From an uncultured Bacteroidota bacterium (lineage in GTDB: Bacteria; Bacteroidota; Bacteroidia; JABEUT01), in contig CAIWVW010000079.1 in the NCBI GenBank assembly GCA_903916255.1, positions 1-57,143 of the forward strand: a stretch of 57,143 nt of DNA. The letters run 5' to 3'. A program made the translations under genes and the position numbers. How positions within the stretch are numbered: the stretch's first letter is position 1; each line of letters begins with the position of its first letter. Positions 1 through 57,143 of the stretch are shown here, piece by piece. A model generated the notes under the pieces. It made no database searches and had not been told where the DNA came from. It worked only from the letters and a program-made list of their open reading frames with translations.

Positions 1-147
1 AAAATTCAGTATCCACTATTTCAGATAAAAGACCAGTACGTATAAAACAAGTAAAGGGTTGGGGAGTCCCTGAAATTATTTACAAATATTGTAAAAAATT
101 TTGAATTATAATGCATTACGGCAAAATATACTATGCTACATAAAGAA

Positions 148-171
148 AACCCCGCCATTCCTGACGGGGTT
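148..171 (-). terminator. Intrinsic terminator after the first T9SS gene
   Basis: Arms AACCCCG (148-154) and CGGGGTT (165-171) enclose a 10-base loop. Read on the minus strand, the hairpin follows the stop of the 209-2632 gene and is followed by a T-rich stretch. The same hairpin type, with the same AGTAGAAAGTATAAAGTG lead-in, follows several genes of this locus. Confidence 0.8.
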
Positions 172-208
172 CACTTTATACTTTCTACTTTCTACTTTTA
201 ACTATTAT

Positions 209-2632
209 CTATTTCTTCATCAGCTCAATCTTCCTTACCATTGTTCCGCCGCTGGTTTGCATGCGCAGGGTATAAACTCCTGCTGCAAGGTTTCCAAGGT
301 TGAGTTGTTTTATGTTTTTACCAACTGTTTGTGTTTCGGTGTTATCGTAGACGGCTTGTCCAAGTTCATCATATATGCTTATCCTCACTGACGACTGGCC
401 ACTGTTCACTGACCACTGTATTGTAATTTGCCCATTGCTTGGGTTGGGGTAAATGTTGAGGTTGGAAATAGAATTATTTAAATTTGATATACTTGATGGG
501 ACTACACTTTTGCTATTCGAAGAAGAAACATTCGTTTCAACAGTTGATGTTGAATGTGGTTTTATTCTGGTAGTTGGAATACATGGCCCCGAAGGATTTA
601 CTGCATCAACCCTGTATATTGAATAGGGAGTACCCAAAGTATCAGTATAACTGCGAAAACCGGAAGGCAGTGAATCAATTTGAATTAAATTATTCATTGC
701 TGTTCCCCGAAGAATTCTATACATGGATGGTGTAAAACCAACGTAAGCAGTCCACCTTAACAGATTAGTTGTACCTTCATTGGTATCCCAAAGCCAGATT
801 GTTGTATGCGGGGCGCTTAATGCCGAAACACCACAGGTATCCACTGTTGCCAATGCATAAGTATACGGCGCAGATTCAGGATAAGATGTTATGTCTAAAT
901 AATCGCTATATGCTGTTAGAGGTTGACTATTTATTAAAGTGTAATTATAGCTTGAATCTAATTTATAAACATTATATGAGCCTGATGAAGGTGAGTTTGT
1001 TCGCCCCCAAATTATTTCATTGTGCCCTGTTGCTGAATCTACGGTTACTATGCAAATGTCCTGTACATAAAGATTCGCACAGCCTGCAACAACTATGGTT
1101 TTAGTCACTGTATCAGGGCCGCACAGAGTGTTGGCAATAACGGTATAGGTAGTAGTAACAGAAGGCGTAACATCAATACTTTGAGTAGTTGCACCAGTAG
1201 ACCAAATAAAAGTTGCAGATGGTTCATTACAAGAAACTGTAAGGTGAGCCGTGTCCCATAGTGGTAAAGTATCGGGAGATGCAATAACGGTTACTAAAGG
1301 TGGAGTAGACAGAACTGTAACCGAAATGGATTGGGAGCAACCTGTAGAATCCGTTACTGTAACGGAATATATTCCAGCGCTTAGCCCATAAATTGAATCT
1401 GTTGTTTGTCCACCCGGAGACCATGAATAGGTATATGGTGGAACACCTCCGGAAACAAGCACTTTGGCAGTGCCTTTATCCATAGCACAATAATAGTTGG
1501 TGGAGGCTGGATTAATAAATACACAGGGACTTGAATATTTAAAAACTACGCCAGACCATGGAGGCACTGTACCACCTACGTATGCAGTACCATATAAGGC
1601 ATTCCCCGAATAGGTCAAACTTCCTAAAGGATAACCCCCATTTGTACTGTTAAAATCAAAAAGTTTATTATAACCACTGCCATCAGTGTCTATAGCAAAC
1701 ATAACACCATAACCGTTTGCACCACCTTCTTCCGCTAAACCGAACAAATCTTTATGTGAAAGAGTGAATGAACCGTTGGGATAAGCACCGTTTAATGAAT
1801 CAAAATTAATTAATTTTCTATATCCAGTGCCATCAGTATGAACTGAGAAAGCAGTACCCAAATAATAAGTTCCACCACGAGAAGTCATTCCATACAATAC
1901 ATTTCCTGAAATAGCAACTTCGCCTAATGGTATTGAACCATTACTACCATTAAAATCAAGAATATCTTTATAATTTCCACCATTCGTGTCTATAGAAAAT
2001 ACGCATCCGCTGTCATTTACTCCTCCGTTTTGTGTCATGCCATATAATGTATTTCCTACCAATTTCAAACTTCCATAAGGATAGGCGCCATCGGTATCAT
2101 TAAAGTCGAAAATATCACGATAATTACTCCCATCAGTATGTATTGAAAATACACAACCATAATTATAAAGGGTTCCAGTTTGTCCCATTCCATACAAAGT
2201 ATTTCCAGATAATACCATAGTACCAACCGGGAAACCTCCATTTAGCCAAAAATTATAAAGAACTGTAAATCCTGAACCATCAGTATCTATTGAAAATATC
2301 ATACCTTCATGGTATGGTCCGCCATTACTTGTCACCCCAAATATCTTATTACCGAAAAAAGTTAAAGAACCTTGTGGAGGGGAGCCAATTGTGTCATAAA
2401 AATTGTAAAGGTTATTAAATCCCCCTCCATCCGTTTGCACAGAGAAAATATTACCAAAGCCATTTGTCCCCCATGACGTAAAACCATATAATACATTTCC
2501 AGAAAGTGCTAAATTATTTGATGGGTTACCACCGTTCGCATGATTAAAATTAACCAGGTTGGTCATTTGAGCACTGCCGTCACCCATTCCCAAACCCAAA
2601 AACCCAATTATCAATAAGCAATATTTTTTCAT
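209..2632 (-). CDS. T9SS-secreted GloVer-repeat protein
   Basis: Predicted secreted surface protein of 807 residues. Residues 1-22 form a signal peptide ending SAQ. Residues of about 30-375 hold seven repeats of roughly 50 residues of the GloVer type (TIGR03803-like; core pattern GNxLYGMT..GG...GxxFSIxTDGxxY..L..F). One SprB-like repeat (PYTYSWSPGGQTT, about 395-440), an Ig-like stretch, the shared FN3-like module (from ICIVTVDSATG) and a C-terminal type A sorting domain (NIYPNPSNGQ to the final MKK) follow. The sorting domain means export across the outer membrane by the T9SS and anchoring or release at the surface. The repeats may form a propeller-like fold, but no ligand can be inferred. 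It is last in a minus-strand series and has its own terminator. Confidence 0.9.
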   Translation of the reverse strand: MKKYCLLIIGFLGLGMGDGSAQMTNLVNFNHANGGNPSNNLALSGNVLYGFTSWGTNGFGNIFSVQTDGGGFNNLYNFYDTIGSPPQGSLTFFGNKIFGVTSNGGPYHEGMIFSIDTDGSGFTVLYNFWLNGGFPVGTMVLSGNTLYGMGQTGTLYNYGCVFSIHTDGSNYRDIFDFNDTDGAYPYGSLKLVGNTLYGMTQNGGVNDSGCVFSIDTNGGNYKDILDFNGSNGSIPLGEVAISGNVLYGMTSRGGTYYLGTAFSVHTDGTGYRKLINFDSLNGAYPNGSFTLSHKDLFGLAEEGGANGYGVMFAIDTDGSGYNKLFDFNSTNGGYPLGSLTYSGNALYGTAYVGGTVPPWSGVVFKYSSPCVFINPASTNYYCAMDKGTAKVLVSGGVPPYTYSWSPGGQTTDSIYGLSAGIYSVTVTDSTGCSQSISVTVLSTPPLVTVIASPDTLPLWDTAHLTVSCNEPSATFIWSTGATTQSIDVTPSVTTTYTVIANTLCGPDTVTKTIVVAGCANLYVQDICIVTVDSATGHNEIIWGRTNSPSSGSYNVYKLDSSYNYTLINSQPLTAYSDYLDITSYPESAPYTYALATVDTCGVSALSAPHTTIWLWDTNEGTTNLLRWTAYVGFTPSMYRILRGTAMNNLIQIDSLPSGFRSYTDTLGTPYSIYRVDAVNPSGPCIPTTRIKPHSTSTVETNVSSSNSKSVVPSSISNLNNSISNLNIYPNPSNGQITIQWSVNSGQSSVRISIYDELGQAVYDNTETQTVGKNIKQLNLGNLAAGVYTLRMQTSGGTMVRKIELMKK

Positions 2633-2654
2633 GTGTTTTATTTTAATTCATTTC

Positions 2655-2662
2655 CAAAGATA
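2655..2662 (-). promoter_or_regulatory. Bacteroidota -7 promoter element
   Basis: TATCTTTG on the minus strand matches the TAnnTTTG element used by the Bacteroidota primary sigma factor. It lies 22 bases before the ATG at 2632. I see no convincing -33 box at the right distance. The surrounding 100 bases are nearly identical to those before the 12144-15278 gene. Confidence 0.65.
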
Positions 2663-2692
2663 TATACAATACTAACTCCATGTTCCCCCATT

Positions 2693-2748
2693 TATTATAC
2701 GGCGGGTTTCACTTATTAAACGGTAAGTTTTTGCCTTTAAATGGTAAA
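2693..2748 (-). repeat. Shared intergenic block, copy 1
   Basis: This block of about 55 bases (containing GGCGGGTTTCACTTATTAAA and TTTTTGCCT) recurs at 15341-15396 and 22473-22528, each time between a T9SS gene's terminator and the promoter of the next gene downstream. It points to duplication of whole gene-plus-spacer units. Confidence 0.8.
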
Positions 2749-2755
2749 ACAAAAA

Positions 2756-2779
2756 AACCCCGCCATTCCTAGCGGGGTT
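2756..2779 (-). terminator. Intrinsic terminator after the 2809-7572 gene
   Basis: Arms AACCCCGC (2756-2763) and GCGGGGTT (2772-2779) with an 8-base loop, followed on the minus strand by a T-rich run. It separates two T9SS genes, so they are probably transcribed separately. Confidence 0.8.
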
Positions 2780-2808
2780 CACTTTATACTTTCTACTTTT
2801 AGCTATTC

Positions 2809-5800
2809 CTATTTCTTCATCAACTCAATCTTCCTTACCATTGTTCCGCCGCTGGTTTGCATACGCAGGGTATAAACGCCTGCGGCAAGGTTTCCAAGGT
2901 TGAGTTGTTTTGTGTTTTTACCAACTGTTTGCGTTTCGGTGTTATCGTACACGGCTTGTCCCAGTTCATCATATATGCTTATCCTCACTGACGACTGACC
3001 ACTGTTCACTGACCACTGAATTGTAATTTGTCCGTTGGAGGGGTTGGGGTAAATGTTCAAATTAGATAGATTGATTCCAATATTCTGAACACCCAATTCA
3101 ACGGTATTAAATCCATTCGACAGCGAACCTGTAAGATTGAACTTAGCCCCGTGCGGCTTAATTCGTGCGGTTGGCACACATAATCCTGATGGGTCGCCGG
3201 CCTCTACCAAATATACAGAGCCTGCCGGAGGCAATGTATCGGTATACGTTAAAACAGAATTTAATGTAGAATCAATCAATACGAGCGCGCCCATGCTTGG
3301 CCCGCGGAAGATGTAGTATTTGGTAGGCGTAAATCCTATGTATGCGGTCCAGTTTAGGATGTAGGTATTCACACCTGCCGTTACGGTTAAGTAAATGGTA
3401 GTATTTACGGCGCTCAAAGCCGATTGCCCGCAACTGTCGACTGTAGCAAGCTCATAGCTTACAGGCCCTGTAGCCGGAGCTGAATTCGGGTCGATAAATT
3501 CGCTCAATACATTCAGCGGTTGCGTGTGTGTCGACTCAAATCCTAAGGTAGAATCTTTATATACATTGTAATATCCATAGCCATTTTGTGGTGGAGAATT
3601 TGTTCTGCCCCAAAGCACTTCGGCCTTGCCCGTAGCGGTATCCACTGAAACTATGCAAATAGGTTCGTTATAATTATTCGCACAAAAAATACTATCCACA
3701 TATACGGTTATATACGCCGTATCAGTTCCGCAAGGCGTAACAGATATAACCCTGTAAGTAGTAGTTGCCGGAGGCCTCACCGTTATGGTGGAAGTTGTTG
3801 CTCCATTGCTCCACAGATAGGTAGCGTTAATATCGGAATAGGCTGTTATAACTGAACTACCGCCACTAACAGTTATCGTATCCGGTGAAGCAATTGCAAA
3901 CAGCGTAGCAATTGTATCGCTCGGAACCCATGCAGTAACAGATTGTATGCAACCCGTAGAATCTTCCACCGTTACCGTATAACTTCCACCCGAAAGCCCG
4001 CTGATAGTTTGCGTTGTTTGTCCGCTTGGTAACCACACATAGGTGTATGGCGCATAGCCGCCCGTAATGGTTGCCGTAGCCGTTCCGTTATTTGCGCTGC
4101 AATCTGCAGCGGTTGTATTCACAGAAAGTCCGAAACATTCCACATATACCGTAATAGTATCGACAGAACTGCTGCAAGGCGAGGTCATCGTTACCGTATA
4201 TGTGGTGGTTACCGGTGGGTGCACCTGAATAGTAGATGTGGTGGCTCCGTTACTCCATGCATACGTAGCGGAAACACCATTGCAATATGCGTTCAGAGTA
4301 GCCGTATCGCCTACAAAAATGGTATCCGGCGTAGCCGAAACACTGTAACTTGGGAACCCGTAATACACATTCACATCCCGCAATTCCCGGCAGCCCGTGG
4401 AATCGGTAACGGTAACTGTATATGTTCCGTTCGTTAATCCTGAAACGGTAGCTGTGGTTTGTCCGCCGGGAGCCCATAAATAGGTATAAGGCGGTATTCC
4501 GGGGCCGTAGGCAAAGACTGAAGCCGAAGCTGTCGGTAAACCGCACATGGAGATTGTGGAGGAATATCCAACACTGAAGCATCCCGACACAGTAATTGTA
4601 ACCGAATCATACAGCGTATCGCAAGCTGTAATAGCCATGCAGGTATAGGTAGTGGTAACCAATGGGCTGGCATTCGGATATTGGGCAGTAGAGTCATCCA
4701 ATGTTGCTGCGGGAGACCATAAAAATGTTGCGCCTACATTAATGTTGGCTTGAAGCATCGAGCTGTTTCCCGGGGTAATGGTTGAAGGCGATGCAAAAAT
4801 GGAGAATGAAGGGCTGGCGGATGATACGCCTATGGAACCGGAATAGCTGCATCCATTGTAATCATACACCACAACCGAATAAGTACCTACGCTTAATCCG
4901 GTAGCCGTTTGATTGGTTTGCCCGGTGGGTGTCCATAAATAAGTATAGGGTGCATTTCCGCCGGATGGAATAACAAAAGCCGTCCCCAACGAACTGTCGC
5001 AATAAAAATGCGTGGAATATATGTTTGCCGTAAATGTACATGCTCCCACATAAACAGTTACCGTATCGGTAATTGTATCGCAACCATTTATAATAGTGCA
5101 GGTATATGTAGTAGTTACCGTGGGTGTGGCATAGGTAACAGGAGAATTCGGATTAAAAACGGACGGGGCCCATGAATAAATGCCCGGCATATTGCTCGAT
5201 ACGGATAACAAGGTAGTATCTCCGCCGGAAATATGCGTAGGGCTGGCCGATATGGCTGCAGATGGCGCAGCAGTTGAAATAGTAACCGAATCGAAAGAAG
5301 AGCAACCGTTACCATCGTGCACCAATACATAATATACGCCTGCACTCAGGCCGCTGATAGATTGGGTAGTTTGTCCGCCCGGTGACCATTGGTAGGTATA
5401 CGGAGCAGTACCATTCAAAGGCAGCACATAGGCAGAACCTTTTTCCAAGTTGCAATAGTATGGGAAAGATGCCATAGAATCGCTCAGGAAACAGCCTACA
5501 TTAACAGTTACCGTTTGCGTATCCGTTCCGCAGGGAGTAGTAATAATGCAGGAATAGGTGGTGGTTACCGTTGGTGTTGCATAGGTTTTTGCTGAATCGG
5601 CATATTGCACCGAAGCGGAAGGCAACCACTGATACGTAGCCGGCTGCAGGCTGCTGGATGCGGAAAGCAGGGTACTGTCTCCTAATGGTAGCGAATATGG
5701 GCTGGCGCTTATGGTAAACGAGGGGCCTGTGGTAGCGATGGTAACTGAAGCCGAAAGTGTGCATCCGTTGCTGTCGGTAACCGATACGGTATAGGAACCG

Positions 5801-7572
5801 GCGCTTAATCCGGTAACACTGTCTGTTGTCATTCCGCCCGGCGACCATGTGTATGTGTAAGGTTCTTTACCTCCATACATAATGATATATGCGCTTCCAT
5901 TGTTGGCCGAGCAGGTAGTTGGCGTTTCGTCGGTATAGGCTGTGAGGTTGCTATAATACAGCGATACGGTTATCGGGGAAGAAGCAGAGCATCCGTTACT
6001 ATCGGTAACCGCAACGGTATAAGTTCCCCAACCAAGGCCTGTAACCGTTGCCGTTGTTTGTCCGCCGGGGCTCCATAAATATGTATACGGAAGAGTACCG
6101 CCCGTTGGCACTACCGTTGCTGTGCCGGCTGTAGGAGGGCAGAGCAGCTGGTTGCCGGAATAAACATTCACACCTAATGGCTTAGTATTATTAACCGTTA
6201 CAGATGTTGTAAGTGTGCATCCGCTGTTGTCGGAAATGCTGACGGTGTATGTTCCCGCAGGAACAGAAATAGAAGATGTAGTAGCCGAATTGTTCCACAA
6301 GTAGGTATATGGAGTAACACCTCCGGTTACAAATACACTGGCGCTTCCGTTATGCGAGCAAGTTGCATTTGTATTGGTAGTGGTAAAAACCATACCAAGG
6401 TTTAGTACGGTTTCAACAGCACTGGCGCAAGTGTTTCCATCGCTTACATAAACGGTATAGGTACCGGCAGAAAGGCCTGTTACGCCTGCATTGGTCGAGC
6501 CGCCGGGCGACCATGAATAGGTAAGCGGCCCTGTTTGCCCTGCAACAGCCACCATGGCAACTCCATTATTGGCGCATGTTGCAGCTATAGGATTCGGGGT
6601 TAAGGTCATGGTGGTTGCAACCGGAACACAGGTAGTGCAAGTGGTGTTTTGCCAGTAAAGCCCTGCCACGCCAACAAAGTAGCAATCGGAAGTATTATTG
6701 GTGTAAGTGTTATACACAAGTGAATTTTGTCCCGAGGTTAAGCTGACGGGCACATTGCAATAGTTCCAGAAGTTGTTTGGAAAAACGACCGTGTTGCCAT
6801 TATATGTTTCCGTATTTGTTCCGCCATTTACATTGGCTTGCACATCGCCAATCAGGGCAAAGGCCGTCCCGGTCGACGCATTGCAAGCGGTAAAGCTTCC
6901 GGCCGTAAACGTTTCGCTTACCCCGGCATCATTACTTAAATCGCCATCGTAAAGCGCCATGCTGCCGTTATATGCAGCCGTAGGGTCGCTGTAAACTATT
7001 ATAAGGGTAACGCCATCCACTTCGTAATTGGCATTGGCAAAACCGTTTAAATCGACTGTATAATTTCCGCTTCCGGTTATTAAAGAAGTTACATCGGCGC
7101 GATACGTGGCAGAGCCATTTCCCACCCAGCATATATTATCGGAAGTAGTTCCGCAAAGGGCAGCCGGTATGGTAGACACGGCTAATGCCGGATTGGTAAT
7201 GGTAGCGCTGGTAGTTGGCGGAGTAGCTTCCGTAAAAGTACAGCCATAATATAAATATGCCTTCACTATAGACGCGCAACCCGAAGGCGGCAGCGCAGAA
7301 ATGGTGAGTGTAGTTGGGAACCCTGTTCCCCAGGTATCGGTGCTGATGGTTTGGGTGCGTGTTTCGGTAAGTTGGGTAGCTTGCACATAGTTCAACCCGC
7401 AAACATTTGTTACCAGATAGCTTTGAGTCAATCCCCCGTTAATGCTTGCTGCAACCTGATGTGCCGTCATAGGCCCATGCGGACCACTGTTGCCGTTGCC
7501 GTATTGCGCATAGCAAAGCGTGAAGAGTGAAGAGCTAAGGGATAAGAGTGTAAGCAGTAGTAATTTTTTCAT
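2809..7572 (-). CDS. Giant T9SS adhesin with eight SprB-like repeats
   Basis: Predicted surface adhesin of 1587 residues. I start it at the ATG at 7572, because it opens a clean signal peptide (MKKLLLLTLL... to CYAQ); the frame is open 18 codons further up but that adds a charged extension. Residues of about 25-330 form a globular domain resembling DUF3344 (IVKAYLYYGC, ADVTSLI, YEVDGVTLIIVYSDP). Eight SprB-like repeats follow (pattern PYTYLWSPGGQTT.. GLSAGTYTV.VTDSNGC), interleaved with Ig-like segments (ISASP....GDST). The shared EPICIVSVDTATG module and a type A sorting domain close the protein. SprB of Flavobacterium johnsoniae is a gliding adhesin, but these repeats occur in many surface proteins, so a gliding role is only possible. 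Confidence 0.9.
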   Translation of the reverse strand: MKKLLLLTLLSLSSSLFTLCYAQYGNGNSGPHGPMTAHQVAASINGGLTQSYLVTNVCGLNYVQATQLTETRTQTISTDTWGTGFPTTLTISALPPSGCASIVKAYLYYGCTFTEATPPTTSATITNPALAVSTIPAALCGTTSDNICWVGNGSATYRADVTSLITGSGNYTVDLNGFANANYEVDGVTLIIVYSDPTAAYNGSMALYDGDLSNDAGVSETFTAGSFTACNASTGTAFALIGDVQANVNGGTNTETYNGNTVVFPNNFWNYCNVPVSLTSGQNSLVYNTYTNNTSDCYFVGVAGLYWQNTTCTTCVPVATTMTLTPNPIAATCANNGVAMVAVAGQTGPLTYSWSPGGSTNAGVTGLSAGTYTVYVSDGNTCASAVETVLNLGMVFTTTNTNATCSHNGSASVFVTGGVTPYTYLWNNSATTSSISVPAGTYTVSISDNSGCTLTTSVTVNNTKPLGVNVYSGNQLLCPPTAGTATVVPTGGTLPYTYLWSPGGQTTATVTGLGWGTYTVAVTDSNGCSASSPITVSLYYSNLTAYTDETPTTCSANNGSAYIIMYGGKEPYTYTWSPGGMTTDSVTGLSAGSYTVSVTDSNGCTLSASVTIATTGPSFTISASPYSLPLGDSTLLSASSSLQPATYQWLPSASVQYADSAKTYATPTVTTTYSCIITTPCGTDTQTVTVNVGCFLSDSMASFPYYCNLEKGSAYVLPLNGTAPYTYQWSPGGQTTQSISGLSAGVYYVLVHDGNGCSSFDSVTISTAAPSAAISASPTHISGGDTTLLSVSSNMPGIYSWAPSVFNPNSPVTYATPTVTTTYTCTIINGCDTITDTVTVYVGACTFTANIYSTHFYCDSSLGTAFVIPSGGNAPYTYLWTPTGQTNQTATGLSVGTYSVVVYDYNGCSYSGSIGVSSASPSFSIFASPSTITPGNSSMLQANINVGATFLWSPAATLDDSTAQYPNASPLVTTTYTCMAITACDTLYDSVTITVSGCFSVGYSSTISMCGLPTASASVFAYGPGIPPYTYLWAPGGQTTATVSGLTNGTYTVTVTDSTGCRELRDVNVYYGFPSYSVSATPDTIFVGDTATLNAYCNGVSATYAWSNGATTSTIQVHPPVTTTYTVTMTSPCSSSVDTITVYVECFGLSVNTTAADCSANNGTATATITGGYAPYTYVWLPSGQTTQTISGLSGGSYTVTVEDSTGCIQSVTAWVPSDTIATLFAIASPDTITVSGGSSVITAYSDINATYLWSNGATTSTITVRPPATTTYRVISVTPCGTDTAYITVYVDSIFCANNYNEPICIVSVDTATGKAEVLWGRTNSPPQNGYGYYNVYKDSTLGFESTHTQPLNVLSEFIDPNSAPATGPVSYELATVDSCGQSALSAVNTTIYLTVTAGVNTYILNWTAYIGFTPTKYYIFRGPSMGALVLIDSTLNSVLTYTDTLPPAGSVYLVEAGDPSGLCVPTARIKPHGAKFNLTGSLSNGFNTVELGVQNIGINLSNLNIYPNPSNGQITIQWSVNSGQSSVRISIYDELGQAVYDNTETQTVGKNTKQLNLGNLAAGVYTLRMQTSGGTMVRKIELMKK

Positions 7573-7722
7573 GACATAAACTTTATTTGAGTTATATAAC
7601 CGATTTTCCCCGAAAATAGTGTGCAATAGTAGCTATTTCTTTTTTTAGCCTTAGTAATCACAGAGGAATTCATGAGTAATAACGCATTTGCTAATGAAAA
7701 TGTTGGGTATATGGTAAAAAAG

Positions 7723-7753
7723 TAAACCCCTGACATTTGGTGTCAGGGGTTTA
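7723..7753. terminator. Perfect bidirectional terminator hairpin
   Basis: Perfect 13-base arms TAAACCCCTGACA (7723-7735) and TGTCAGGGGTTTA (7741-7753) with a 5-base loop, and T-runs on both exits. No intact gene ends here on either strand, so it may be left over from a lost minus-strand gene. Confidence 0.75.
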
Positions 7754-7774
7754 TATTTTTAGGCTGTGGTTATT

Positions 7775-7783
7775 GGGGGGGGG
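7775..7783. repeat. G9 homopolymer in an intergenic region
   Basis: Nine consecutive G bases lie in the 434-base gap between the 2809-7572 adhesin and the plus-strand gene at 8007. The rest of the gap holds the terminator at 7723-7753, a promoter and a dyad near 7990, and no coding sequence I can support. Confidence 0.6.
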
Positions 7784-7910
7784 AATACATCGGCTTTGCG
7801 CTGCAATCAGGGGCAACCAGAGCCGCATCAGTTTACTATACCTAAGAAACCTCATTCTCGCGAAATTGCACTTCATGGGTACGGATAAAACCAAGTGTTG
7901 ATAAAATGAG

Positions 7911-7942
7911 TTGGGAAATTTGGAATTTATGCTATATTTTTG
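7911..7942 (+). promoter_or_regulatory. Candidate promoter of the 8007 gene
   Basis: TATTTTTG at 7935-7942 matches TAnnTTTG, with a TTG at 7911-7913 about 21 bases upstream that could serve as the -33 element. The resulting leader would be about 60 bases. Confidence 0.5.
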
Positions 7943-7981
7943 TTGCTTGAAAAGAATAGATTTTATAACCATAATATGACA

Positions 7982-7999
7982 TACTTAGTACACTAAGTA
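7982..7999 (+). promoter_or_regulatory. Dyad at the ribosome-binding site of the 8007 gene
   Basis: Perfect 8-base arms TACTTAGT (7982-7989) and ACTAAGTA (7992-7999) with 2 bases between, ending 7 bases before the ATG. It could be a repressor operator or an RNA hairpin hiding the ribosome-binding region. Confidence 0.45.
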
Positions 8000-8006
8000 A
8001 TAAGGT

Positions 8007-8807
8007 ATGAATGAGAATATATTAACAAAACAGGAAATACAACGTGCCTTGGCTTATGCAGCGATAAGCCCAGAATTAAGGCAAGATAATATCGTTGGAC
8101 AATGTGTTGAAAGAACAGATGTTCTTAAAATATCTCCCAAAAGTGGGGTGATATTTATATTGGGAGACTTATATACAGGGTTTACGCACTTAAATGAACG
8201 GCATGGTTTTTCCACCAATAAAACATTTTGGACCGGTGATGGAAAAATAGACACCCCAAGTAGATTTGGCAAAGGTGCGATTCCAATTACGCACTATATA
8301 AGAATCGCCGATGTCCTCTATATGCCTGAAAACAAGAAAAACGAAAAGAACAAGTACCCTGACTTATTTGATATTTACGAAGCGAAAGTTGATGACCCCG
8401 ACATGGGGAGTGAAGAATATCGATTAATACTTTATAAGGATACACCCATTATTCACACTCTCTTTCCTCTATCAGATAAAAGCAAGAAAAAGAAGTATAT
8501 AAATCTTCGGCGAGGAAAACCACAGGGAAATATGACCTTGGAGCCATTACAAACCATTATGGGAATTCCATATTGGAATGGAAGTAATGAAGTTGAATAC
8601 TCCTTCGTGCTTGATAAGAACTATGAAACAATGGAAGAAAAGGGAATTTTTGTGGATAATAAACTGAACAAGCAGATTATTTTATACACCAGGACCATAG
8701 AGAAATTTGAGAAAATTGAGGATACTGCAAACGGTCTTTTGAATGCAGACATGAGTGAATTTGAAAAATACATTAGGCGTGTTGAAAATTATAAAAAAGA
8801 GAAATAA
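8007..8807 (+). CDS. Putative BECR-fold (PBECR-like) nuclease
   Basis: Soluble 266-residue protein without signal peptide or membrane segment. The stretch GFTHLNERHG (about 59-68) followed by ITHYIRIADVLYMP and, later, YRLILYKDTPIIHTLFP resembles the His-containing helix and central strands of barnase/EndoU/ColicinE5-D/RelE-like nuclease domains found in phage and toxin proteins. That reading rests on pattern only; catalytic residues are not proven. The C-terminal 70 residues (KLNKQIILYTRTIEKF... YKKEK) are helical and charged. It is the only plus-strand gene within a 22-kb minus-strand array and is AT-rich, which suggests separate acquisition. No obvious antitoxin or immunity gene adjoins it. 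Otherwise it is a hypothetical protein. Confidence 0.55.
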   Translation: MNENILTKQEIQRALAYAAISPELRQDNIVGQCVERTDVLKISPKSGVIFILGDLYTGFTHLNERHGFSTNKTFWTGDGKIDTPSRFGKGAIPITHYIRIADVLYMPENKKNEKNKYPDLFDIYEAKVDDPDMGSEEYRLILYKDTPIIHTLFPLSDKSKKKKYINLRRGKPQGNMTLEPLQTIMGIPYWNGSNEVEYSFVLDKNYETMEEKGIFVDNKLNKQIILYTRTIEKFEKIEDTANGLLNADMSEFEKYIRRVENYKKEK

Positions 8808-8933
8808 CTACTTGTACTGCTACAAAGGCATTCTGCCAACCGCATGCCCGAAGTTGTACTACGTGGCAAACAACTATTTAGCCTTTCCGTAATCCTTGCG
8901 ATTTTATGCCGTTTACTTCTCTACACAAAAAAA

Positions 8934-8953
8934 CCCCGCCATTTCCGGCGGGG
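8934..8953 (-). terminator. Intrinsic terminator after the 9000-11978 gene
   Basis: Arms CCCCGCC (8934-8940) and GGCGGGG (8947-8953) with a 6-base loop, followed on the minus strand by seven T bases. It also faces the end of the plus-strand gene at 8807. Confidence 0.8.
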
Positions 8954-8999
8954 CTCACTTTTCACTTTATACTTTATACTTTCTACTTTTAACTATTCT

Positions 9000-11978
9000 C
9001 TATTTCTTCATTATCACCAGTTTCTTCACCGTACTTCCACCATCGGTTAACATACGAAGGGTATAAATTCCTGATGACAGATTTTCCAAATTTAATTGCT
9101 CTTTATAATTACCCGCATTTTTTGTTTCCGTATTGTCATACACTATTTGTCCAAGTTCATCCATAATGCTGATGCGGATTTGCCCACTTATATTCATGGA
9201 ATAATTTACGTTCAGTATCCTGTTGGAAGGATTAGGATAAATGCTTAAATTGGAAACCGTATTTCCAATTGTTTGTTCCCCGAAAATAATTGTGTTAAAC
9301 CCGTTGGAGTATGAACCGGAAAACGGAACAAAAGAACCTGTACGTGTTTTAATGCTTGTAGATGGAAGACAAACGGAGGGGTCCACAGCAACTACAGCAT
9401 AAAAGGACCCCGGTGGTGGGAATGAATCGGTATAGGCCAACGTTAAACTTGAAACCGAGTCAATCTGCACCAGCGAACTCATGCTTGGCCCACGTAAAAT
9501 GCGATACCTGGAAGGAGTAAACCCAACATATGCGGTCCAGTTAAGTATATTGGCATTTGTACCGGGTGTTACAACCAGGTAGATGGTAGTTGCGGGTGGG
9601 CTTAAAGCCGATTCGCCGCATGAATCTACAGTTGATAATTCATAACTTACCGGCCCAGCCGATGGGTTGGAATTTTCGTCTATCAGTATACTCGAAATAT
9701 TCAAGGGTTGGGTATGATAAAAAACATATCCCGTTACTGTATCCCTGTAAATATTGTAATATCCATACCCATTTTGCGGTGGTGAATTGGTCCTTCCCCA
9801 AATAACGTCCACATAATTCGTTGCAGGATCTACAGTAGCTACGCAAATAGGTTCATCAAATGTATTGGGGCAAGTGGTTACATACACTTTCACAGAATCT
9901 TCAAATGTGCCGCATGAGTCATGTGCGGTAACCGTATATACTGTTGTTACCAAAGGTTTGGCCCAAGTTTGAAAGGAGTTCGGCAATCTAACCCTGAAAG
10001 TGGGCGACCATTTGAAAGAGGAGGGTGTTATAGGGAAAGTGGCGTACAGGCTCGTGCTGTCTCCGGGAGCTATTGTATCGGGCGTAGCAGTAGCGGTTAC
10101 AATCATAGGAATCTGGGTAATGGTAGCCTTAGCCATTTGCATGCATCCCATAGAGTCGGTAACAGTAACAGTATAAGTTCCAAGGGTTAAATTGGAGGCA
10201 TATTGTGTAGTTTGCCCACCGGGGGTCCAAAGGTAGGTATAGGGATAATCGCCACCCGTAACAATTACATTCGCGCCCCCCATATAATAAGGGCAGTAAT
10301 ACCCGAAAGGCAGCGTGGTCAGCGAAATATAACTAAGCCTTGCCTTTACATCAACAATACTATATGCAATGCACCCAACATGGTCGGTAACTGTAAGAGT
10401 ATAAGTACCTGCAGAAACCCCGCTGATATTGGCAGTGGTTTGTCCGCCCGGGGCCCACAGATAAGTATAGGGTGATGTACCCCCTGATTCAAGCGTACTT
10501 ATATAGCCGGGTGTGTAAGGGCATGTTACAGGGTGGGTAACGGATGTATCAATTGCAATTGGGGTAATGTTACCTACTGTTGCCGTTATTGTCTTAGTGC
10601 ATCCTATGCTGTCGGTTACAGAAACAGTGTAGGTTCCACTGGTGAGTCCTGTGGCTGTATCTGTTGTTTGCCCCATTGGCGTCCACAGATAAGAGAATGG
10701 AGGAAACCCTCCTATCGTTTTTACAGATGCGGAACCCGGTGTTGTACAATTTTGGCTCACTGTGGAAACCGCTAAGTTCATTCCCACATAGCCAACCGTT
10801 ACGTTAGCGAAAGCATAGGTGTGTCCGTCGCTCACATCAACCGTATATATGCCCGGAGCAAGGCCCGTAACTGTCGCGGTGGTTTGAAAACCGGGCCCCC
10901 ATAAGTAAGTAAGCGGCCCCGCAGCACCCGCTACAGTTACAGTCGCAGTGCCATCATTAATGCAGGTGTCGGGTTTTGCAGCAATGGTAAGTGTCATAGT
11001 TGTCGGAATAGAAGTACAGGTGATGCATCCCGTGTTCTGCCAGTAAAGACCTGTTAATGCTATAAAATAACAGTCCTGGGTATTATTGGTGTAGGTATTA
11101 AATTGCAGGGTGTCCTGCGTGGCTGTTAAACCGGTAGGAATAGAACAATAATTCCAGAAAAGATTGGGAAATACCACACTGTCGCCATTATATTTTTCCG
11201 TGTTTACTCCTCCCATTACATCCTGCTGCACATCGGCCAAAAGGGTAAAAGCGGTAGCATTGGATGTTGGGGAGCATACTGTAAAATTTTTAGCTGTATA
11301 CGATTCATCCAACCCAGAGTTATTACTCAAATCGCCATCGTACAAAGCAATGCTGCCTGTGTAGCCGGCGGTAGAGTCTATATACATAACCAATATGGTG
11401 GCTCCATCCACTTCATAACGGGCGCTATCGAACCCGTTTAAATTAACAATATAATTTCCCGGGCCGCTTATTAACGAAGTTATATCTGCACGGTAGGTTG
11501 CAGAACCATTGCCGGGCCAGCAAATATTATCTGTAGTAGTTCCTACCAGAGTTGCAGGAATGGTAGCGGTATTTAACAATGGATTGGTAACTGTTGCTGT
11601 AGTGGCAGGCGCAGCAAATTCAGTATATGTGCAACCATAATAAAGAAAAGCTTTTACAATAGTAACCCCAGAAAATGGCAGGGTTATCAAAGGAATGGTA
11701 CTGGGAAATGCAGTGCCCCCGAAGTTAAAACCTGACCGGGCCGTGCGGGTTTCCGTAAGAACGGTAGCTTGCGCATAATTCAAGCCGCATACATTCTCCA
11801 ACAGATAACTTTGATTGAGCGAACCATGTATTTTTGATGATGCAGTAAGTGCATCCATATGCCCATGCGGATGCTGATGCCCGCCTGCAGAGCAGTCTGT
11901 ACACTGTGCATTCAGGCTATAGCAGTCAATCGCTATCTGGCAAATTATAAACAGGCAGGGAAAAAGTGTTTTTCTCAT
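9000..11978 (-). CDS. T9SS adhesin with four SprB-like repeats
   Basis: Predicted surface protein of 992 residues. The signal peptide spans about residues 1-25 (to LNAQ). A short Cys/His-rich stretch (CTDCSAGGHQHPHGHMD) precedes the same DUF3344-like domain as in the 2809-7572 protein (SLNQSYLLENVCGLNYAQAT, IVKAFLYYGC). Four SprB-like repeats (for example PYTYLWAPGGQTT and PYTYLWTPGGQTT), an Ig-like segment, the EPICVATVDPATN module and a C-terminal sorting domain (NLSIYPNPSN to VIMKK) follow. Its sorting domain is more diverged from the others in the locus. Surface display by the T9SS is established for this domain type; adhesion is inferred from the repeats. Confidence 0.9.
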   Translation of the reverse strand: MRKTLFPCLFIICQIAIDCYSLNAQCTDCSAGGHQHPHGHMDALTASSKIHGSLNQSYLLENVCGLNYAQATVLTETRTARSGFNFGGTAFPSTIPLITLPFSGVTIVKAFLYYGCTYTEFAAPATTATVTNPLLNTATIPATLVGTTTDNICWPGNGSATYRADITSLISGPGNYIVNLNGFDSARYEVDGATILVMYIDSTAGYTGSIALYDGDLSNNSGLDESYTAKNFTVCSPTSNATAFTLLADVQQDVMGGVNTEKYNGDSVVFPNLFWNYCSIPTGLTATQDTLQFNTYTNNTQDCYFIALTGLYWQNTGCITCTSIPTTMTLTIAAKPDTCINDGTATVTVAGAAGPLTYLWGPGFQTTATVTGLAPGIYTVDVSDGHTYAFANVTVGYVGMNLAVSTVSQNCTTPGSASVKTIGGFPPFSYLWTPMGQTTDTATGLTSGTYTVSVTDSIGCTKTITATVGNITPIAIDTSVTHPVTCPYTPGYISTLESGGTSPYTYLWAPGGQTTANISGVSAGTYTLTVTDHVGCIAYSIVDVKARLSYISLTTLPFGYYCPYYMGGANVIVTGGDYPYTYLWTPGGQTTQYASNLTLGTYTVTVTDSMGCMQMAKATITQIPMIVTATATPDTIAPGDSTSLYATFPITPSSFKWSPTFRVRLPNSFQTWAKPLVTTVYTVTAHDSCGTFEDSVKVYVTTCPNTFDEPICVATVDPATNYVDVIWGRTNSPPQNGYGYYNIYRDTVTGYVFYHTQPLNISSILIDENSNPSAGPVSYELSTVDSCGESALSPPATTIYLVVTPGTNANILNWTAYVGFTPSRYRILRGPSMSSLVQIDSVSSLTLAYTDSFPPPGSFYAVVAVDPSVCLPSTSIKTRTGSFVPFSGSYSNGFNTIIFGEQTIGNTVSNLSIYPNPSNRILNVNYSMNISGQIRISIMDELGQIVYDNTETKNAGNYKEQLNLENLSSGIYTLRMLTDGGSTVKKLVIMKK

Positions 11979-12016
11979 AAACTAAAATACATTTTTTGAA
12001 TGAATTTTCCGAATGA

Positions 12017-12024
12017 CAAATCTA
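12017..12024 (-). promoter_or_regulatory. Bacteroidota -7 promoter element
   Basis: TAGATTTG on the minus strand, 38 bases before the ATG at 11978. The rest of the gap to 12143 shows only a weak imperfect hairpin (AAACTCCGCC / GGCAGGGTTT, about 12085-12123) that probably ends the upstream gene. Confidence 0.5.
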
Positions 12025-12143
12025 CGAATAATTCTCTCATTCACAAATTCCTGAAATGCAAGTTACAAACAACACAAATAAACAAACTCCGCCATCGCGA
12101 CAGCTATCGGGACTGGCAGGGTTTATCTACTATCTCTCCTACC

Positions 12144-15100
12144 CTATTTCTTCATCAACACCACTTTGCGGATTGTTGTTCCGCTTGTGGTTTGCATACG
12201 CAAGGTGTAAATGCCTGCCGCAAGTGATTCAAGGTTCAGTTGTTTTGTGTTTTTACCAACCGTTTGGGTTTCCGTGTCGTCATATACAACTTGTCCCAGT
12301 TCATCATATATGCTTATCCTCACTGCCGACTGACCACTGTTCACTGACCACTCTATTGTGATTTGTCCGTTAGAGGGGTTCGGATAGATATTCAAATTAG
12401 AAATGGCATTTTTTACATTTTCAACACCCAAAATTGCTGTATTAAACCCATTGGAGAAAGAACCTGAAAGAGTAGCAGCATTCATGCCATGCGGTTTTAT
12501 TTTTGTAGTTGGAATACATGCACCGGAAGGATTAACAGCCTCTACCAAATAGATGGAACCTGCAGGCGGGAAAGAATCGGTGAATGTCAGAATTCCTCCG
12601 GGAACGGAATCAATCTTCACAAGTGAACCCATAGTAAGTCCCCTGAAAATACGGTATTCGGATGGAGTAAATCCAACATATGCGGTCCAGTTCAGTATAA
12701 ATGAATTTACGCCCGTTGAAACAACTAAATAAACAGTAGTATGCGGTGAGCTCAGTGCTGATTCTCCGCAGGAATCATCGGTAGATAACTCATAGCTCAC
12801 AGCCCCTGCCGACGGATTGGAAAGCGGGTCTAAATACTCACTCAGTACATTCAAAGGTTGCGAATGTGTCAGTTCATATCCGAGTGTAGAATCTTTATAA
12901 ATATGGTAAGAACCCGTTCCTACAGGTGAATTTGTCCTGCCCCAAATTACTTCTGCAAAGTTGGTAGCAGTATCTACTGTAGCAATGCAAATCGGTTCAT
13001 TATAACTATTGGCACAGGGCCCCACCGTTACTGTAATAGTAGCTGTAAATGTTCCGCAAGCAGTAACAGCGGTGCAGGTGTAGGTGGTGGTTACCGTAGG
13101 TGTGGCTTCGGTGCTTGCCCAAGTTGGATGGGTTACTGATGAGGAAGGAGCCCATGAAAAAGTGGCGGGAACATTGCAATTGGCAGATAATATGCCACTG
13201 TCGCCTAAAGCTATAGAAGACGGGCCGCTTAAGGTTACGGATGGTGTGGCAACTACATTAATTGTAAACGTAGTATCCTTCTGGCATGTGCCATTAAAAG
13301 CCTCCAGTGTAAAAGTCTTAGTTACGGTAGGCGCCGCAGGAAGATATGCATTTGTTGAACCGGAAGGCATCCAGATATAGCTTGCTCCACCTGTAGCCCA
13401 CAAAGTATCTTTAGAACCCGGACAAATAGTATCTATTCCGGCAATATGAGGTGTGGGAGGGGCATAGATAGTAATGGCAATAGAAGTATCTGAACTGCAT
13501 CCGCCACCATTGGCAACTTTTAAAGTTACTGTAAATGTGCCTGCGCTGCTGAATAAATGCCCCGGATTAGCAAGTGTTGAACTGTCGTGTATACCTGTTG
13601 CAGGGTCACCGAATATCCAATCATATATAGTAGTTCCGGGTGCATGAGGCGTAAAGAATGACGAATCGCCAAAGCAAGTTGGGTTTATTGTAAAGGTTGG
13701 GTTAACAAGATTACTGTCTACCTTCACTGTAATTAATGTATCGGTTCCACAGCCACCAAATAATTCCTCTAGTTTTACGGTATATGTTCCGGGTAAGGCG
13801 TAGGTCCATGTTGGATTTACCACATTGGTATCGTTGTAATTCCCCAGATTATAAAAATCCCAGTTGAAAGTCCCGCTAATCGGATTAGACGTATTGGTAA
13901 ATGAGGTGGGTTGCCCTGCACATACTATATTTGAAGTAAAGTTCGGGTGAATGGAAGCCGCTGGCAATTTGCCCAGTGTTACCGAAATGGTATCGGAACA
14001 TAAATGGCCAAGGATAGGATTTACTACAACCGAATATGTTCCGGCGCTATCTACCCAAATATTTTGCAAACTGTCATTACTCAAAATGCCATTTGCAGGG
14101 CCTGACCAGAAATAAGAACCGGCACCGGGAGGAGCGCTTAATTCAACAGAATCGGTTCCGCATATATTGGGAGAAGAAGTAGTGACCGTAAGCGGTGAAC
14201 AGGAAGCATCTACGTAGGCATAGCCAAAGTGGCCACCCTGTCCGCAGTCGGTAGATTCAAAAGTAATAGTAACACATTGCCCTACATAATGATTTAGAGG
14301 TACAGTCGTCATGTTCCAGTTTTTGTAATATACCCAGGTGCCTTCATAGAGCGTACTATCAAAGCCATGGATACCATAGCCTGAAGTAACCAGGTATTCC
14401 CCGCATGCCGGTATTGTATCTCCATTTTCATCTAATATAGTAACTGAAAAAATAGGTTGATTTCCATAGCAGTGACCAGGGTTTTCAAGCAATACCGCAT
14501 ATTCATATGTAAGGTTTTCATTGCCGGGTGTAACCAAAAATGTTTTGCTTAGAATAGCAGCCCCAAATCCTAGCCAGGTACTGTCGCCAAGCATAACTGA
14601 ATGAGTTCCTCCCCAGGGTGAAACTCTTGATATAGATGGTACAATAGCATCATTTCCGCCCGAAGTAATAGATAATTGGTAATCGGTAGTAAGAGCATTA
14701 TATGACGCTGTAACCGGGTCGTTGCAAGCCTCGGTAACTGCGCCCAGGGCTCCGCCTGTAATTCCGGATATTGTAGCGGTTACACAGTTATTAGCCTTTG
14801 TTGCATAATACCCATACCAGCCATTGAAATTGCCATTTTCAAAACCCATATTATTGCAGCCGGTAGAATCGCAGGGATTGACAGATGGCACTACCCGCGG
14901 ACGCGCATATTCACTTACAGAAGAAGGATACATTTTTTTAGCATTCTTGAATTTCAGATAGAGTAGCCGGATATTGTTTTCAGTTGTTTTCAAGGTATTG
15001 GAAACAGCTATAGCATCGAAATTCTCTTTACGCGCATCAGACAAAAGCCCTGCTTTTAATACTTGCAAAGGGTTTTCTTCAAACCTGGTGAAGGTTGCAA

Positions 15101-15278
15101 AATCCTCTGCAGACAGATTGTTTGCAACCCTTATATTTTCCATGGCAGCCGACCATTGTGAAAAAACCGTTTCAATTTGCTCAGCCTTTATTGGTTTAGC
15201 TATACATGTATTGCTTGTTTGTGCCACTGCTATTGCCGAAATGAAACAAGCGCCAATAAAAAGAGTGATTTTTTTCAT
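12144..15278 (-). CDS. T9SS-secreted PKD-domain protein
   Basis: Predicted surface protein of 1044 residues with a signal peptide (about 1-19, to AVAQ). Residues of about 25-100 are helical and charged, unlike the rest of the locus. A lectin-like or choice-of-anchor beta-sandwich domain follows (GFENGNFNGWYGYY, about 145-365), then an Ig-like segment, two PKD-type domains (GTFNWDFYNLGNYND... WTYALPGTYTVKL and YDWIFGDP... GHLFSSAGTFTVTLKV), another Ig-like segment, the shared EPICIATVDTATN module and a C-terminal sorting domain. The last 80 residues are almost the same as those of neighbours with different N-termini. It has no SprB repeats. The role is unknown; binding of glycan or protein is a guess from the fold types. 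Confidence 0.9.
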   Translation of the reverse strand: MKKITLFIGACFISAIAVAQTSNTCIAKPIKAEQIETVFSQWSAAMENIRVANNLSAEDFATFTRFEENPLQVLKAGLLSDARKENFDAIAVSNTLKTTENNIRLLYLKFKNAKKMYPSSVSEYARPRVVPSVNPCDSTGCNNMGFENGNFNGWYGYYATKANNCVTATISGITGGALGAVTEACNDPVTASYNALTTDYQLSITSGGNDAIVPSISRVSPWGGTHSVMLGDSTWLGFGAAILSKTFLVTPGNENLTYEYAVLLENPGHCYGNQPIFSVTILDENGDTIPACGEYLVTSGYGIHGFDSTLYEGTWVYYKNWNMTTVPLNHYVGQCVTITFESTDCGQGGHFGYAYVDASCSPLTVTTSSPNICGTDSVELSAPPGAGSYFWSGPANGILSNDSLQNIWVDSAGTYSVVVNPILGHLCSDTISVTLGKLPAASIHPNFTSNIVCAGQPTSFTNTSNPISGTFNWDFYNLGNYNDTNVVNPTWTYALPGTYTVKLEELFGGCGTDTLITVKVDSNLVNPTFTINPTCFGDSSFFTPHAPGTTIYDWIFGDPATGIHDSSTLANPGHLFSSAGTFTVTLKVANGGGCSSDTSIAITIYAPPTPHIAGIDTICPGSKDTLWATGGASYIWMPSGSTNAYLPAAPTVTKTFTLEAFNGTCQKDTTFTINVVATPSVTLSGPSSIALGDSGILSANCNVPATFSWAPSSSVTHPTWASTEATPTVTTTYTCTAVTACGTFTATITVTVGPCANSYNEPICIATVDTATNFAEVIWGRTNSPVGTGSYHIYKDSTLGYELTHSQPLNVLSEYLDPLSNPSAGAVSYELSTDDSCGESALSSPHTTVYLVVSTGVNSFILNWTAYVGFTPSEYRIFRGLTMGSLVKIDSVPGGILTFTDSFPPAGSIYLVEAVNPSGACIPTTKIKPHGMNAATLSGSFSNGFNTAILGVENVKNAISNLNIYPNPSNGQITIEWSVNSGQSAVRISIYDELGQVVYDDTETQTVGKNTKQLNLESLAAGIYTLRMQTTSGTTIRKVVLMKK

Positions 15279-15301
15279 AAAAATTTATTTTAATTCATTT
15301 C

Positions 15302-15309
15302 CAAAGATA
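15302..15309 (-). promoter_or_regulatory. Bacteroidota -7 promoter element
   Basis: TATCTTTG on the minus strand, 23 bases before the ATG at 15278. The region around it matches 2640-2750 almost base for base, including the -7 element and leader start. Confidence 0.65.
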
Positions 15310-15340
15310 TATACAATACTAACTCCATGCTCCCCCATTT

Positions 15341-15396
15341 ATTATATGGCCGCTTTCACTTATTAAACGGTAGCTTTTTGCCTGTAAATGGTAAAA
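15341..15396 (-). repeat. Shared intergenic block, copy 2
   Basis: Near-identical to 2693-2748 and similar to 22473-22528. It sits between the terminator of the 15471-18893 gene and the promoter of the 12144-15278 gene. Confidence 0.8.
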
Positions 15397-15399
15397 AAA

Positions 15400-15429
15400 G
15401 TGAACCCCGCCATTTCCGGCGGGGTTCAC
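15400..15429. terminator. Perfect 12-base-stem terminator
   Basis: Arms GTGAACCCCGCC (15400-15411) and GGCGGGGTTCAC (15418-15429) with loop ATTTCC. On the minus strand it ends the 15471-18893 gene and is followed by a run of seven T bases. Confidence 0.85.
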
Positions 15430-15470
15430 TTTTAACTTTTTACTTTCTACTTTATACTTTTAACTATTAC

Positions 15471-18400
15471 CTATTTCTTCATCAGCTCAATCTTCCTGAC
15501 CATTGTTCCGCCGCTGGTTTGCATACGCAGCGTATAAACGCCTGCCGCAAGTGATTCAAGGTTCAGTTGTTTTGTGTTTTTACCAACTGTTTGTGTTTCG
15601 GTGTTGTCATAAACCACTTGTCCCAGTTCATCATAAATACTCATACGCACTTCTGACAACAGACCACTGTTCACTGACCACTCTATTGTAATTTGTCCGT
15701 TTGATGGGTTGGGGTAAATACTCAGGTTGGTAACATTGCTGATGGAAGGCACACCCAATGTGGTGGTGGGATTAATAACCTTTTTGCGGTTCGATAAGGA
15801 CGTATAACTTTCCTTATTTCCGCCATGCGGGCGAACCCTTGAAGTTGGAATACACGGGCCGTTGGGGTTAATGGCGCCTACCATATAATATGCCGGCGAA
15901 GGCGGAATGGTATCATGATAGGTAAATGTTGTAGGGCCAACGGAATCGATTTCCACCAGGTTACCCACGTTGCTTCCGCGATAGATAAGGTAACCTACCG
16001 GGCTGAAACCTACATAAGCGGTCCAGTTAATTATATTCACATTGGTCTCCATCGTGTCCCACATGTATATGGAAGTATGCGGTGCACTTAGCGCCGATAT
16101 GCCGCAACTGTCTACCGTTGCCACTTCGTAGGTTGAGGAATTCAGCCATGGGCGCGATGATGTGTCGATATAATCGGTAAGGCTTGTAAGCGGCACCGTA
16201 GCAATCAGCGAATAAGAGTTGGAGGATGTTTCCTTATAGATATCATACGAACCATCGGGCGGAGAACCTGCCCTGTCCCATATAATTTCATTCCTGCCGC
16301 TGGCCGTGTCGATAGACACGATACAAATGTTCACCGTGTAATTATTTGTGCAGTTAATATCTATTGTTACTGTGCTGGTATAGGTTCCGCAAGGCGTGGT
16401 AGAAGTAACCGTATAGGTAGTAATTACGGTTGGGTCTACATACGTTCCGGATGAATTAGGCGTGCTGCAACTTGCACTCGGAGCCCATGAGAAGGTAGCC
16501 GATGATACATCGCAAGTGGCGTAAATATAGGTACTGTCGCCTGCATTGATGGAGGTAGCTCCATATGAATTCAAAGTAACTGAATCAGTCGGAACTGTTA
16601 CCGAACTCATTAAACTGCATCCGTTGGCATCATATATAGCCACTGAATATGTACCTGCACTCAGGCCGGTAATAGTTTGCGTGGTTTGTCCGCCCGGTGT
16701 CCATAAATAGGTGAATGGAGCAACGCCATTCGATGGGTCCGCTTGCGCTGAACCTTCAGCTCCGCTGCAATAGTAAGGCATTTTTTTCATGGTAGCCGTC
16801 ATATAGCAGCCCACATAAATGGTAACCGTGTCGATATACGTTCCGCAACCGGTGGTATAGGTACATGTATAGGTAGTGGTTGTTGATGGGGTTGCATAGC
16901 TTGACGCGGCGTTCGGGTTGGTTACATTTACCGAAGGGCTCCACGAAAATGTGGTTCCGGGAACGCTGCAGGTTGCCGAAAGCAAGGTACTGTCTCCCAA
17001 GGTAACATGGGTTGGGCTACCGTTTATGGTATATGAAATGGCAGCCGAAGAAACACCTACGGTACCGGAGGTTTGACAACCATTCGAATCATTTACGGTA
17101 ACGGTATAGCTACCAATTGACAGCCCGGTAATAGATGCGGTGGTTTGTCCGCCCGGCGACCAGCTGTATGTATAGGGGGCAACACCTCCCGTTGCAGTGG
17201 CTGTAGCTGTTGCAGCATCGGCTGCGCAGTAGTAGGAAGTTTTTGAAATGGAAACCGATATTGTTGAACTATCGGCAATAACTGTTGTACTGGCCGAAGT
17301 AGTACATCCGTTGCTGTCGATTACATTAATAGTATACGTTCCTGCGGAAAGCCCGGTTGCAGTTGCGGTTGTTTGTCCGCCGGGAGTCCATAAATAGGTA
17401 TAGGGTGTTGTTCCGGCAGAAACAATTACACTGGCTGTTCCTAATGTGGAAGGGCAGGAATAATAAGGAGTCGATGATGCGCTGCAGCCTAAAGTAGAAA
17501 GGTTTAATATGGTCGTAGAATCTGATAACATACAACCGTTGTTATCGGTTACTGTAAGGCTATACGAACCCGATGCCGCTGTTATGGATGAAGTGGTTGC
17601 ACCGTTGCTCCATAAATAAGTATAAGGCGCTGCACCTCCGGTTACGCTTATAGAAGCCGTTCCGGGAGCAGAACAATGCGCATCGGTATTCGAAATGGCT
17701 AATACCATGCCTAAATTGCCAACCGTTACGGTATCGGCAGCGCAGGTGCTTCCGTCATTTACATCAACGGTATAAAATCCCGGAGGAAGTCCGGTAGCAG
17801 TTGCCGTTGTTTGTCCGCTTGGCGACCATGTGTATGTCAGCGGGCCTGCTGCCCCTACTACAGTAACGCTGGCGGTGCCATTGTTTCCGCAGGAAGCAGG
17901 TGCAGATGCCGTAGTTAACGTCATAGTAGTAACGGTAGGTGTGCAGGTCATGCAATTGGTGTTTTGCCAGTAAAGCCCTGCGCATCCTATAAAATAACAA
18001 TCGCTGGTATTGTTCATGTAGGTATTAAAGATAATACTGTCTTGTCCGGCCGTTAAAACCACAGGTATATTGTCATAGTTCCAGAAATTATTCGGAAAGG
18101 TTGCATTCACTCCATTATACTCTTCGGTATTGATTCCACCGCTAACGTCAGCCTGAACATCGCCCATCAAGGCAAAAGCTGTTCCGGTGGCTCCGCTGCA
18201 CGCAAGGAATCCGCCGCCGGTAAATGATTCCGGCAAACCGGCATCGTTGCTCAAATCGCCATCCCAAAGGGCCATGCTGCCGCTGTAGGTAGCAGTTGGG
18301 TCGGAATAAACAATTACCAGGGTAACGCCATCCACTTCATAATTTGGATTTGCAAACCCGTTCAGGTTTACAATATAGTTTCCGTTGCCGCTGATGATAG

Positions 18401-18893
18401 AAGTAATATCGGTGCGATAGGTAACCGAACCATTGCCGCTCCAGCAAATGTCATCACCCGTTGTTCCGGCTAATACGGAAGCAATAGTATAAGTTCCCGA
18501 AGCAGGGTTGGTTACTGTTGCCGAGGTAGATGGCGGAGTAGCTTCTGTAAATGTGCAACCATAATAAAGGTATGCTTTTACAATAGAGCCGCAGGCCAGG
18601 TTGGGCAATCCTGAAATAGCCAGTGTGGTAGGGAAACCTGTGCCCCATGTATCGCAACTGATAGTTTGGGTGCGTGTCTCGGTTAAATTTGTGGCTTGGG
18701 TATAGTTCAACCCGCAAACATTTTGCACCAGATAGCTCTGGTTCAATCCTCCGTTTATGCTGGCAGCCATCTGGTGGGCAGTCATAGGCCCGTGCGGAGC
18801 GCTGTGTCCGCCGCCATATTGTGCAAATAGATTATAGCTGTTAGACAATAGCTGACAGCAAATTAACATGCATACAAAAAGTAGTTTTTTCAT
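15471..18893 (-). CDS. T9SS adhesin with five SprB-like repeats
   Basis: Predicted surface adhesin of 1140 residues. Signal peptide about 1-25 (to LFAQ), then the DUF3344-like domain (HGPMTAHQMAASINGGLNQS, IVKAYLYYGC, YEVDGVTLVIVYSDP), closely similar to that of the 2809-7572 protein. Five SprB-like repeats (PYTYLWTPGGQTT, PYTYSWSPGGQTT and so on) are mixed with Ig-like segments. The shared module here opens VNICIVSIDTASG, and the sorting domain closes the protein (NLSIYPNPSNGQ to ELMKK). The final 33 residues equal those of the 209 and 2809 genes apart from a few positions. It looks like a shorter sister of the eight-repeat adhesin, so repeat number varies between paralogues. Confidence 0.9.
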   Translation of the reverse strand: MKKLLFVCMLICCQLLSNSYNLFAQYGGGHSAPHGPMTAHQMAASINGGLNQSYLVQNVCGLNYTQATNLTETRTQTISCDTWGTGFPTTLAISGLPNLACGSIVKAYLYYGCTFTEATPPSTSATVTNPASGTYTIASVLAGTTGDDICWSGNGSVTYRTDITSIISGNGNYIVNLNGFANPNYEVDGVTLVIVYSDPTATYSGSMALWDGDLSNDAGLPESFTGGGFLACSGATGTAFALMGDVQADVSGGINTEEYNGVNATFPNNFWNYDNIPVVLTAGQDSIIFNTYMNNTSDCYFIGCAGLYWQNTNCMTCTPTVTTMTLTTASAPASCGNNGTASVTVVGAAGPLTYTWSPSGQTTATATGLPPGFYTVDVNDGSTCAADTVTVGNLGMVLAISNTDAHCSAPGTASISVTGGAAPYTYLWSNGATTSSITAASGSYSLTVTDNNGCMLSDSTTILNLSTLGCSASSTPYYSCPSTLGTASVIVSAGTTPYTYLWTPGGQTTATATGLSAGTYTINVIDSNGCTTSASTTVIADSSTISVSISKTSYYCAADAATATATATGGVAPYTYSWSPGGQTTASITGLSIGSYTVTVNDSNGCQTSGTVGVSSAAISYTINGSPTHVTLGDSTLLSATCSVPGTTFSWSPSVNVTNPNAASSYATPSTTTTYTCTYTTGCGTYIDTVTIYVGCYMTATMKKMPYYCSGAEGSAQADPSNGVAPFTYLWTPGGQTTQTITGLSAGTYSVAIYDANGCSLMSSVTVPTDSVTLNSYGATSINAGDSTYIYATCDVSSATFSWAPSASCSTPNSSGTYVDPTVITTYTVTSTTPCGTYTSTVTIDINCTNNYTVNICIVSIDTASGRNEIIWDRAGSPPDGSYDIYKETSSNSYSLIATVPLTSLTDYIDTSSRPWLNSSTYEVATVDSCGISALSAPHTSIYMWDTMETNVNIINWTAYVGFSPVGYLIYRGSNVGNLVEIDSVGPTTFTYHDTIPPSPAYYMVGAINPNGPCIPTSRVRPHGGNKESYTSLSNRKKVINPTTTLGVPSISNVTNLSIYPNPSNGQITIEWSVNSGLLSEVRMSIYDELGQVVYDNTETQTVGKNTKQLNLESLAAGVYTLRMQTSGGTMVRKIELMKK

Positions 18894-19074
18894 GGGTCTG
18901 GTTGTTTTATTTATTTTTTAGGGGAGGTTACAGATTACAATGTTAAGAATTTTTAGTCAATTAGCAAAACATAAAGTCACATTTCTTATAAAAAGCTATA
19001 AACTATCTATCCTTCGAACGACTCTTACGTATAAATTTAGCCAAAGGTTGGGTGGTTCAGTAAAACTATTTCAA

Positions 19075-19175
19075 AATAAACCCCTTGTGCCAAAGCAATT
19101 AAATTCATTAAACTTTATTTCTGCTCCTCCTGCACCGTTATTCCATTTTCTTTAAAAAAGGAATAAAGGGAATCT
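19075..19175 (-). pseudogene. Remnant of a second copy of the 19712-20263 gene end
   Basis: On the minus strand 19119-19175 reads DSLYSFFKENGITVQEEQK and a stop, matching the last residues of the 19712-20263 protein (DSVYSFFKENGLMVQEEQK). The following bases continue to match the sequence behind that gene (LIALAQGVY) to about 19081. The remnant begins right at the stop codon of the tonB-like gene, marking a duplication junction. Confidence 0.85.
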
Positions 19176-19620
19176 AAAGCTTAAATGGCACTCTAACAAT
19201 ATCACTTACTCTTACGGGTTTACCGTTTTGCATCCCTGGAGACCATTTTGGCATCTTAGCAACCAATCTTTTTGCTTCATTATTTAAACATGTATCAGGT
19301 GAACGTAATACTCTTACACTTGATATTGAACCATTCTTTTCAATAATACAACTTAAAAATACAGTTCCCTGAATATTTTTTTTTCGTGCTTGTTCAGGAT
19401 ACTGAATGTTATCGGAAAAATATTTGTTAATATCTCCGGAAAATTTTGGTTGTATCTCAGCTTTCATATACACCTTCATACTATCAGGTGGAGAACTATA
19501 AAAATCACGAGAAATATCTCCTCGCACTCCACCATCATTATTGTCATTCTGAGCGTATATACCATCACATCCTATTAGGATAAAAAAGAATAAAAATAAA
19601 ACTTTACTTGTGGTGTTCAT
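19174..19620 (-). CDS. TonB C-terminal domain protein, possible lipoprotein
   Basis: 148 residues. The last 85 residues (YPEQARKKNIQGTVFLSCIIEKNGSISSVRVLRSPD... LVAKMPKWSPGMQNGKPV) form a TonB C-terminal domain as in the many small TonB-family proteins of Bacteroidota. The N-terminus is a signal sequence with LIGC at about 15-18, a good lipobox, rather than the long anchored and proline-rich arm of a true energy transducer. It is therefore unlikely to power transport by itself and may act in the periplasm or outer membrane. It sits between a remnant and the gene from which the remnant derives, so it may have arrived with the duplication. Confidence 0.8.
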   Translation of the reverse strand: MNTTSKVLFLFFFILIGCDGIYAQNDNNDGGVRGDISRDFYSSPPDSMKVYMKAEIQPKFSGDINKYFSDNIQYPEQARKKNIQGTVFLSCIIEKNGSISSVRVLRSPDTCLNNEAKRLVAKMPKWSPGMQNGKPVRVSDIVRVPFKL

Positions 19621-19711
19621 ATTTTAATGAATTTTATTGTTTTATATTCACCGTTTATGTCAGCAACAAAAAGATAAACCCCTTGTGCCAAAGCAATTAA
19701 TTCATTAAACT
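19617..19711 (-). pseudogene. Decayed T9SS sorting-domain tail
   Basis: Behind the stop codon of the 19712-20263 gene, in another frame, the minus strand reads LIALAQGVYLFVADINGEYK TIKFIKI (split here), which has the form of the last part of a type A sorting domain (LxxGVYxL...). It ends just before the tonB-like start codon. Confidence 0.65.
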
Positions 19712-20263
19712 TTATTTCTGCTCCTCCTGCACCATTAAGCCGTTTTCTTTGAAAAAGGAATAGACCGAATCTACTGTTATACGTATTTTGTCTCCTGACC
19801 ATTGGGCTGTTTTTTCTGAAATATCAATAAAATCAATAGCACCAAGAACAACCATATTATCTGTTTGAGACATTGTATCAACTACATTCCAAGGTTCTGT
19901 TGGAATTCCAAGAATTACCCCGTTCTTTTGGGGAAGATAAGCCCCCCCATCAGATTCCGTCACATAGATATCGCTACCCTGCATATGTCCGCCCCGAGTT
20001 ATAATTTTTACAGTCCCTAATTTAAGCTGTGGAGCGCCTCTATACACCTTGGTTATCTGAACTATACAGCAAGTCATTACTTTGCCTTTCTTGTTGTAGT
20101 AAGGTTTCCAACATATCAATTGGCCTTCAAATATATACTTTGCATCTTGAATAGAGGACTCGTGATATTTCTTTAGATTTTGGGATGACATATGTTGACC
20201 ATAAGAATAAAATGAGAAAATTATAGAAATAAAAAACGACATGAGCATTTTAGTAGTTTTCAT
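19712..20263 (-). CDS. Secreted protein, probably a truncated T9SS substrate
   Basis: 183 residues with a signal peptide (about 1-22, to SYGQ). The body (AKYIFEGQLICWKPYY... VQITKVYRGAPQLKLGTVKI... GGAYLPQKNGVILGI) has the pattern of a small beta domain seen near the N-terminus of longer secreted Bacteroidota proteins, with strands around a receding V.KVY+G motif. No sorting domain is in frame, but one is recognisable directly after the stop in another frame, so the gene may once have been longer. A partial second copy of its end lies at 19075-19175. Function unknown. Confidence 0.75.
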   Translation of the reverse strand: MKTTKMLMSFFISIIFSFYSYGQHMSSQNLKKYHESSIQDAKYIFEGQLICWKPYYNKKGKVMTCCIVQITKVYRGAPQLKLGTVKIITRGGHMQGSDIYVTESDGGAYLPQKNGVILGIPTEPWNVVDTMSQTDNMVVLGAIDFIDISEKTAQWSGDKIRITVDSVYSFFKENGLMVQEEQK

Positions 20264-20268
20264 AATAA

Positions 20269-20335
20269 TTATATTTTAATAAATTTAATTGTTTTATATT
20301 CTCCATTTATGTCAGCAACAAAAAGATAAACCCCT
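20269..20335 (-). pseudogene. Second decayed sorting-domain tail
   Basis: The minus strand reads GVYLFVADINGEYKTIKFIK then a stop, identical in protein to the tail at 19617-19711. It lies just upstream of the 20263 start and runs into the terminator region of the 20385-22418 gene. No upstream part of its gene survives. Confidence 0.7.
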
Positions 20336-20357
20336 GCCGTTTATCGTATGGGGTTTA
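20327..20357 (-). terminator. Weak terminator hairpin after the 20385-22418 gene
   Basis: TAAACCCC (20327-20334) and GGGGTTTA (20350-20357) with a 15-base loop. The same sequence recurs at about 22533-22560 behind the sorting-domain remnant there. Confidence 0.55.
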
Positions 20358-20384
20358 CTTTCTACTTTTACTTTACACTTTCTA

Positions 20385-22418
20385 CTACTTACGCATTATC
20401 ACTACTTTGCGCACGGTGCTTCCGCTGTTGGTTTGCATACGCAAAGTGTAAATACCTCCGGCAAGAGATTCGAGGTTTAGTTTAAGCTGATGGCTATTTA
20501 CTGACGGCTGGTAGTTACTGAGGCTTTTATCATAAACCATTTGCCCCAGCTCATCATATATGCTTATACGAACGGACGACTGACCACTCACCATTGACCA
20601 CTCTAATGTAAATTCCCCATTGTTCGGGTTCGGATAAATATTCAGGTTGGAAATTGGATTATCAATATGCTGAACAGATAGAATTGCCGTATTAAATCCA
20701 TTGGAAAAAGAGCCCGAAAGCATAGCAGATGAAGCCCTGTGCCCTCTAATACTTGTAGTCGGAATACAGGCGCCGGAAGGATTAACAGCCTCTACGGCGT
20801 AGAATGAACCCACGGGAGGGAACGAATCGGTATAAGTTAATGTGCTGCTTGAAACCGAATCAATCTGAACCATAGCATTTAAAGCAGGGCCACGGAAAAT
20901 ACGGTAAATACTCGGCGTGAAACCGACATAAGGAGTCCAGTTTAAAATAAAAGAATTTACTCCGGCAGTAGTAGTCAAATAAATGGTGGTATGCGGCAAA
21001 CTTAAAGCTGACTCCCCACAACTATCCGTAGTTGATAATTCATAGCTTACCGGACCGATGGAAGGATTTGAATTCATATCCAAATATTCGCTAAAAACAT
21101 TTAGAGGCTGTGAATGTATGAATGCATAACCGGCGGTGGTATCCTTATATATATTATAGAATCCATATCCACCTTGTGATGGAGAATTGGTGCGACCCCA
21201 TATTACTTCGGCTTTGTTGGTGGCTGTGTCAATGGTTGCAATACAGATGGGTTCGGTGAATGAATTTTGGCAAAGGCTCAGTGAATACACACCTCCCCAA
21301 CATATACCTCCAGACCCCGCTTGACCAAATAATATTCCTCCGTTTAAGGTTAAAAAACCGCAAGGGTAGTTAAATGCATTTATAGCAGTATCACTGGTAA
21401 AATTCCAAAGATTTTGAAAATTTGATCCATTTGTGTCAATAGAGAAAATGGTTCCTCCACCATTTATACCACCAGCAGGGGTCGTTCCATACAGTATTCC
21501 ACTTGCAAGTGTTAACGCTCCAAGAGAACCAGAACCATTAGTATCATTAAAATCAAATATATCTTTAAAGTTAGCCCCGTTACTATCCAACGAAAAGATT
21601 ATACCCAAACCGTGGGCTCCGCCTAAGGCTGTCCCAAAGAGTTTCGAACCTGAAACTGTTAAATCACCCATAGGGTTACGCCCATTAGTATCATCAAAGT
21701 TTAATAAATCAGCATAATTATTACCAGTGGTATCTATTGTGAAAATCACTCCATAACTGGAATTCGAATGATGATTGTACGGGCCTCCATTATATGTCAT
21801 ACCAAAAAGCTTATTTCTAGATATTACAAGTGAATTCCCTTCAGGCCATTGACCGTTATTCCCGTTAAAACTTAATAATTCTGTAAAATCAGAACCATCT
21901 GTATGAATTCTGAATATTGTTCCATGAATTGTGTCAAAGCCCCCCTCATTCGTCATTCCGAAAAGTTCATTTCCTGAAATTAATAATGAACCGTATGATG
22001 GAAACGCGAGAGGGGAACTAAAATTATAAAGGACATTAAAACCATTACCACTAGTGTCTATAGTGAAGATAGTTCCAAAACTATCTACTCCGCCAAAAGT
22101 TGTAATTCCGTATAGCTGAGAACCGGAAATAATTAAAGAACCTTCCGGATTGTACCCTGAAGCAAGATTAAAATGATATAGATACCTGAAACCACTTCCA
22201 TCTTTATGGGAAGTAAAAATAAAGCCACTATCATTAGTACCTCCCTGCGATTGCATCCCATATAACTGATTATTTGAAATAAGTATCCGACCCTCTGCCA
22301 CATTGATATAACTGACCACATTAGAATCCGAGAAACAATGCAATATATTCAATTGAGATTTTACACTTAAAGAATATAATAATACTGCACTCAAAATGCC
22401 AAGTTTCAAATATTTCAT
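20385..22418 (-). CDS. T9SS-secreted GloVer-repeat protein
   Basis: 677 residues. Signal peptide about 1-22 (to SVKSQ). Seven GloVer-type repeats of about 50 residues fill residues 30-375 (for example GSQLYGITTFGGVDSFGTIF), then the shared module (EPICIATIDTATNKAEVIWG) and a type A sorting domain (NIYPNPNNGE to VVIMRK). It resembles the 209-2632 protein but lacks the SprB-like and Ig-like parts between repeats and module. The sorting domain carries a small change (SLSNYQPSVNSHQLKLNLES) relative to the others. It is the most upstream intact gene of the array. Confidence 0.9.
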   Translation of the reverse strand: MKYLKLGILSAVLLYSLSVKSQLNILHCFSDSNVVSYINVAEGRILISNNQLYGMQSQGGTNDSGFIFTSHKDGSGFRYLYHFNLASGYNPEGSLIISGSQLYGITTFGGVDSFGTIFTIDTSGNGFNVLYNFSSPLAFPSYGSLLISGNELFGMTNEGGFDTIHGTIFRIHTDGSDFTELLSFNGNNGQWPEGNSLVISRNKLFGMTYNGGPYNHHSNSSYGVIFTIDTTGNNYADLLNFDDTNGRNPMGDLTVSGSKLFGTALGGAHGLGIIFSLDSNGANFKDIFDFNDTNGSGSLGALTLASGILYGTTPAGGINGGGTIFSIDTNGSNFQNLWNFTSDTAINAFNYPCGFLTLNGGILFGQAGSGGICWGGVYSLSLCQNSFTEPICIATIDTATNKAEVIWGRTNSPSQGGYGFYNIYKDTTAGYAFIHSQPLNVFSEYLDMNSNPSIGPVSYELSTTDSCGESALSLPHTTIYLTTTAGVNSFILNWTPYVGFTPSIYRIFRGPALNAMVQIDSVSSSTLTYTDSFPPVGSFYAVEAVNPSGACIPTTSIRGHRASSAMLSGSFSNGFNTAILSVQHIDNPISNLNIYPNPNNGEFTLEWSMVSGQSSVRISIYDELGQMVYDKSLSNYQPSVNSHQLKLNLESLAGGIYTLRMQTNSGSTVRKVVIMRK

Positions 22419-22434
22419 AATTTTAGATTTGAGG

Positions 22435-22442
22435 CAAATGTA
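22435..22442 (-). promoter_or_regulatory. Bacteroidota -7 promoter element
   Basis: TACATTTG on the minus strand, 16 bases before the ATG at 22418. Confidence 0.55.
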
Positions 22443-22472
22443 ATTATCTCAAGGTAGAGATGGGTTAATAAT

Positions 22473-22528
22473 TATTATACGGCGGGTTTCATTTATTAAA
22501 CGGTATGTTTTTGCCTGTGAATGGTAAA
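22473..22528 (-). repeat. Shared intergenic block, copy 3
   Basis: Matches 2693-2748 in most positions (ATTATACGGCGGGTTTCA, then TTATTAAACGGTA and TTTTTGCCTGT). It separates the sorting-domain remnant at 22591 from the 20385-22418 gene, in the same layout as between intact genes. Confidence 0.75.
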
Positions 22529-22590
22529 TAATCCCCCCCTGCCGTTTATCGTATGGGGTTTACTTTCTACTTTTTACTTTACACTTTCTA

Positions 22591-22698
22591 CTACTTACCC
22601 ATTATCGCCACCTTGCGCACTGCGCTTCCGCCATTGGTTTGCATGTGCAGGGTATAAATACCTGCGGCAAGAGATTCGAGGTTTCATTGCTTGCTGTT
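22591..22698 (-). pseudogene. 3' remnant of a lost T9SS gene
   Basis: The minus strand reads NSKQ, a stop in place of L, then NLESLAAGIYTLHMQTNGGS and AVRKVAIMGK with its natural stop at 22591. This is the last part of a sorting domain of the local type. Upstream of about 22700 the similarity ends abruptly. The terminator and shared block behind it are intact, so a whole gene was lost leaving only its tail. Confidence 0.85.
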
Positions 22699-22781
22699 TT
22701 AATGCGCCACCGGGTTTCGTGCTATACATATAATATACATTTGTATCAGCAGAAAAATATAGCAAACTTCCAATTATATAT

Positions 22782-22892
22782 GTGACATATGCGACATGAG
22801 CGCATCCGCTTGCGTATCACATAATAATACCGCCTATTTTTATTTTCCACACGTTCTAAAACACGAAAAAGTGCGACATATAGCGACATATA
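22782..22892 (+). promoter_or_regulatory. Two pairs of GCGACAT repeats before the kinase gene
   Basis: GTGACAT (22782-22788), GCGACAT (22791-22797), and GCGACATATA twice in tandem (22873-22882 and 22883-22892). The sites in each pair are 9-10 bases apart, about one helical turn. The second pair ends 8 bases before the -7 element, where a -33 box would sit, which suggests an activator or repressor site. Confidence 0.5.
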
Positions 22893-22900
22893 ACTGCAAC

Positions 22901-22908
22901 TATTTTTG
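22901..22908 (+). promoter_or_regulatory. -7 promoter element of the two-component operon
   Basis: TATTTTTG matches TAnnTTTG and lies 74 bases before the ATG at 22983. The -33 region is occupied by GCGACATATA repeats. Confidence 0.5.
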
Positions 22909-22982
22909 CCGGTTTTTATATCGGGTTGCCTACCTTCGGCTAAATTTCGTATTATTGTAATTCCCCAACATCGTTGAAGAGT

Positions 22983-25583
22983 ATGCCTTTACCACGCATG
23001 AAGTTAGAACGGACTATAATCGCCCTTCTGGCCCTCGCCATTATAGCGCGGACATCCTCCGTTTTATGGGCTTACCTGAACTACAGCACCGGCGAAAAAT
23101 CGGGTGCCATGGCCCGCCATACGCATAGGGTTATCGAATCGGTATATGAGTTGAAGTATCAGGCTGCCATGGTTCAAAATTCATCGGATAAATACAGCCT
23201 TACGCGCGACCCGTTTTATGCCATTGTGGCCCGGCAAAATGCCATTACCTTAAACACCGACGTAAAAAGCCTGCTCGATTCAGTTGCCGATAACCCCGAA
23301 GAAGCGGCGCGTGTAGCCGATTTGCAAAAAATGATTACCGAAATGGAGCAGGTAACCCCGGGGGTCGATTCTGTAAACCATGATTTAAGGGAAATAACCA
23401 TTGGTGGCAGTTTTGAAAACAAATCTGAAACAGCCGAAATAGCCATTAATAAAATCATAGGCAAATCAGACGAAATTATAAGTGAGGAATACCGCTTGCT
23501 TTCAAAACGCAGAAGCGTGGCGCTCAATTCGCAGCTTACAGCCATCCATGCCACCTATTATGCAGCCGGTATAGGCCTTTTGTTTGTAATTTTAATACTA
23601 CTCTGGTTGAATAGGGACATGCGGCGCCGGCGGCTGGCTGAACATAAAATAAGGGAAAATGAAACCCGCCTGCGCTCGCTGGTGGAAGAATTGGGCGATG
23701 TGGTTTTTTCGAGCGACTATGCCGGTAATTTTACCTTTATAAATGCCCGCCTTTTATCACTTACAGGCTATGCTTCCGAGGAATTAATTGGCAAACATTT
23801 TACTTTTTTGGTGCATACCGATTATATGGAACGGGTGCAGCAATTTTATTATCATCAGTTTAAAAACCGCATACCCGAAACCCGTTACGAATTTCCTGTG
23901 GTTACCAAGCAGGGCGTAGTTAAATGGGTGGAACAAAACGTGGTATTAATAAGCAAAGGCGATATGGTGGAAGGCTTCCAGTGTGTGGTAAGGGATATTA
24001 CCCAGCGGAAAAAAGCGGAAGAAGAAATAAGGCGCACCAACCAGTTTCTCGATTCGGTGCTGGAGAATATTCCCAATATGATTTTTATTAAAGACGCTAA
24101 CGACCTGCGTTTTTTGCGCATTAACAAAGCGGGCGAAAAACTATTGGGCCTGCTGCAGGAAGACCTTCTCGGGAAAAATGATTATGACTTTTTCCCGACC
24201 GAACAGGCCGATTTCTTTACCCGCAAAGACAAAGAAGTATTAAGCAGCCACCGCGGCATCGATATACTTGAAGAACCCGTTAATACCACCCACGGAACCC
24301 GCTGGCTGCACACTAAAAAAATACCGGTGAACGATGCCGAAAACAAACCGCTGTATCTGCTGGGGATTTCGGAAGATATTACCGAAAAAAAGAAAACCGA
24401 AGACACGATTATAGAGCTGAATAAAAACCTGGCGCGCTATGTGGCTGAATTGGAAGAAAGCCAGCGTTTTTACAGAACCATTGCACGCAATTTCCCCGAT
24501 GGTACCATTACCGTGCTCGACCAAAACCTGAATTATATTTTTGTAGACGGGCGGGAACTGGAAACAGAGGGCCTTAATGCCGATGAATTACTCGGAACTT
24601 CCTACATGAACCGTTTCCCGAAGGAACTGAAGCCGGAAATAAAAAGCAAACTTTTAACGCTTTTTAAAGGAAACAATATTACCTTTGAAGTGAACCTGTC
24701 CGGAAACCACTATATTATGCACGGAGTGCCGCTCGGAAATACCATAGGTAACATCAGTGAAGTGCTGGTAGTAAAACAGAATATTACCAAGCTGAAAGAA
24801 GCCGAACAGAATATGAAAGCCGCACTGGAAAAAGAAAAACTGATTAATGAATTAAAATCAAGGTTTGTGGCGTTGGCATCACATGAATTCCGCACACCGC
24901 TAAGCACCATACTATCATCTACCGAACTGATAGGCGAATATATTCAGCACGAAGGGCAAAACCCCGCCATTATACGGGAGAAGAACCAGCACCATTTAAA
25001 ACGAATTAAACTGGCTATTCAAAACATGGTGAATATCCTCAACAGTTTCCTTTCGCTCGACCAGCTTGAACAAGGCAAAATAGAGATGCACCCGGTAGAA
25101 TTTAACATTCGGGAATTATCGCGCGAAGTGGTGGAAGAATTAACTTCGAAACTGAAAACCGGGCAAACCATCCAATACCTTCACCAATCCGATAAAACAG
25201 ACGCATTTACCGACCGCTTAATGGTGAAGAATATAGCCCTGAACCTGCTGGCTAACGCTATCAAATATTCGCCGGAAGGTACAACCGTTAAGTTTACCAC
25301 CGCTGTAAACGCTGAAGGACTTGAATTTACCGTGGAAGACCAGGGAATAGGCATTCCGGAAAGCGAACAGGAAAACCTTTTCGAACGCTTTTTCCGCGCT
25401 AAAAACACCCTGAACATCGAAGGAACCGGACTTGGCCTCAGCATTGTAAAAAAATATATCGACCTGCTCAATGGAAGCATTTCGTTTACCAGCCGCGAAA
25501 ACGAAGGCAGCCTATTCCGTGTAATAATTGCAGATACAAACCCCCTTGAAGAACCTAACGACATAACACAAAAAAGCCTATGA
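22983..25583 (+). CDS. PAS-domain sensor histidine kinase
   Basis: Membrane sensor kinase of 866 residues from the ATG at 22983 (a TTG nine bases up is also in frame). A membrane segment near residues 10-30 and another near 190-210 frame a periplasmic helical domain of CHASE3 type. Three PAS/PAC domains follow (about 225-345, 350-470 and 475-600). The kinase core has the H-box SHEFRTPLS with His at about residue 634, the N-box NLLANAIKYSPEG, the G1 box DQGIGIP and the G2 box GTGLGLSIV. There is no receiver domain in it. The stop overlaps the next gene's start by 4 bases (ATGA), so the two are translationally coupled and very likely cognate partners. The signal is unknown. Confidence 0.93.
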   Translation: MPLPRMKLERTIIALLALAIIARTSSVLWAYLNYSTGEKSGAMARHTHRVIESVYELKYQAAMVQNSSDKYSLTRDPFYAIVARQNAITLNTDVKSLLDSVADNPEEAARVADLQKMITEMEQVTPGVDSVNHDLREITIGGSFENKSETAEIAINKIIGKSDEIISEEYRLLSKRRSVALNSQLTAIHATYYAAGIGLLFVILILLWLNRDMRRRRLAEHKIRENETRLRSLVEELGDVVFSSDYAGNFTFINARLLSLTGYASEELIGKHFTFLVHTDYMERVQQFYYHQFKNRIPETRYEFPVVTKQGVVKWVEQNVVLISKGDMVEGFQCVVRDITQRKKAEEEIRRTNQFLDSVLENIPNMIFIKDANDLRFLRINKAGEKLLGLLQEDLLGKNDYDFFPTEQADFFTRKDKEVLSSHRGIDILEEPVNTTHGTRWLHTKKIPVNDAENKPLYLLGISEDITEKKKTEDTIIELNKNLARYVAELEESQRFYRTIARNFPDGTITVLDQNLNYIFVDGRELETEGLNADELLGTSYMNRFPKELKPEIKSKLLTLFKGNNITFEVNLSGNHYIMHGVPLGNTIGNISEVLVVKQNITKLKEAEQNMKAALEKEKLINELKSRFVALASHEFRTPLSTILSSTELIGEYIQHEGQNPAIIREKNQHHLKRIKLAIQNMVNILNSFLSLDQLEQGKIEMHPVEFNIRELSREVVEELTSKLKTGQTIQYLHQSDKTDAFTDRLMVKNIALNLLANAIKYSPEGTTVKFTTAVNAEGLEFTVEDQGIGIPESEQENLFERFFRAKNTLNIEGTGLGLSIVKKYIDLLNGSISFTSRENEGSLFRVIIADTNPLEEPNDITQKSL

Positions 25584-26629
25584 AAAAAATACTTGTAATT
25601 GAAGACAACAAAGAAATGGTGGAAAACATAGCGGAAATGCTGGAACTTTTCAACTACGTTGTTATAAAAGCCCTGAATGCAACCACCGGGCTTGAAATGG
25701 TGCTAACCGAAAAACCCGACCTAATCGTATGCGATATAATGTTACCCGATTTCGACGGATATAAGGTTTTGCAAACCATCGAGGAAAACCCCGATACCCG
25801 CGGAACCCCTTTTATTTTCCTTACCGCTAAAGCGGAAAAAAGCGACATGCGCAAAGGCATGAACCTGGGCGCGGATGATTACCTTACCAAACCTTTCGAC
25901 AAGGCCGACCTGATAAATGCCGTAGAAGCAAGGTTGAAACGCAACGACTTTTTAAGGCGCACCTATACCCGCGATATTGACGGGCTGATGCAGTTTATAG
26001 GCGAAGCCAAGCGCTTTCAGTTGCATGAACTCGATTCGAGCAAATACACCGTGAAAAACTTTGCAAAAAAAACCATCATTTACAAGGAAGGGGATACACC
26101 CGGCCCTGTATTTTTAATAAATAAAGGAAAAGTTAAAACATGGAAAATGAGTTCCGACGGAAAAGAATTTGTTTCGGGAATCCTTAGCCAGGGGGATTTT
26201 TTCGGGTATATTTCTGTGCTTGAAAACAAACCCTATTCCGATTCGGCTACAGCCATCGACGATATTGAATTGGTTATTATTCCTCAGCCCGACTTTTTTG
26301 CATTGGTAACGTATAACCAGCAAATATCGGCGGGCTTCATCCGCATGCTGGCCAACAACATCAGCGAAAAGGAAGAAAGGCTTTTGGGCCTTGCCTACAA
26401 CTCTGTCAGGGCCCGCACGGCATCAGCTCTGTATAACCTGCAAAGTAAAATGCAGGATGGAATCATAAAAGTATCGCGCGATAATTTGGCAGGATTGGTA
26501 GGTACTTCGCCGGAATCATTAATCAGAACCCTCTCAGATTTTAAAACAGAAAAAATAATCGAAACCGACGGCAAGGAAATAAAAATTGCCGATGTAAATA
26601 TGCTGGAAAGAATTATGAAATTTTCATAA
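25580..26629 (+). CDS. Response regulator: receiver + cNMP-like + Crp HTH
   Basis: 349 residues. The receiver domain (1-120) has the acidic pair E8-D9, the phospho-acceptor D52 in VCDIML and K104 in LTKPFD. Residues of about 145-260 form a cyclic-nucleotide-binding-type beta-roll (KEGDTPGPVFLINKGKVKTW, FFGYISVLENKPYSDSATA). A Crp/Fnr helix-turn-helix closes it (SRDNLAGLVGTSPESLIRTL). This is a phosphorylation-gated transcription factor of Crp type. The beta-roll lacks the usual E..R cAMP contacts as far as I can judge, so it may serve for dimerisation only. It overlaps the kinase gene and may bind the GCGACAT repeats before the operon, though that is inference. Confidence 0.93.
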   Translation: MKKILVIEDNKEMVENIAEMLELFNYVVIKALNATTGLEMVLTEKPDLIVCDIMLPDFDGYKVLQTIEENPDTRGTPFIFLTAKAEKSDMRKGMNLGADDYLTKPFDKADLINAVEARLKRNDFLRRTYTRDIDGLMQFIGEAKRFQLHELDSSKYTVKNFAKKTIIYKEGDTPGPVFLINKGKVKTWKMSSDGKEFVSGILSQGDFFGYISVLENKPYSDSATAIDDIELVIIPQPDFFALVTYNQQISAGFIRMLANNISEKEERLLGLAYNSVRARTASALYNLQSKMQDGIIKVSRDNLAGLVGTSPESLIRTLSDFKTEKIIETDGKEIKIADVNMLERIMKFS

Positions 26630-26640
26630 GTGTTTTTATG

Positions 26641-26666
26641 CCCTAAACCTCTAAAGGGGTTTGGGG
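26641..26666. terminator. Bidirectional terminator
   Basis: CCCTAAACC (26641-26649) can pair with GGTTTGGG further on (26658-26665). It lies between the convergent response-regulator and acetyltransferase genes. Confidence 0.55.
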
Positions 26667-26679
26667 AATAGAACGTTAT

Positions 26680-27198
26680 TTACTCGCCCACCGGATTAGC
26701 CGGTGTTTCCAGCACCAGTTCATGAAACTTCAGGTCGAGCCATTTATTGAACTTAAAACCTACTTCCTTAAAATGGCCCACTTCTTTAAAATTGAATTGC
26801 TCATGTAATTTAACGCTGGCATCGTTAGCGGCATCAATACCGCCGATGATGGCATGTACGCCATTCTGTTTGGCTATTTCTATAATTTCAGTAAGCAGCA
26901 TTTTAGCAATTCCCTGCCTCCAAAAATCCTTCTTTACATGCACCGAATGCTCCACCGTATATTTATAGGCAGGCCACACGCGGAAGGGCCCGTAGGCTAT
27001 GAATCCGGCAATGCGGTCATCCTTCACAGCCACCAAAACAGGATGGCCTGCGGCCATTTTTTCAGCGAACCATTTTTTGCGCATTTCCAATGTATGCGGT
27101 TTATAGCTATACACTGAAGTGGTATTCAAAATGGCATAGTTATAAATTTCAAGTATTTCAGGCAGGTCCTTTTCTTCGGCGGGGCGGATGGTAATCAT
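26680..27198 (-). CDS. GNAT acetyltransferase, phosphinothricin/YncA type
   Basis: 172 residues from the ATG at 27198; the frame is open 6 codons further up, but MITIRPAEEKDLPEILEIYN is the usual start of the family. It has the acetyl-CoA loop as RQGIAKML and the family pattern SVYSYKPHT...WF, YGPFRVWPAYKYTVEHSVHV, GIDAANDASVKLHEQFNF. Relatives acetylate phosphinothricin, methionine sulfoximine or related amino-acid analogues; the true substrate cannot be told from the sequence. A single-gene unit convergent to the regulator operon. Confidence 0.88.
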   Translation of the reverse strand: MITIRPAEEKDLPEILEIYNYAILNTTSVYSYKPHTLEMRKKWFAEKMAAGHPVLVAVKDDRIAGFIAYGPFRVWPAYKYTVEHSVHVKKDFWRQGIAKMLLTEIIEIAKQNGVHAIIGGIDAANDASVKLHEQFNFKEVGHFKEVGFKFNKWLDLKFHELVLETPANPVGE

Positions 27199-27213
27199 GG
27201 TAGTATTTCTTTG

Positions 27214-27221
27214 CAAAAATA
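27214..27221 (-). promoter_or_regulatory. -7 promoter element of the acetyltransferase gene
   Basis: TATTTTTG on the minus strand, 15 bases before the ATG at 27198. Confidence 0.5.
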
Positions 27222-27304
27222 CGTATCATTTGCATAGGGGAATACTATTAATTTTGAAACATAATCAGCTTACTGTCGTCTTATCCATTTATATTTCATA
27301 CAGA

Positions 27305-28342
27305 ATGGCCATATTAAAATCAATGGGGAAAAACCCTTCGGGAGAAAGTTTGGAAAAAGTGAAGCAATCGCCGAATTACCGCGATGAAATTTTCCGGAAT
27401 CAGAGTGAAACCCTTGTGATGCAAGAGAAAGGCGCCTTCTTCAAAACTTTTTGGAAGTTTCTGAACAAACCTGCAAATACCAAACCTCCGAAAGTTTTGC
27501 CTTCCATTAAAACCGACCTGAAAAACCTGCCCGATGGAAACCCGGTATTGGTATGGTTCGGGCATTCATCGTATTTACTTAAAATAGACGGCAAACATAT
27601 TTTGGTAGACCCTGTATTCAGCGGATATGCCTCGCCATTTAAAATGAATTCGGCTAAAAGCTTCGATGGCTCCAATGTGTATACCGTGGAGGATATGCCA
27701 CAAATAGATATTCTGATTATCTCGCACGACCATTATGACCACCTCGATTATGAAACCGTGCTGAAATTAAATCATAAAACGAAATATATCATCACATCGT
27801 TGGGTGTGGCTTCACATCTGGATTATTGGGGATTCAACCGGAATAAAATTACGGAACTTGACTGGAATGAAAGTACAACTGTAAATGGATTTATGTTCAC
27901 TTCAACTCCGGCAAGGCATTTTTCGGGCCGGAGCTTTAAACGTGCAAAAACGCTGTGGGCATCATTTGTACTTAAATCAAAAAATCACATAATTTACATT
28001 GGCGCCGACAGTGGCTACGATAAACATTTTAAAGCCATTGGTGAAAAGCATGGCCCGTTCGACCTTGCTATTCTTGAATGCGGACAATACAATGAGGCCT
28101 GGCACAACATACACATGATGCCGGAAGAAACCGCCCAGGCAAGCATAGATTTGAAAGCAAAAACCCTGCTGCCCGTGCATTGGGGCAAGTTCTCGTTATC
28201 GCTTCACCCCTGGAACGAACCCATAGAAAGGTTGCTTAAAAAAGCGGAAGAACTTAATATAAACATTACCACCCCTATGATTGGCGAACCGCTGATTATA
28301 GGCGAAAAATATCCAACTAAAAAGTGGTGGAGGGAAGTTTAA
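27305..28342 (+). CDS. MBL-fold hydrolase, UlaG/NAPE-PLD-like
   Basis: 345 residues from the ATG at 27305 (MAILKSMGKNPSG). A longer frame reaches 27188 but would cross the promoter and start of the divergent acetyltransferase gene, so the shorter start is preferred. The metal-binding motif is SHDHYDHLD, with further ligands likely in TPARHFSGR, GADSGYD and LPVHWGKFSLSLHPW. The strand pattern before it (VLVWFGHSSYLLKIDGKHIL VDPVF, split here) is typical for the group that includes N-acyl-phosphatidylethanolamine phospholipase D and L-ascorbate-6-phosphate lactonase. No signal peptide, so cytosolic. Substrate unknown. Confidence 0.9.
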   Translation: MAILKSMGKNPSGESLEKVKQSPNYRDEIFRNQSETLVMQEKGAFFKTFWKFLNKPANTKPPKVLPSIKTDLKNLPDGNPVLVWFGHSSYLLKIDGKHILVDPVFSGYASPFKMNSAKSFDGSNVYTVEDMPQIDILIISHDHYDHLDYETVLKLNHKTKYIITSLGVASHLDYWGFNRNKITELDWNESTTVNGFMFTSTPARHFSGRSFKRAKTLWASFVLKSKNHIIYIGADSGYDKHFKAIGEKHGPFDLAILECGQYNEAWHNIHMMPEETAQASIDLKAKTLLPVHWGKFSLSLHPWNEPIERLLKKAEELNINITTPMIGEPLIIGEKYPTKKWWREV

Positions 28343-28354
28343 TTCGTAATTAAC

Positions 28355-29380
28355 CTACGCCCCCTCTTTCATATTCAATTCCCACTTCCATGCCGAGAGC
28401 ATCATATCGTCCAGCGAATATTTAGGTATCCAACCGAGTTCTTTTTCCACCTTTGTTATATCGGAATAAATAGCCTCCACATCTCCGGCGCGGCGATTGC
28501 CAATATGGTAATTCAGTTTTTTGCCAGTCACTTTTTCAAAGGCGGTAATCATTTCCATAACGCTTACTCCGCTGCCCGTTCCTAAATTAAAAATAGAGCA
28601 GGCCGACGTGTTCTTATTTTTCTCCAGATAGGAAAGCGCCTCTACATGAGCCCGGGCAATATCGCTTACATGCACATAGTCGCGTATGCAGGTTCCGTCG
28701 CGGGTTTTATAGTCATTGCCAAATACGGTTGTCTCTTTCATTTTCCCGATGGCCGTTTGTGTTATCACAGGTACCAAATTCGCGGGGCGTTGAAGCGGCA
28801 CTTCCCCTATTTTGCCGGAAATGTGCGCCCCCACAGGGTTAAAATAGCGCAACAAAACAGCTTTTACATTTTTATACGAGCAGGTAAAATCCTGCACCAC
28901 CCGTTCGCCTGCCTGTTTGGTATACCCATAGGGAGAAATGGCGCCCTGCGGTGTTTCTTCATTAACAGGTAATTTTTCAATATTGCCATATACCGAACAG
29001 GAAGATGAAAATATAAAATAGGGCACGTTGAATTCCTTCACAGCAGCCAGCATATTGATAAGCGATTCCATATTATTACGATAGTACTGCAATGGGTTGT
29101 CGACCGATTCGGGCACTGATTTGAATGCGGCAAAATGGATGATACCGTCAATATCTGAATTTTCCTGCATCATTTTATTCACGGCACTTCCATCACATAA
29201 ATCGATAGCATAATTCTTCACCGCTTTGCCTGTTACATTTTTAATGCGCTCGAACGTTTTGGCATTGGAATTGGAGTAATTATCAGCCGAGATAACCTCG
29301 CAGTCGGTAGTTTCCAAAATTTCGATGATGGTATGCGAACCAATATATCCTGCTCCTCCGGTTACCAGTATTTTTTTCAT
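28355..29380 (-). CDS. galE: UDP-glucose 4-epimerase
   Basis: 341 residues, the usual length. Rossmann motif GGAGYIGSHT at 7-16, catalytic SSSCSVYG region and SPYGYTKQAGE containing the YxxxK pair. Also present: the family motifs LRYFNPVGAH, GDDYKTRDGTCIRDYVHV-like stretch, and GTGSGVSVMEMI. It interconverts UDP-glucose and UDP-galactose for surface polysaccharide. The start is 5 bases after the stop of the DUF1016 gene, and that gene is 7 bases after the flippase, so the three form one operon. Confidence 0.96.
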   Translation of the reverse strand: MKKILVTGGAGYIGSHTIIEILETTDCEVISADNYSNSNAKTFERIKNVTGKAVKNYAIDLCDGSAVNKMMQENSDIDGIIHFAAFKSVPESVDNPLQYYRNNMESLINMLAAVKEFNVPYFIFSSSCSVYGNIEKLPVNEETPQGAISPYGYTKQAGERVVQDFTCSYKNVKAVLLRYFNPVGAHISGKIGEVPLQRPANLVPVITQTAIGKMKETTVFGNDYKTRDGTCIRDYVHVSDIARAHVEALSYLEKNKNTSACSIFNLGTGSGVSVMEMITAFEKVTGKKLNYHIGNRRAGDVEAIYSDITKVEKELGWIPKYSLDDMMLSAWKWELNMKEGA

Positions 29381-29385
29381 AATCG

Positions 29386-30579
29386 TTAAATTAATTTTTT
29401 TAGTTTTTCAGCATCCGGCAAAATGCCTCTCATTCCCTTTGGAACCTCTGTGCTCAATTTATAGGTAGCCACACCCATTGCCTTATTAACGCTTTTAACA
29501 GAATATTCCACTTCGGTATTGTTCTTTTCCTTGCAAAGTATTATTCCAATGCTGGGCTTTTCATGTTCTAATTTTATTTTATCGTCCAGCACATTCAAAT
29601 AAAAATTGAGCTTCCCGGCATATTCAGGCTTAAATTTTCCTCGTTTTAATTCAAACACTACAAGGCATTGCAGAATACGGTTATAAAACAAAAGGTCAAT
29701 AAAATATTCCTTGCCTTCAACATCTACCTTGTATTGATTGCCAATAAATGAAAACCCCTTACCCAATGTCATAATAAATTTACGGATATTGGCCACGGCA
29801 GCTTCTTCAAACACCCTTTCGTCAGCATCATCATCCAGCAGCATAAAATCAAACAGGTATTCATCTTTAAAAGCATCAAGGGCGGCAGCACTCATAGTGT
29901 CGGGTAATACAGCTTTAAAATTATTGGGCAGCTTACCTCTATATTTATAAAGTTTTGAAGTGATATTATGCTCTAATGCAGAGACACTCCACATTTCAGA
30001 AGCCGCCATTTGCATATAATACAAACGCCCTTTCAAATCCTTGCATTTAGTAAGGAGAATTATATGGTGTGTGAAGCTGATACTGAAAAAATCATTGAGG
30101 CGGTTTTCATCGAACAGTAAAGGGGTTGCTGCTTTTTTTAATCGAACAACTTGAGACTGCTTTGTTGCTTTTTTCAATTCTGCCGTCGGTAACGGCAGAA
30201 TTAGGTTTTTACTTTTCCCAGATTTTGAATTGCTATATTTTTCTAATTCTGCCGTTGGCAACGGCAGAATTAGAAAAGCCTTATACTCGCCATAAAACTG
30301 AATCATCTTCATCAGATTCCTATAGGAGAACCCTCGTAGTCCGGGCAGCTCCTCCTGTAGGTCATTGGCTATTTGTTGCAGCACTTTTGCACCCCATTTT
30401 TCAGCCTGTATTTTTTCCGAAAGGCGTTTACCTATAAATAAATAAAGTAACAACTGCTCTCGATTAGCCGCCTTGGCTGCCTGATAACGGCTTTGTATAA
30501 TGCTTTGCTTTAACTCGGCAATAAAACCAATGTATTCCGAAACCGGTTTCCTTTTTATATATTTCTGCTTTTTCTTCAT
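29386..30579 (-). CDS. DUF1016 (YhcG-type) PD-(D/E)XK nuclease
   Basis: 397 residues from the ATG at 30579, 7 bases behind the flippase stop; a TTG start at 30594 would overlap that gene. The N-terminal DUF1016_N helical domain (about 10-100: GKRLSEKIQAEKWGAKVLQQ, LPGLRGFSYRNLMKMIQFYG) is joined to a C-terminal nuclease domain (about 275-390) with FIDLLFYNR and VVFELKRGKFKPE, the D...ELK core. Relatives are linked to DNA processing and defence. The linker at about 100-145 contains two copies of LILPLPTAEL(E/K)K, each encoded by a perfect or near-perfect palindrome, which is unusual for the family. Role in a polysaccharide operon is unexplained. Confidence 0.9.
   Translation of the reverse strand: MKKKQKYIKRKPVSEYIGFIAELKQSIIQSRYQAAKAANREQLLLYLFIGKRLSEKIQAEKWGAKVLQQIANDLQEELPGLRGFSYRNLMKMIQFYGEYKAFLILPLPTAELEKYSNSKSGKSKNLILPLPTAELKKATKQSQVVRLKKAATPLLFDENRLNDFFSISFTHHIILLTKCKDLKGRLYYMQMAASEMWSVSALEHNITSKLYKYRGKLPNNFKAVLPDTMSAAALDAFKDEYLFDFMLLDDDADERVFEEAAVANIRKFIMTLGKGFSFIGNQYKVDVEGKEYFIDLLFYNRILQCLVVFELKRGKFKPEYAGKLNFYLNVLDDKIKLEHEKPSIGIILCKEKNNTEVEYSVKSVNKAMGVATYKLSTEVPKGMRGILPDAEKLKKLI
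30176..30202. repeat. Palindromic insert in the DUF1016 gene, copy 1
   Basis: Arms AATTCTGCCGT (30176-30186) and ACGGCAGAATT (30192-30202), loop 5 bases. In frame it codes for ILPLPTAEL on the minus strand. Confidence 0.85.
30241..30275. repeat. Palindromic insert in the DUF1016 gene, copy 2
   Basis: Perfect 15-base arms TTCTAATTCTGCCGT (30241-30255) and ACGGCAGAATTAGAA (30261-30275), loop TGGCA. It lies in the same frame as copy 1, 65 bases away. Confidence 0.88.
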
Positions 30580-30586
30580 TTTTCTT

Positions 30587-31924
30587 TTACCCAAAAATCC
30601 AAGTGCGTATGCCAGTTTTCCGGCTGATGGTTATAAACATAGCCGCATTCCAGAAAACCGTGCATGTAGCCGTAGAAATAGCCGTGCCTACAAAACCCAT
30701 TCGTGGCGTAAGTATCAGATTCATGGCAATATTAAGGAATATACTTATAGCCATATAAATGGTGTTGTATTTTTCGTTGCCTGTCATCAGTGCAAAATAG
30801 CCCACAGGGCCAAATGCAATATCGATAAGCACCCCGCAGGATATAATAATAAGGGCCATTTTACCGGGCAAAAACTCAGGCCCTGACAGGTGCATTATTT
30901 GCCCGCTGAAAATAATGATGGCGGCAAACACAGGCAATGTGAACAGCGCCACCCAGCGAATGGTGCGGGTTATCATCCGCTGCACCTTCACTTTATCTTC
31001 GGGTGTATTCAGGCTGGCAAGGGAAGGCGCAATTATCATGTTCATTACATACATAAAAAAGAACAGAGAACTTGCGTTTCGTTCGGCGGCATAATAAATA
31101 CCCACCTGCGCCGCATCTTTTATCGAGCCGAGCATAATTGTATCTAACCTGTTGTAGAGGCTGGTAACACAGGTTAATATGAAAAGTGAGCCAACGAAAC
31201 TTCTCCATTTCGGTTTATCGTATTCCGCTTTAATGTCTTTCAGGTTATTCACCTTGCGGAAAACCATAAATACAAATACAAAAGCCACTACAAAGGATAC
31301 AATATTCAACCCGACCGCCAATGGCAGGCTCATGTTGCCCAGTAAAAGGCGGCAAACAATCAGGGCTATCAGCAGAAATAAGGGTTTTATTGTATTATCC
31401 GATAAAAAGGAAAGTAACGATTTGCCTTGTCCACGAAGCAGGTTGGCATAAAAATTCATGAGGGTATAAAGCGGAATAATGGAACAGGAAACCAATATGG
31501 GCAATGTATAATGCGTTTTTGGAATAAGGTGAAGGACGAATACAAAAATCCAGAGAAACAAAACCGTTGCGGCAGAAAGTGCGGTACTAATTATCAGCAG
31601 CATTTTAGATGACCAGTTATACAACCCCTTCCAAAGCCCTTTTTCACCTTTGGAGAGGTACGAGGAAGTATATTTCAAGGCAATAACCTCGAACCCGTAG
31701 GAAGAAAAATTCATCAGCAGAAAAATTATGGTAGCCGTGTAGGAATATACGCCGTAGCGGGTTGGCCCCATGGTGCGTGTAAGCACCAGCAATATTAAGT
31801 ACGACAGCACATAATAGCCCGACCTTACTATAAACGATGGAATAATAACTGTTAAAAGTTTAGCTTTGTCTTCCTCATTTTTTATAATGGGACGGAGCGC
31901 TCTTTCAATAAGTTTTTTAAGCAT
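30587..31924 (-). CDS. Oligosaccharide flippase (Wzx/MATE-like)
   Basis: 445 residues with about 12-14 predicted membrane segments (for example SYLILLVLTRTMGPTRYGVY, LLLIALIVCRLLLG, VFAAIIIFSG). The opening IPSFIVRSGYYVLSYLILLV followed by TRTMGPTRYGVYSY is the common start of polysaccharide flippases, which move lipid-linked oligosaccharide across the inner membrane. First gene of the flippase-DUF1016-galE operon; divergent from the sulfotransferase operon with an 83-base gap between the starts. Which sugar it moves is unknown. Confidence 0.9.
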   Translation of the reverse strand: MLKKLIERALRPIIKNEEDKAKLLTVIIPSFIVRSGYYVLSYLILLVLTRTMGPTRYGVYSYTATIIFLLMNFSSYGFEVIALKYTSSYLSKGEKGLWKGLYNWSSKMLLIISTALSAATVLFLWIFVFVLHLIPKTHYTLPILVSCSIIPLYTLMNFYANLLRGQGKSLLSFLSDNTIKPLFLLIALIVCRLLLGNMSLPLAVGLNIVSFVVAFVFVFMVFRKVNNLKDIKAEYDKPKWRSFVGSLFILTCVTSLYNRLDTIMLGSIKDAAQVGIYYAAERNASSLFFFMYVMNMIIAPSLASLNTPEDKVKVQRMITRTIRWVALFTLPVFAAIIIFSGQIMHLSGPEFLPGKMALIIISCGVLIDIAFGPVGYFALMTGNEKYNTIYMAISIFLNIAMNLILTPRMGFVGTAISTATCTVFWNAAMFITISRKTGIRTWIFG

Positions 31925-32007
31925 TTTGCTTTTTTGTGATTTTTTTGAGGGCTGCTTTCAGTAGGAATGGTTAAAATTGTAAAAAAATCCAATACAGAGC
32001 CCTTTAA

Positions 32008-32910
32008 ATGTTAAAACCTAATTTCTTTATTGTAGGTGCGCCCAAATCCGGAACCACCTCACTTTATGACTATTTAAAGAAACACCCTAACGTATTTTTC
32101 CCGAAAAAAGAAATCTGCTATTTCTGCAACGACCTCACCATGCGCACCCCGCATTTGCGCGAAAGCATTTACCTGAGTTATTATATCGATGCCCGAACTC
32201 AGAAGGCCGTTGGCGATGGATATGTCTATCACATGCTGTCGCATATTTCAGCGCAGGAAATCAAAAATTTTAACCCGGATGCCAAAATTATTATGATGCT
32301 GCGCAACCCGGTGCAAATGGTTTATTCCTTGCACAGCCAGCTATTTTACAACGGGGATGAACCCATCGAAAACTTTGAAAAAGCCCTCGACGCAGAACCT
32401 AACAGAAGGGTCGGCGAAATGATACCGCACTACCACAAATGCCCGCTGGAATCGCTTTACTACAGTGAAGTAGCCAGATATTCCGAACAACTGGCACGTT
32501 TTAAAGAGGTTTTTCCGGATGATAAAATACTGGTTATCCTCTTCGATGATTTTCGCTTCAATCCTGAACAGGAATACCGAAAAGCGCTGAAATTTTTGGA
32601 GATTGAAGATGTGATGCCCGATACATTCGAAGTGGTAAATGCCAATAAAACTACCAAAAGCAGGGCTTTTTTGCAATTCCTCATCAATCCGCCCAATTTT
32701 TTAAAATCGATAGCAAAAGCGCTTTTCCCGCATCACACCAAACGCAGGGAATGGCTGATTGAGAACCTATGGAACCTTAATACCCGCTACAAACCCCGCA
32801 ACCCGCTTACCAAAGAACTGAAACAACGCCTGATTGACATGTATAAAGATGATGTGGAAAAACTCGGAAAGATGCTGAACAGGGATTTGAGCGACTGGAT
32901 GAAAATATAA
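32008..32910 (+). CDS. Carbohydrate sulfotransferase
   Basis: 300 residues. The 5'-phosphosulfate loop GAPKSGTTSLYDYL is at about 9-22 and the 3'-phosphate motif is in KIIMMLRNPVQMVYSLHSQL. The remainder (VLIFDDFRFNPEQEYRKALK-like stretch, near 165-195) fits the heparan-sulfate/NodH-type sulfotransferase family, which moves sulfate from PAPS to sugars or lipids. With the glycosyltransferase behind it, it likely decorates an exported polysaccharide, which makes sulfated glycan a reasonable prediction. No signal peptide; acts in the cytosol. Confidence 0.9.
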   Translation: MLKPNFFIVGAPKSGTTSLYDYLKKHPNVFFPKKEICYFCNDLTMRTPHLRESIYLSYYIDARTQKAVGDGYVYHMLSHISAQEIKNFNPDAKIIMMLRNPVQMVYSLHSQLFYNGDEPIENFEKALDAEPNRRVGEMIPHYHKCPLESLYYSEVARYSEQLARFKEVFPDDKILVILFDDFRFNPEQEYRKALKFLEIEDVMPDTFEVVNANKTTKSRAFLQFLINPPNFLKSIAKALFPHHTKRREWLIENLWNLNTRYKPRNPLTKELKQRLIDMYKDDVEKLGKMLNRDLSDWMKI

Positions 32911-32929
32911 ATTAAGAGTCGAAAGCTGA

Positions 32930-34102
32930 ATGGGAAATGAGAAGCTGAAAATATTATTTATATCGTCGTGGTATCCGCATAGATTAAAACCGCTGAACGG
33001 GATATTTATCAAGCGCCATGCAGCTGCCAATACTATCGATTGCCATGTGTCGGCTATTTTTGTTTGTTCCGCAGAAACGGATTCCATCGAAGAATCGGAA
33101 GAAGACGGAATCTATACCATTCGCGGATACTATGCTCAACCGAAGTTTAAACTGTTTCCATTTTATACGCTGGCTAAACTTACCCGCTATCTTTCAACAT
33201 GGAAAAAGGTATTAACCCTATATAAAAAGAAACACGGCAAGCCTGACCTTATAAATGCCAACATTGTTTACCCCGTTTCTATAATCGCAACTTTTTTAAA
33301 ATACAATTGGAAAGTGTCTTATGTAATAACCGAGCACTGGACAGGCTACTTTCCGGAAGACGGGCATTATAAAGGATTTGCAAAAAAGCTGGCAACAAAG
33401 ATTGCGGTTGCCAATGCCGGTGCCGTTATTACCGACTCTGCCAAACTGGGCAGAACCATGACTTCGCTGGGATTAAAAAACAACTACTTCACCATTCCAA
33501 ATGTAGTAGACCCTCAAATATTTTCTATTAAAACAGAAAAAAAACAACAGGATGCCCCATATACTTTCATTCATGTTTCCTCGTTAGACGATGAGCAGAA
33601 AAACATAAGCGGAATGCTGCGAGCGTTTAAAAAATTTCATTCCCAACATCCCAAATCGGTATTTACAATTATTTGGAATGAGGAGGAGAAAGAAAACCTG
33701 GATAGGTTGAAACCATTGCTTTCTGAATGTGAAGGGGTAAATATTATTGGCAAGAAAGCAGGAAATGAATTGGCGGAACAACTGAACAAAGCCAACGGAT
33801 TCCTTCTGTTCAGCAATTACGAAAACCTGCCCTGCGTAATGCTGGAAGCTTTTATGTGCGGAGTGCCTGTAATTGGCACCAACGTAGGTGATGTACCCGA
33901 TTTTATAAATGCAAAAAATGGCGTGCTGATTAATTACAAAAATGAAGAGCAATTGCTGCAGGCTATGGAGGAGATTTCTAAGAATAAGGGTGTTTATACT
34001 GCTTCCGAAATCAGGAATATGGTATTGGAAAAAGTAAGCCCTGCTGCGGTATCGAAGCAATTTACAGATATTTACAAAATGGTGCTTAAGAACAAATTTT
34101 GA
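32930..34102 (+). CDS. Glycosyltransferase family 4
   Basis: 390 residues, GT-B fold. N-terminal acceptor half starts LKILFISSWYPHRLKPLNGI FIKRHA (split here), and the donor half has YTFIHVSSLDDEQKNISGML and the sugar-nucleotide motif NYENLPCVMLEAFMCGVPVI with an E-x7-E pair. It lies 19 bases behind the sulfotransferase and 4 bases before the asparagine synthase, so the three are one operon. Donor and acceptor sugars cannot be told. Confidence 0.92.
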   Translation: MGNEKLKILFISSWYPHRLKPLNGIFIKRHAAANTIDCHVSAIFVCSAETDSIEESEEDGIYTIRGYYAQPKFKLFPFYTLAKLTRYLSTWKKVLTLYKKKHGKPDLINANIVYPVSIIATFLKYNWKVSYVITEHWTGYFPEDGHYKGFAKKLATKIAVANAGAVITDSAKLGRTMTSLGLKNNYFTIPNVVDPQIFSIKTEKKQQDAPYTFIHVSSLDDEQKNISGMLRAFKKFHSQHPKSVFTIIWNEEEKENLDRLKPLLSECEGVNIIGKKAGNELAEQLNKANGFLLFSNYENLPCVMLEAFMCGVPVIGTNVGDVPDFINAKNGVLINYKNEEQLLQAMEEISKNKGVYTASEIRNMVLEKVSPAAVSKQFTDIYKMVLKNKF

Positions 34103-34106
34103 TAAA

Positions 34107-36080
34107 ATGTGCGGCATAGCGGGAATAGTTTTCTTCAAAAAAAACAATGCAGATTTGGTTAGCACAGCCAAACGCATGAACGATACCATCCGCCACCGCG
34201 GGCCGGATGGGGAAGGCTATCTGCTTATCCGCAATGAAGATGAAATAACAGTTTTTTCAAAGGACACTCCGCAATCTATTATCAATTCCTCTATACTTCA
34301 CAAACCAATATTGGCATTAGAAAGCAGGGATGATATTAAGGCAGTGCTGGCACACCGCCGCCTCAGCATTATAGATATTACCGCAGCAGGCCACCAGCCG
34401 CTTTGTAACGCTGCTAAAACTTTATGGATTACCTACAACGGCGAAATATATAACTATATCGAGTTGCGGGAAGAATTGCAGAAAAAAGGATATACTTTTC
34501 ACACCGCAACAGATACCGAAGTAATACTTGCAGCCTACGCTGAATGGGGCTATGAGTGTGTAAACCGCTTCAATGGCATGTGGGCACTCGTTATTTACGA
34601 TAAAAATAAAAAACAACTCTTCGCCAGTAGGGACAGGTTTGGCGTTAAGCCATTTTATTATATACATAACGAAAACCATTTTGCTTTTGCATCGGAACAA
34701 AAAGCATTGATTGCTGCCGGACTTACAGATGGCAAAACCAATGAAAAAGCCATATTCGATTACTGGCTCTTTTCCACTATGGAAGAGGAAGAAGAGGGAA
34801 TGTTTAAAGGGGTTTCAGAACTGTTCCCGGCCCATTCACTAACTGTGAATATGGAAACAGGAGAGTCGAAAAAATGGAAATACTACACACTCCCCTACTC
34901 CAACAACTACAACGATTCGGGTTTCAATTTAAAAGAAGCTGCCGAGAAAATACAATCGCTTTTTATCGATTCGGTGCGGTTGCGGTTGCGTTCCGATGTT
35001 GAAGTTGCATCCTGCCTCAGCGGCGGGCTTGACAGTTCTTCCATCGTAAGCGCCATTTACAAACTGACAGGCAAGGGGCTTAATACGTTTACAGCTTCTT
35101 TCAACGATAAAGGCATTGATGAAAGCCATTGGGCAAAGATTGTTTCAGACCACACTCACTCGAATGCACATTACACTTTTCCCTCGTCATCGGAACTGCT
35201 GAAAGACTTGCACAACTTAATATACTGCCAGGATATACCCATTTGGAACACCAGTACCTATGCGCAATTCAAGGTGATGCGCCTGATAAATGAAAACGGT
35301 ATAAAAGTAGCGCTCGACGGACAAGGCGGCGATGAATTATTCGGCGGCTATGGAAATTATTATTTCTATTATCTGCGGGAAGCATTGCAGCAAAAGGGTA
35401 TTGGCGAGTTTATAAAACAGGCCAAAATTACCGGCCAGCAAAAACGGTATTTCATTAATCTCGTTTTAAAAAAATATATTGGTAATCTACCTGCATCACA
35501 GCAACTGAACGTGCATTTAAAAATTCACCCGGAATTGAAATACCTGAACAGGGATTTTCTGCAACGGAATGTGAATAGAATTAAAAAGGAAAAAGATAAC
35601 CACACGCTGAATGAAGCCCTGAACAAGGACTTTAACAATACCCTTTTAAAAACATATTTAAAGTGCGAAGACCGCTGCTCCATGTGGCATTCGGTGGAAT
35701 CGCGCACCCCATTTTCCGATGATATAAATTTAATCGAGTATGTTTTCTCCCTGCCTTCATCGGTAAAAATTGTAAACGGAGAATTGAAATCGCTTATGCG
35801 CAAAGCCATGCGCGGCATAACGCCCGATGCCATACTCGACAGGCAGGATAAGAAAGGCTACCTGACACCCAACCGCCAATGGATTGCTGAAATAAGAAAC
35901 GATGTAAAACATTTGTTTGATAATACTGCACTATCGGAATATCTCGATACCAAAAGCATTTTAAAGGATTACGAAAGCCTCTTCAATCAACCTGACGGGC
36001 CAGGCGAAGGTCGCATGTTTAAGTTTATAGTTTTTGCCAAGTGGATGGAGATATTTTCCGGTTCTTCACTGAATTCATAG
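34107..36080 (+). CDS. asnB: Asparagine synthase (glutamine-hydrolysing)
   Basis: 657 residues. Class II amidotransferase domain opens MCGIAGI with the catalytic Cys2 and has RHRGPDGEGY; the synthetase domain has the PPi loop SGGLDSSSIVSA and GQGGDELFGGY. AsnB-type enzymes in glycan loci often amidate uronic acids or other carboxyl groups rather than making free asparagine, and the position behind a sulfotransferase and a glycosyltransferase favours that here, but the sequence does not decide it. Confidence 0.93.
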   Translation: MCGIAGIVFFKKNNADLVSTAKRMNDTIRHRGPDGEGYLLIRNEDEITVFSKDTPQSIINSSILHKPILALESRDDIKAVLAHRRLSIIDITAAGHQPLCNAAKTLWITYNGEIYNYIELREELQKKGYTFHTATDTEVILAAYAEWGYECVNRFNGMWALVIYDKNKKQLFASRDRFGVKPFYYIHNENHFAFASEQKALIAAGLTDGKTNEKAIFDYWLFSTMEEEEEGMFKGVSELFPAHSLTVNMETGESKKWKYYTLPYSNNYNDSGFNLKEAAEKIQSLFIDSVRLRLRSDVEVASCLSGGLDSSSIVSAIYKLTGKGLNTFTASFNDKGIDESHWAKIVSDHTHSNAHYTFPSSSELLKDLHNLIYCQDIPIWNTSTYAQFKVMRLINENGIKVALDGQGGDELFGGYGNYYFYYLREALQQKGIGEFIKQAKITGQQKRYFINLVLKKYIGNLPASQQLNVHLKIHPELKYLNRDFLQRNVNRIKKEKDNHTLNEALNKDFNNTLLKTYLKCEDRCSMWHSVESRTPFSDDINLIEYVFSLPSSVKIVNGELKSLMRKAMRGITPDAILDRQDKKGYLTPNRQWIAEIRNDVKHLFDNTALSEYLDTKSILKDYESLFNQPDGPGEGRMFKFIVFAKWMEIFSGSSLNS

Positions 36081-36112
36081 TCCCTGTTCGTCATTTGTAT
36101 TTAATAATCAGT

Positions 36113-36120
36113 TATATTTG
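36113..36120 (+). promoter_or_regulatory. -7 promoter element
   Basis: TATATTTG matches TAnnTTTG and lies 23 bases before the ATG at 36144. Confidence 0.55.
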
Positions 36121-36143
36121 AAATAGCAATCAAAGATACTTCA

Positions 36144-37187
36144 ATGAAAAACCTCCTCATCTATTTTTCATTCTTCATTTTTAGTTTTTCACTTTGTTCG
36201 GCTCAGGATACCATTGTTTTAAATAACGGGGAACGTATGGGGGTAAAAATTTCCGCCTTTAAAAACGACGAAATAATATATACGCAACCACCGAGTGAAA
36301 TTTTAATGGCGCTTTATACGTATCAGGTAAATTATATAAAGTATGCAAACGGGGCTATTTATACAATTACCCGTTCACGGGTAGCTACCGCTTCCAAACA
36401 TGATTCCTCAGCCTACGAATGGAAATTAACGCCTTACGTTCTTGTATCGGGTGGCACATGTTCACCATTCCCCATTGGGTATGGAGTCAGCAGCTATGCC
36501 GTTCAGGATGATGCAACCGGCAACTGGAGTTTCAATGATGCAGGATATGCCAAAAGCGGAACTGCACTTTCTGTTACAGCCGGGTTAATTATTTATAAAG
36601 GCTGGGAAATGACCGGAATGTTTTCCTGCATTCAAAATGGAATTGATGGCAACGGATACATGACTAAAACAGCTGCCCTGTTGATTGACTCTCCCAATCC
36701 CTGGTCCGGCGCTTATTCTCCTACTTTTATGCCTATTACCAATGTATCTACAAGCGGAACCTATAGCTACACCAATTACTCCATACTTTATGGTATTACA
36801 AAAAGCTGGGAAGGCCGATCTATAAGGTTTGGTATTAGCTGCATGATTGGTGATTTGATTAATAAAACTCCGGCTATGACCGGCACGGCAACTTACCAGA
36901 CAGGCCAAAACGGTGTGTACACATATAACTATTATACGATGCAACTAAATGCACACTCCATGCAGAATTTCGCATTTGAAATGGGCATGCACCTGGATAT
37001 AAAAATTACGAAACACTTATTTTTACGCGGATTGCTGGAATATGAATATTCCACTTACAGCACCGGTAGTTCTTACCAACTGGTAGATATGAACAGTGGA
37101 AATACTTTTACTTCCGGCACCTTTTACGGAAACAACCTTGTTATTGCACTTTTTAACGCAACAGCAGGGTTAGGATATAAGTTTTAA
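36144..37187 (+). CDS. Predicted outer-membrane or secreted protein
   Basis: 347 residues with a signal peptide (about 1-20, to LCSAQ). The first part (DTIVLNNGERMGVKISAFKN) is a short beta domain common in Bacteroidota secreted proteins; the remainder has alternating strands rich in Gly, Tyr and Ser (YKGWEMTGMFSCIQN, HLFLRGLLEYEYSTY) and ends in an aromatic residue (GLGYKF), which fits an outer-membrane beta-barrel. No known family recognised. It stands alone between the polysaccharide operon and the lipoprotein pair. Confidence 0.8.
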   Translation: MKNLLIYFSFFIFSFSLCSAQDTIVLNNGERMGVKISAFKNDEIIYTQPPSEILMALYTYQVNYIKYANGAIYTITRSRVATASKHDSSAYEWKLTPYVLVSGGTCSPFPIGYGVSSYAVQDDATGNWSFNDAGYAKSGTALSVTAGLIIYKGWEMTGMFSCIQNGIDGNGYMTKTAALLIDSPNPWSGAYSPTFMPITNVSTSGTYSYTNYSILYGITKSWEGRSIRFGISCMIGDLINKTPAMTGTATYQTGQNGVYTYNYYTMQLNAHSMQNFAFEMGMHLDIKITKHLFLRGLLEYEYSTYSTGSSYQLVDMNSGNTFTSGTFYGNNLVIALFNATAGLGYKF

Positions 37188-37200
37188 CTTATATTTTTCT

Positions 37201-37208
37201 TATCTTTG
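37201..37208 (+). promoter_or_regulatory. -7 element directly before a start codon
   Basis: TATCTTTG ends only 4 bases before the ATG at 37213, so the transcript would start at or next to the start codon (leaderless or nearly so). The same layout is copied before the next gene. Confidence 0.5.
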
Positions 37209-37212
37209 TTCT

Positions 37213-37758
37213 ATGAATCAGGCAAAAAACTATTTATTTGTTTTGCTATTTGCAGCAATAGTTGGAGTTTCTTGTGATAAGAAAGTGGTTTATCCTGAAA
37301 CTGCTGCGTCTATTGCTACCACACAACCAGCAATAGTTTACGGCTCTCCTGATGTAAGTTTTAATGGGATTGATTATACCAACTTATGGCCGGCTACTAC
37401 TTACGGTATAACTTATACAGGGAATGTTTTATTTGTCTCTCTCTACTATTCCTGGGATGGCCCAGGAACAGGCGAATACTGGTATATTCAGCTTCATGCC
37501 AAGGATACAGGGACATATCTGCTCTCGAATAAAAATATCGGTTATTTTGAAAATACGGTAAAGAATTCTTCCACTTTCACGAGTTACATTTACTGTACTG
37601 ACAGTATTCATACAGGGAAAGTAACACTTACTGTATTGGACACTATTAACCATGTTGCTTCGGGAACTTGCAGCTATGCAGGTGAAATGCAATCACCCAC
37701 TGTAAACGGAGATGTAGCCAGTATTAAAAATGGCTTTTTTACTAATTTAAAGTGGTAA
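37213..37758 (+). CDS. Putative lipoprotein, tandem copy 1
   Basis: 181 residues. The signal sequence MNQAKNYLFVLLFAAIVGVS runs up to a Cys at about residue 21, a likely lipoprotein site although the -3 position is Gly. The mature part is a small beta-rich domain (TGTYLLSNKNIGYFE, SIHTGKVTLTVLDTINHVAS GTCSY, split here). It shares its N-terminus, the HTGxVxLTxLDTINHVASGT segment and the ending (NGFFTNLKW) with the next gene; the middles have diverged strongly. Function unknown. Confidence 0.85.
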   Translation: MNQAKNYLFVLLFAAIVGVSCDKKVVYPETAASIATTQPAIVYGSPDVSFNGIDYTNLWPATTYGITYTGNVLFVSLYYSWDGPGTGEYWYIQLHAKDTGTYLLSNKNIGYFENTVKNSSTFTSYIYCTDSIHTGKVTLTVLDTINHVASGTCSYAGEMQSPTVNGDVASIKNGFFTNLKW

Positions 37759-37763
37759 ACTAA

Positions 37764-37821
37764 TCACGAAGCCTTCGCCTCGTCATTCATCAACATTCCG
37801 ATTAAGTGAGTAAGTTTTTCT
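37764..37821 (-). pseudogene. Duplicated tail of accD
   Basis: The minus strand reads [17 protein letters not shown] and a stop, the last 17 residues of the accD product at 38393-39262, with only a few base differences. It was carried along when the lipoprotein gene was duplicated. Confidence 0.9.
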
Positions 37822-37829
37822 TATCTTTG
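37822..37829 (+). promoter_or_regulatory. -7 element, duplicated copy
   Basis: TATCTTTG, 4 bases before the ATG at 37834, as in the first copy. Confidence 0.5.
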
Positions 37830-37833
37830 TTCT

Positions 37834-38385
37834 ATGAATCAGGCAAAAAACTATTTATTTATTTTGCTTTTTGCAGCAATAGTTGGAGTTTCTTGCGATA
37901 AGAAGGTGGTTTATCCTCCGTCAGATATTTTATCAAACACAACCGTTGGATTTGATAATGGGGGTAATATAGTTACTTCAAATAATCCTGTTAGCTATTC
38001 ATACGGTAGTTACAGCTTAACATACAAAAATAATGTTTTAGTGATTTATGCTTCTTACGATCCAGTAGAATCAATAGATGGAACTTATTCTGTGAACATA
38101 AAATTATATACCAAATCTACAGGTAAATATATTCTTTCAAATAAGGATAGTGGCATTTATAGTTATGATGAACCGAGATATAATTACTACGTAAATTACT
38201 ATACAGACAGCCTGCATACAGGAATTGTAAACCTAACGCTCTTAGATACCATTAATCATGTAGCTTCAGGAACTTTTAGTTTTGTAGCTGAATCAAAGTT
38301 TGGAATAGTAAATGGTAATGATACAATACCAAATATTGAAACTGATACCGTAACTAATGGTTACTTTAACTATTTAAGATGGTAG
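37834..38385 (+). CDS. Putative lipoprotein, tandem copy 2
   Basis: 183 residues, paralogue of the 37213-37758 product. The first 27 residues (MNQAKNYLFILLFAAIVGVS, Cys, DKKVVYP) are nearly identical at DNA level, the mature part is not (PVSYSYGSYSLTYKNNVLVI, STGKYILSNKDSGIYSYDE). It ends 7 bases before the convergent accD stop. Conserved ends with a diverged middle suggest either fast change of an exposed domain or repair of the ends by gene conversion. Confidence 0.85.
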   Translation: MNQAKNYLFILLFAAIVGVSCDKKVVYPPSDILSNTTVGFDNGGNIVTSNNPVSYSYGSYSLTYKNNVLVIYASYDPVESIDGTYSVNIKLYTKSTGKYILSNKDSGIYSYDEPRYNYYVNYYTDSLHTGIVNLTLLDTINHVASGTFSFVAESKFGIVNGNDTIPNIETDTVTNGYFNYLRW

Positions 38386-38392
38386 TCACTTT

Positions 38393-39262
38393 TCACGAAG
38401 CCTTCGCCTCGTCATTCATCAACATGCCAATCAGGTGAGTAAGTTTTTCTTTCATCACCTTGCGGTTGATAATAGCATCGAGAAAGCCATGTTCCAATAG
38501 GAATTCCGAGGTTTGAAAGCCTTTCGGCAAATCCTTTTTAATTGTTTCTTTCACTACCCTTGGGCCTGCAAAACCAATAAGTGCACCGGGTTCGGCAACG
38601 TTCAAATCGCCAAGCATGGCATAAGAAGCTGTAACGCCGCCCGTGGTAGGGTCGGTAAGCAAAGAAATATAGGGCAATTTAGCATCTGCCAGCAAGGTAA
38701 GCTTAGCGGAAGTTTTAGCCATTTGCATGAGTGAGAAAGCAGCTTCCATCATCCGCGCCCCACCCGATTTGGAGATGAGTATAAATGGCATTTTATGTTC
38801 TATGCAATAATCGATGGCGCGGGCAATTTTTTCGCCTACCACCGAACCCATAGAGCCACCTATAAATTTAAAATCCATGCAAGCGATTACCACATCGCGG
38901 CCATTCATGGGCCCTGCGGCTGTACGAATGGCATCGGTAAGATTGGTACTTCCCTGGGTGGCTTTTAACCGCTCGTTATATTTTTTGGTATCCACAAAAC
39001 TCAAGGGGTCAGCCGGAGCAATGTTGGCATTCAGTTCGGTAAATTTATTGTCATCGAACAGCAGGTAGAAATATTCTATGGAACCGATACGGTCGTGAAA
39101 CTCGCACGACGGGCAGACAAAAGCATTTGCAAGATGCTCTTCCGAAGGAATAATTTTTTTACACATAGGGCATTTATACCAAAGCCCCTCGGGAGTTTCT
39201 TTCTTCTCCCGTGTGGAAGTGGTTATACCCTCTTTTATTCGTTGAAACCAGCTATCGGCCAT
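38393..39262 (-). CDS. accD: Acetyl-CoA carboxylase carboxyltransferase subunit beta
   Basis: 289 residues, the usual length. The N-terminal zinc ribbon is CPMCKK (about 31-36) and CPSCEF (about 50-55); the carboxyltransferase core has [20 protein letters not shown] and [19 protein letters not shown]. It pairs with AccA to transfer CO2 from biotin to acetyl-CoA, the first step of fatty-acid synthesis. The partner genes are not in the window. Confidence 0.97.
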
Positions 39263-39272
39263 GTCTTTTTCT

Positions 39273-39304
39273 AATTAGTAATTAATAATTAGTAATTAGT
39301 AATT
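39273..39304. repeat. AATTAGTAATTA repeat, left copy
   Basis: The first 25 bases are the exact inverted complement of 39748-39772. It lies 11 bases before the accD start codon on the minus strand's upstream side. A third, nearly identical copy in inverted direction is at 39357-39381. Confidence 0.8.
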
Positions 39305-39356
39305 TAAAACAAATTCAGTAATTAAAATTTGGTACGTGTTCATGTTCTCCAATATT

Positions 39357-39381
39357 AATTACTAATTGCTAATTACTAATT
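39357..39381. repeat. AATTAGTAATTA repeat, middle copy
   Basis: AATTACTAATTGCTAATTAC plus TAATT (split here) differs from 39748-39772 at two or three bases. It overlaps the end of the four-helix-bundle gene and supplies its stop codon (TAG, 39376-39378). Confidence 0.75.
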
Positions 39382-39744
39382 CTCGCTTTGCGAGCTAAAC
39401 TTCTTTTTCATCGTATTTATAATCGCTGTAATGATTTTCAGTATTTCATCACAATCATCAATTAACGCTTTTGCTTCTTTCTCCGTAATATAGTTTGTAT
39501 CTCTTATAAGTCTTAACCAATATTTCGTTTCTCGTGCTTCTTTGTATGCAATATTCAACTTAGCATAAAAATCTTTTTCCGATTGACCTCCTATTCCCTC
39601 TTCTATATTAGCCCCTATTGATGTTCCGCTCCTTAATACTTGCTTTGATAAGACATACTCATTTTTCTTCTCGGTAAGATATCTATACAAATTTACGATT
39701 CGTATTGCGAATGCGTAACTCTTTTCTTGTATGACATTTTCCGT
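39376..39744 (-). CDS. Four-helix-bundle protein (IVP/S23 type), start uncertain
   Basis: The frame from 39744 gives 122 residues, the normal size of this family: (T)ENVIQEKSYAFAIRIVNLYR then YLTEKKNEYVLSKQVLRSG TSIGANIEEGIGGQSEKDF (split here), then a fourth helix. The family first codon should be ATG at 39742-39744, but it reads ACG; no ATG or GTG lies in frame before a stop upstream. A TTG at 39690 gives 104 residues but cuts the first helix. Either the start has been lost, or a rare start is used. The gene lies between AT-rich repeats that also provide its stop codon. Relatives occur in 23S rRNA insertions and as free genes; function unknown. Confidence 0.75.
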   Translation of the reverse strand, partial: TENVIQEKSYAFAIRIVNLYRYLTEKKNEYVLSKQVLRSGTSIGANIEEGIGGQSEKDFYAKLNIAYKEARETKYWLRLIRDTNYITEKEAKALIDDCDEILKIITAIINTMKKKFSSQSEN

Positions 39745-39747
39745 TTT

Positions 39748-39772
39748 AATTACTAATTATTAATTACTAATT
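39748..39772. repeat. AATTAGTAATTA repeat, right copy
   Basis: Exact inverted complement of 39273-39297. It lies just upstream of the four-helix-bundle gene and 8 bases before the aldolase stop codon. Confidence 0.8.
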
Positions 39773-39779
39773 CTTGCTG

Positions 39780-40838
39780 TTAGGCAAGTGTAATTTCTTT
39801 TGCAAGATACACATCTTGTATCATATTCAAAAGCTCGATACCATCTTTCATCGGTTTTTGGAACGCTTTACGTCCGGAAATAAGCCCTTGTCCGCCGGCA
39901 CGTTTGTTTATTACTGCTGTTGTAACTGCCTCAGCCATATCTGACGCTCCTTTGCTTTCTCCACCGGAGTTAATCAACCCGATTCTGCCCATGTAGCAAT
40001 TAGCTACCTGATAGCGGCAAAGGTCAATCGGATGGTCGGTAGTCAATTTTTCATATACCAATGGACTGGTTTTGCCAAATTTAATGGCATTGTAACCCCC
40101 ATTGTTAACAGGTAGTTTTTGTTTAATAATATCGGCTTGTATGGTTACACCCAGGTGGTTGGCTTGTCCTGTTAAATCGGCAGCAGCATGATAGTCAACG
40201 CCATCTTTTTTGAATGCATTGTTACGCAGATAGCACCATAATATGGTTCCCATTCCAAGTTGGTGTGCCAGTTCAAATGCTTCGGCTACTTCCTGCAATT
40301 GGCGGGTAGCTTCTTCCGAACCGAAATAGATAGTTGCTCCAACCGCCACAGCGCCCATTTCCCATGCGCTTTGTACGGTTCCATACATCACCTGGTCGAA
40401 CTTATTCGGGTAGGTAAGCATTTCGCTGTGGTTAATCTTTACTATAAAAGGAATTTTGTGGGCATATTTGCGTGATACGGAAGCCAATACGCCATAGGTG
40501 GAAGCTACAGCATTGCAACCGCCTTCAATAGCCAGTTTTACAATATTTTCCGAATCGAAATAGATAGGATTAGGTGCAAAAGATGCGCCTGCGCTGTGCT
40601 CTATACCCTGGTCAACCGGAAGAATCGATACATAGCCCGTATTTGCCAGGCGGCCATGGCCATAAATAGATTGAAGGCTTCTCAAAACCTGTGGGTTACG
40701 ATTACTAAAAGCAAACGTGCGGTCGATAAAATCGGGTCCTGCATGGTGAATCATATCTTTCGATATGGTTTTACTTTGGTGATTCAGTAAGCTATCAGCA
40801 TCTTTTCCAAGTAGTTCTGTAATTTTCTTTAGAGACAT
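39780..40838 (-). CDS. fbaB: Class I fructose-bisphosphate aldolase
   Basis: 352 residues from the ATG at 40838 ([20 protein letters not shown]); the frame is open 27 codons further up, but that sequence is not conserved-looking and a promoter element lies inside it. Family features of the DhnA/FbaB type are [20 protein letters not shown], the strand with the Schiff-base lysine region FIVKINHSE, and [11 protein letters not shown] near the C-terminus. Splits fructose 1,6-bisphosphate to two triose phosphates in glycolysis and the reverse in gluconeogenesis. Single gene unit. Confidence 0.93.
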
Positions 40839-40867
40839 TTTATTACGTATTTTTTGATTTGAGGCTG

Positions 40868-40875
40868 CAAAAATA
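40868..40875 (-). promoter_or_regulatory. -7 promoter element of the aldolase gene
   Basis: TATTTTTG on the minus strand, 29 bases before the ATG at 40838; supports the shorter start. Confidence 0.55.
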
Positions 40876-40969
40876 TATTTTTTTTTGGAAGAGGGGTGTG
40901 ATGGGCAATGGGGATGCATATAATAAACGTTTCCTTCCGCCGTTTACTCATTTTTAAAACCCTTACACT

Positions 40970-41449
40970 ATGAAAATGAAATTGTTATTTATCGTTTTGC
41001 TTGCGTTAATAATTGGTTGTGCCAAACAAGGACCCGAAGGACCAACAGGAGCTACAGGGGCTACAGGAGCAACCGGGGCATCGGGACCGTCAGGACCTGA
41101 AGGCCCCCCGGGAGCAAGTGGCACCCCAAACATTAAAATAGTTTTCGACTCGGCTTCTCCCTCCAGCTGGGTAGTTAATGGAAACTTTTACACATTTACC
41201 ATTGCACCTGTTCCATATATAACAAATCCTGATTCAGCCATCGTTACTGTGGATGCCGGGCTTTCACTTTCTTCACTAGCCGCATGGTATCAGCTGCCAT
41301 TCACTAACGTCTTTTCTATCGGCGATGAAATGGACTTCAGTTACACTGATTATTCAATTACTCTTTTTTATAATTACTCATCCCCACCAACACAGCTACT
41401 ATACTTCAAAATAACCGTAATACCTACTCCCAAAGTCAAAAAAAGGTAA
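40970..41449 (+). CDS. Collagen-like lipoprotein, copy 1 of 3
   Basis: 159 residues. Lipoprotein signal with lipobox LIIGC (Cys at about 17), then 11 Gly-X-Y triplets (GPEGPTGATGATGATGASGP and on), then a beta-rich domain of about 100 residues ending LLYFKITVIPTPKVKKR. Two sister genes follow on the same strand. The short collagen-like stalk probably holds the C-terminal domain away from the membrane as a trimer; the domain itself is not one I recognise. Confidence 0.88.
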   Translation: MKMKLLFIVLLALIIGCAKQGPEGPTGATGATGATGASGPSGPEGPPGASGTPNIKIVFDSASPSSWVVNGNFYTFTIAPVPYITNPDSAIVTVDAGLSLSSLAAWYQLPFTNVFSIGDEMDFSYTDYSITLFYNYSSPPTQLLYFKITVIPTPKVKKR

Positions 41450-41544
41450 ATAGTTTCTTTTTACGTAGCGTTTGAAAATTTAATCGCAATCAGATTTGTA
41501 AAACGTTTACTTTTACGCCCAAATCTTTATATCTGTAAAAGTAA

Positions 41545-42015
41545 ATGAAACCGAAACTGTTTTTTATTGCCGCTATATCCCTGCTTGTAAGTTGCGCCAA
41601 ACAAGGACCCATTGGCCCTACGGGCGAACAAGGCCCTTCCGGAACCAATGGCAGCAATGGCGCCACTAATGTTAAAACCATTATAGATTCGGTGCCTGTT
41701 TCTGCCTGGTCGGCTAATTCCTTAGGGTTTTCAGCCAGCCTTGTAGCTTCCTCTATCAATGCAGCCGATTCCGACTATGTTACCGTGGCTGCATCCACCG
41801 CTAACAATGCCACTGCAACATGGTATGGGTTGCCTTACAGTAACTTTTTATCCAGTGCCGACCAGATGGAGTTTTCTTACTCACGTTACCAGGTTACCGC
41901 ACAATATAATTATACCTCGGCCCCGGTTGCCACGGTTTATTTTAAAATAACCGTTACGCCCCCTTCCGCCATAAATAAAAAGAGCGGCAGCAGCGCAGGC
42001 CAGGCCCAGAATTAA
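41545..42015 (+). CDS. Collagen-like lipoprotein, copy 2 of 3
   Basis: 156 residues. Lipobox LVSC (Cys at about 16), then about 7 Gly-X-Y triplets (GPIGPTGEQGPSGTNGSNGA) and the same C-terminal domain (AADSDYVTVAA, WYGLPYSNFLSSADQMEFSY, VYFKITVTPP). Separate from copy 1 by 95 bases with no clear promoter or terminator, so they could be co-transcribed. Confidence 0.88.
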   Translation: MKPKLFFIAAISLLVSCAKQGPIGPTGEQGPSGTNGSNGATNVKTIIDSVPVSAWSANSLGFSASLVASSINAADSDYVTVAASTANNATATWYGLPYSNFLSSADQMEFSYSRYQVTAQYNYTSAPVATVYFKITVTPPSAINKKSGSSAGQAQN

Positions 42016-42081
42016 CTAAATTATTTCTTTAGGGTTTCCTGAAATCCGTATTTTTACTATTACATACTTAATTCCTATCCT

Positions 42082-42606
42082 ATGAAAATGAAATGGATTT
42101 TTATTGCCACGATGGTATTTCTTATCAGCTGCGATAAACAAGGCCCTGCCGGACCCGCCGGTTCAAATGGAAGTAACGGACTCAATGGTGCTACCGGGGC
42201 AACAGGCGCGCAGGGTAATCCCGGCACCAACGGAACGAACGGAAGCAATGGCACAGCAAACATTAAAACCACTATTTATGCAGTAGCCGCATCCGACTGG
42301 TCAACCATTACAGCAGGCTCAACTTATGAAGTGGGTTTTTCCGATACCTATATTACCGATGCAGATTCAGATGCTGTGGAAATTTCTTTATCGACAAATG
42401 CTACCGGCCCATGGATTGCTTTGCCGCTTACCAACATTATCGCATCGGGCGACCAAATGATATTTCAATATGAAAACGGACAAGCCGATGTGTACTATTT
42501 ATATACGGCTGCGCCTACCAGCTCACTCTATTTTAAAGTAACCGTAATTCCGCCGGCAGCCATACTTAAAAAGACCGGCAACGGAACCGGGTCTCTGGAG
42601 AATTAA
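42082..42606 (+). CDS. Collagen-like lipoprotein, copy 3 of 3
   Basis: 174 residues. Lipobox LISC (Cys at about 16), then about 13 Gly-X-Y triplets (GPAGPAGSNGSNGLNGATGA and on), the longest stalk of the three, and the same C-terminal domain (DADSDAVEISL, WIALPLTNIIASGDQMIFQY, LYFKVTVIPP). The stalk length varies (11, 7, 13 triplets) while the domain is kept. Confidence 0.88.
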   Translation: MKMKWIFIATMVFLISCDKQGPAGPAGSNGSNGLNGATGATGAQGNPGTNGTNGSNGTANIKTTIYAVAASDWSTITAGSTYEVGFSDTYITDADSDAVEISLSTNATGPWIALPLTNIIASGDQMIFQYENGQADVYYLYTAAPTSSLYFKVTVIPPAAILKKTGNGTGSLEN

Positions 42607-42632
42607 GATAGACGCATTATTCTTTACTTCTA

Positions 42633-42715
42633 AACCTTAGTAGAAGAAAAACCCGTATAGTTTTAACCTTATTAATAAGGTTTTAAAGGCTCGAGGCTAT
42701 TTTTCTACTAAGGTT
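42633..42715. repeat. REP-like palindromic element A
   Basis: AACCTTAGTAGAA (42633-42645) and its complement TTCTACTAAGGTT (42703-42715) flank a perfect 18-base palindrome AACCTTATTAATAAGGTT (42665-42682). It lies between the convergent ends of the third lipoprotein gene and the 42759 gene. The same words surround the transposase at 53.7 kb. Confidence 0.85.
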
Positions 42716-42758
42716 AAAACTGAATAACTCTTAGCTTTTAGTTCTTAGCTCTAACTCT

Positions 42759-44780
42759 CTATATTCCAATCAAACTATGTATAAACGGATAGTTACTGGC
42801 AAGGAATATCAGGAATAACAAGATAGCTGTTAGCCCGCAAAGCCATTCTGCAAGTACCAGCCCGAACAAGCCTACCCTCAGGTTGAAAAATGTAATAGGC
42901 AACCTTGGGTCTACAAAAACCAGGCAACTGAACCATAGGCAGCGCATATAATCACGGAAACCGTTGAATGATTTATAGACTTTCAACGTAGAGTAATTAG
43001 CTATTTCCGCTTCCCCTTTGTTATACATCGAATTCAGATAATCGATAATAGAATCGTGATGTTTGAAGTAATAAAGAATGCTGAATAAAATAATAATAGA
43101 CAATACCCACAGGCCAAACCGCCATTCGCCTTTATAGCCTGTAGATACAGTGGCTTCGAGGAACCATGCCAGCGAACAATGGAAAAAACTTGAAATAAAA
43201 TCGCCCGTGCCGTCAGGGTGGCGCATGTGGGCTTGGTAATATTTCCTTTGCCATTGGCTCTTTTCATGCTCATACCTTGCTTTAAGGCTCGTTACTAATT
43301 CATCGTTGGTGAATTTTTTGGCGGCATAATCCTTAATGCTGTTGTAAAAATTCGAGTTGTCCTGTATAAAATCGGTAGTAGTGTCAAAGTAGTCATGCAC
43401 CAGCGGATGGATTTGTATTTTTTCAAGATAATTCCCCAACTTAAATGCTTCCGGCGAAAAGGTTTTATACCATGCGTATATTATGCCATCGGTGCGCGGA
43501 AAAGAAATATCTTCCAATCCCTGCTTCCCCTTGTAATCGGGAGAATAAGAGAAATTGGAATTGGAAACATCCACGCATTTTTCAATATCCACATCTTCAA
43601 AATCGCAATCCTGTAAATTGGTATTCGCAATATCGAGGCACTTTATTTTTGTACGCTTTACAGATACATTATACAGGATGCGGTCATTTGGTGCAAAATC
43701 CTCCAAGGTATCATCATCCATTTCGTACTCTTTGCTGTATTTATTGGATAAAAACTCGGCATACCAATCGGTGTAATCATACAGGCGGTAGAAATAATCG
43801 GCACCGGAATAATAAAGCCTGAACTTTTGGGCAATATAATCGGGAACGCTGCGGCCAAAGGAAAGCACGTCATTCACTTTACATCGCTCCAGGGAATAGT
43901 GGGCCCTGTTCGAATTGGTTGCCGTAAAAATCAACGACTCGTTGAATGTGCATAAATTAAAATTGAAAAAACTTTGCCAGTTGCCCAATTCCGGCGAACT
44001 ATAGACGTAGCATATCCCGCAAAAATCGCAGTTATCGATAAGCGAAGGCGAAGCGCTTAACAACTGTCCGGCTATTATGAAATCTTTTTTAAAGTCGCAA
44101 TTCGTTATTTCCACGCCTGCCATAAATGTGCAGTTTATCAGCACCACATCATCTTCAAATTCCAGCCTTTTCTTTTGTGCGCCATAAGCCTCATAAATAT
44201 CGGCAGATGTATCTGCCACAATAGGCCCGAAAACACAATTATTAAATACAATTGGCTTGCTGAAAGGAATGCTTTCCATACTCTTTTTCTTGCGGTGCGG
44301 GGCAGGATGGCTTTGGGCCACTATTTTGGGCGCTCCGTTTTGCTGCTTAACATGGGTGCGTTTGCGGTCGCGAAGGGGGGTATATTTTAAAGGCGCAGTA
44401 TCGGGAACAGTTACCGATATATCGGTGAAATCGGTAAATGAAAGTTTCATGTCGCCCATAAAACAGTTGCGGATGGTGTCGCCATGGCGCAAACGCCGTA
44501 CCAATTCGGCTTTATCGGCAAGGTAATCCAGTTGAAAATCTCCCGAGGTATCAGCCTGCGAGAATACATGAAAAGCGATTTTACCGTTTACCACATTCCA
44601 CTTATTATTGGTTTTTAATGTGTAATAAAGCTTGTTATTGAAGCGTGCCAGCAAGGTATCGCCCATTTCGCGGGCCTGCATTATAGCCTTATTCTTTAAT
44701 GATTGTGTTTGCAATTTAGCCACCAGCGCAGTAAGAACAAAGGCAATAAGGACGAGGTATTTCAGTTTGGGTATTTTCAT
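42759..44780 (-). CDS. Membrane protein with pentapeptide-like repeats
   Basis: 673 residues. One membrane segment at the N-terminus (about 8-25), a long periplasmic or cytosolic part with two blocks of stacked short repeats (VVLINCTFMAGVEITNCDFK, CLDIANTNLQDCDFEDVDIE KC, split here) that recall pentapeptide-repeat beta-helices, and two membrane segments at the C-terminus (FGLWVLSIIILFSILYYF and GLTAILLFLIFLASNYPFI). The family is unknown to me. The stacking of Cys, Phe and Asp rungs is clear from sequence; the role is not. Confidence 0.8.
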   Translation of the reverse strand: MKIPKLKYLVLIAFVLTALVAKLQTQSLKNKAIMQAREMGDTLLARFNNKLYYTLKTNNKWNVVNGKIAFHVFSQADTSGDFQLDYLADKAELVRRLRHGDTIRNCFMGDMKLSFTDFTDISVTVPDTAPLKYTPLRDRKRTHVKQQNGAPKIVAQSHPAPHRKKKSMESIPFSKPIVFNNCVFGPIVADTSADIYEAYGAQKKRLEFEDDVVLINCTFMAGVEITNCDFKKDFIIAGQLLSASPSLIDNCDFCGICYVYSSPELGNWQSFFNFNLCTFNESLIFTATNSNRAHYSLERCKVNDVLSFGRSVPDYIAQKFRLYYSGADYFYRLYDYTDWYAEFLSNKYSKEYEMDDDTLEDFAPNDRILYNVSVKRTKIKCLDIANTNLQDCDFEDVDIEKCVDVSNSNFSYSPDYKGKQGLEDISFPRTDGIIYAWYKTFSPEAFKLGNYLEKIQIHPLVHDYFDTTTDFIQDNSNFYNSIKDYAAKKFTNDELVTSLKARYEHEKSQWQRKYYQAHMRHPDGTGDFISSFFHCSLAWFLEATVSTGYKGEWRFGLWVLSIIILFSILYYFKHHDSIIDYLNSMYNKGEAEIANYSTLKVYKSFNGFRDYMRCLWFSCLVFVDPRLPITFFNLRVGLFGLVLAEWLCGLTAILLFLIFLASNYPFIHSLIGI

Positions 44781-44800
44781 AAATAATAGGTTGGGAAGCG

Positions 44801-44808
44801 CAAATTTA
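44801..44808 (-). promoter_or_regulatory. -7 promoter element of the 42759-44780 gene
   Basis: TAAATTTG on the minus strand, 20 bases before the ATG at 44780; the divergent element for the next operon is 22 bases away. Confidence 0.55.
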
Positions 44809-44829
44809 GCAGGATTATCTATGTAATAT

Positions 44830-44837
44830 TATCTTTG
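44830..44837 (+). promoter_or_regulatory. -7 promoter element of the 44856 operon
   Basis: TATCTTTG, 18 bases before the ATG at 44856. Confidence 0.6.
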
Positions 44838-44855
44838 TAGCTCAAACTCTTCACC

Positions 44856-45044
44856 ATGCCCTTTCGTCTCATACGTAATAAAACCCAGGAAATAGCCGTA
44901 AAAGGCTTTATTGCCATGGCTATTTTGTGTGGTATTGTAACCCTATTTATTCCCTGGTCCATTCAAATGACTTCGCCTTTTCTGCTGGTTTGGGTAATGG
45001 TGTGGATAATAGGTGCCAGTTCTAATACCAAGTCGTCCTCATGA
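44856..45044 (+). CDS. Small membrane protein
   Basis: 62 residues with two hydrophobic segments (GFIAMAILCGIVTLFIPW and SPFLLVWVMVWIIGAS). A promoter element lies 18 bases upstream and its stop overlaps the start of the SPOR gene by 4 bases (ATGA), which supports that it is a real, translated and coupled gene. No known family. The two segments with a short polar loop suggest a hairpin in the inner membrane. Confidence 0.7.
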   Translation: MPFRLIRNKTQEIAVKGFIAMAILCGIVTLFIPWSIQMTSPFLLVWVMVWIIGASSNTKSSS

Positions 45045-45565
45045 AGAGTTTTAATATTAGCATACTTCTCCTTTTTACATTTATTCCTTTTTTGGGAATA
45101 GGGCAGGTAAAAAGCGATTCTGTGAAACCTGTTGTTACAGGAATTTATCATGCACCAATAGTACAGCAGGGAATTAAGGATACTACAAAACCTGCTCCTG
45201 TTGTAATGGCTCCTGCTGTTCCGTTTCCCGATACCAATATTCATATATATGAACAGCCTATTGTAAAAAATACGGTTCAAAAAATTTATACCTATCAAAG
45301 CTATTCGCATGGCGCATCGCCGGGTTTCAGGGTGCAGATTGATTTCAGCCAGGAACGTAATGCCGCCAATAAAACCAAAGCCGATTTTAACGCAAAGTAT
45401 CCCTCCATCCCCTGCTATATTACATACAAACAGCCCTATTTCCGTGTAAGCGCGGGCGATTGCCGCAAACGCCTCGATGCAGTTCGCCTTCACAATACGT
45501 TGAAAAGAGATTACCCGGCTTCTTTTATTGTAGCCGACAGAATTGCATCACCACCACTGCAATAA
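45041..45565 (+). CDS. SPOR-domain protein
   Basis: 174 residues with a signal peptide (about 1-22, to GIGQ), a Pro/Thr/Val-rich middle (KPAPVVMAPAVPFPDTN), and a C-terminal SPOR domain of about 75 residues (GFRVQIDFSQERNAANKTKA, SIPCYITYKQPYFRVSAGDC). SPOR domains bind peptidoglycan stripped of stem peptides, usually at the septum. Coupled to the 62-residue membrane protein, and followed by murQ 79 bases on. Confidence 0.88.
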   Translation: MKSFNISILLLFTFIPFLGIGQVKSDSVKPVVTGIYHAPIVQQGIKDTTKPAPVVMAPAVPFPDTNIHIYEQPIVKNTVQKIYTYQSYSHGASPGFRVQIDFSQERNAANKTKADFNAKYPSIPCYITYKQPYFRVSAGDCRKRLDAVRLHNTLKRDYPASFIVADRIASPPLQ

Positions 45566-45644
45566 TGTTAACCTATAAATGCTAAATTGTAAATAATAAA
45601 TGCGGCATGAAATTCATTAACCATTCACAATTTACAATTTACTA

Positions 45645-46493
45645 TTGAAAACGCTTCTCCCGCTGACAGAAACAGCATCGCACTATGACCACCTCGAAAA
45701 AATGAAGGTGCGTGAATTGCTTGTCGGTATTAATAAAGAAGACAAATCCGTTCCGTTGGCGGTTGAAAAGGTAATTCCTGCCATAGAGCGATTAGTAATT
45801 AAAATTGTTTCAAACCTAAAACTTGGCGGACGCTTATTTTATATGGGCGCAGGAACAAGTGGTAGATTAGGTATTGTAGATGCATCGGAATGTCCGCCAA
45901 CGTTTGGCGTGCCGCAGGGATTGGTAATAGGGCTTATTGCCGGGGGCGACGGGGCTATCCGCAAAGCGGTAGAGTTTGCCGAAGATGACGAAAAGCAAGG
46001 CTGGAAAGATTTAAAAAAACATACGATTACAAAAAAGGATGTAGTCATCGGCATAGCCGCATCGGGAACTACGCCATACGTGTTAAGCGCATTAAAAGAA
46101 TGCCGGAAAAACAAAATACTTACGGGGTCCATTTGCTGTACAAAAAATTCGCCATTATCTGCCAATTCCGACCACCCGATTGAAATATTAACCGGCCCTG
46201 AATTTGTTACCGGAAGCACCCGCATGAAAGCGGGTACGGCTCAGAAACTGGTTCTGAATATGATTTCCACGAGTGTGATGATACAATTGGGCAGGGTAAA
46301 GGGCAACAGAATGGTAGATATGCAACTGTCGAACAATAAACTGGTAAAGCGCGGCACACGCATGATTGTAAATGAACTGGGAATAAGCGCGGCAGAAGCG
46401 GAAAAATTATTATTGAAAGGGGGCAGTGTCCGTAAAGCAATACAAATGGCTAATAGCCATAAGCCAAAAGCTAACAGCTCAAAAAAAAGATAA
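45645..46493 (+). CDS. murQ: N-acetylmuramic acid 6-phosphate etherase
   Basis: 282 residues from a TTG at 45645. The family N-terminal motif (T-E in LPLTETASHYDHLEKMKVRE) must be included, and no ATG or GTG covers it; the next ATG would cut it off. Core motifs are GAGTSGRLGIVDASECPPTF, IAGGDGAIRKAVEFAEDD, IAASGTTPYV and GSTRMKAGTAQKLVLNM. It removes the lactyl ether from MurNAc-6-P to give GlcNAc-6-P in cell-wall recycling. The next gene starts 1 base after its stop. Just upstream is a short inverted repeat (AAATTGTAAAT about 45583, and ATTTACAATTT about 45629). Confidence 0.93.
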   Translation: MKTLLPLTETASHYDHLEKMKVRELLVGINKEDKSVPLAVEKVIPAIERLVIKIVSNLKLGGRLFYMGAGTSGRLGIVDASECPPTFGVPQGLVIGLIAGGDGAIRKAVEFAEDDEKQGWKDLKKHTITKKDVVIGIAASGTTPYVLSALKECRKNKILTGSICCTKNSPLSANSDHPIEILTGPEFVTGSTRMKAGTAQKLVLNMISTSVMIQLGRVKGNRMVDMQLSNNKLVKRGTRMIVNELGISAAEAEKLLLKGGSVRKAIQMANSHKPKANSSKKR

Positions 46494-46494
46494 T

Positions 46495-47253
46495 ATGCTT
46501 TCAAACGCACAACTTAAACTTGTAAAATCACTCCACCTGAAAAAAAACAGGGAGCAGATGCACCTATTTATTGCCGAGGGAAAGAAGATGGTGGATGAAT
46601 TGCTGAACTCTCTCCATATTGAAATTGTACATATTTACGCTTCAGGAGATTACTATGGTAGTAAGCCATTCACAAAGGTTACCGAAGCGGAAATGAAAAA
46701 AATAAGTGCACTTACTACTCCTCCAAATATCCTTGCCGTATGCAGAATTCCCGCAGACCCTTCTGCAATTCCTGATTTAACCAACGAGTTGGTATTAATA
46801 CTCGATGATATACGCGACCCCGGTAACCTTGGCACTATTGTCCGAATAGCCGATTGGTTTGGTATAAAATATATTTTCTGCACCGCAGAATGTGTAGATG
46901 CTTACAACCCGAAAGTGGTGCAGGCCAGCATGGGCTCTATTGCGAGAATTCAGGTCGATTACAAAAATTTGCGCAATGTGTTGCAGCAATGCCGGGAAAA
47001 ACAAATACCCGTATACGGTGCAAAGCTGGATGGGGCAAATATTTTAAAAGAACAACTGACCACAAACGGTGTATTGATAATAGGCAATGAATCGAACGGT
47101 ATATCGCCGGAATTGAGCACCTATATTACCAATGCTATCAAAATACCTTCATCCCCTCACGGGGCTGGCGGCGGTGCCGAGTCGCTCAATGCGGCTATGG
47201 CAACAGCTATACTTTGCGCCGAGTTCAGAAGAAATGAATTGAAAGGAGTTTAA
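46495..47253 (+). CDS. TrmH/SpoU family RNA 2'-O-methyltransferase
   Basis: 252 residues from the ATG at 46495, 1 base after the murQ stop. N-terminal substrate-binding domain (KLVKSLHLKKNREQMHLFIA EGKKMVDELL, split here), then the knotted SPOUT domain with motif 1 LILDDIRDPGNLGTIVRIAD, motif 2 LIIGNESNGIS and motif 3 IPSSPHGAGGGAESLNAAMA, where the usual 'I P..G...SLN' is extended by a short Gly/Ala insertion. Methylates a ribose in rRNA or tRNA; target unknown (RlmB-like). Confidence 0.92.
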   Translation: MLSNAQLKLVKSLHLKKNREQMHLFIAEGKKMVDELLNSLHIEIVHIYASGDYYGSKPFTKVTEAEMKKISALTTPPNILAVCRIPADPSAIPDLTNELVLILDDIRDPGNLGTIVRIADWFGIKYIFCTAECVDAYNPKVVQASMGSIARIQVDYKNLRNVLQQCREKQIPVYGAKLDGANILKEQLTTNGVLIIGNESNGISPELSTYITNAIKIPSSPHGAGGGAESLNAAMATAILCAEFRRNELKGV

Positions 47254-47263
47254 AATTATTTAT

Positions 47264-48328
47264 ATGCGGAAACTAAAATTTTTATTGCTGTTTTTTCTTC
47301 CGCTCTCTGCATTTGCCCAACTCGACAAGCTAAAACCGGGTATGCCTTTCGACGAGGTAAAAAAGATTTTCCCAAAAATGATACCGGACGCTTCCGCTAT
47401 GAGTTCATGGATATACACTAGAGATTCACTGGACGGAATAAAAGGCACTTCGGAATATCTTATTCAGCAGGATACTTTGCTGAGATATGATTTTACATCT
47501 GATATGTATTCAGGACCCTGTTCTCAAAATCCGGACTCGGAGTCATCAGGCTCAAGGCTCTTAATAAGGGCGGCTGTCAGATTATCCTCAAAATATATCA
47601 ACCTCTTTGGAAAACCCGCCCATGCCATCGGGTATCCCTATTTTGGTAAAGACTCATTAAATACTGATACTATTTACACGGCAAAATGGGTTAAGGGCTC
47701 CAACATTTTGACAGTTACCATAAGCCGTCCCGAAAAAAACAAAATGCCTTTGATGAATGCCCCTCCCCAATCGTTAGAAGATTTGAAACCGGGTTGCAAA
47801 TACACCTTGGAAATTTTATCTATCGGCACCGGAAATTATTTTCAAAAAGCAGGAGAAAATGGTATTACCGGGTATTCGTTCAAGCAGCATCACCCCAATT
47901 TGGCTGAGCAGGTGGAAAACCACCCGGACTCATGGATTGCAACCGATACGCTTACCTGCTATACCGGCGCATGGCGCTTTACATTCGAAAGTAAAAAGCT
48001 GGACTCCTACAGCCTCAATATTACCGATGGCAATGCTTATTGCCATAAAACCGACAGCGCTTATTCCATATTAAAAAGCCGCACCATTGCGTTATTTGCC
48101 GAAGCAAAAAAAGGACGTGCCAAACCCGACACGCTCATTAACCGGATGCTTGTTAAGTATGCTGAAAGCCGGAGTAGTTTTTTCCGGCACACCACTTACT
48201 TTACCACCGAATGGAAATATGGCGATAAAAAATTATTTATGATTTTCGATAAAAGTGAAGGCGGCAAACAATTCGACCCGATATTTCATTTGCTGTTATT
48301 TTATGGCCGTTCATCCATGGAGTTATAG
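47264..48328 (+). CDS. Secreted protein of unknown function
   Basis: 354 residues. Signal peptide about 1-18 (to AFAQ). The next stretch (KLKPGMPFDEVKKIFPKMIP) resembles the start of BamE/SmpA-type domains. The rest is mixed alpha/beta with no recognised family. It is 10 bases behind the methyltransferase gene and thus likely the last gene of the murQ operon; REP-like sequence follows the stop. Confidence 0.8.
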   Translation: MRKLKFLLLFFLPLSAFAQLDKLKPGMPFDEVKKIFPKMIPDASAMSSWIYTRDSLDGIKGTSEYLIQQDTLLRYDFTSDMYSGPCSQNPDSESSGSRLLIRAAVRLSSKYINLFGKPAHAIGYPYFGKDSLNTDTIYTAKWVKGSNILTVTISRPEKNKMPLMNAPPQSLEDLKPGCKYTLEILSIGTGNYFQKAGENGITGYSFKQHHPNLAEQVENHPDSWIATDTLTCYTGAWRFTFESKKLDSYSLNITDGNAYCHKTDSAYSILKSRTIALFAEAKKGRAKPDTLINRMLVKYAESRSSFFRHTTYFTTEWKYGDKKLFMIFDKSEGGKQFDPIFHLLLFYGRSSMEL

Positions 48329-48343
48329 GACGGAAGCCATTCG

Positions 48344-48419
48344 TAATAAGGTTAAAACAGGAACTATAACCTTAGCAGAAGAAAAACGGAAAGATATTGC
48401 TAATAATTAAAACCTTACA
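48344..48419. repeat. REP-like element B, degenerate
   Basis: TAATAAGGTTAAAA (48344-48357), ACCTTAGCAGAAGAAAAAC (48369-48387), and TTAAAACCTTA at about 48408-48418. The words match those at 42.6 and 53.5-54.2 kb with changes. It lies between convergent gene ends. Confidence 0.7.
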
Positions 48420-48422
48420 ACA

Positions 48423-50090
48423 CTATCGCATTTTTATCAGCAAGCCCACCTGCTTCTGTTCATCATCCGTTTCGGCAGATTTGAAATAGTGGTTATACTG
48501 CGGCATATCGAAATTCAGTTCGGGAATGTTATTCACAGGAATATCCTTTCCCGGAAAGGACGTGCGAGTATAATTGGCGCGTTTTAAATAGAGGTTAAAA
48601 ACTCCTGCAAAATTACTGCCGAGTGATTGCCTGTACGAAATAATATCGGGCTGAAAGACGGTATCCTCCGGTAAATTATTACCCACAAAGCCGACAATAA
48701 CTTTGCTTTTTAAATAATACATATAGCTTGTTTCTTCATAATTAGTGGCTATTGACAGGTCTTCCGGTTTGGGGTAGTTTGCTTTAATATAAGGTATGGT
48801 ATAGTCCAGCGGGCCCTTATACTGATGGGTCATTTCGTATAAATGCCCGCTGATAAATGGAAGGTTATTTATAACAGGTAATCCGAATAATCCTATAAAT
48901 AGTATACCAAGTATAGTAGCACCGTTTGCTAATTTAGAGGCTCCGCTTTTATAAATTTTCAATAAATATATGAAATCGAACAAGGCGATAATGACCAATA
49001 CCGGCTGCATATAGATGAGATACCTTGTAAACATCGGCGAATCGATATTCGGAACAGAAAACAAGAACACCACAAACAACAGGGAAAGATAATTAGATGC
49101 CCGGAAATTTTTTGGCTTTTCCTTAAAAACGGTTTTATAATTTGCAAAAACAAGGCTTCGCATAGCCACCGCCAGCCACAGCAGCTCCAGTTTTCCGAAG
49201 TAGCGTACTTCATTGGAGAAATGCCACCAATACATGTCGGAATTAAAATGGTAAAAACTATCCAGTATGGCTTTCATTTCAAACGTTTTGAAATATCCCA
49301 ATAAGGGATACACTCCTGCATAAGACATGCCTATTGCGGCTATCGCCGGAACGGAAGGCCGAATGGCCTCCTTCCATCCATGCGTTTTCAAGTTTTGAAG
49401 AATATAAAAAATTTCTGAAATTCCTATAGCCGAAATAAATATAAAATATAAGGGAGAAAACATATTGAATATGACCCAAAGCAGAACGGCAAGTAAAACA
49501 CAATAAAGAATATTATTGATGGGCTTATAAAACCTGTGCCGCACATATAATGCTATTAAGGCTGAACTGAAAAACAATGCGGGAGAGTAATATCTCACTT
49601 CCCGCAGGTGTAATGCCATAGATACGGATATCAATTCTGCCAATAGAAATAATGAAACAAACAAAAATTTTTGAAATTCATCTTCAAAAAAACCTGACAT
49701 ATTATAGGCAAGTAAAAATAAGCCCAGCAACCCAACCGCAGCAAATACAGAGCGGAAAATTCCTGTCTTGGTATATATATCCTCACTTCCATTAGCCAGT
49801 TTATAGCCAATGGCTCCAATGTAGTATTGCCCCCAGTTTGCGCCACCAATAAAGGCATCGTCTTTAGCATTCACGCCTACGCGGGGTGTGTTGCAAAACA
49901 TATCGTTCACTACATTTTTCCCGTCATGCGCTTTGGGATAACCGTACTCCACTACCCTCTCCGAGCCCATGGCAGTCATGCTTTCATCGGCCCACATTAG
50001 CGGGTAGGATATGTTTTTAAATACGCTTATTACAAGCAATATTCCAAAAACATAACTGAGAATCTTAACTGCTTTTGTCTTTTTATTCAT
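48423..50090 (-). CDS. Multi-spanning membrane protein, GT-C-like
   Basis: 555 residues from the ATG at 50090 (MNKKTKAVKILSYVFGILLV); a frame 9 codons longer has no better signal. About 11-12 membrane segments (FLFVSLFLLAELISVSMAL, VLLAVLLWVIFNMFSPLYFI F, split here) and a C-terminal non-membrane part of about 130 residues. The first loop is large and acidic (WADESMTAMGSERVVEYG), as in the ArnT/PMT-type GT-C glycosyltransferases, with the DE pair as the likely active site. The glycan and lipid donor are unknown. Confidence 0.75.
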   Translation of the reverse strand: MNKKTKAVKILSYVFGILLVISVFKNISYPLMWADESMTAMGSERVVEYGYPKAHDGKNVVNDMFCNTPRVGVNAKDDAFIGGANWGQYYIGAIGYKLANGSEDIYTKTGIFRSVFAAVGLLGLFLLAYNMSGFFEDEFQKFLFVSLFLLAELISVSMALHLREVRYYSPALFFSSALIALYVRHRFYKPINNILYCVLLAVLLWVIFNMFSPLYFIFISAIGISEIFYILQNLKTHGWKEAIRPSVPAIAAIGMSYAGVYPLLGYFKTFEMKAILDSFYHFNSDMYWWHFSNEVRYFGKLELLWLAVAMRSLVFANYKTVFKEKPKNFRASNYLSLLFVVFLFSVPNIDSPMFTRYLIYMQPVLVIIALFDFIYLLKIYKSGASKLANGATILGILFIGLFGLPVINNLPFISGHLYEMTHQYKGPLDYTIPYIKANYPKPEDLSIATNYEETSYMYYLKSKVIVGFVGNNLPEDTVFQPDIISYRQSLGSNFAGVFNLYLKRANYTRTSFPGKDIPVNNIPELNFDMPQYNHYFKSAETDDEQKQVGLLIKMR

Positions 50091-50140
50091 ATGGTTGAAC
50101 CTGAACAAACGTAGCAAATTTTTAGAAGAAATATGTTAAA

Positions 50141-50209
50141 GAGATTGCTTCGTTCCTCGCAATGACGTATTATTGCTCTGTTCGTTACTGCGAGGAACGA
50201 AGCAGTCTC
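50141..50209. repeat. Large REP-type palindrome upstream of gldA
   Basis: 27-base arms GAGATTGCTTCGTTCCTCGC-AATGACG (50141-50167) and CGTTACTGCGAGGAACGAAG-CAGTCTC (50183-50209) match at 24 of 27 positions, with a 15-base loop. The core GCGAGGAACGAAGCA is a type of palindrome I know from the intergenic regions of many bacteria. It is a different family from the TTAGTAGAA elements. Confidence 0.85.
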
Positions 50210-50284
50210 AATTACTCAACCAGATAGAATTCCTCACATTCAATCTATTAACATTTTTTAACATGTGCTTTTATAGATAGGGCT

Positions 50285-50292
50285 TAATTTTG
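50285..50292 (+). promoter_or_regulatory. -7 promoter element of the gld operon
   Basis: TAATTTTG matches TAnnTTTG, 29 bases before the ATG at 50322. A short stem CCTG/CAGG (50298-50311) lies in the leader. Confidence 0.5.
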
Positions 50293-50321
50293 GCTTCCCT
50301 GAAAAAACAGGCCTCTTATAC

Positions 50322-51251
50322 ATGGAAGTAGTCGTAAAAAATCTGGTTAAAAAGTACAATGGTTTCAAAGCCGTTGATAACATCAGTTTCCGTGTGAACC
50401 AGGGGGAGGTGCTTGGATTCCTTGGCCCCAACGGAGCTGGAAAGAGCACTACCATGAAAGTAATTACCTCTTATATCGCGCCCAGCGAAGGCGATGTGGA
50501 AGTGGGCGGCTATTCTGTTATTACCCATCCGGAAGAGGTGAAAAAACTGATTGGCTACCTGCCGGAAAACAACCCGCTTTATCTGGATATGCCAATTATG
50601 GACTACCTTGAATTTTCAGCCCGATTGCAAGGAGTGCCTAAAGAAAAGGTAAATCAGCGTGTGCGGGAAATGATTAAAGTCTGCGGCCTGATTGGTGAAA
50701 AGCATAAACTAATTGCGGAACTCTCCAAAGGGTACCGCCAACGGGTAGGCTTAGCCCACGCCATGATTCACGACCCACAGGTACTTATATTAGATGAACC
50801 TACCAGCGGCCTCGACCCGAACCAGATTATAGAAATACGTAAGCTGATTAAGGACATCGGCAAGCAAAAAACCGTTATTCTCAGCACTCATATTCTGCCG
50901 GAAGTAGAAGCCACCTGCGACCGCATTCTTATTATAAACAAAGGACATATTGTAGCCGACGGTACTCCCGAAACCCTGCGCAAACAAGCCAAAGGAAGGG
51001 AAGTTATCCGCGTGAAAATTGAAGATGGCAAGGAGTCCGAAATTATAAATGCACTCCGCGGGGTGCCATCGATTATGGCTGTCGAAGCATTAGCAGGAAA
51101 AGAAAACACATTTGAAGTACAGGCCGATAAATTTGCCGCACCCAAGCGCGACATATATAAAATGTGTGTAGATAAAAACTGGGTACTTACCGAAATGGTG
51201 CCTTACGAAACAAGTTTGGAAGATATTTTCCATGATTTAACAATAAGTTAG
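50322..51251 (+). CDS. gldA: Gliding-motility ABC transporter ATPase GldA
   Basis: 309 residues. Walker A GPNGAGKST (about 36-44), signature LSKGYRQRVGLA, Walker B VLILDEPTSGLDP, and the switch His in ILSTHILPEVE. The C-terminal 80 residues are the usual extra domain of this family. GldA, GldF and GldG form an ABC transporter needed for gliding in Flavobacterium, where it affects protein stability or export of gliding components; here all three genes are in one operon, 2 bases apart. Whether the organism glides cannot be told, since other gld and spr genes are not in the window. Confidence 0.93.
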   Translation: MEVVVKNLVKKYNGFKAVDNISFRVNQGEVLGFLGPNGAGKSTTMKVITSYIAPSEGDVEVGGYSVITHPEEVKKLIGYLPENNPLYLDMPIMDYLEFSARLQGVPKEKVNQRVREMIKVCGLIGEKHKLIAELSKGYRQRVGLAHAMIHDPQVLILDEPTSGLDPNQIIEIRKLIKDIGKQKTVILSTHILPEVEATCDRILIINKGHIVADGTPETLRKQAKGREVIRVKIEDGKESEIINALRGVPSIMAVEALAGKENTFEVQADKFAAPKRDIYKMCVDKNWVLTEMVPYETSLEDIFHDLTIS

Positions 51252-51253
51252 TT

Positions 51254-51982
51254 ATGAACAGACCGGCACTCATAATTGCAAAAAAAGAACTGCGGATGTT
51301 TTTCGATTCGCTGATAGCCTATATTTTGCTGATTGCGTTTTTAGGATTCAGCGGTTTCTTCACCTGGTTCTACGGTTCCGATGTTTTTTTTACGAAACAG
51401 GCGAGCCTGCAATCCTTTTTCGATACTGCCTATTGGACGCTTTTCTTCTTCATTCCCGCACTCACCATGCGCTCCATCGCCGAAGAAAACAACAGCGGCA
51501 CCATAGAATTGCTCCTTACCAAACCGGTTACAGGTTGGCAGGTAATATGGGGTAAGTTTTCAGCTTGCTTTATGCTGATATTTATTGCACTGCTCTGCAC
51601 CCTGCCCTATTATTTCACAGTAATGTATCTGGGCAAAATAGACAGTGGCGTGGTGCTTTGCGGATACCTGGGGCTTTTGCTTATGAGCGCCGCCTATATA
51701 AGTATCGGGATATTTGCCAGCAGCATAACAAGTAATCAGGTGGTGGCATTTTTACTGGCCCTTTTCACCGGAATATTTTTCCATTTCTTATTCGGGCTGG
51801 TGGGCAGCAACCTTACCGGTACTGCGGGAGAGGTGGTAAATTATTTCAGCATGAAAGAACACATGGACGGAATTAAACGGGGAATAATCGACAGCCGCGA
51901 CCTGATTTATTTTGGCAGCATTGTTTTCCTCGGATTGGTGATGGCGGAAGTTTCACTGGCTAAACGCAATACTTCGGAATAA
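51254..51982 (+). CDS. gldF: Gliding-motility ABC transporter permease GldF
   Basis: 242 residues, six predicted membrane segments (LIAYILLIAFLGFSGFFTWF, LFFFIPALTMRSIAEE, LIFIALLCTLPYYFTVMYLG, and so on). The motif RSIAEENNSGTIELLLTKPV is typical of ABC-2 permeases. Partner of GldA and GldG; start 2 bases after the gldA stop, stop 8 bases before gldG. Confidence 0.92.
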   Translation: MNRPALIIAKKELRMFFDSLIAYILLIAFLGFSGFFTWFYGSDVFFTKQASLQSFFDTAYWTLFFFIPALTMRSIAEENNSGTIELLLTKPVTGWQVIWGKFSACFMLIFIALLCTLPYYFTVMYLGKIDSGVVLCGYLGLLLMSAAYISIGIFASSITSNQVVAFLLALFTGIFFHFLFGLVGSNLTGTAGEVVNYFSMKEHMDGIKRGIIDSRDLIYFGSIVFLGLVMAEVSLAKRNTSE

Positions 51983-51990
51983 AAAGAAAA

Positions 51991-53499
51991 ATGAACAAAC
52001 GTCAGAATTTAACAACCGGTGTTTTATTGATGGCAGCCATCATTTTGGTGGTGAATGTGTTTTCCTATTTTTATTTTTTCCGTGTAGATTTTACCAAAGA
52101 CAGGCGATACACCCTCAGCAAACCCACCAACGATATATTAGCTTCACTTACCAAACCGGTAACCATTACGGCTTACTATTCCGAAAACTCCATACCGGCC
52201 ATTGCCCGCGCCCGTTCCGAATTTAAAGATATGCTGACGGAATATGCGGCCCGTTCAGGAAATAAAGTGGTATTTAATTTTGTAAATCCGAATAAGAGCG
52301 ACAGCCTGGAAAAAATTGCGCAAAAAAACGGGGTATATCCAAACCCTGTGCAGATGCGGGAAAAGGATGAAATGAAAACCGTGAAGGTTTACCTTGGCGC
52401 CGTTGTAAAAATGGGCGACAAAACAGATGTGTTGCCTATTATCGACCCGAACGGTTCATTGGAATTCGATTTATCGAACAGCATTAAAAAGCTTTCTATC
52501 GATAAAAAACCGGTGGTCGGTTTGCTGCAAGGCAATGGCGAACCGCCTTTGGCAGATATGCCGCAAGTAGCGGAATCGGTGAACGCCCTTCACACTATGC
52601 AGGAGGTAAAATTGAGCGACGTAACACCCATTCCCGCAGAATATAATACCCTTGCGCTCATCAGCCCGAAAGATACATTCCGTCCGGGTCAACTGCATCA
52701 ACTGGATGCATTTTTGGCGCGCGGCGGACAATTGCTCATTGGCTACAGCGGCCTTACCGCAGACCTTCGCAATGGGGTGGGCAGGCTTGGCAATAATATT
52801 AACCTGTCCGGTTGGCTTGCGGAGAAGGGTATTATTCTCGACAATAAATATGTTATAGATGCCAGTTGCGGAAATGTTACCGTTCCACAAAATGGAATGA
52901 ATTTTAATATCTCCTTCCCTTTCCTGCCAATGATTGGTACGTTTGCAAACCATCCGGTAACGAAAGAATTGCGCTCTGTTTTGCTGGCATTTACCTCCGA
53001 CATATTATTTACCGGAGATACAAACAAAGTAAAATTTACGCCATTGGCATTCACTTCCGATAAATCGGGATTGAAAGAAATACCCGCCAAATTCGATTTG
53101 GAACATAAATGGCAGCAATCTGAATTTCCATTTTCTAATTTGGTGGTAGCAGCAGCCGTGAGTGGTGTGGATGGCAACAAAAATGCCCGCATCATTATAG
53201 TTGCCAATAATGATTTTGCCGTTAACGGAAGCGGAAAGCAAGCCATGAAACTGGAACAGGATAATGTGGATTTGTTTGCCAATTCGGTTGACTGGCTCTC
53301 TGACAATACGGGACTAATAGAGTTACGCAGCAAAGTGGAAAAATTTGTACCTATTAAAGAAGTAAACGACGGACAGAAACTATTCCTGAAAGCATTTAAT
53401 TTTTCATTACCACTGCTGCTGGTTATCATTTATGGAATTATCCGTATGCAGGTGAAAAAGAGAATCCGCACCAAACGAATGGAGGAGATTTATGATTAA
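51991..53499 (+). CDS. gldG: Gliding-motility ABC transporter protein GldG
   Basis: 502 residues. One N-terminal membrane segment (LLMAAIILVVNVFSYFYFF), a large periplasmic part (DFTKDRRYTLSKPTNDILAS LTKPVTI, split here; DIPQ/LLQGNGEP type core), and one C-terminal membrane segment (FNFSLPLLLVIIYGIIRMQV). This arrangement is that of the ABC-type uncharacterised transport domain of GldG. It is immediately followed by REP hairpins and a transposase rather than its usual next gene. Confidence 0.92.
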   Translation: MNKRQNLTTGVLLMAAIILVVNVFSYFYFFRVDFTKDRRYTLSKPTNDILASLTKPVTITAYYSENSIPAIARARSEFKDMLTEYAARSGNKVVFNFVNPNKSDSLEKIAQKNGVYPNPVQMREKDEMKTVKVYLGAVVKMGDKTDVLPIIDPNGSLEFDLSNSIKKLSIDKKPVVGLLQGNGEPPLADMPQVAESVNALHTMQEVKLSDVTPIPAEYNTLALISPKDTFRPGQLHQLDAFLARGGQLLIGYSGLTADLRNGVGRLGNNINLSGWLAEKGIILDNKYVIDASCGNVTVPQNGMNFNISFPFLPMIGTFANHPVTKELRSVLLAFTSDILFTGDTNKVKFTPLAFTSDKSGLKEIPAKFDLEHKWQQSEFPFSNLVVAAAVSGVDGNKNARIIIVANNDFAVNGSGKQAMKLEQDNVDLFANSVDWLSDNTGLIELRSKVEKFVPIKEVNDGQKLFLKAFNFSLPLLLVIIYGIIRMQVKKRIRTKRMEEIYD

Positions 53500-53517
53500 G
53501 CGTGCGATTAGAATAAA

Positions 53518-53656
53518 CTAATAAGGTTAAAATAATATCTTGGAGTCATGTTTTTTCTACTAAGGTTAAAATTCAAAATATATTTAAATCCCTCTCTGCC
53601 TTTTAACCTTAGTAGAAAAGTAAAATTAATTGAAGTTAAACCTTATTACCTTATTT
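53518..53656. repeat. REP region C, left of the RAYT gene
   Basis: Four units: TAATAAGGTTAAAAT (about 53519-53533), TTTCTACTAAGGTTAAAATT (from about 53553), CTTTTAACCTTAGTAGAAAA (from about 53600), and GTTAAACCTTATTACCTTAT (from about 53635). Units two and three form a hairpin with 14-base or longer arms. The hairpin is a direct repeat of the one at 54150-54216. Confidence 0.88.
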
Positions 53657-53665
53657 TCAAGTAAA

Positions 53666-54121
53666 ATGAAAATTGAATACAATAATCTCTATACTCATTT
53701 TGTATTTACAACATTACATCGCACACCTCTCATTTCGGAACAAAACAGGGAACGTATTGAAAAATATATTACCGGCATTGTAAACAATAACGATTCTCAT
53801 TTATATGCTATTTATGCCAATCCTGAACATATACATTTGCTTGTTTCCCGCTCTCCGAAATTATCAGAAGAAGCATTAGCTTCTATTATTGCTGAAAGTT
53901 CGCAACAATTCATTACTCAAAATAAATTATGCAGCCATCCCTTTGCATGGCAAGAATCCGCCTCTGCTTTTTCTGTATCAAAGTCGGATATTGATAAAGT
54001 TTGCAAGTATATCCTTAATCAACCTAAACACCATCGCAAAGTGACTTTCTCAGAAGAGTATGATGAGTTTATAAAATTTTATCAGAAAACAATACAACCC
54101 ATTAAACATTTATCTAAATAA
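53666..54121 (+). CDS. REP-associated tyrosine transposase (RAYT)
   Basis: 151 residues from the ATG at 53666; the TTG at 53630 lies inside the left REP and is unlikely. It is a single-domain Y1 transposase of IS200/IS605 type with YTHFVFTTLHRTPLIS at the start, the HUH motif as HIH at about residues 55-57 in NPEHIHLLVS, and the catalytic Tyr at about residue 115 in VCKYILNQPKHHRK, the typical RAYT form. Such enzymes nick and join single-stranded DNA at hairpins. It is flanked by two REP hairpin pairs and lies between gldG and a DUF4340 gene. Usually such genes occur once per genome and do not move like insertion sequences. Confidence 0.93.
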   Translation: MKIEYNNLYTHFVFTTLHRTPLISEQNRERIEKYITGIVNNNDSHLYAIYANPEHIHLLVSRSPKLSEEALASIIAESSQQFITQNKLCSHPFAWQESASAFSVSKSDIDKVCKYILNQPKHHRKVTFSEEYDEFIKFYQKTIQPIKHLSK

Positions 54122-54250
54122 GGTAATAAGGTAAAATCCAAGTATGAATATTTTTCTACTAAGGTTAAAATTCAAAAGATATAGAAATTTATATCATGCC
54201 TTTAAACCTTAGTAGAAATTATGCCCCTAATATTTTAACCTTATCAATAA
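54117..54250. repeat. REP region D, right of the RAYT gene
   Basis: AATAAGGTAATAAGGTAAAA (from about 54118), TTTCTACTAAGGTTAAAATT (from about 54152), CCTTTAAACCTTAGTAGAAA (about 54199-54218) and TATTTTAACCTTATCAATAA (54231-54250). It mirrors region C in content and order, so the transposase gene sits between two copies of a two-hairpin unit. Confidence 0.88.
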
Positions 54251-54269
54251 TAAAATAAAATTACTTCGT

Positions 54270-55277
54270 ATGATTAAAAAACTCGGCAACAAAACATTAC
54301 TGCTTATATTATTGGTTGCGCTGGCTGTTTTTGGTATATTGCGCTACATCAGCAGCCGCAAAAGCGAAAACACTTTTCAGACTGCTTTAATCCCCAAAAT
54401 AGATTCCGCCAAGCTGACAGGCATGGTAATTTTTGAAAAAAAACTCGATAATAGTCCTAAGGGAGTGCGTGCTCAAAATGAACTGCCCTATATATTCACC
54501 AAGAAAGGAAAGGATTGGTACATCTCGCAGGGTGATGTTACTTCCCGCGCCGAGCCGCGTGCAGCGCATTATCTTATTTCGCTGGTAGAAGGTATAAGCC
54601 CCGACAGGCTTGGCTCGAACGACCCCAAAGACTGGAAACAATTTAATGTAAATGACACCCTCGGCACCCGTGTGGTTTTCCTCTATGGTAAAGATACAGT
54701 GGTGGATGTTGTGGTTGGCCGCTTCTCCTATATTCCTGAACAGAAAAAAGCTATCAGTTATATCCGCATATCGGGACAGAAGGAAGTGTATGCAATCGAT
54801 GGGTTCCTAACTATGAACATCAACAATGAATTCGACAACTGGAGAGACAAAAAAGTGATGCCCGGCGAATATGCAAACTGGAGGAAACTCACCTGCACCT
54901 ACCCTGCCGACAGTGGTTTTGTAATTCAAAAAGACAGCGGCAAAAGCTGGGTCTTCGGAGATAATACGATGCCTGACTCTTTAAGCGCAGCCAAAACCAT
55001 TGAAGATATATCCAACCAAAATTACGGCACCTTTATTAATAAGTTTGATACGAACGGCAAACAAGCCTTGTTTACCCTAAAAGTGGAAGGCAAAGGTTTC
55101 AGTCCCGCTATTATTAAAGCCTACCAAGCCGATACTGCCAATCAATATGCCATCACTTCCAGCTTAAACCCCGGCAGCTATTTCAGCGGAAAAGGAAATG
55201 GTATGTTCAGCAAAATTTTCCGGGGGAAAAGTGCTTTTAAGAAGAAGGAAGATAAGGCTAAGAAAGGGAAGAAATAG
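54270..55277 (+). CDS. DUF4340-domain protein
   Basis: 335 residues with one membrane segment at the N-terminus (LLLILLVALAVFGILRYI) and a long outer domain containing the DUF4340 pattern (LPYIFTKKGKDWYISQGDVT SRAEP, split here; LGTRVVFLYGKDTVVDVVVG; PGEYANWRKLTCTYPADSGF). DUF4340 genes commonly follow gldAFG-like ABC operons, so it is probably part of that transporter system and was originally next to gldG. The end is Lys-rich (SAFKKKEDKAKKGKK). Confidence 0.88.
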   Translation: MIKKLGNKTLLLILLVALAVFGILRYISSRKSENTFQTALIPKIDSAKLTGMVIFEKKLDNSPKGVRAQNELPYIFTKKGKDWYISQGDVTSRAEPRAAHYLISLVEGISPDRLGSNDPKDWKQFNVNDTLGTRVVFLYGKDTVVDVVVGRFSYIPEQKKAISYIRISGQKEVYAIDGFLTMNINNEFDNWRDKKVMPGEYANWRKLTCTYPADSGFVIQKDSGKSWVFGDNTMPDSLSAAKTIEDISNQNYGTFINKFDTNGKQALFTLKVEGKGFSPAIIKAYQADTANQYAITSSLNPGSYFSGKGNGMFSKIFRGKSAFKKKEDKAKKGKK

Positions 55278-55280
55278 ATA

Positions 55281-55432
55281 TGCTCCATCGGAGCAAACTG
55301 TTTGTAGTAATTTTCAAAATAAAGGAATCAAACTCCGTTAGGAGTGGGCCTGTTTTTTACTAACAGAACGCACCTAAGGCGCTCCATTTTTTAGTGTGTT
55401 TTTATGCTACAAACAGGGTGCTCCTGTGGAGC
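55281..55432. repeat. Composite nested palindromic element
   Basis: Hairpins TGCTCCATCGGAGCA (55281-55295), ACTCCGTTAGGAGT (55332-55345) and GCTCCTGTGGAGC (55420-55432), and a long-range pair CTGTTTGTAG (55298-55307) / CTACAAACAG (55407-55416) enclosing the middle. The last hairpin is followed by T6 and can end DUF4340 transcription. The rest of the 241-base gap to 55518 holds a stem CCCTGT/ACAGGG (55468-55489) and no gene. Confidence 0.8.
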
Positions 55433-55518
55433 TTTTTTCCGCTCTAAAATCATGGGTAAGATTGCTTCCCTGTCTGCCGACAAACAGGGTTCCTTTTTCG
55501 CACTGAAGAACGCCCAAA

Positions 55519-56064
55519 TTATTTGCCTGCCGGGCTTCCGGCCAAAAAGCTAAAATTAACCTCGCCATAAGCTCTTTGTTGTAAAAAATTGGGGTGGTCG
55601 GCAAAGGAAGTCCGTTTGGAATGCTCAATAATAAGCCAACCATTCTCTTTTAACAGATTTCGGCTAAAAATTAGGTCAGGAATAACGGGATAATGCGGAT
55701 ATTCGTATGGCGGGTCGCAGAATATAATATCGAATGGTTCGGCATGACTCCTTAAAAATGAGAGTGAATCGCTCTTTATTACAATTACATTTTCAAGTCC
55801 AAATATTTTGACATTTTTTCTGACAAAATTACAGCATCCATTGCTGATATCAACGGCTGTAACCTGTTTACAGCCCCTTGAAGCAAGGTCATAAGTTAAA
55901 CTTCCGGTACCGCAAAAAAGGTCGAGCGCATCACATTCTGTAAAATCAAATTGGTTCTGTAAAATGTTAAATAATGCCTGTTTTGCCTTGCCCGTTGTCG
56001 GACGAATCGGGAGATATTTCGAGGGTACTTTCCGGCCCTTAAAATCGCCTCCGCCTATATACAT
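55519..56064 (-). CDS. rsmD: 16S rRNA (guanine966-N2)-methyltransferase RsmD
   Basis: 181 residues. SAM-binding motif LDLFCGTGSLTYDLASRG (about 48-65), the N-methylase motif DPPYEYPHY (about 117-125), and the family start GGDFKGRKVPSKYLPIRPTT GKAKQALFNIL (split here). Methylates G966 of 16S rRNA. Overlaps the end of the DUF3822 gene by 10 bases, a pairing seen in Bacteroidota. Confidence 0.94.
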   Translation of the reverse strand: MYIGGGDFKGRKVPSKYLPIRPTTGKAKQALFNILQNQFDFTECDALDLFCGTGSLTYDLASRGCKQVTAVDISNGCCNFVRKNVKIFGLENVIVIKSDSLSFLRSHAEPFDIIFCDPPYEYPHYPVIPDLIFSRNLLKENGWLIIEHSKRTSFADHPNFLQQRAYGEVNFSFLAGSPAGK

Positions 56065-56918
56065 AGATATTGCATAAAAAGGGAATAATATCTGTGCGCC
56101 GGCAGACTGTCGACCATAGGCGAAAAAGTGAACCTGTTTGTCTTATCCGCAATGCGGACATTTTTCAAATACCGCCACGCCATATCAAACATCTCCGACT
56201 TCTCCAAAATCTCTCCATATAAAAAGCAGGGAGAGTCGTCGGGTTTCAGTTTAAGTTCTTCATATACCCAAAGCAGAAAGTACGTAAAATCGTTGGCGGT
56301 TTGAATCTGATAGCGGTTATAAAGCAGCAATTTTCCGGTTTGCAATGCAACCACATCCATATAGCCGTTGAAGATGTACACATGCACCTCGTTGCGGTTG
56401 CTATCCTTATGCAGGGCCAGAATATATTCCACAAATATGGATGAATGGTGCCTGAAAACAGCTTGCGGGTACTTCTCTTTCAAATGGTTATAGTCGTTGG
56501 TATCCACCGCATATACGCTGTAACAATCGTTATTTTTTATAAAATCGGAACAGGGTGTTTCTCCGGGTTTAATCAGGTTTTGCTGCTTCAAATAATCATT
56601 TACTGATTCCGGCGAAAAAAACGCGGAAGGTATCAGCATCGCGCTGTTGTGTGTAAACACTACCGAAGAAGAAGAACATTTATAATTCAGCATTTCCTCT
56701 TTCAATATGTTTTCCGCCAACCGCTTTGAATCGTGTCCGTCTCTTCTGGCATAAGATGCCCACGCCAGATACTCATTATCGTCTTTGTCGAGCAGGCAGG
56801 CGAATAAATTCACCTCTCTTACCTCAATAGACAAATGCAGGTTTTTATTGGCGAGGGAAGCCTTGTCCAAAGCAAACCGGTCGGGTTCTTTAAGCGATAC
56901 TATTTTCAGGTTTCCCAT
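56055..56918 (-). CDS. DUF3822 family protein
   Basis: 287 residues, no signal or membrane segment. Actin-like ATPase-fold features can be expected for the family from the strand pattern (LHLSIEVREVNLFACLLD, VHVYIFNGYMDVVALQTGKL LLYN, split here), though I see no complete nucleotide motif. It precedes rsmD and overlaps it by 10 bases. Function unknown. Confidence 0.85.
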   Translation of the reverse strand: MGNLKIVSLKEPDRFALDKASLANKNLHLSIEVREVNLFACLLDKDDNEYLAWASYARRDGHDSKRLAENILKEEMLNYKCSSSSVVFTHNSAMLIPSAFFSPESVNDYLKQQNLIKPGETPCSDFIKNNDCYSVYAVDTNDYNHLKEKYPQAVFRHHSSIFVEYILALHKDSNRNEVHVYIFNGYMDVVALQTGKLLLYNRYQIQTANDFTYFLLWVYEELKLKPDDSPCFLYGEILEKSEMFDMAWRYLKNVRIADKTNRFTFSPMVDSLPAHRYYSLFMQYLCI

Positions 56919-56922
56919 TGCA

Positions 56923-56930
56923 CAAAAATA
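56923..56930 (-). promoter_or_regulatory. -7 promoter element of the DUF3822-rsmD operon
   Basis: TATTTTTG on the minus strand, 4 bases before the ATG at 56918, so the transcript would be leaderless or nearly so. Its last bases overlap the left arm of the large inverted repeat. Confidence 0.5.
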
Positions 56931-57012
56931 GTTATAAGTTATGAGTTATAAGTTATGACCAGATTTCAGGCTTAATTTCTTAAATAACTTATAACTCATA
57001 ACTTATAACTAT
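56928..57012. repeat. Perfect 29-base inverted repeat between divergent promoters
   Basis: Left arm 56928-56956 and right arm 56984-57012 are exact complements. Each arm is itself two copies of GTTATAAGTTATGA-type units. The spacer is 27 bases. Both flanks carry a TATTTTTG element reading outwards. Confidence 0.9.
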
Positions 57013-57018
57013 AAATAC

Positions 57019-57026
57019 TATTTTTG
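57019..57026 (+). promoter_or_regulatory. -7 promoter element of the 57043 gene
   Basis: TATTTTTG, 16 bases before the ATG at 57043. Confidence 0.55.
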
Positions 57027-57042
57027 CCCCTCATTTTAAAGA

Positions 57043-57143
57043 ATGAAGAAAACTTTCATCACCAATCTTATTCTGGTACTTACGCTTAATCTCTCCATTA
57101 AGCCCTTCTTTATTTTTGCCATCGACCGTAAAGTGCAAAATAT
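57043..57143 (+). CDS. Start of a polysaccharide flippase (partial)
   Basis: The first 33 codons read MKKTFITNLILVLTLNLSIK then PFFIFAIDRKVQN. This matches the opening of oligosaccharide flippase family proteins (first membrane segment followed by IDR.VQN). The gene runs out of the window, so the call is provisional. Confidence 0.65.
   Translation, partial: MKKTFITNLILVLTLNLSIKPFFIFAIDRKVQN

Follow-up and report, generated by a model that had tools for sequence, protein, structure and literature searches.

A probable birth-and-death cluster of T9SS type A surface proteins with repeatedly recombining ends in an uncultured Bacteroidota bacterium

Overview

The six long minus-strand genes described here probably evolved by birth and death as a cluster of T9SS type A surface proteins, in which variable N-terminal payloads are held between ends that have recombined repeatedly. 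The modules of these proteins have discordant histories, and the tract leading from the sorting domain (CTD) of one gene to the start codon of the next is far younger than the remaining parts of the genes. The cluster occupies most of positions 209-22418 of the window, a term that designates the whole stretch of DNA analysed, i.e. one entire contig of 57,143 bp belonging to a draft genome of 3.74 Mb that comprises 149 contigs. On the basis of their sequences, the encoded proteins are predicted to be adhesin-like surface proteins exported by the T9SS. The coordinates of the genes and of the associated features are collected in Table 1.

Table 1. Genes, young tracts, promoter elements and relics of the cluster, with the divergent flanking genes
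Feature	Positions	Strand	Content
P1	209..2632	-	7 GloVer, 1 SprB, FN3 pair (554-1075), CTD (209-457)
P2	2809..7572	-	DUF3344-like, 8 SprB, FN3 pair (3148-3678), CTD (2809-3066)
P3	9000..11978	-	DUF3344-like, 4 SprB, FN3 pair (9345-9866), CTD (9000-9242)
P4	12144..15278	-	N-terminal domain without family, PKD, FN3 pair (12486-13010), CTD (12144-12401)
P5	15471..18893	-	DUF3344-like, 5 SprB, FN3 pair (15822-16346), CTD (15471-15719)
P6	20385..22418	-	GloVer, FN3 pair (20739-21266), CTD (20385-20644)
Young tract, copy 1	2637..3054	-	P2 CTD, stop, terminator, P1 promoter; ends right before the P1 start codon
Young tract, copy 2	15284..15719	-	P5 CTD, stop, terminator, P4 promoter
Element upstream of P1	2686..2725	-	Two repeats, period 21; E 6.6e-14 (model R1); -7 box at +40
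Element upstream of P4	15333..15373	-	E 1.8e-12 (model R1); -7 box at +40
Element upstream of P6	22469..22505	-	E 1.9e-11 (model R1); -7 box at +40
Relic	22530..22700	-	Last ~30 CTD codons and terminator, no gene body; frame NLESLAAGIYTLHMQTNGGSAVRKVAIMGK, then stop
CTD fragment, other type	19620..19730	-	Out of frame with the preceding ORF; reads GAGGAEIKFNELIALAQGVYLFVADINGEYKTIKFIKI, then stop
Divergent flank	22974..26629	+	CHASE3-PAS histidine kinase (22974-25583) and receiver-cNMP-Crp regulator (25580-26629); Pfam

Results

Composition of the cluster

The sorting domain Por_Secre_tail (PF18962/TIGR04183) was detected above the curated cut-off in all six proteins using Pfam and NCBIfam, the PF18962 scores ranging from 56.6 to 74.9 bits for a cut-off of 27. 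This type A CTD is located at the C-terminal end of each protein and is directly preceded by a second common module, named EPICI. The N-termini of the six proteins resemble Sec signal peptides when judged by eye, and each complete gene of the cluster combines such a putative signal peptide of its own with a sorting domain. The presence of a shared module and a sorting domain in all six proteins had been put forward in the original prediction, which was made from the sequence alone, and both were recovered here; the length of the module had to be corrected from about 190 to ~175 residues. In a protein search, its six copies are 48-100% identical to that of P4 with E-values of 7e-49 or better, and the match is therefore not due to chance. 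A structural model of the module, built from 25 homologues, shows two beta domains with high confidence (pLDDT 92), and its closest structural matches among PDB entries are tandem fibronectin type III (FN3) pairs (E about 1e-5). The whole-length TM-scores of these matches are low (0.3-0.4), as is expected if the interdomain angle differs, and the sequence profile of the module weakly matches an Fn3-like entry (E 0.008). As modelled, the EPICI module is a tandem FN3 pair, and it is referred to as such below. It is present in 35 of 60 related genomes, with up to 17 copies per genome, while a search in which the best 150 candidates were scored returned at least 150 CTD proteins in the present genome. 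The design that joins this module to a CTD is thus common, so that finding these proteins clustered is unremarkable in itself.

The N-terminal parts were predicted to contain 8, 4 and 5 SprB repeats in the three genes of the DUF3344 type and one further repeat in P1. The same numbers were obtained by BLAST in P2, P3, P5 and P1, respectively; 7, 3, 5 and 1 of these units pass Pfam (PF13573) alone. The figure of seven GloVer repeats in each of two genes proved about right, since NCBIfam (TIGR03803) identifies 7 stretches in P1 and 6 in P6. The DUF3344-like label is kept with reservation: a match to PF11824 occurs in P5 only (E 2e-4), its 21.3 bits lie below the gathering score of 27.2, and this score is exceeded in none of the proteins. 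The AlphaFold model of the same domain was poor (pLDDT 43) and was not used. P4 had been described as a lectin-like protein with a PKD domain; PKD_4 was indeed found by Pfam, but no Pfam match to its N-terminus was obtained even at E 10 and the lectin-like designation is not retained. The ORF of P2 spans 2809-7626, the ATG at 7572 being the better start.

Three non-T9SS ORFs are located within the span of the cluster, at 8007-8807 on the plus strand and at 19174-19620 and 19712-20263 on the minus strand. The first encodes 266 aa and has no Pfam or NCBIfam match, nor any similar sequence in the relatives' loci compared. Elsewhere in the window, three consecutive ORFs are found at 40970-42606, one of which (42082-42606) carries the collagen-like repeat PF01391, and an 18-nt tandem repeat, ACAGGAGCAACAGGGGCT, is located at 41045-41079. 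The sole mobile-element gene found in the window encodes an IS200-like Y1 transposase (PF01797).

Young sorting domains and old gene bodies

The FN3-pair modules are at or near synonymous saturation in nearly all to all within-cluster pairs, with a third-position identity of 30-49%, and the N-terminal modules are likewise saturated. The sorting domains of P1, P2, P4 and P5 are young, with a dS of 0.33 for P1/P2 and of 0.53-1.12 for the other pairs and a third-position identity of 61-84%. A permutation test on third positions placed the best shared segment within the CTD for every pair of these four genes (p 0.0005 for P1/P2, P1/P5, P2/P5 and P4/P5, 0.004 for P1/P4 and 0.02 for P2/P4). The most similar N-termini are those of P2 and P5 (76% identity, dS 2.3), and the dS of their CTDs is 0.54; their FN3 pairs share just 49% identity, and a sister relationship between them is rejected (AU p 0.005). 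The FN3-pair data also reject the groupings P1+P2 (AU p 0.0099) and P1+P2+P4+P5 (0.0068). Altogether, the conflicts between module trees are associated with AU p-values of 0.0001-0.01; several of the trees have weakly supported inner branches.

The two copies of the young tract listed in Table 1 are 86% identical over 436 nt, across the stop codon, the terminator and the whole intergenic region up to the next start codon. The intergenic part contributes 163 nt at 90% identity, and at the edge of the tract, just before the CTD, identity is about 50%. Given that the tract joining P2 to P1 resembles the one joining P5 to P4, P1 and P4 are alike at both ends and carry a wholly different payload. 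P3 and P6 barely take part in this homogenisation, with a CTD identity of 58-69%. Outside the cluster, the best CTD match at the DNA level reaches 68% over most of the domain and the remaining matches are short. High-identity CTD DNA is restricted to the cluster, and the exchange process is therefore local.

A shared promoter element with a period of 21 bp

A dispersed element located upstream of P1, P4 and P6 is built of direct repeats of the ACCGTWTAATAAGTGAAACCC type that recur every 21 bp exactly; two repeats are present before each of these three genes, and 2-3 per site overall. The genome was scanned for this motif with any repeat spacer from 2 to 30 allowed, using the reversed motif as a control. 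The spacer was 10, corresponding to the period of 21 bp, in all of the 20 genome matches and the reversed control produced 1 match; the 20 matches are not all independent, as some are adjacent pairs belonging to one three-repeat site and the promoters of P1 and P4 are related. A formal probability calculated from them is therefore too favourable, but the direction of the result is clear. Distinct element sites in the genome number 15, three of them in the window and 12 elsewhere. More sites were found in three other genomes, including that of the sister species described below, where the element precedes the P4 orthologue, and two further genomes gave single matches. The Bacteroidota -7 box TANNTTTG lies exactly 40 nt past the start of the last repeat in 14 of 33 distinct sites and is found at 39-41 nt in 16 of them, with just two boxes elsewhere in the next 120 nt.

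At least 10 of the 15 genome sites precede T9SS cargo genes, and the element is also found before other surface-protein genes. Assuming a background of 5-10% of genes, this enrichment in cargo corresponds to a binomial p of ~2e-7 or less. The element appears to mark membership in a wider T9SS-cargo regulon. Most of the element-bearing genes outside the cluster (eight loci) display another CTD subtype, NGIYxYRVxxExGxLxGEGKxxxQK, which the first gene of the sister-species cluster has as well; promoter element and sorting-domain subtype seem to go together.

By analogy with known direct-repeat sites, the element could possibly be driven by a LytTR-type activator. The genome contains 8 LytTR loci, one of which is broken by stops. 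A tree of 55 LytTR proteins from the genus singled out no candidate regulator, and an attempt to name one from LytTR presence and absence across the genus gave no clear match in this tree. The adjacent receiver-cNMP-Crp regulator was rejected as the binder: 10 of the 11 genus genomes encode this protein or a close homologue, several of these genomes have no such element, and palindromes are the usual targets of Crp proteins.

Relics of lost genes

The relic listed in Table 1 is 90% identical to the end of P6 (20331-20478). A decayed CTD of the other type, which is also listed there, has a shorter copy at 20290-20334, between P6 and P5; these fragments adjoin two small ORFs. In the same area, repeat pairs are observed at 19102-19176 and 19699-19773 and at 19619-19683 and 20271-20335. 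The TonB_C ORF (19174-19620) is flanked by a copy of the promoter of the neighbouring ORF and a copy of the 3' end of this neighbour; the region 19102-20335 looks as if one ORF was replaced within a duplicated slot. Relics of this kind are the expected outcome of repeated unequal recombination and gene loss. The relic, the second decayed sorting domain, the three non-T9SS ORFs and the shared promoter element had all escaped the original prediction.

The orthologous locus in a sister species

The flanking genes at 22974-28342 point to the orthologous locus of a second species in the genus (genome G002, contig C60), with 68-82% protein identity; the histidine kinase is 68% and the receiver-cNMP-Crp regulator 82% identical. 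This locus contains a GloVer gene that lacks the FN3 pair, a SprB gene that seems to be broken (13049-16372), an orthologue of P4 and a GloVer fragment, as well as two GloVer genes with the FN3 pair and one without. The DUF3344 type is found on another contig of the same genome. Strict one-to-one orthology with identical order, which would have told against the original prediction, is absent at this sole comparable locus, in a comparison made between species.

The CTDs of the G002 locus have been homogenised with one another (85-89% over ~180 nt), and the FN3-pair data reject the genes of this locus as a clade (AU p 0.003). In addition, the CTD data reject the grouping of P4 with its own G002 orthologue (AU p 0.0001). 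Homogenisation of the CTDs arose independently in the orthologous locus of the sister species.

Discussion

Origin of the cluster

In the birth-and-death cluster that we favor, the recombining 3' end would be made of the sorting domain and the terminator, and the 5' end would be the promoter common to P1, P4 and P6. The pattern of sequence identity points to ordinary homologous recombination between these similar ends, by gene conversion and unequal crossing-over. Over evolutionary time, payload genes would be gained, lost, swapped and combined anew with export signals, and each new combination would stay exportable and partly under the same promoter. A more specific version of this process can be entertained, although we regard it as rather doubtful: the mobile unit would be a 'bridge' comprising the sorting domain and terminator of one gene and the regulated promoter of the next. 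If this were true, a payload inserted between two bridges would at once be exportable by the T9SS and included in the regulon of surface proteins preceded by the 21-bp repeats, and a general, recombinase-free renewal of the surface proteome would operate in Bacteroidota.

The locus was originally proposed to be a cassette system for making surface variants. Module exchange and local recombination are supported by the results presented above, but programmed switching is not, as no dedicated recombinase was found in the window and silent cassettes and recent tracts are missing from the cluster. Programmed antigenic or phase variation, with reshuffling of the N-terminal cassettes inside a single strain by a dedicated recombinase or through frequent RecA-dependent exchange, would fit a cluster of paralogues with constant ends and variable payloads, as well as the high turnover between species. 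It is nevertheless very improbable: the window holds no invertase or integrase, its only recombinase-type gene being the Y1 transposase (53630-54121), and its single long inverted repeat pair is a terminator hairpin. No silent, signal-less donor cassettes are present in the cluster, and the youngest tract pair already has a dS of 0.33, none being young enough for within-strain switching. What the cluster displays is evolutionary mix-and-match of a known general kind and not a proven antigen-switching machine.

Plain tandem duplication followed by divergence, in which purifying selection on the export signal would keep the CTDs alike, draws some credit from the fact that the CTD is a functional signal and that tandem paralogues are common in the genus. 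This account is contradicted by the likeness at synonymous and intergenic sites, by the dissimilarity at the DNA level of the other CTDs of the genome and by the conflicting module trees, and we consider it quite improbable. The least probable explanation is an assembly artefact, with repeats near the contig end collapsed or chimerically joined. The draft does consist of 149 contigs and the cluster does reach the contig end, but the copies are not identical, differing at 6-14% of sites, and the same pattern is observed in the separate assembly of another species.

For the birth-and-death cluster preferred here, evidence from synonymous sites and trees in two species indicates that T9SS sorting domains can evolve in concert within a cluster while the payloads do not. 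Concerted evolution of the CTDs provides a concrete route of cargo renewal for a secretion system whose cargo genes number 150 or more in a genome. The promoter element, for its part, offers a testable handle on the co-regulation of a set of T9SS surface proteins, about which, to our knowledge, little is known beyond the PorX/PorY-SigP pathway of Porphyromonas. In a search of the open-access literature, no description was found of T9SS CTDs being homogenised within a cluster of this kind, nor of this promoter element.

Comparison with known systems

The direct repeats bound by AgrA, a LytTR protein, are centred near -60 (PMC4227749). As in these sites, the repeats described here are placed just upstream of the core promoter, the last one starting 40 nt before the -7 box. 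Unlike the AgrA sites, they have a different sequence (of the ACCGTWTAATAAGTGAA type), are associated with a Bacteroidota -7 box and come in sets of 2-3 at intervals of exactly 21 bp.

SprB repeats (PF13573) relate P1, P2, P3 and P5 to the SprB-repeat adhesins of gliding Bacteroidota, such as SprB of Flavobacterium johnsoniae (PMC8986121 for context). With 807-1587 aa, these four proteins are far shorter than such adhesins, from which they also differ in having a type A CTD, an FN3 pair and an N-terminus of the DUF3344-like or GloVer type; there is no evidence that they have a role in gliding.

The closest precedent is the domain rearrangement of the gingipains and HagA in Porphyromonas gingivalis, where Kgp, RgpA and HagA undergo domain rearrangement and allelic exchange, are mosaic between strains and have been proposed to be subject to gene conversion (PMC5266723). 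In both systems, T9SS cargo proteins couple a conserved C-terminal domain to modules that can be interchanged; in the gingipains and HagA, these are adhesin modules. The payload families of the present cluster are unrelated to the gingipains. The parts exchanged in the gingipains and HagA are adhesin domains located between the enzyme and the CTD, and they are exchanged between strains, whereas the young part identified here comprises the CTD, the terminator and the promoter of the next gene, inside one cluster.
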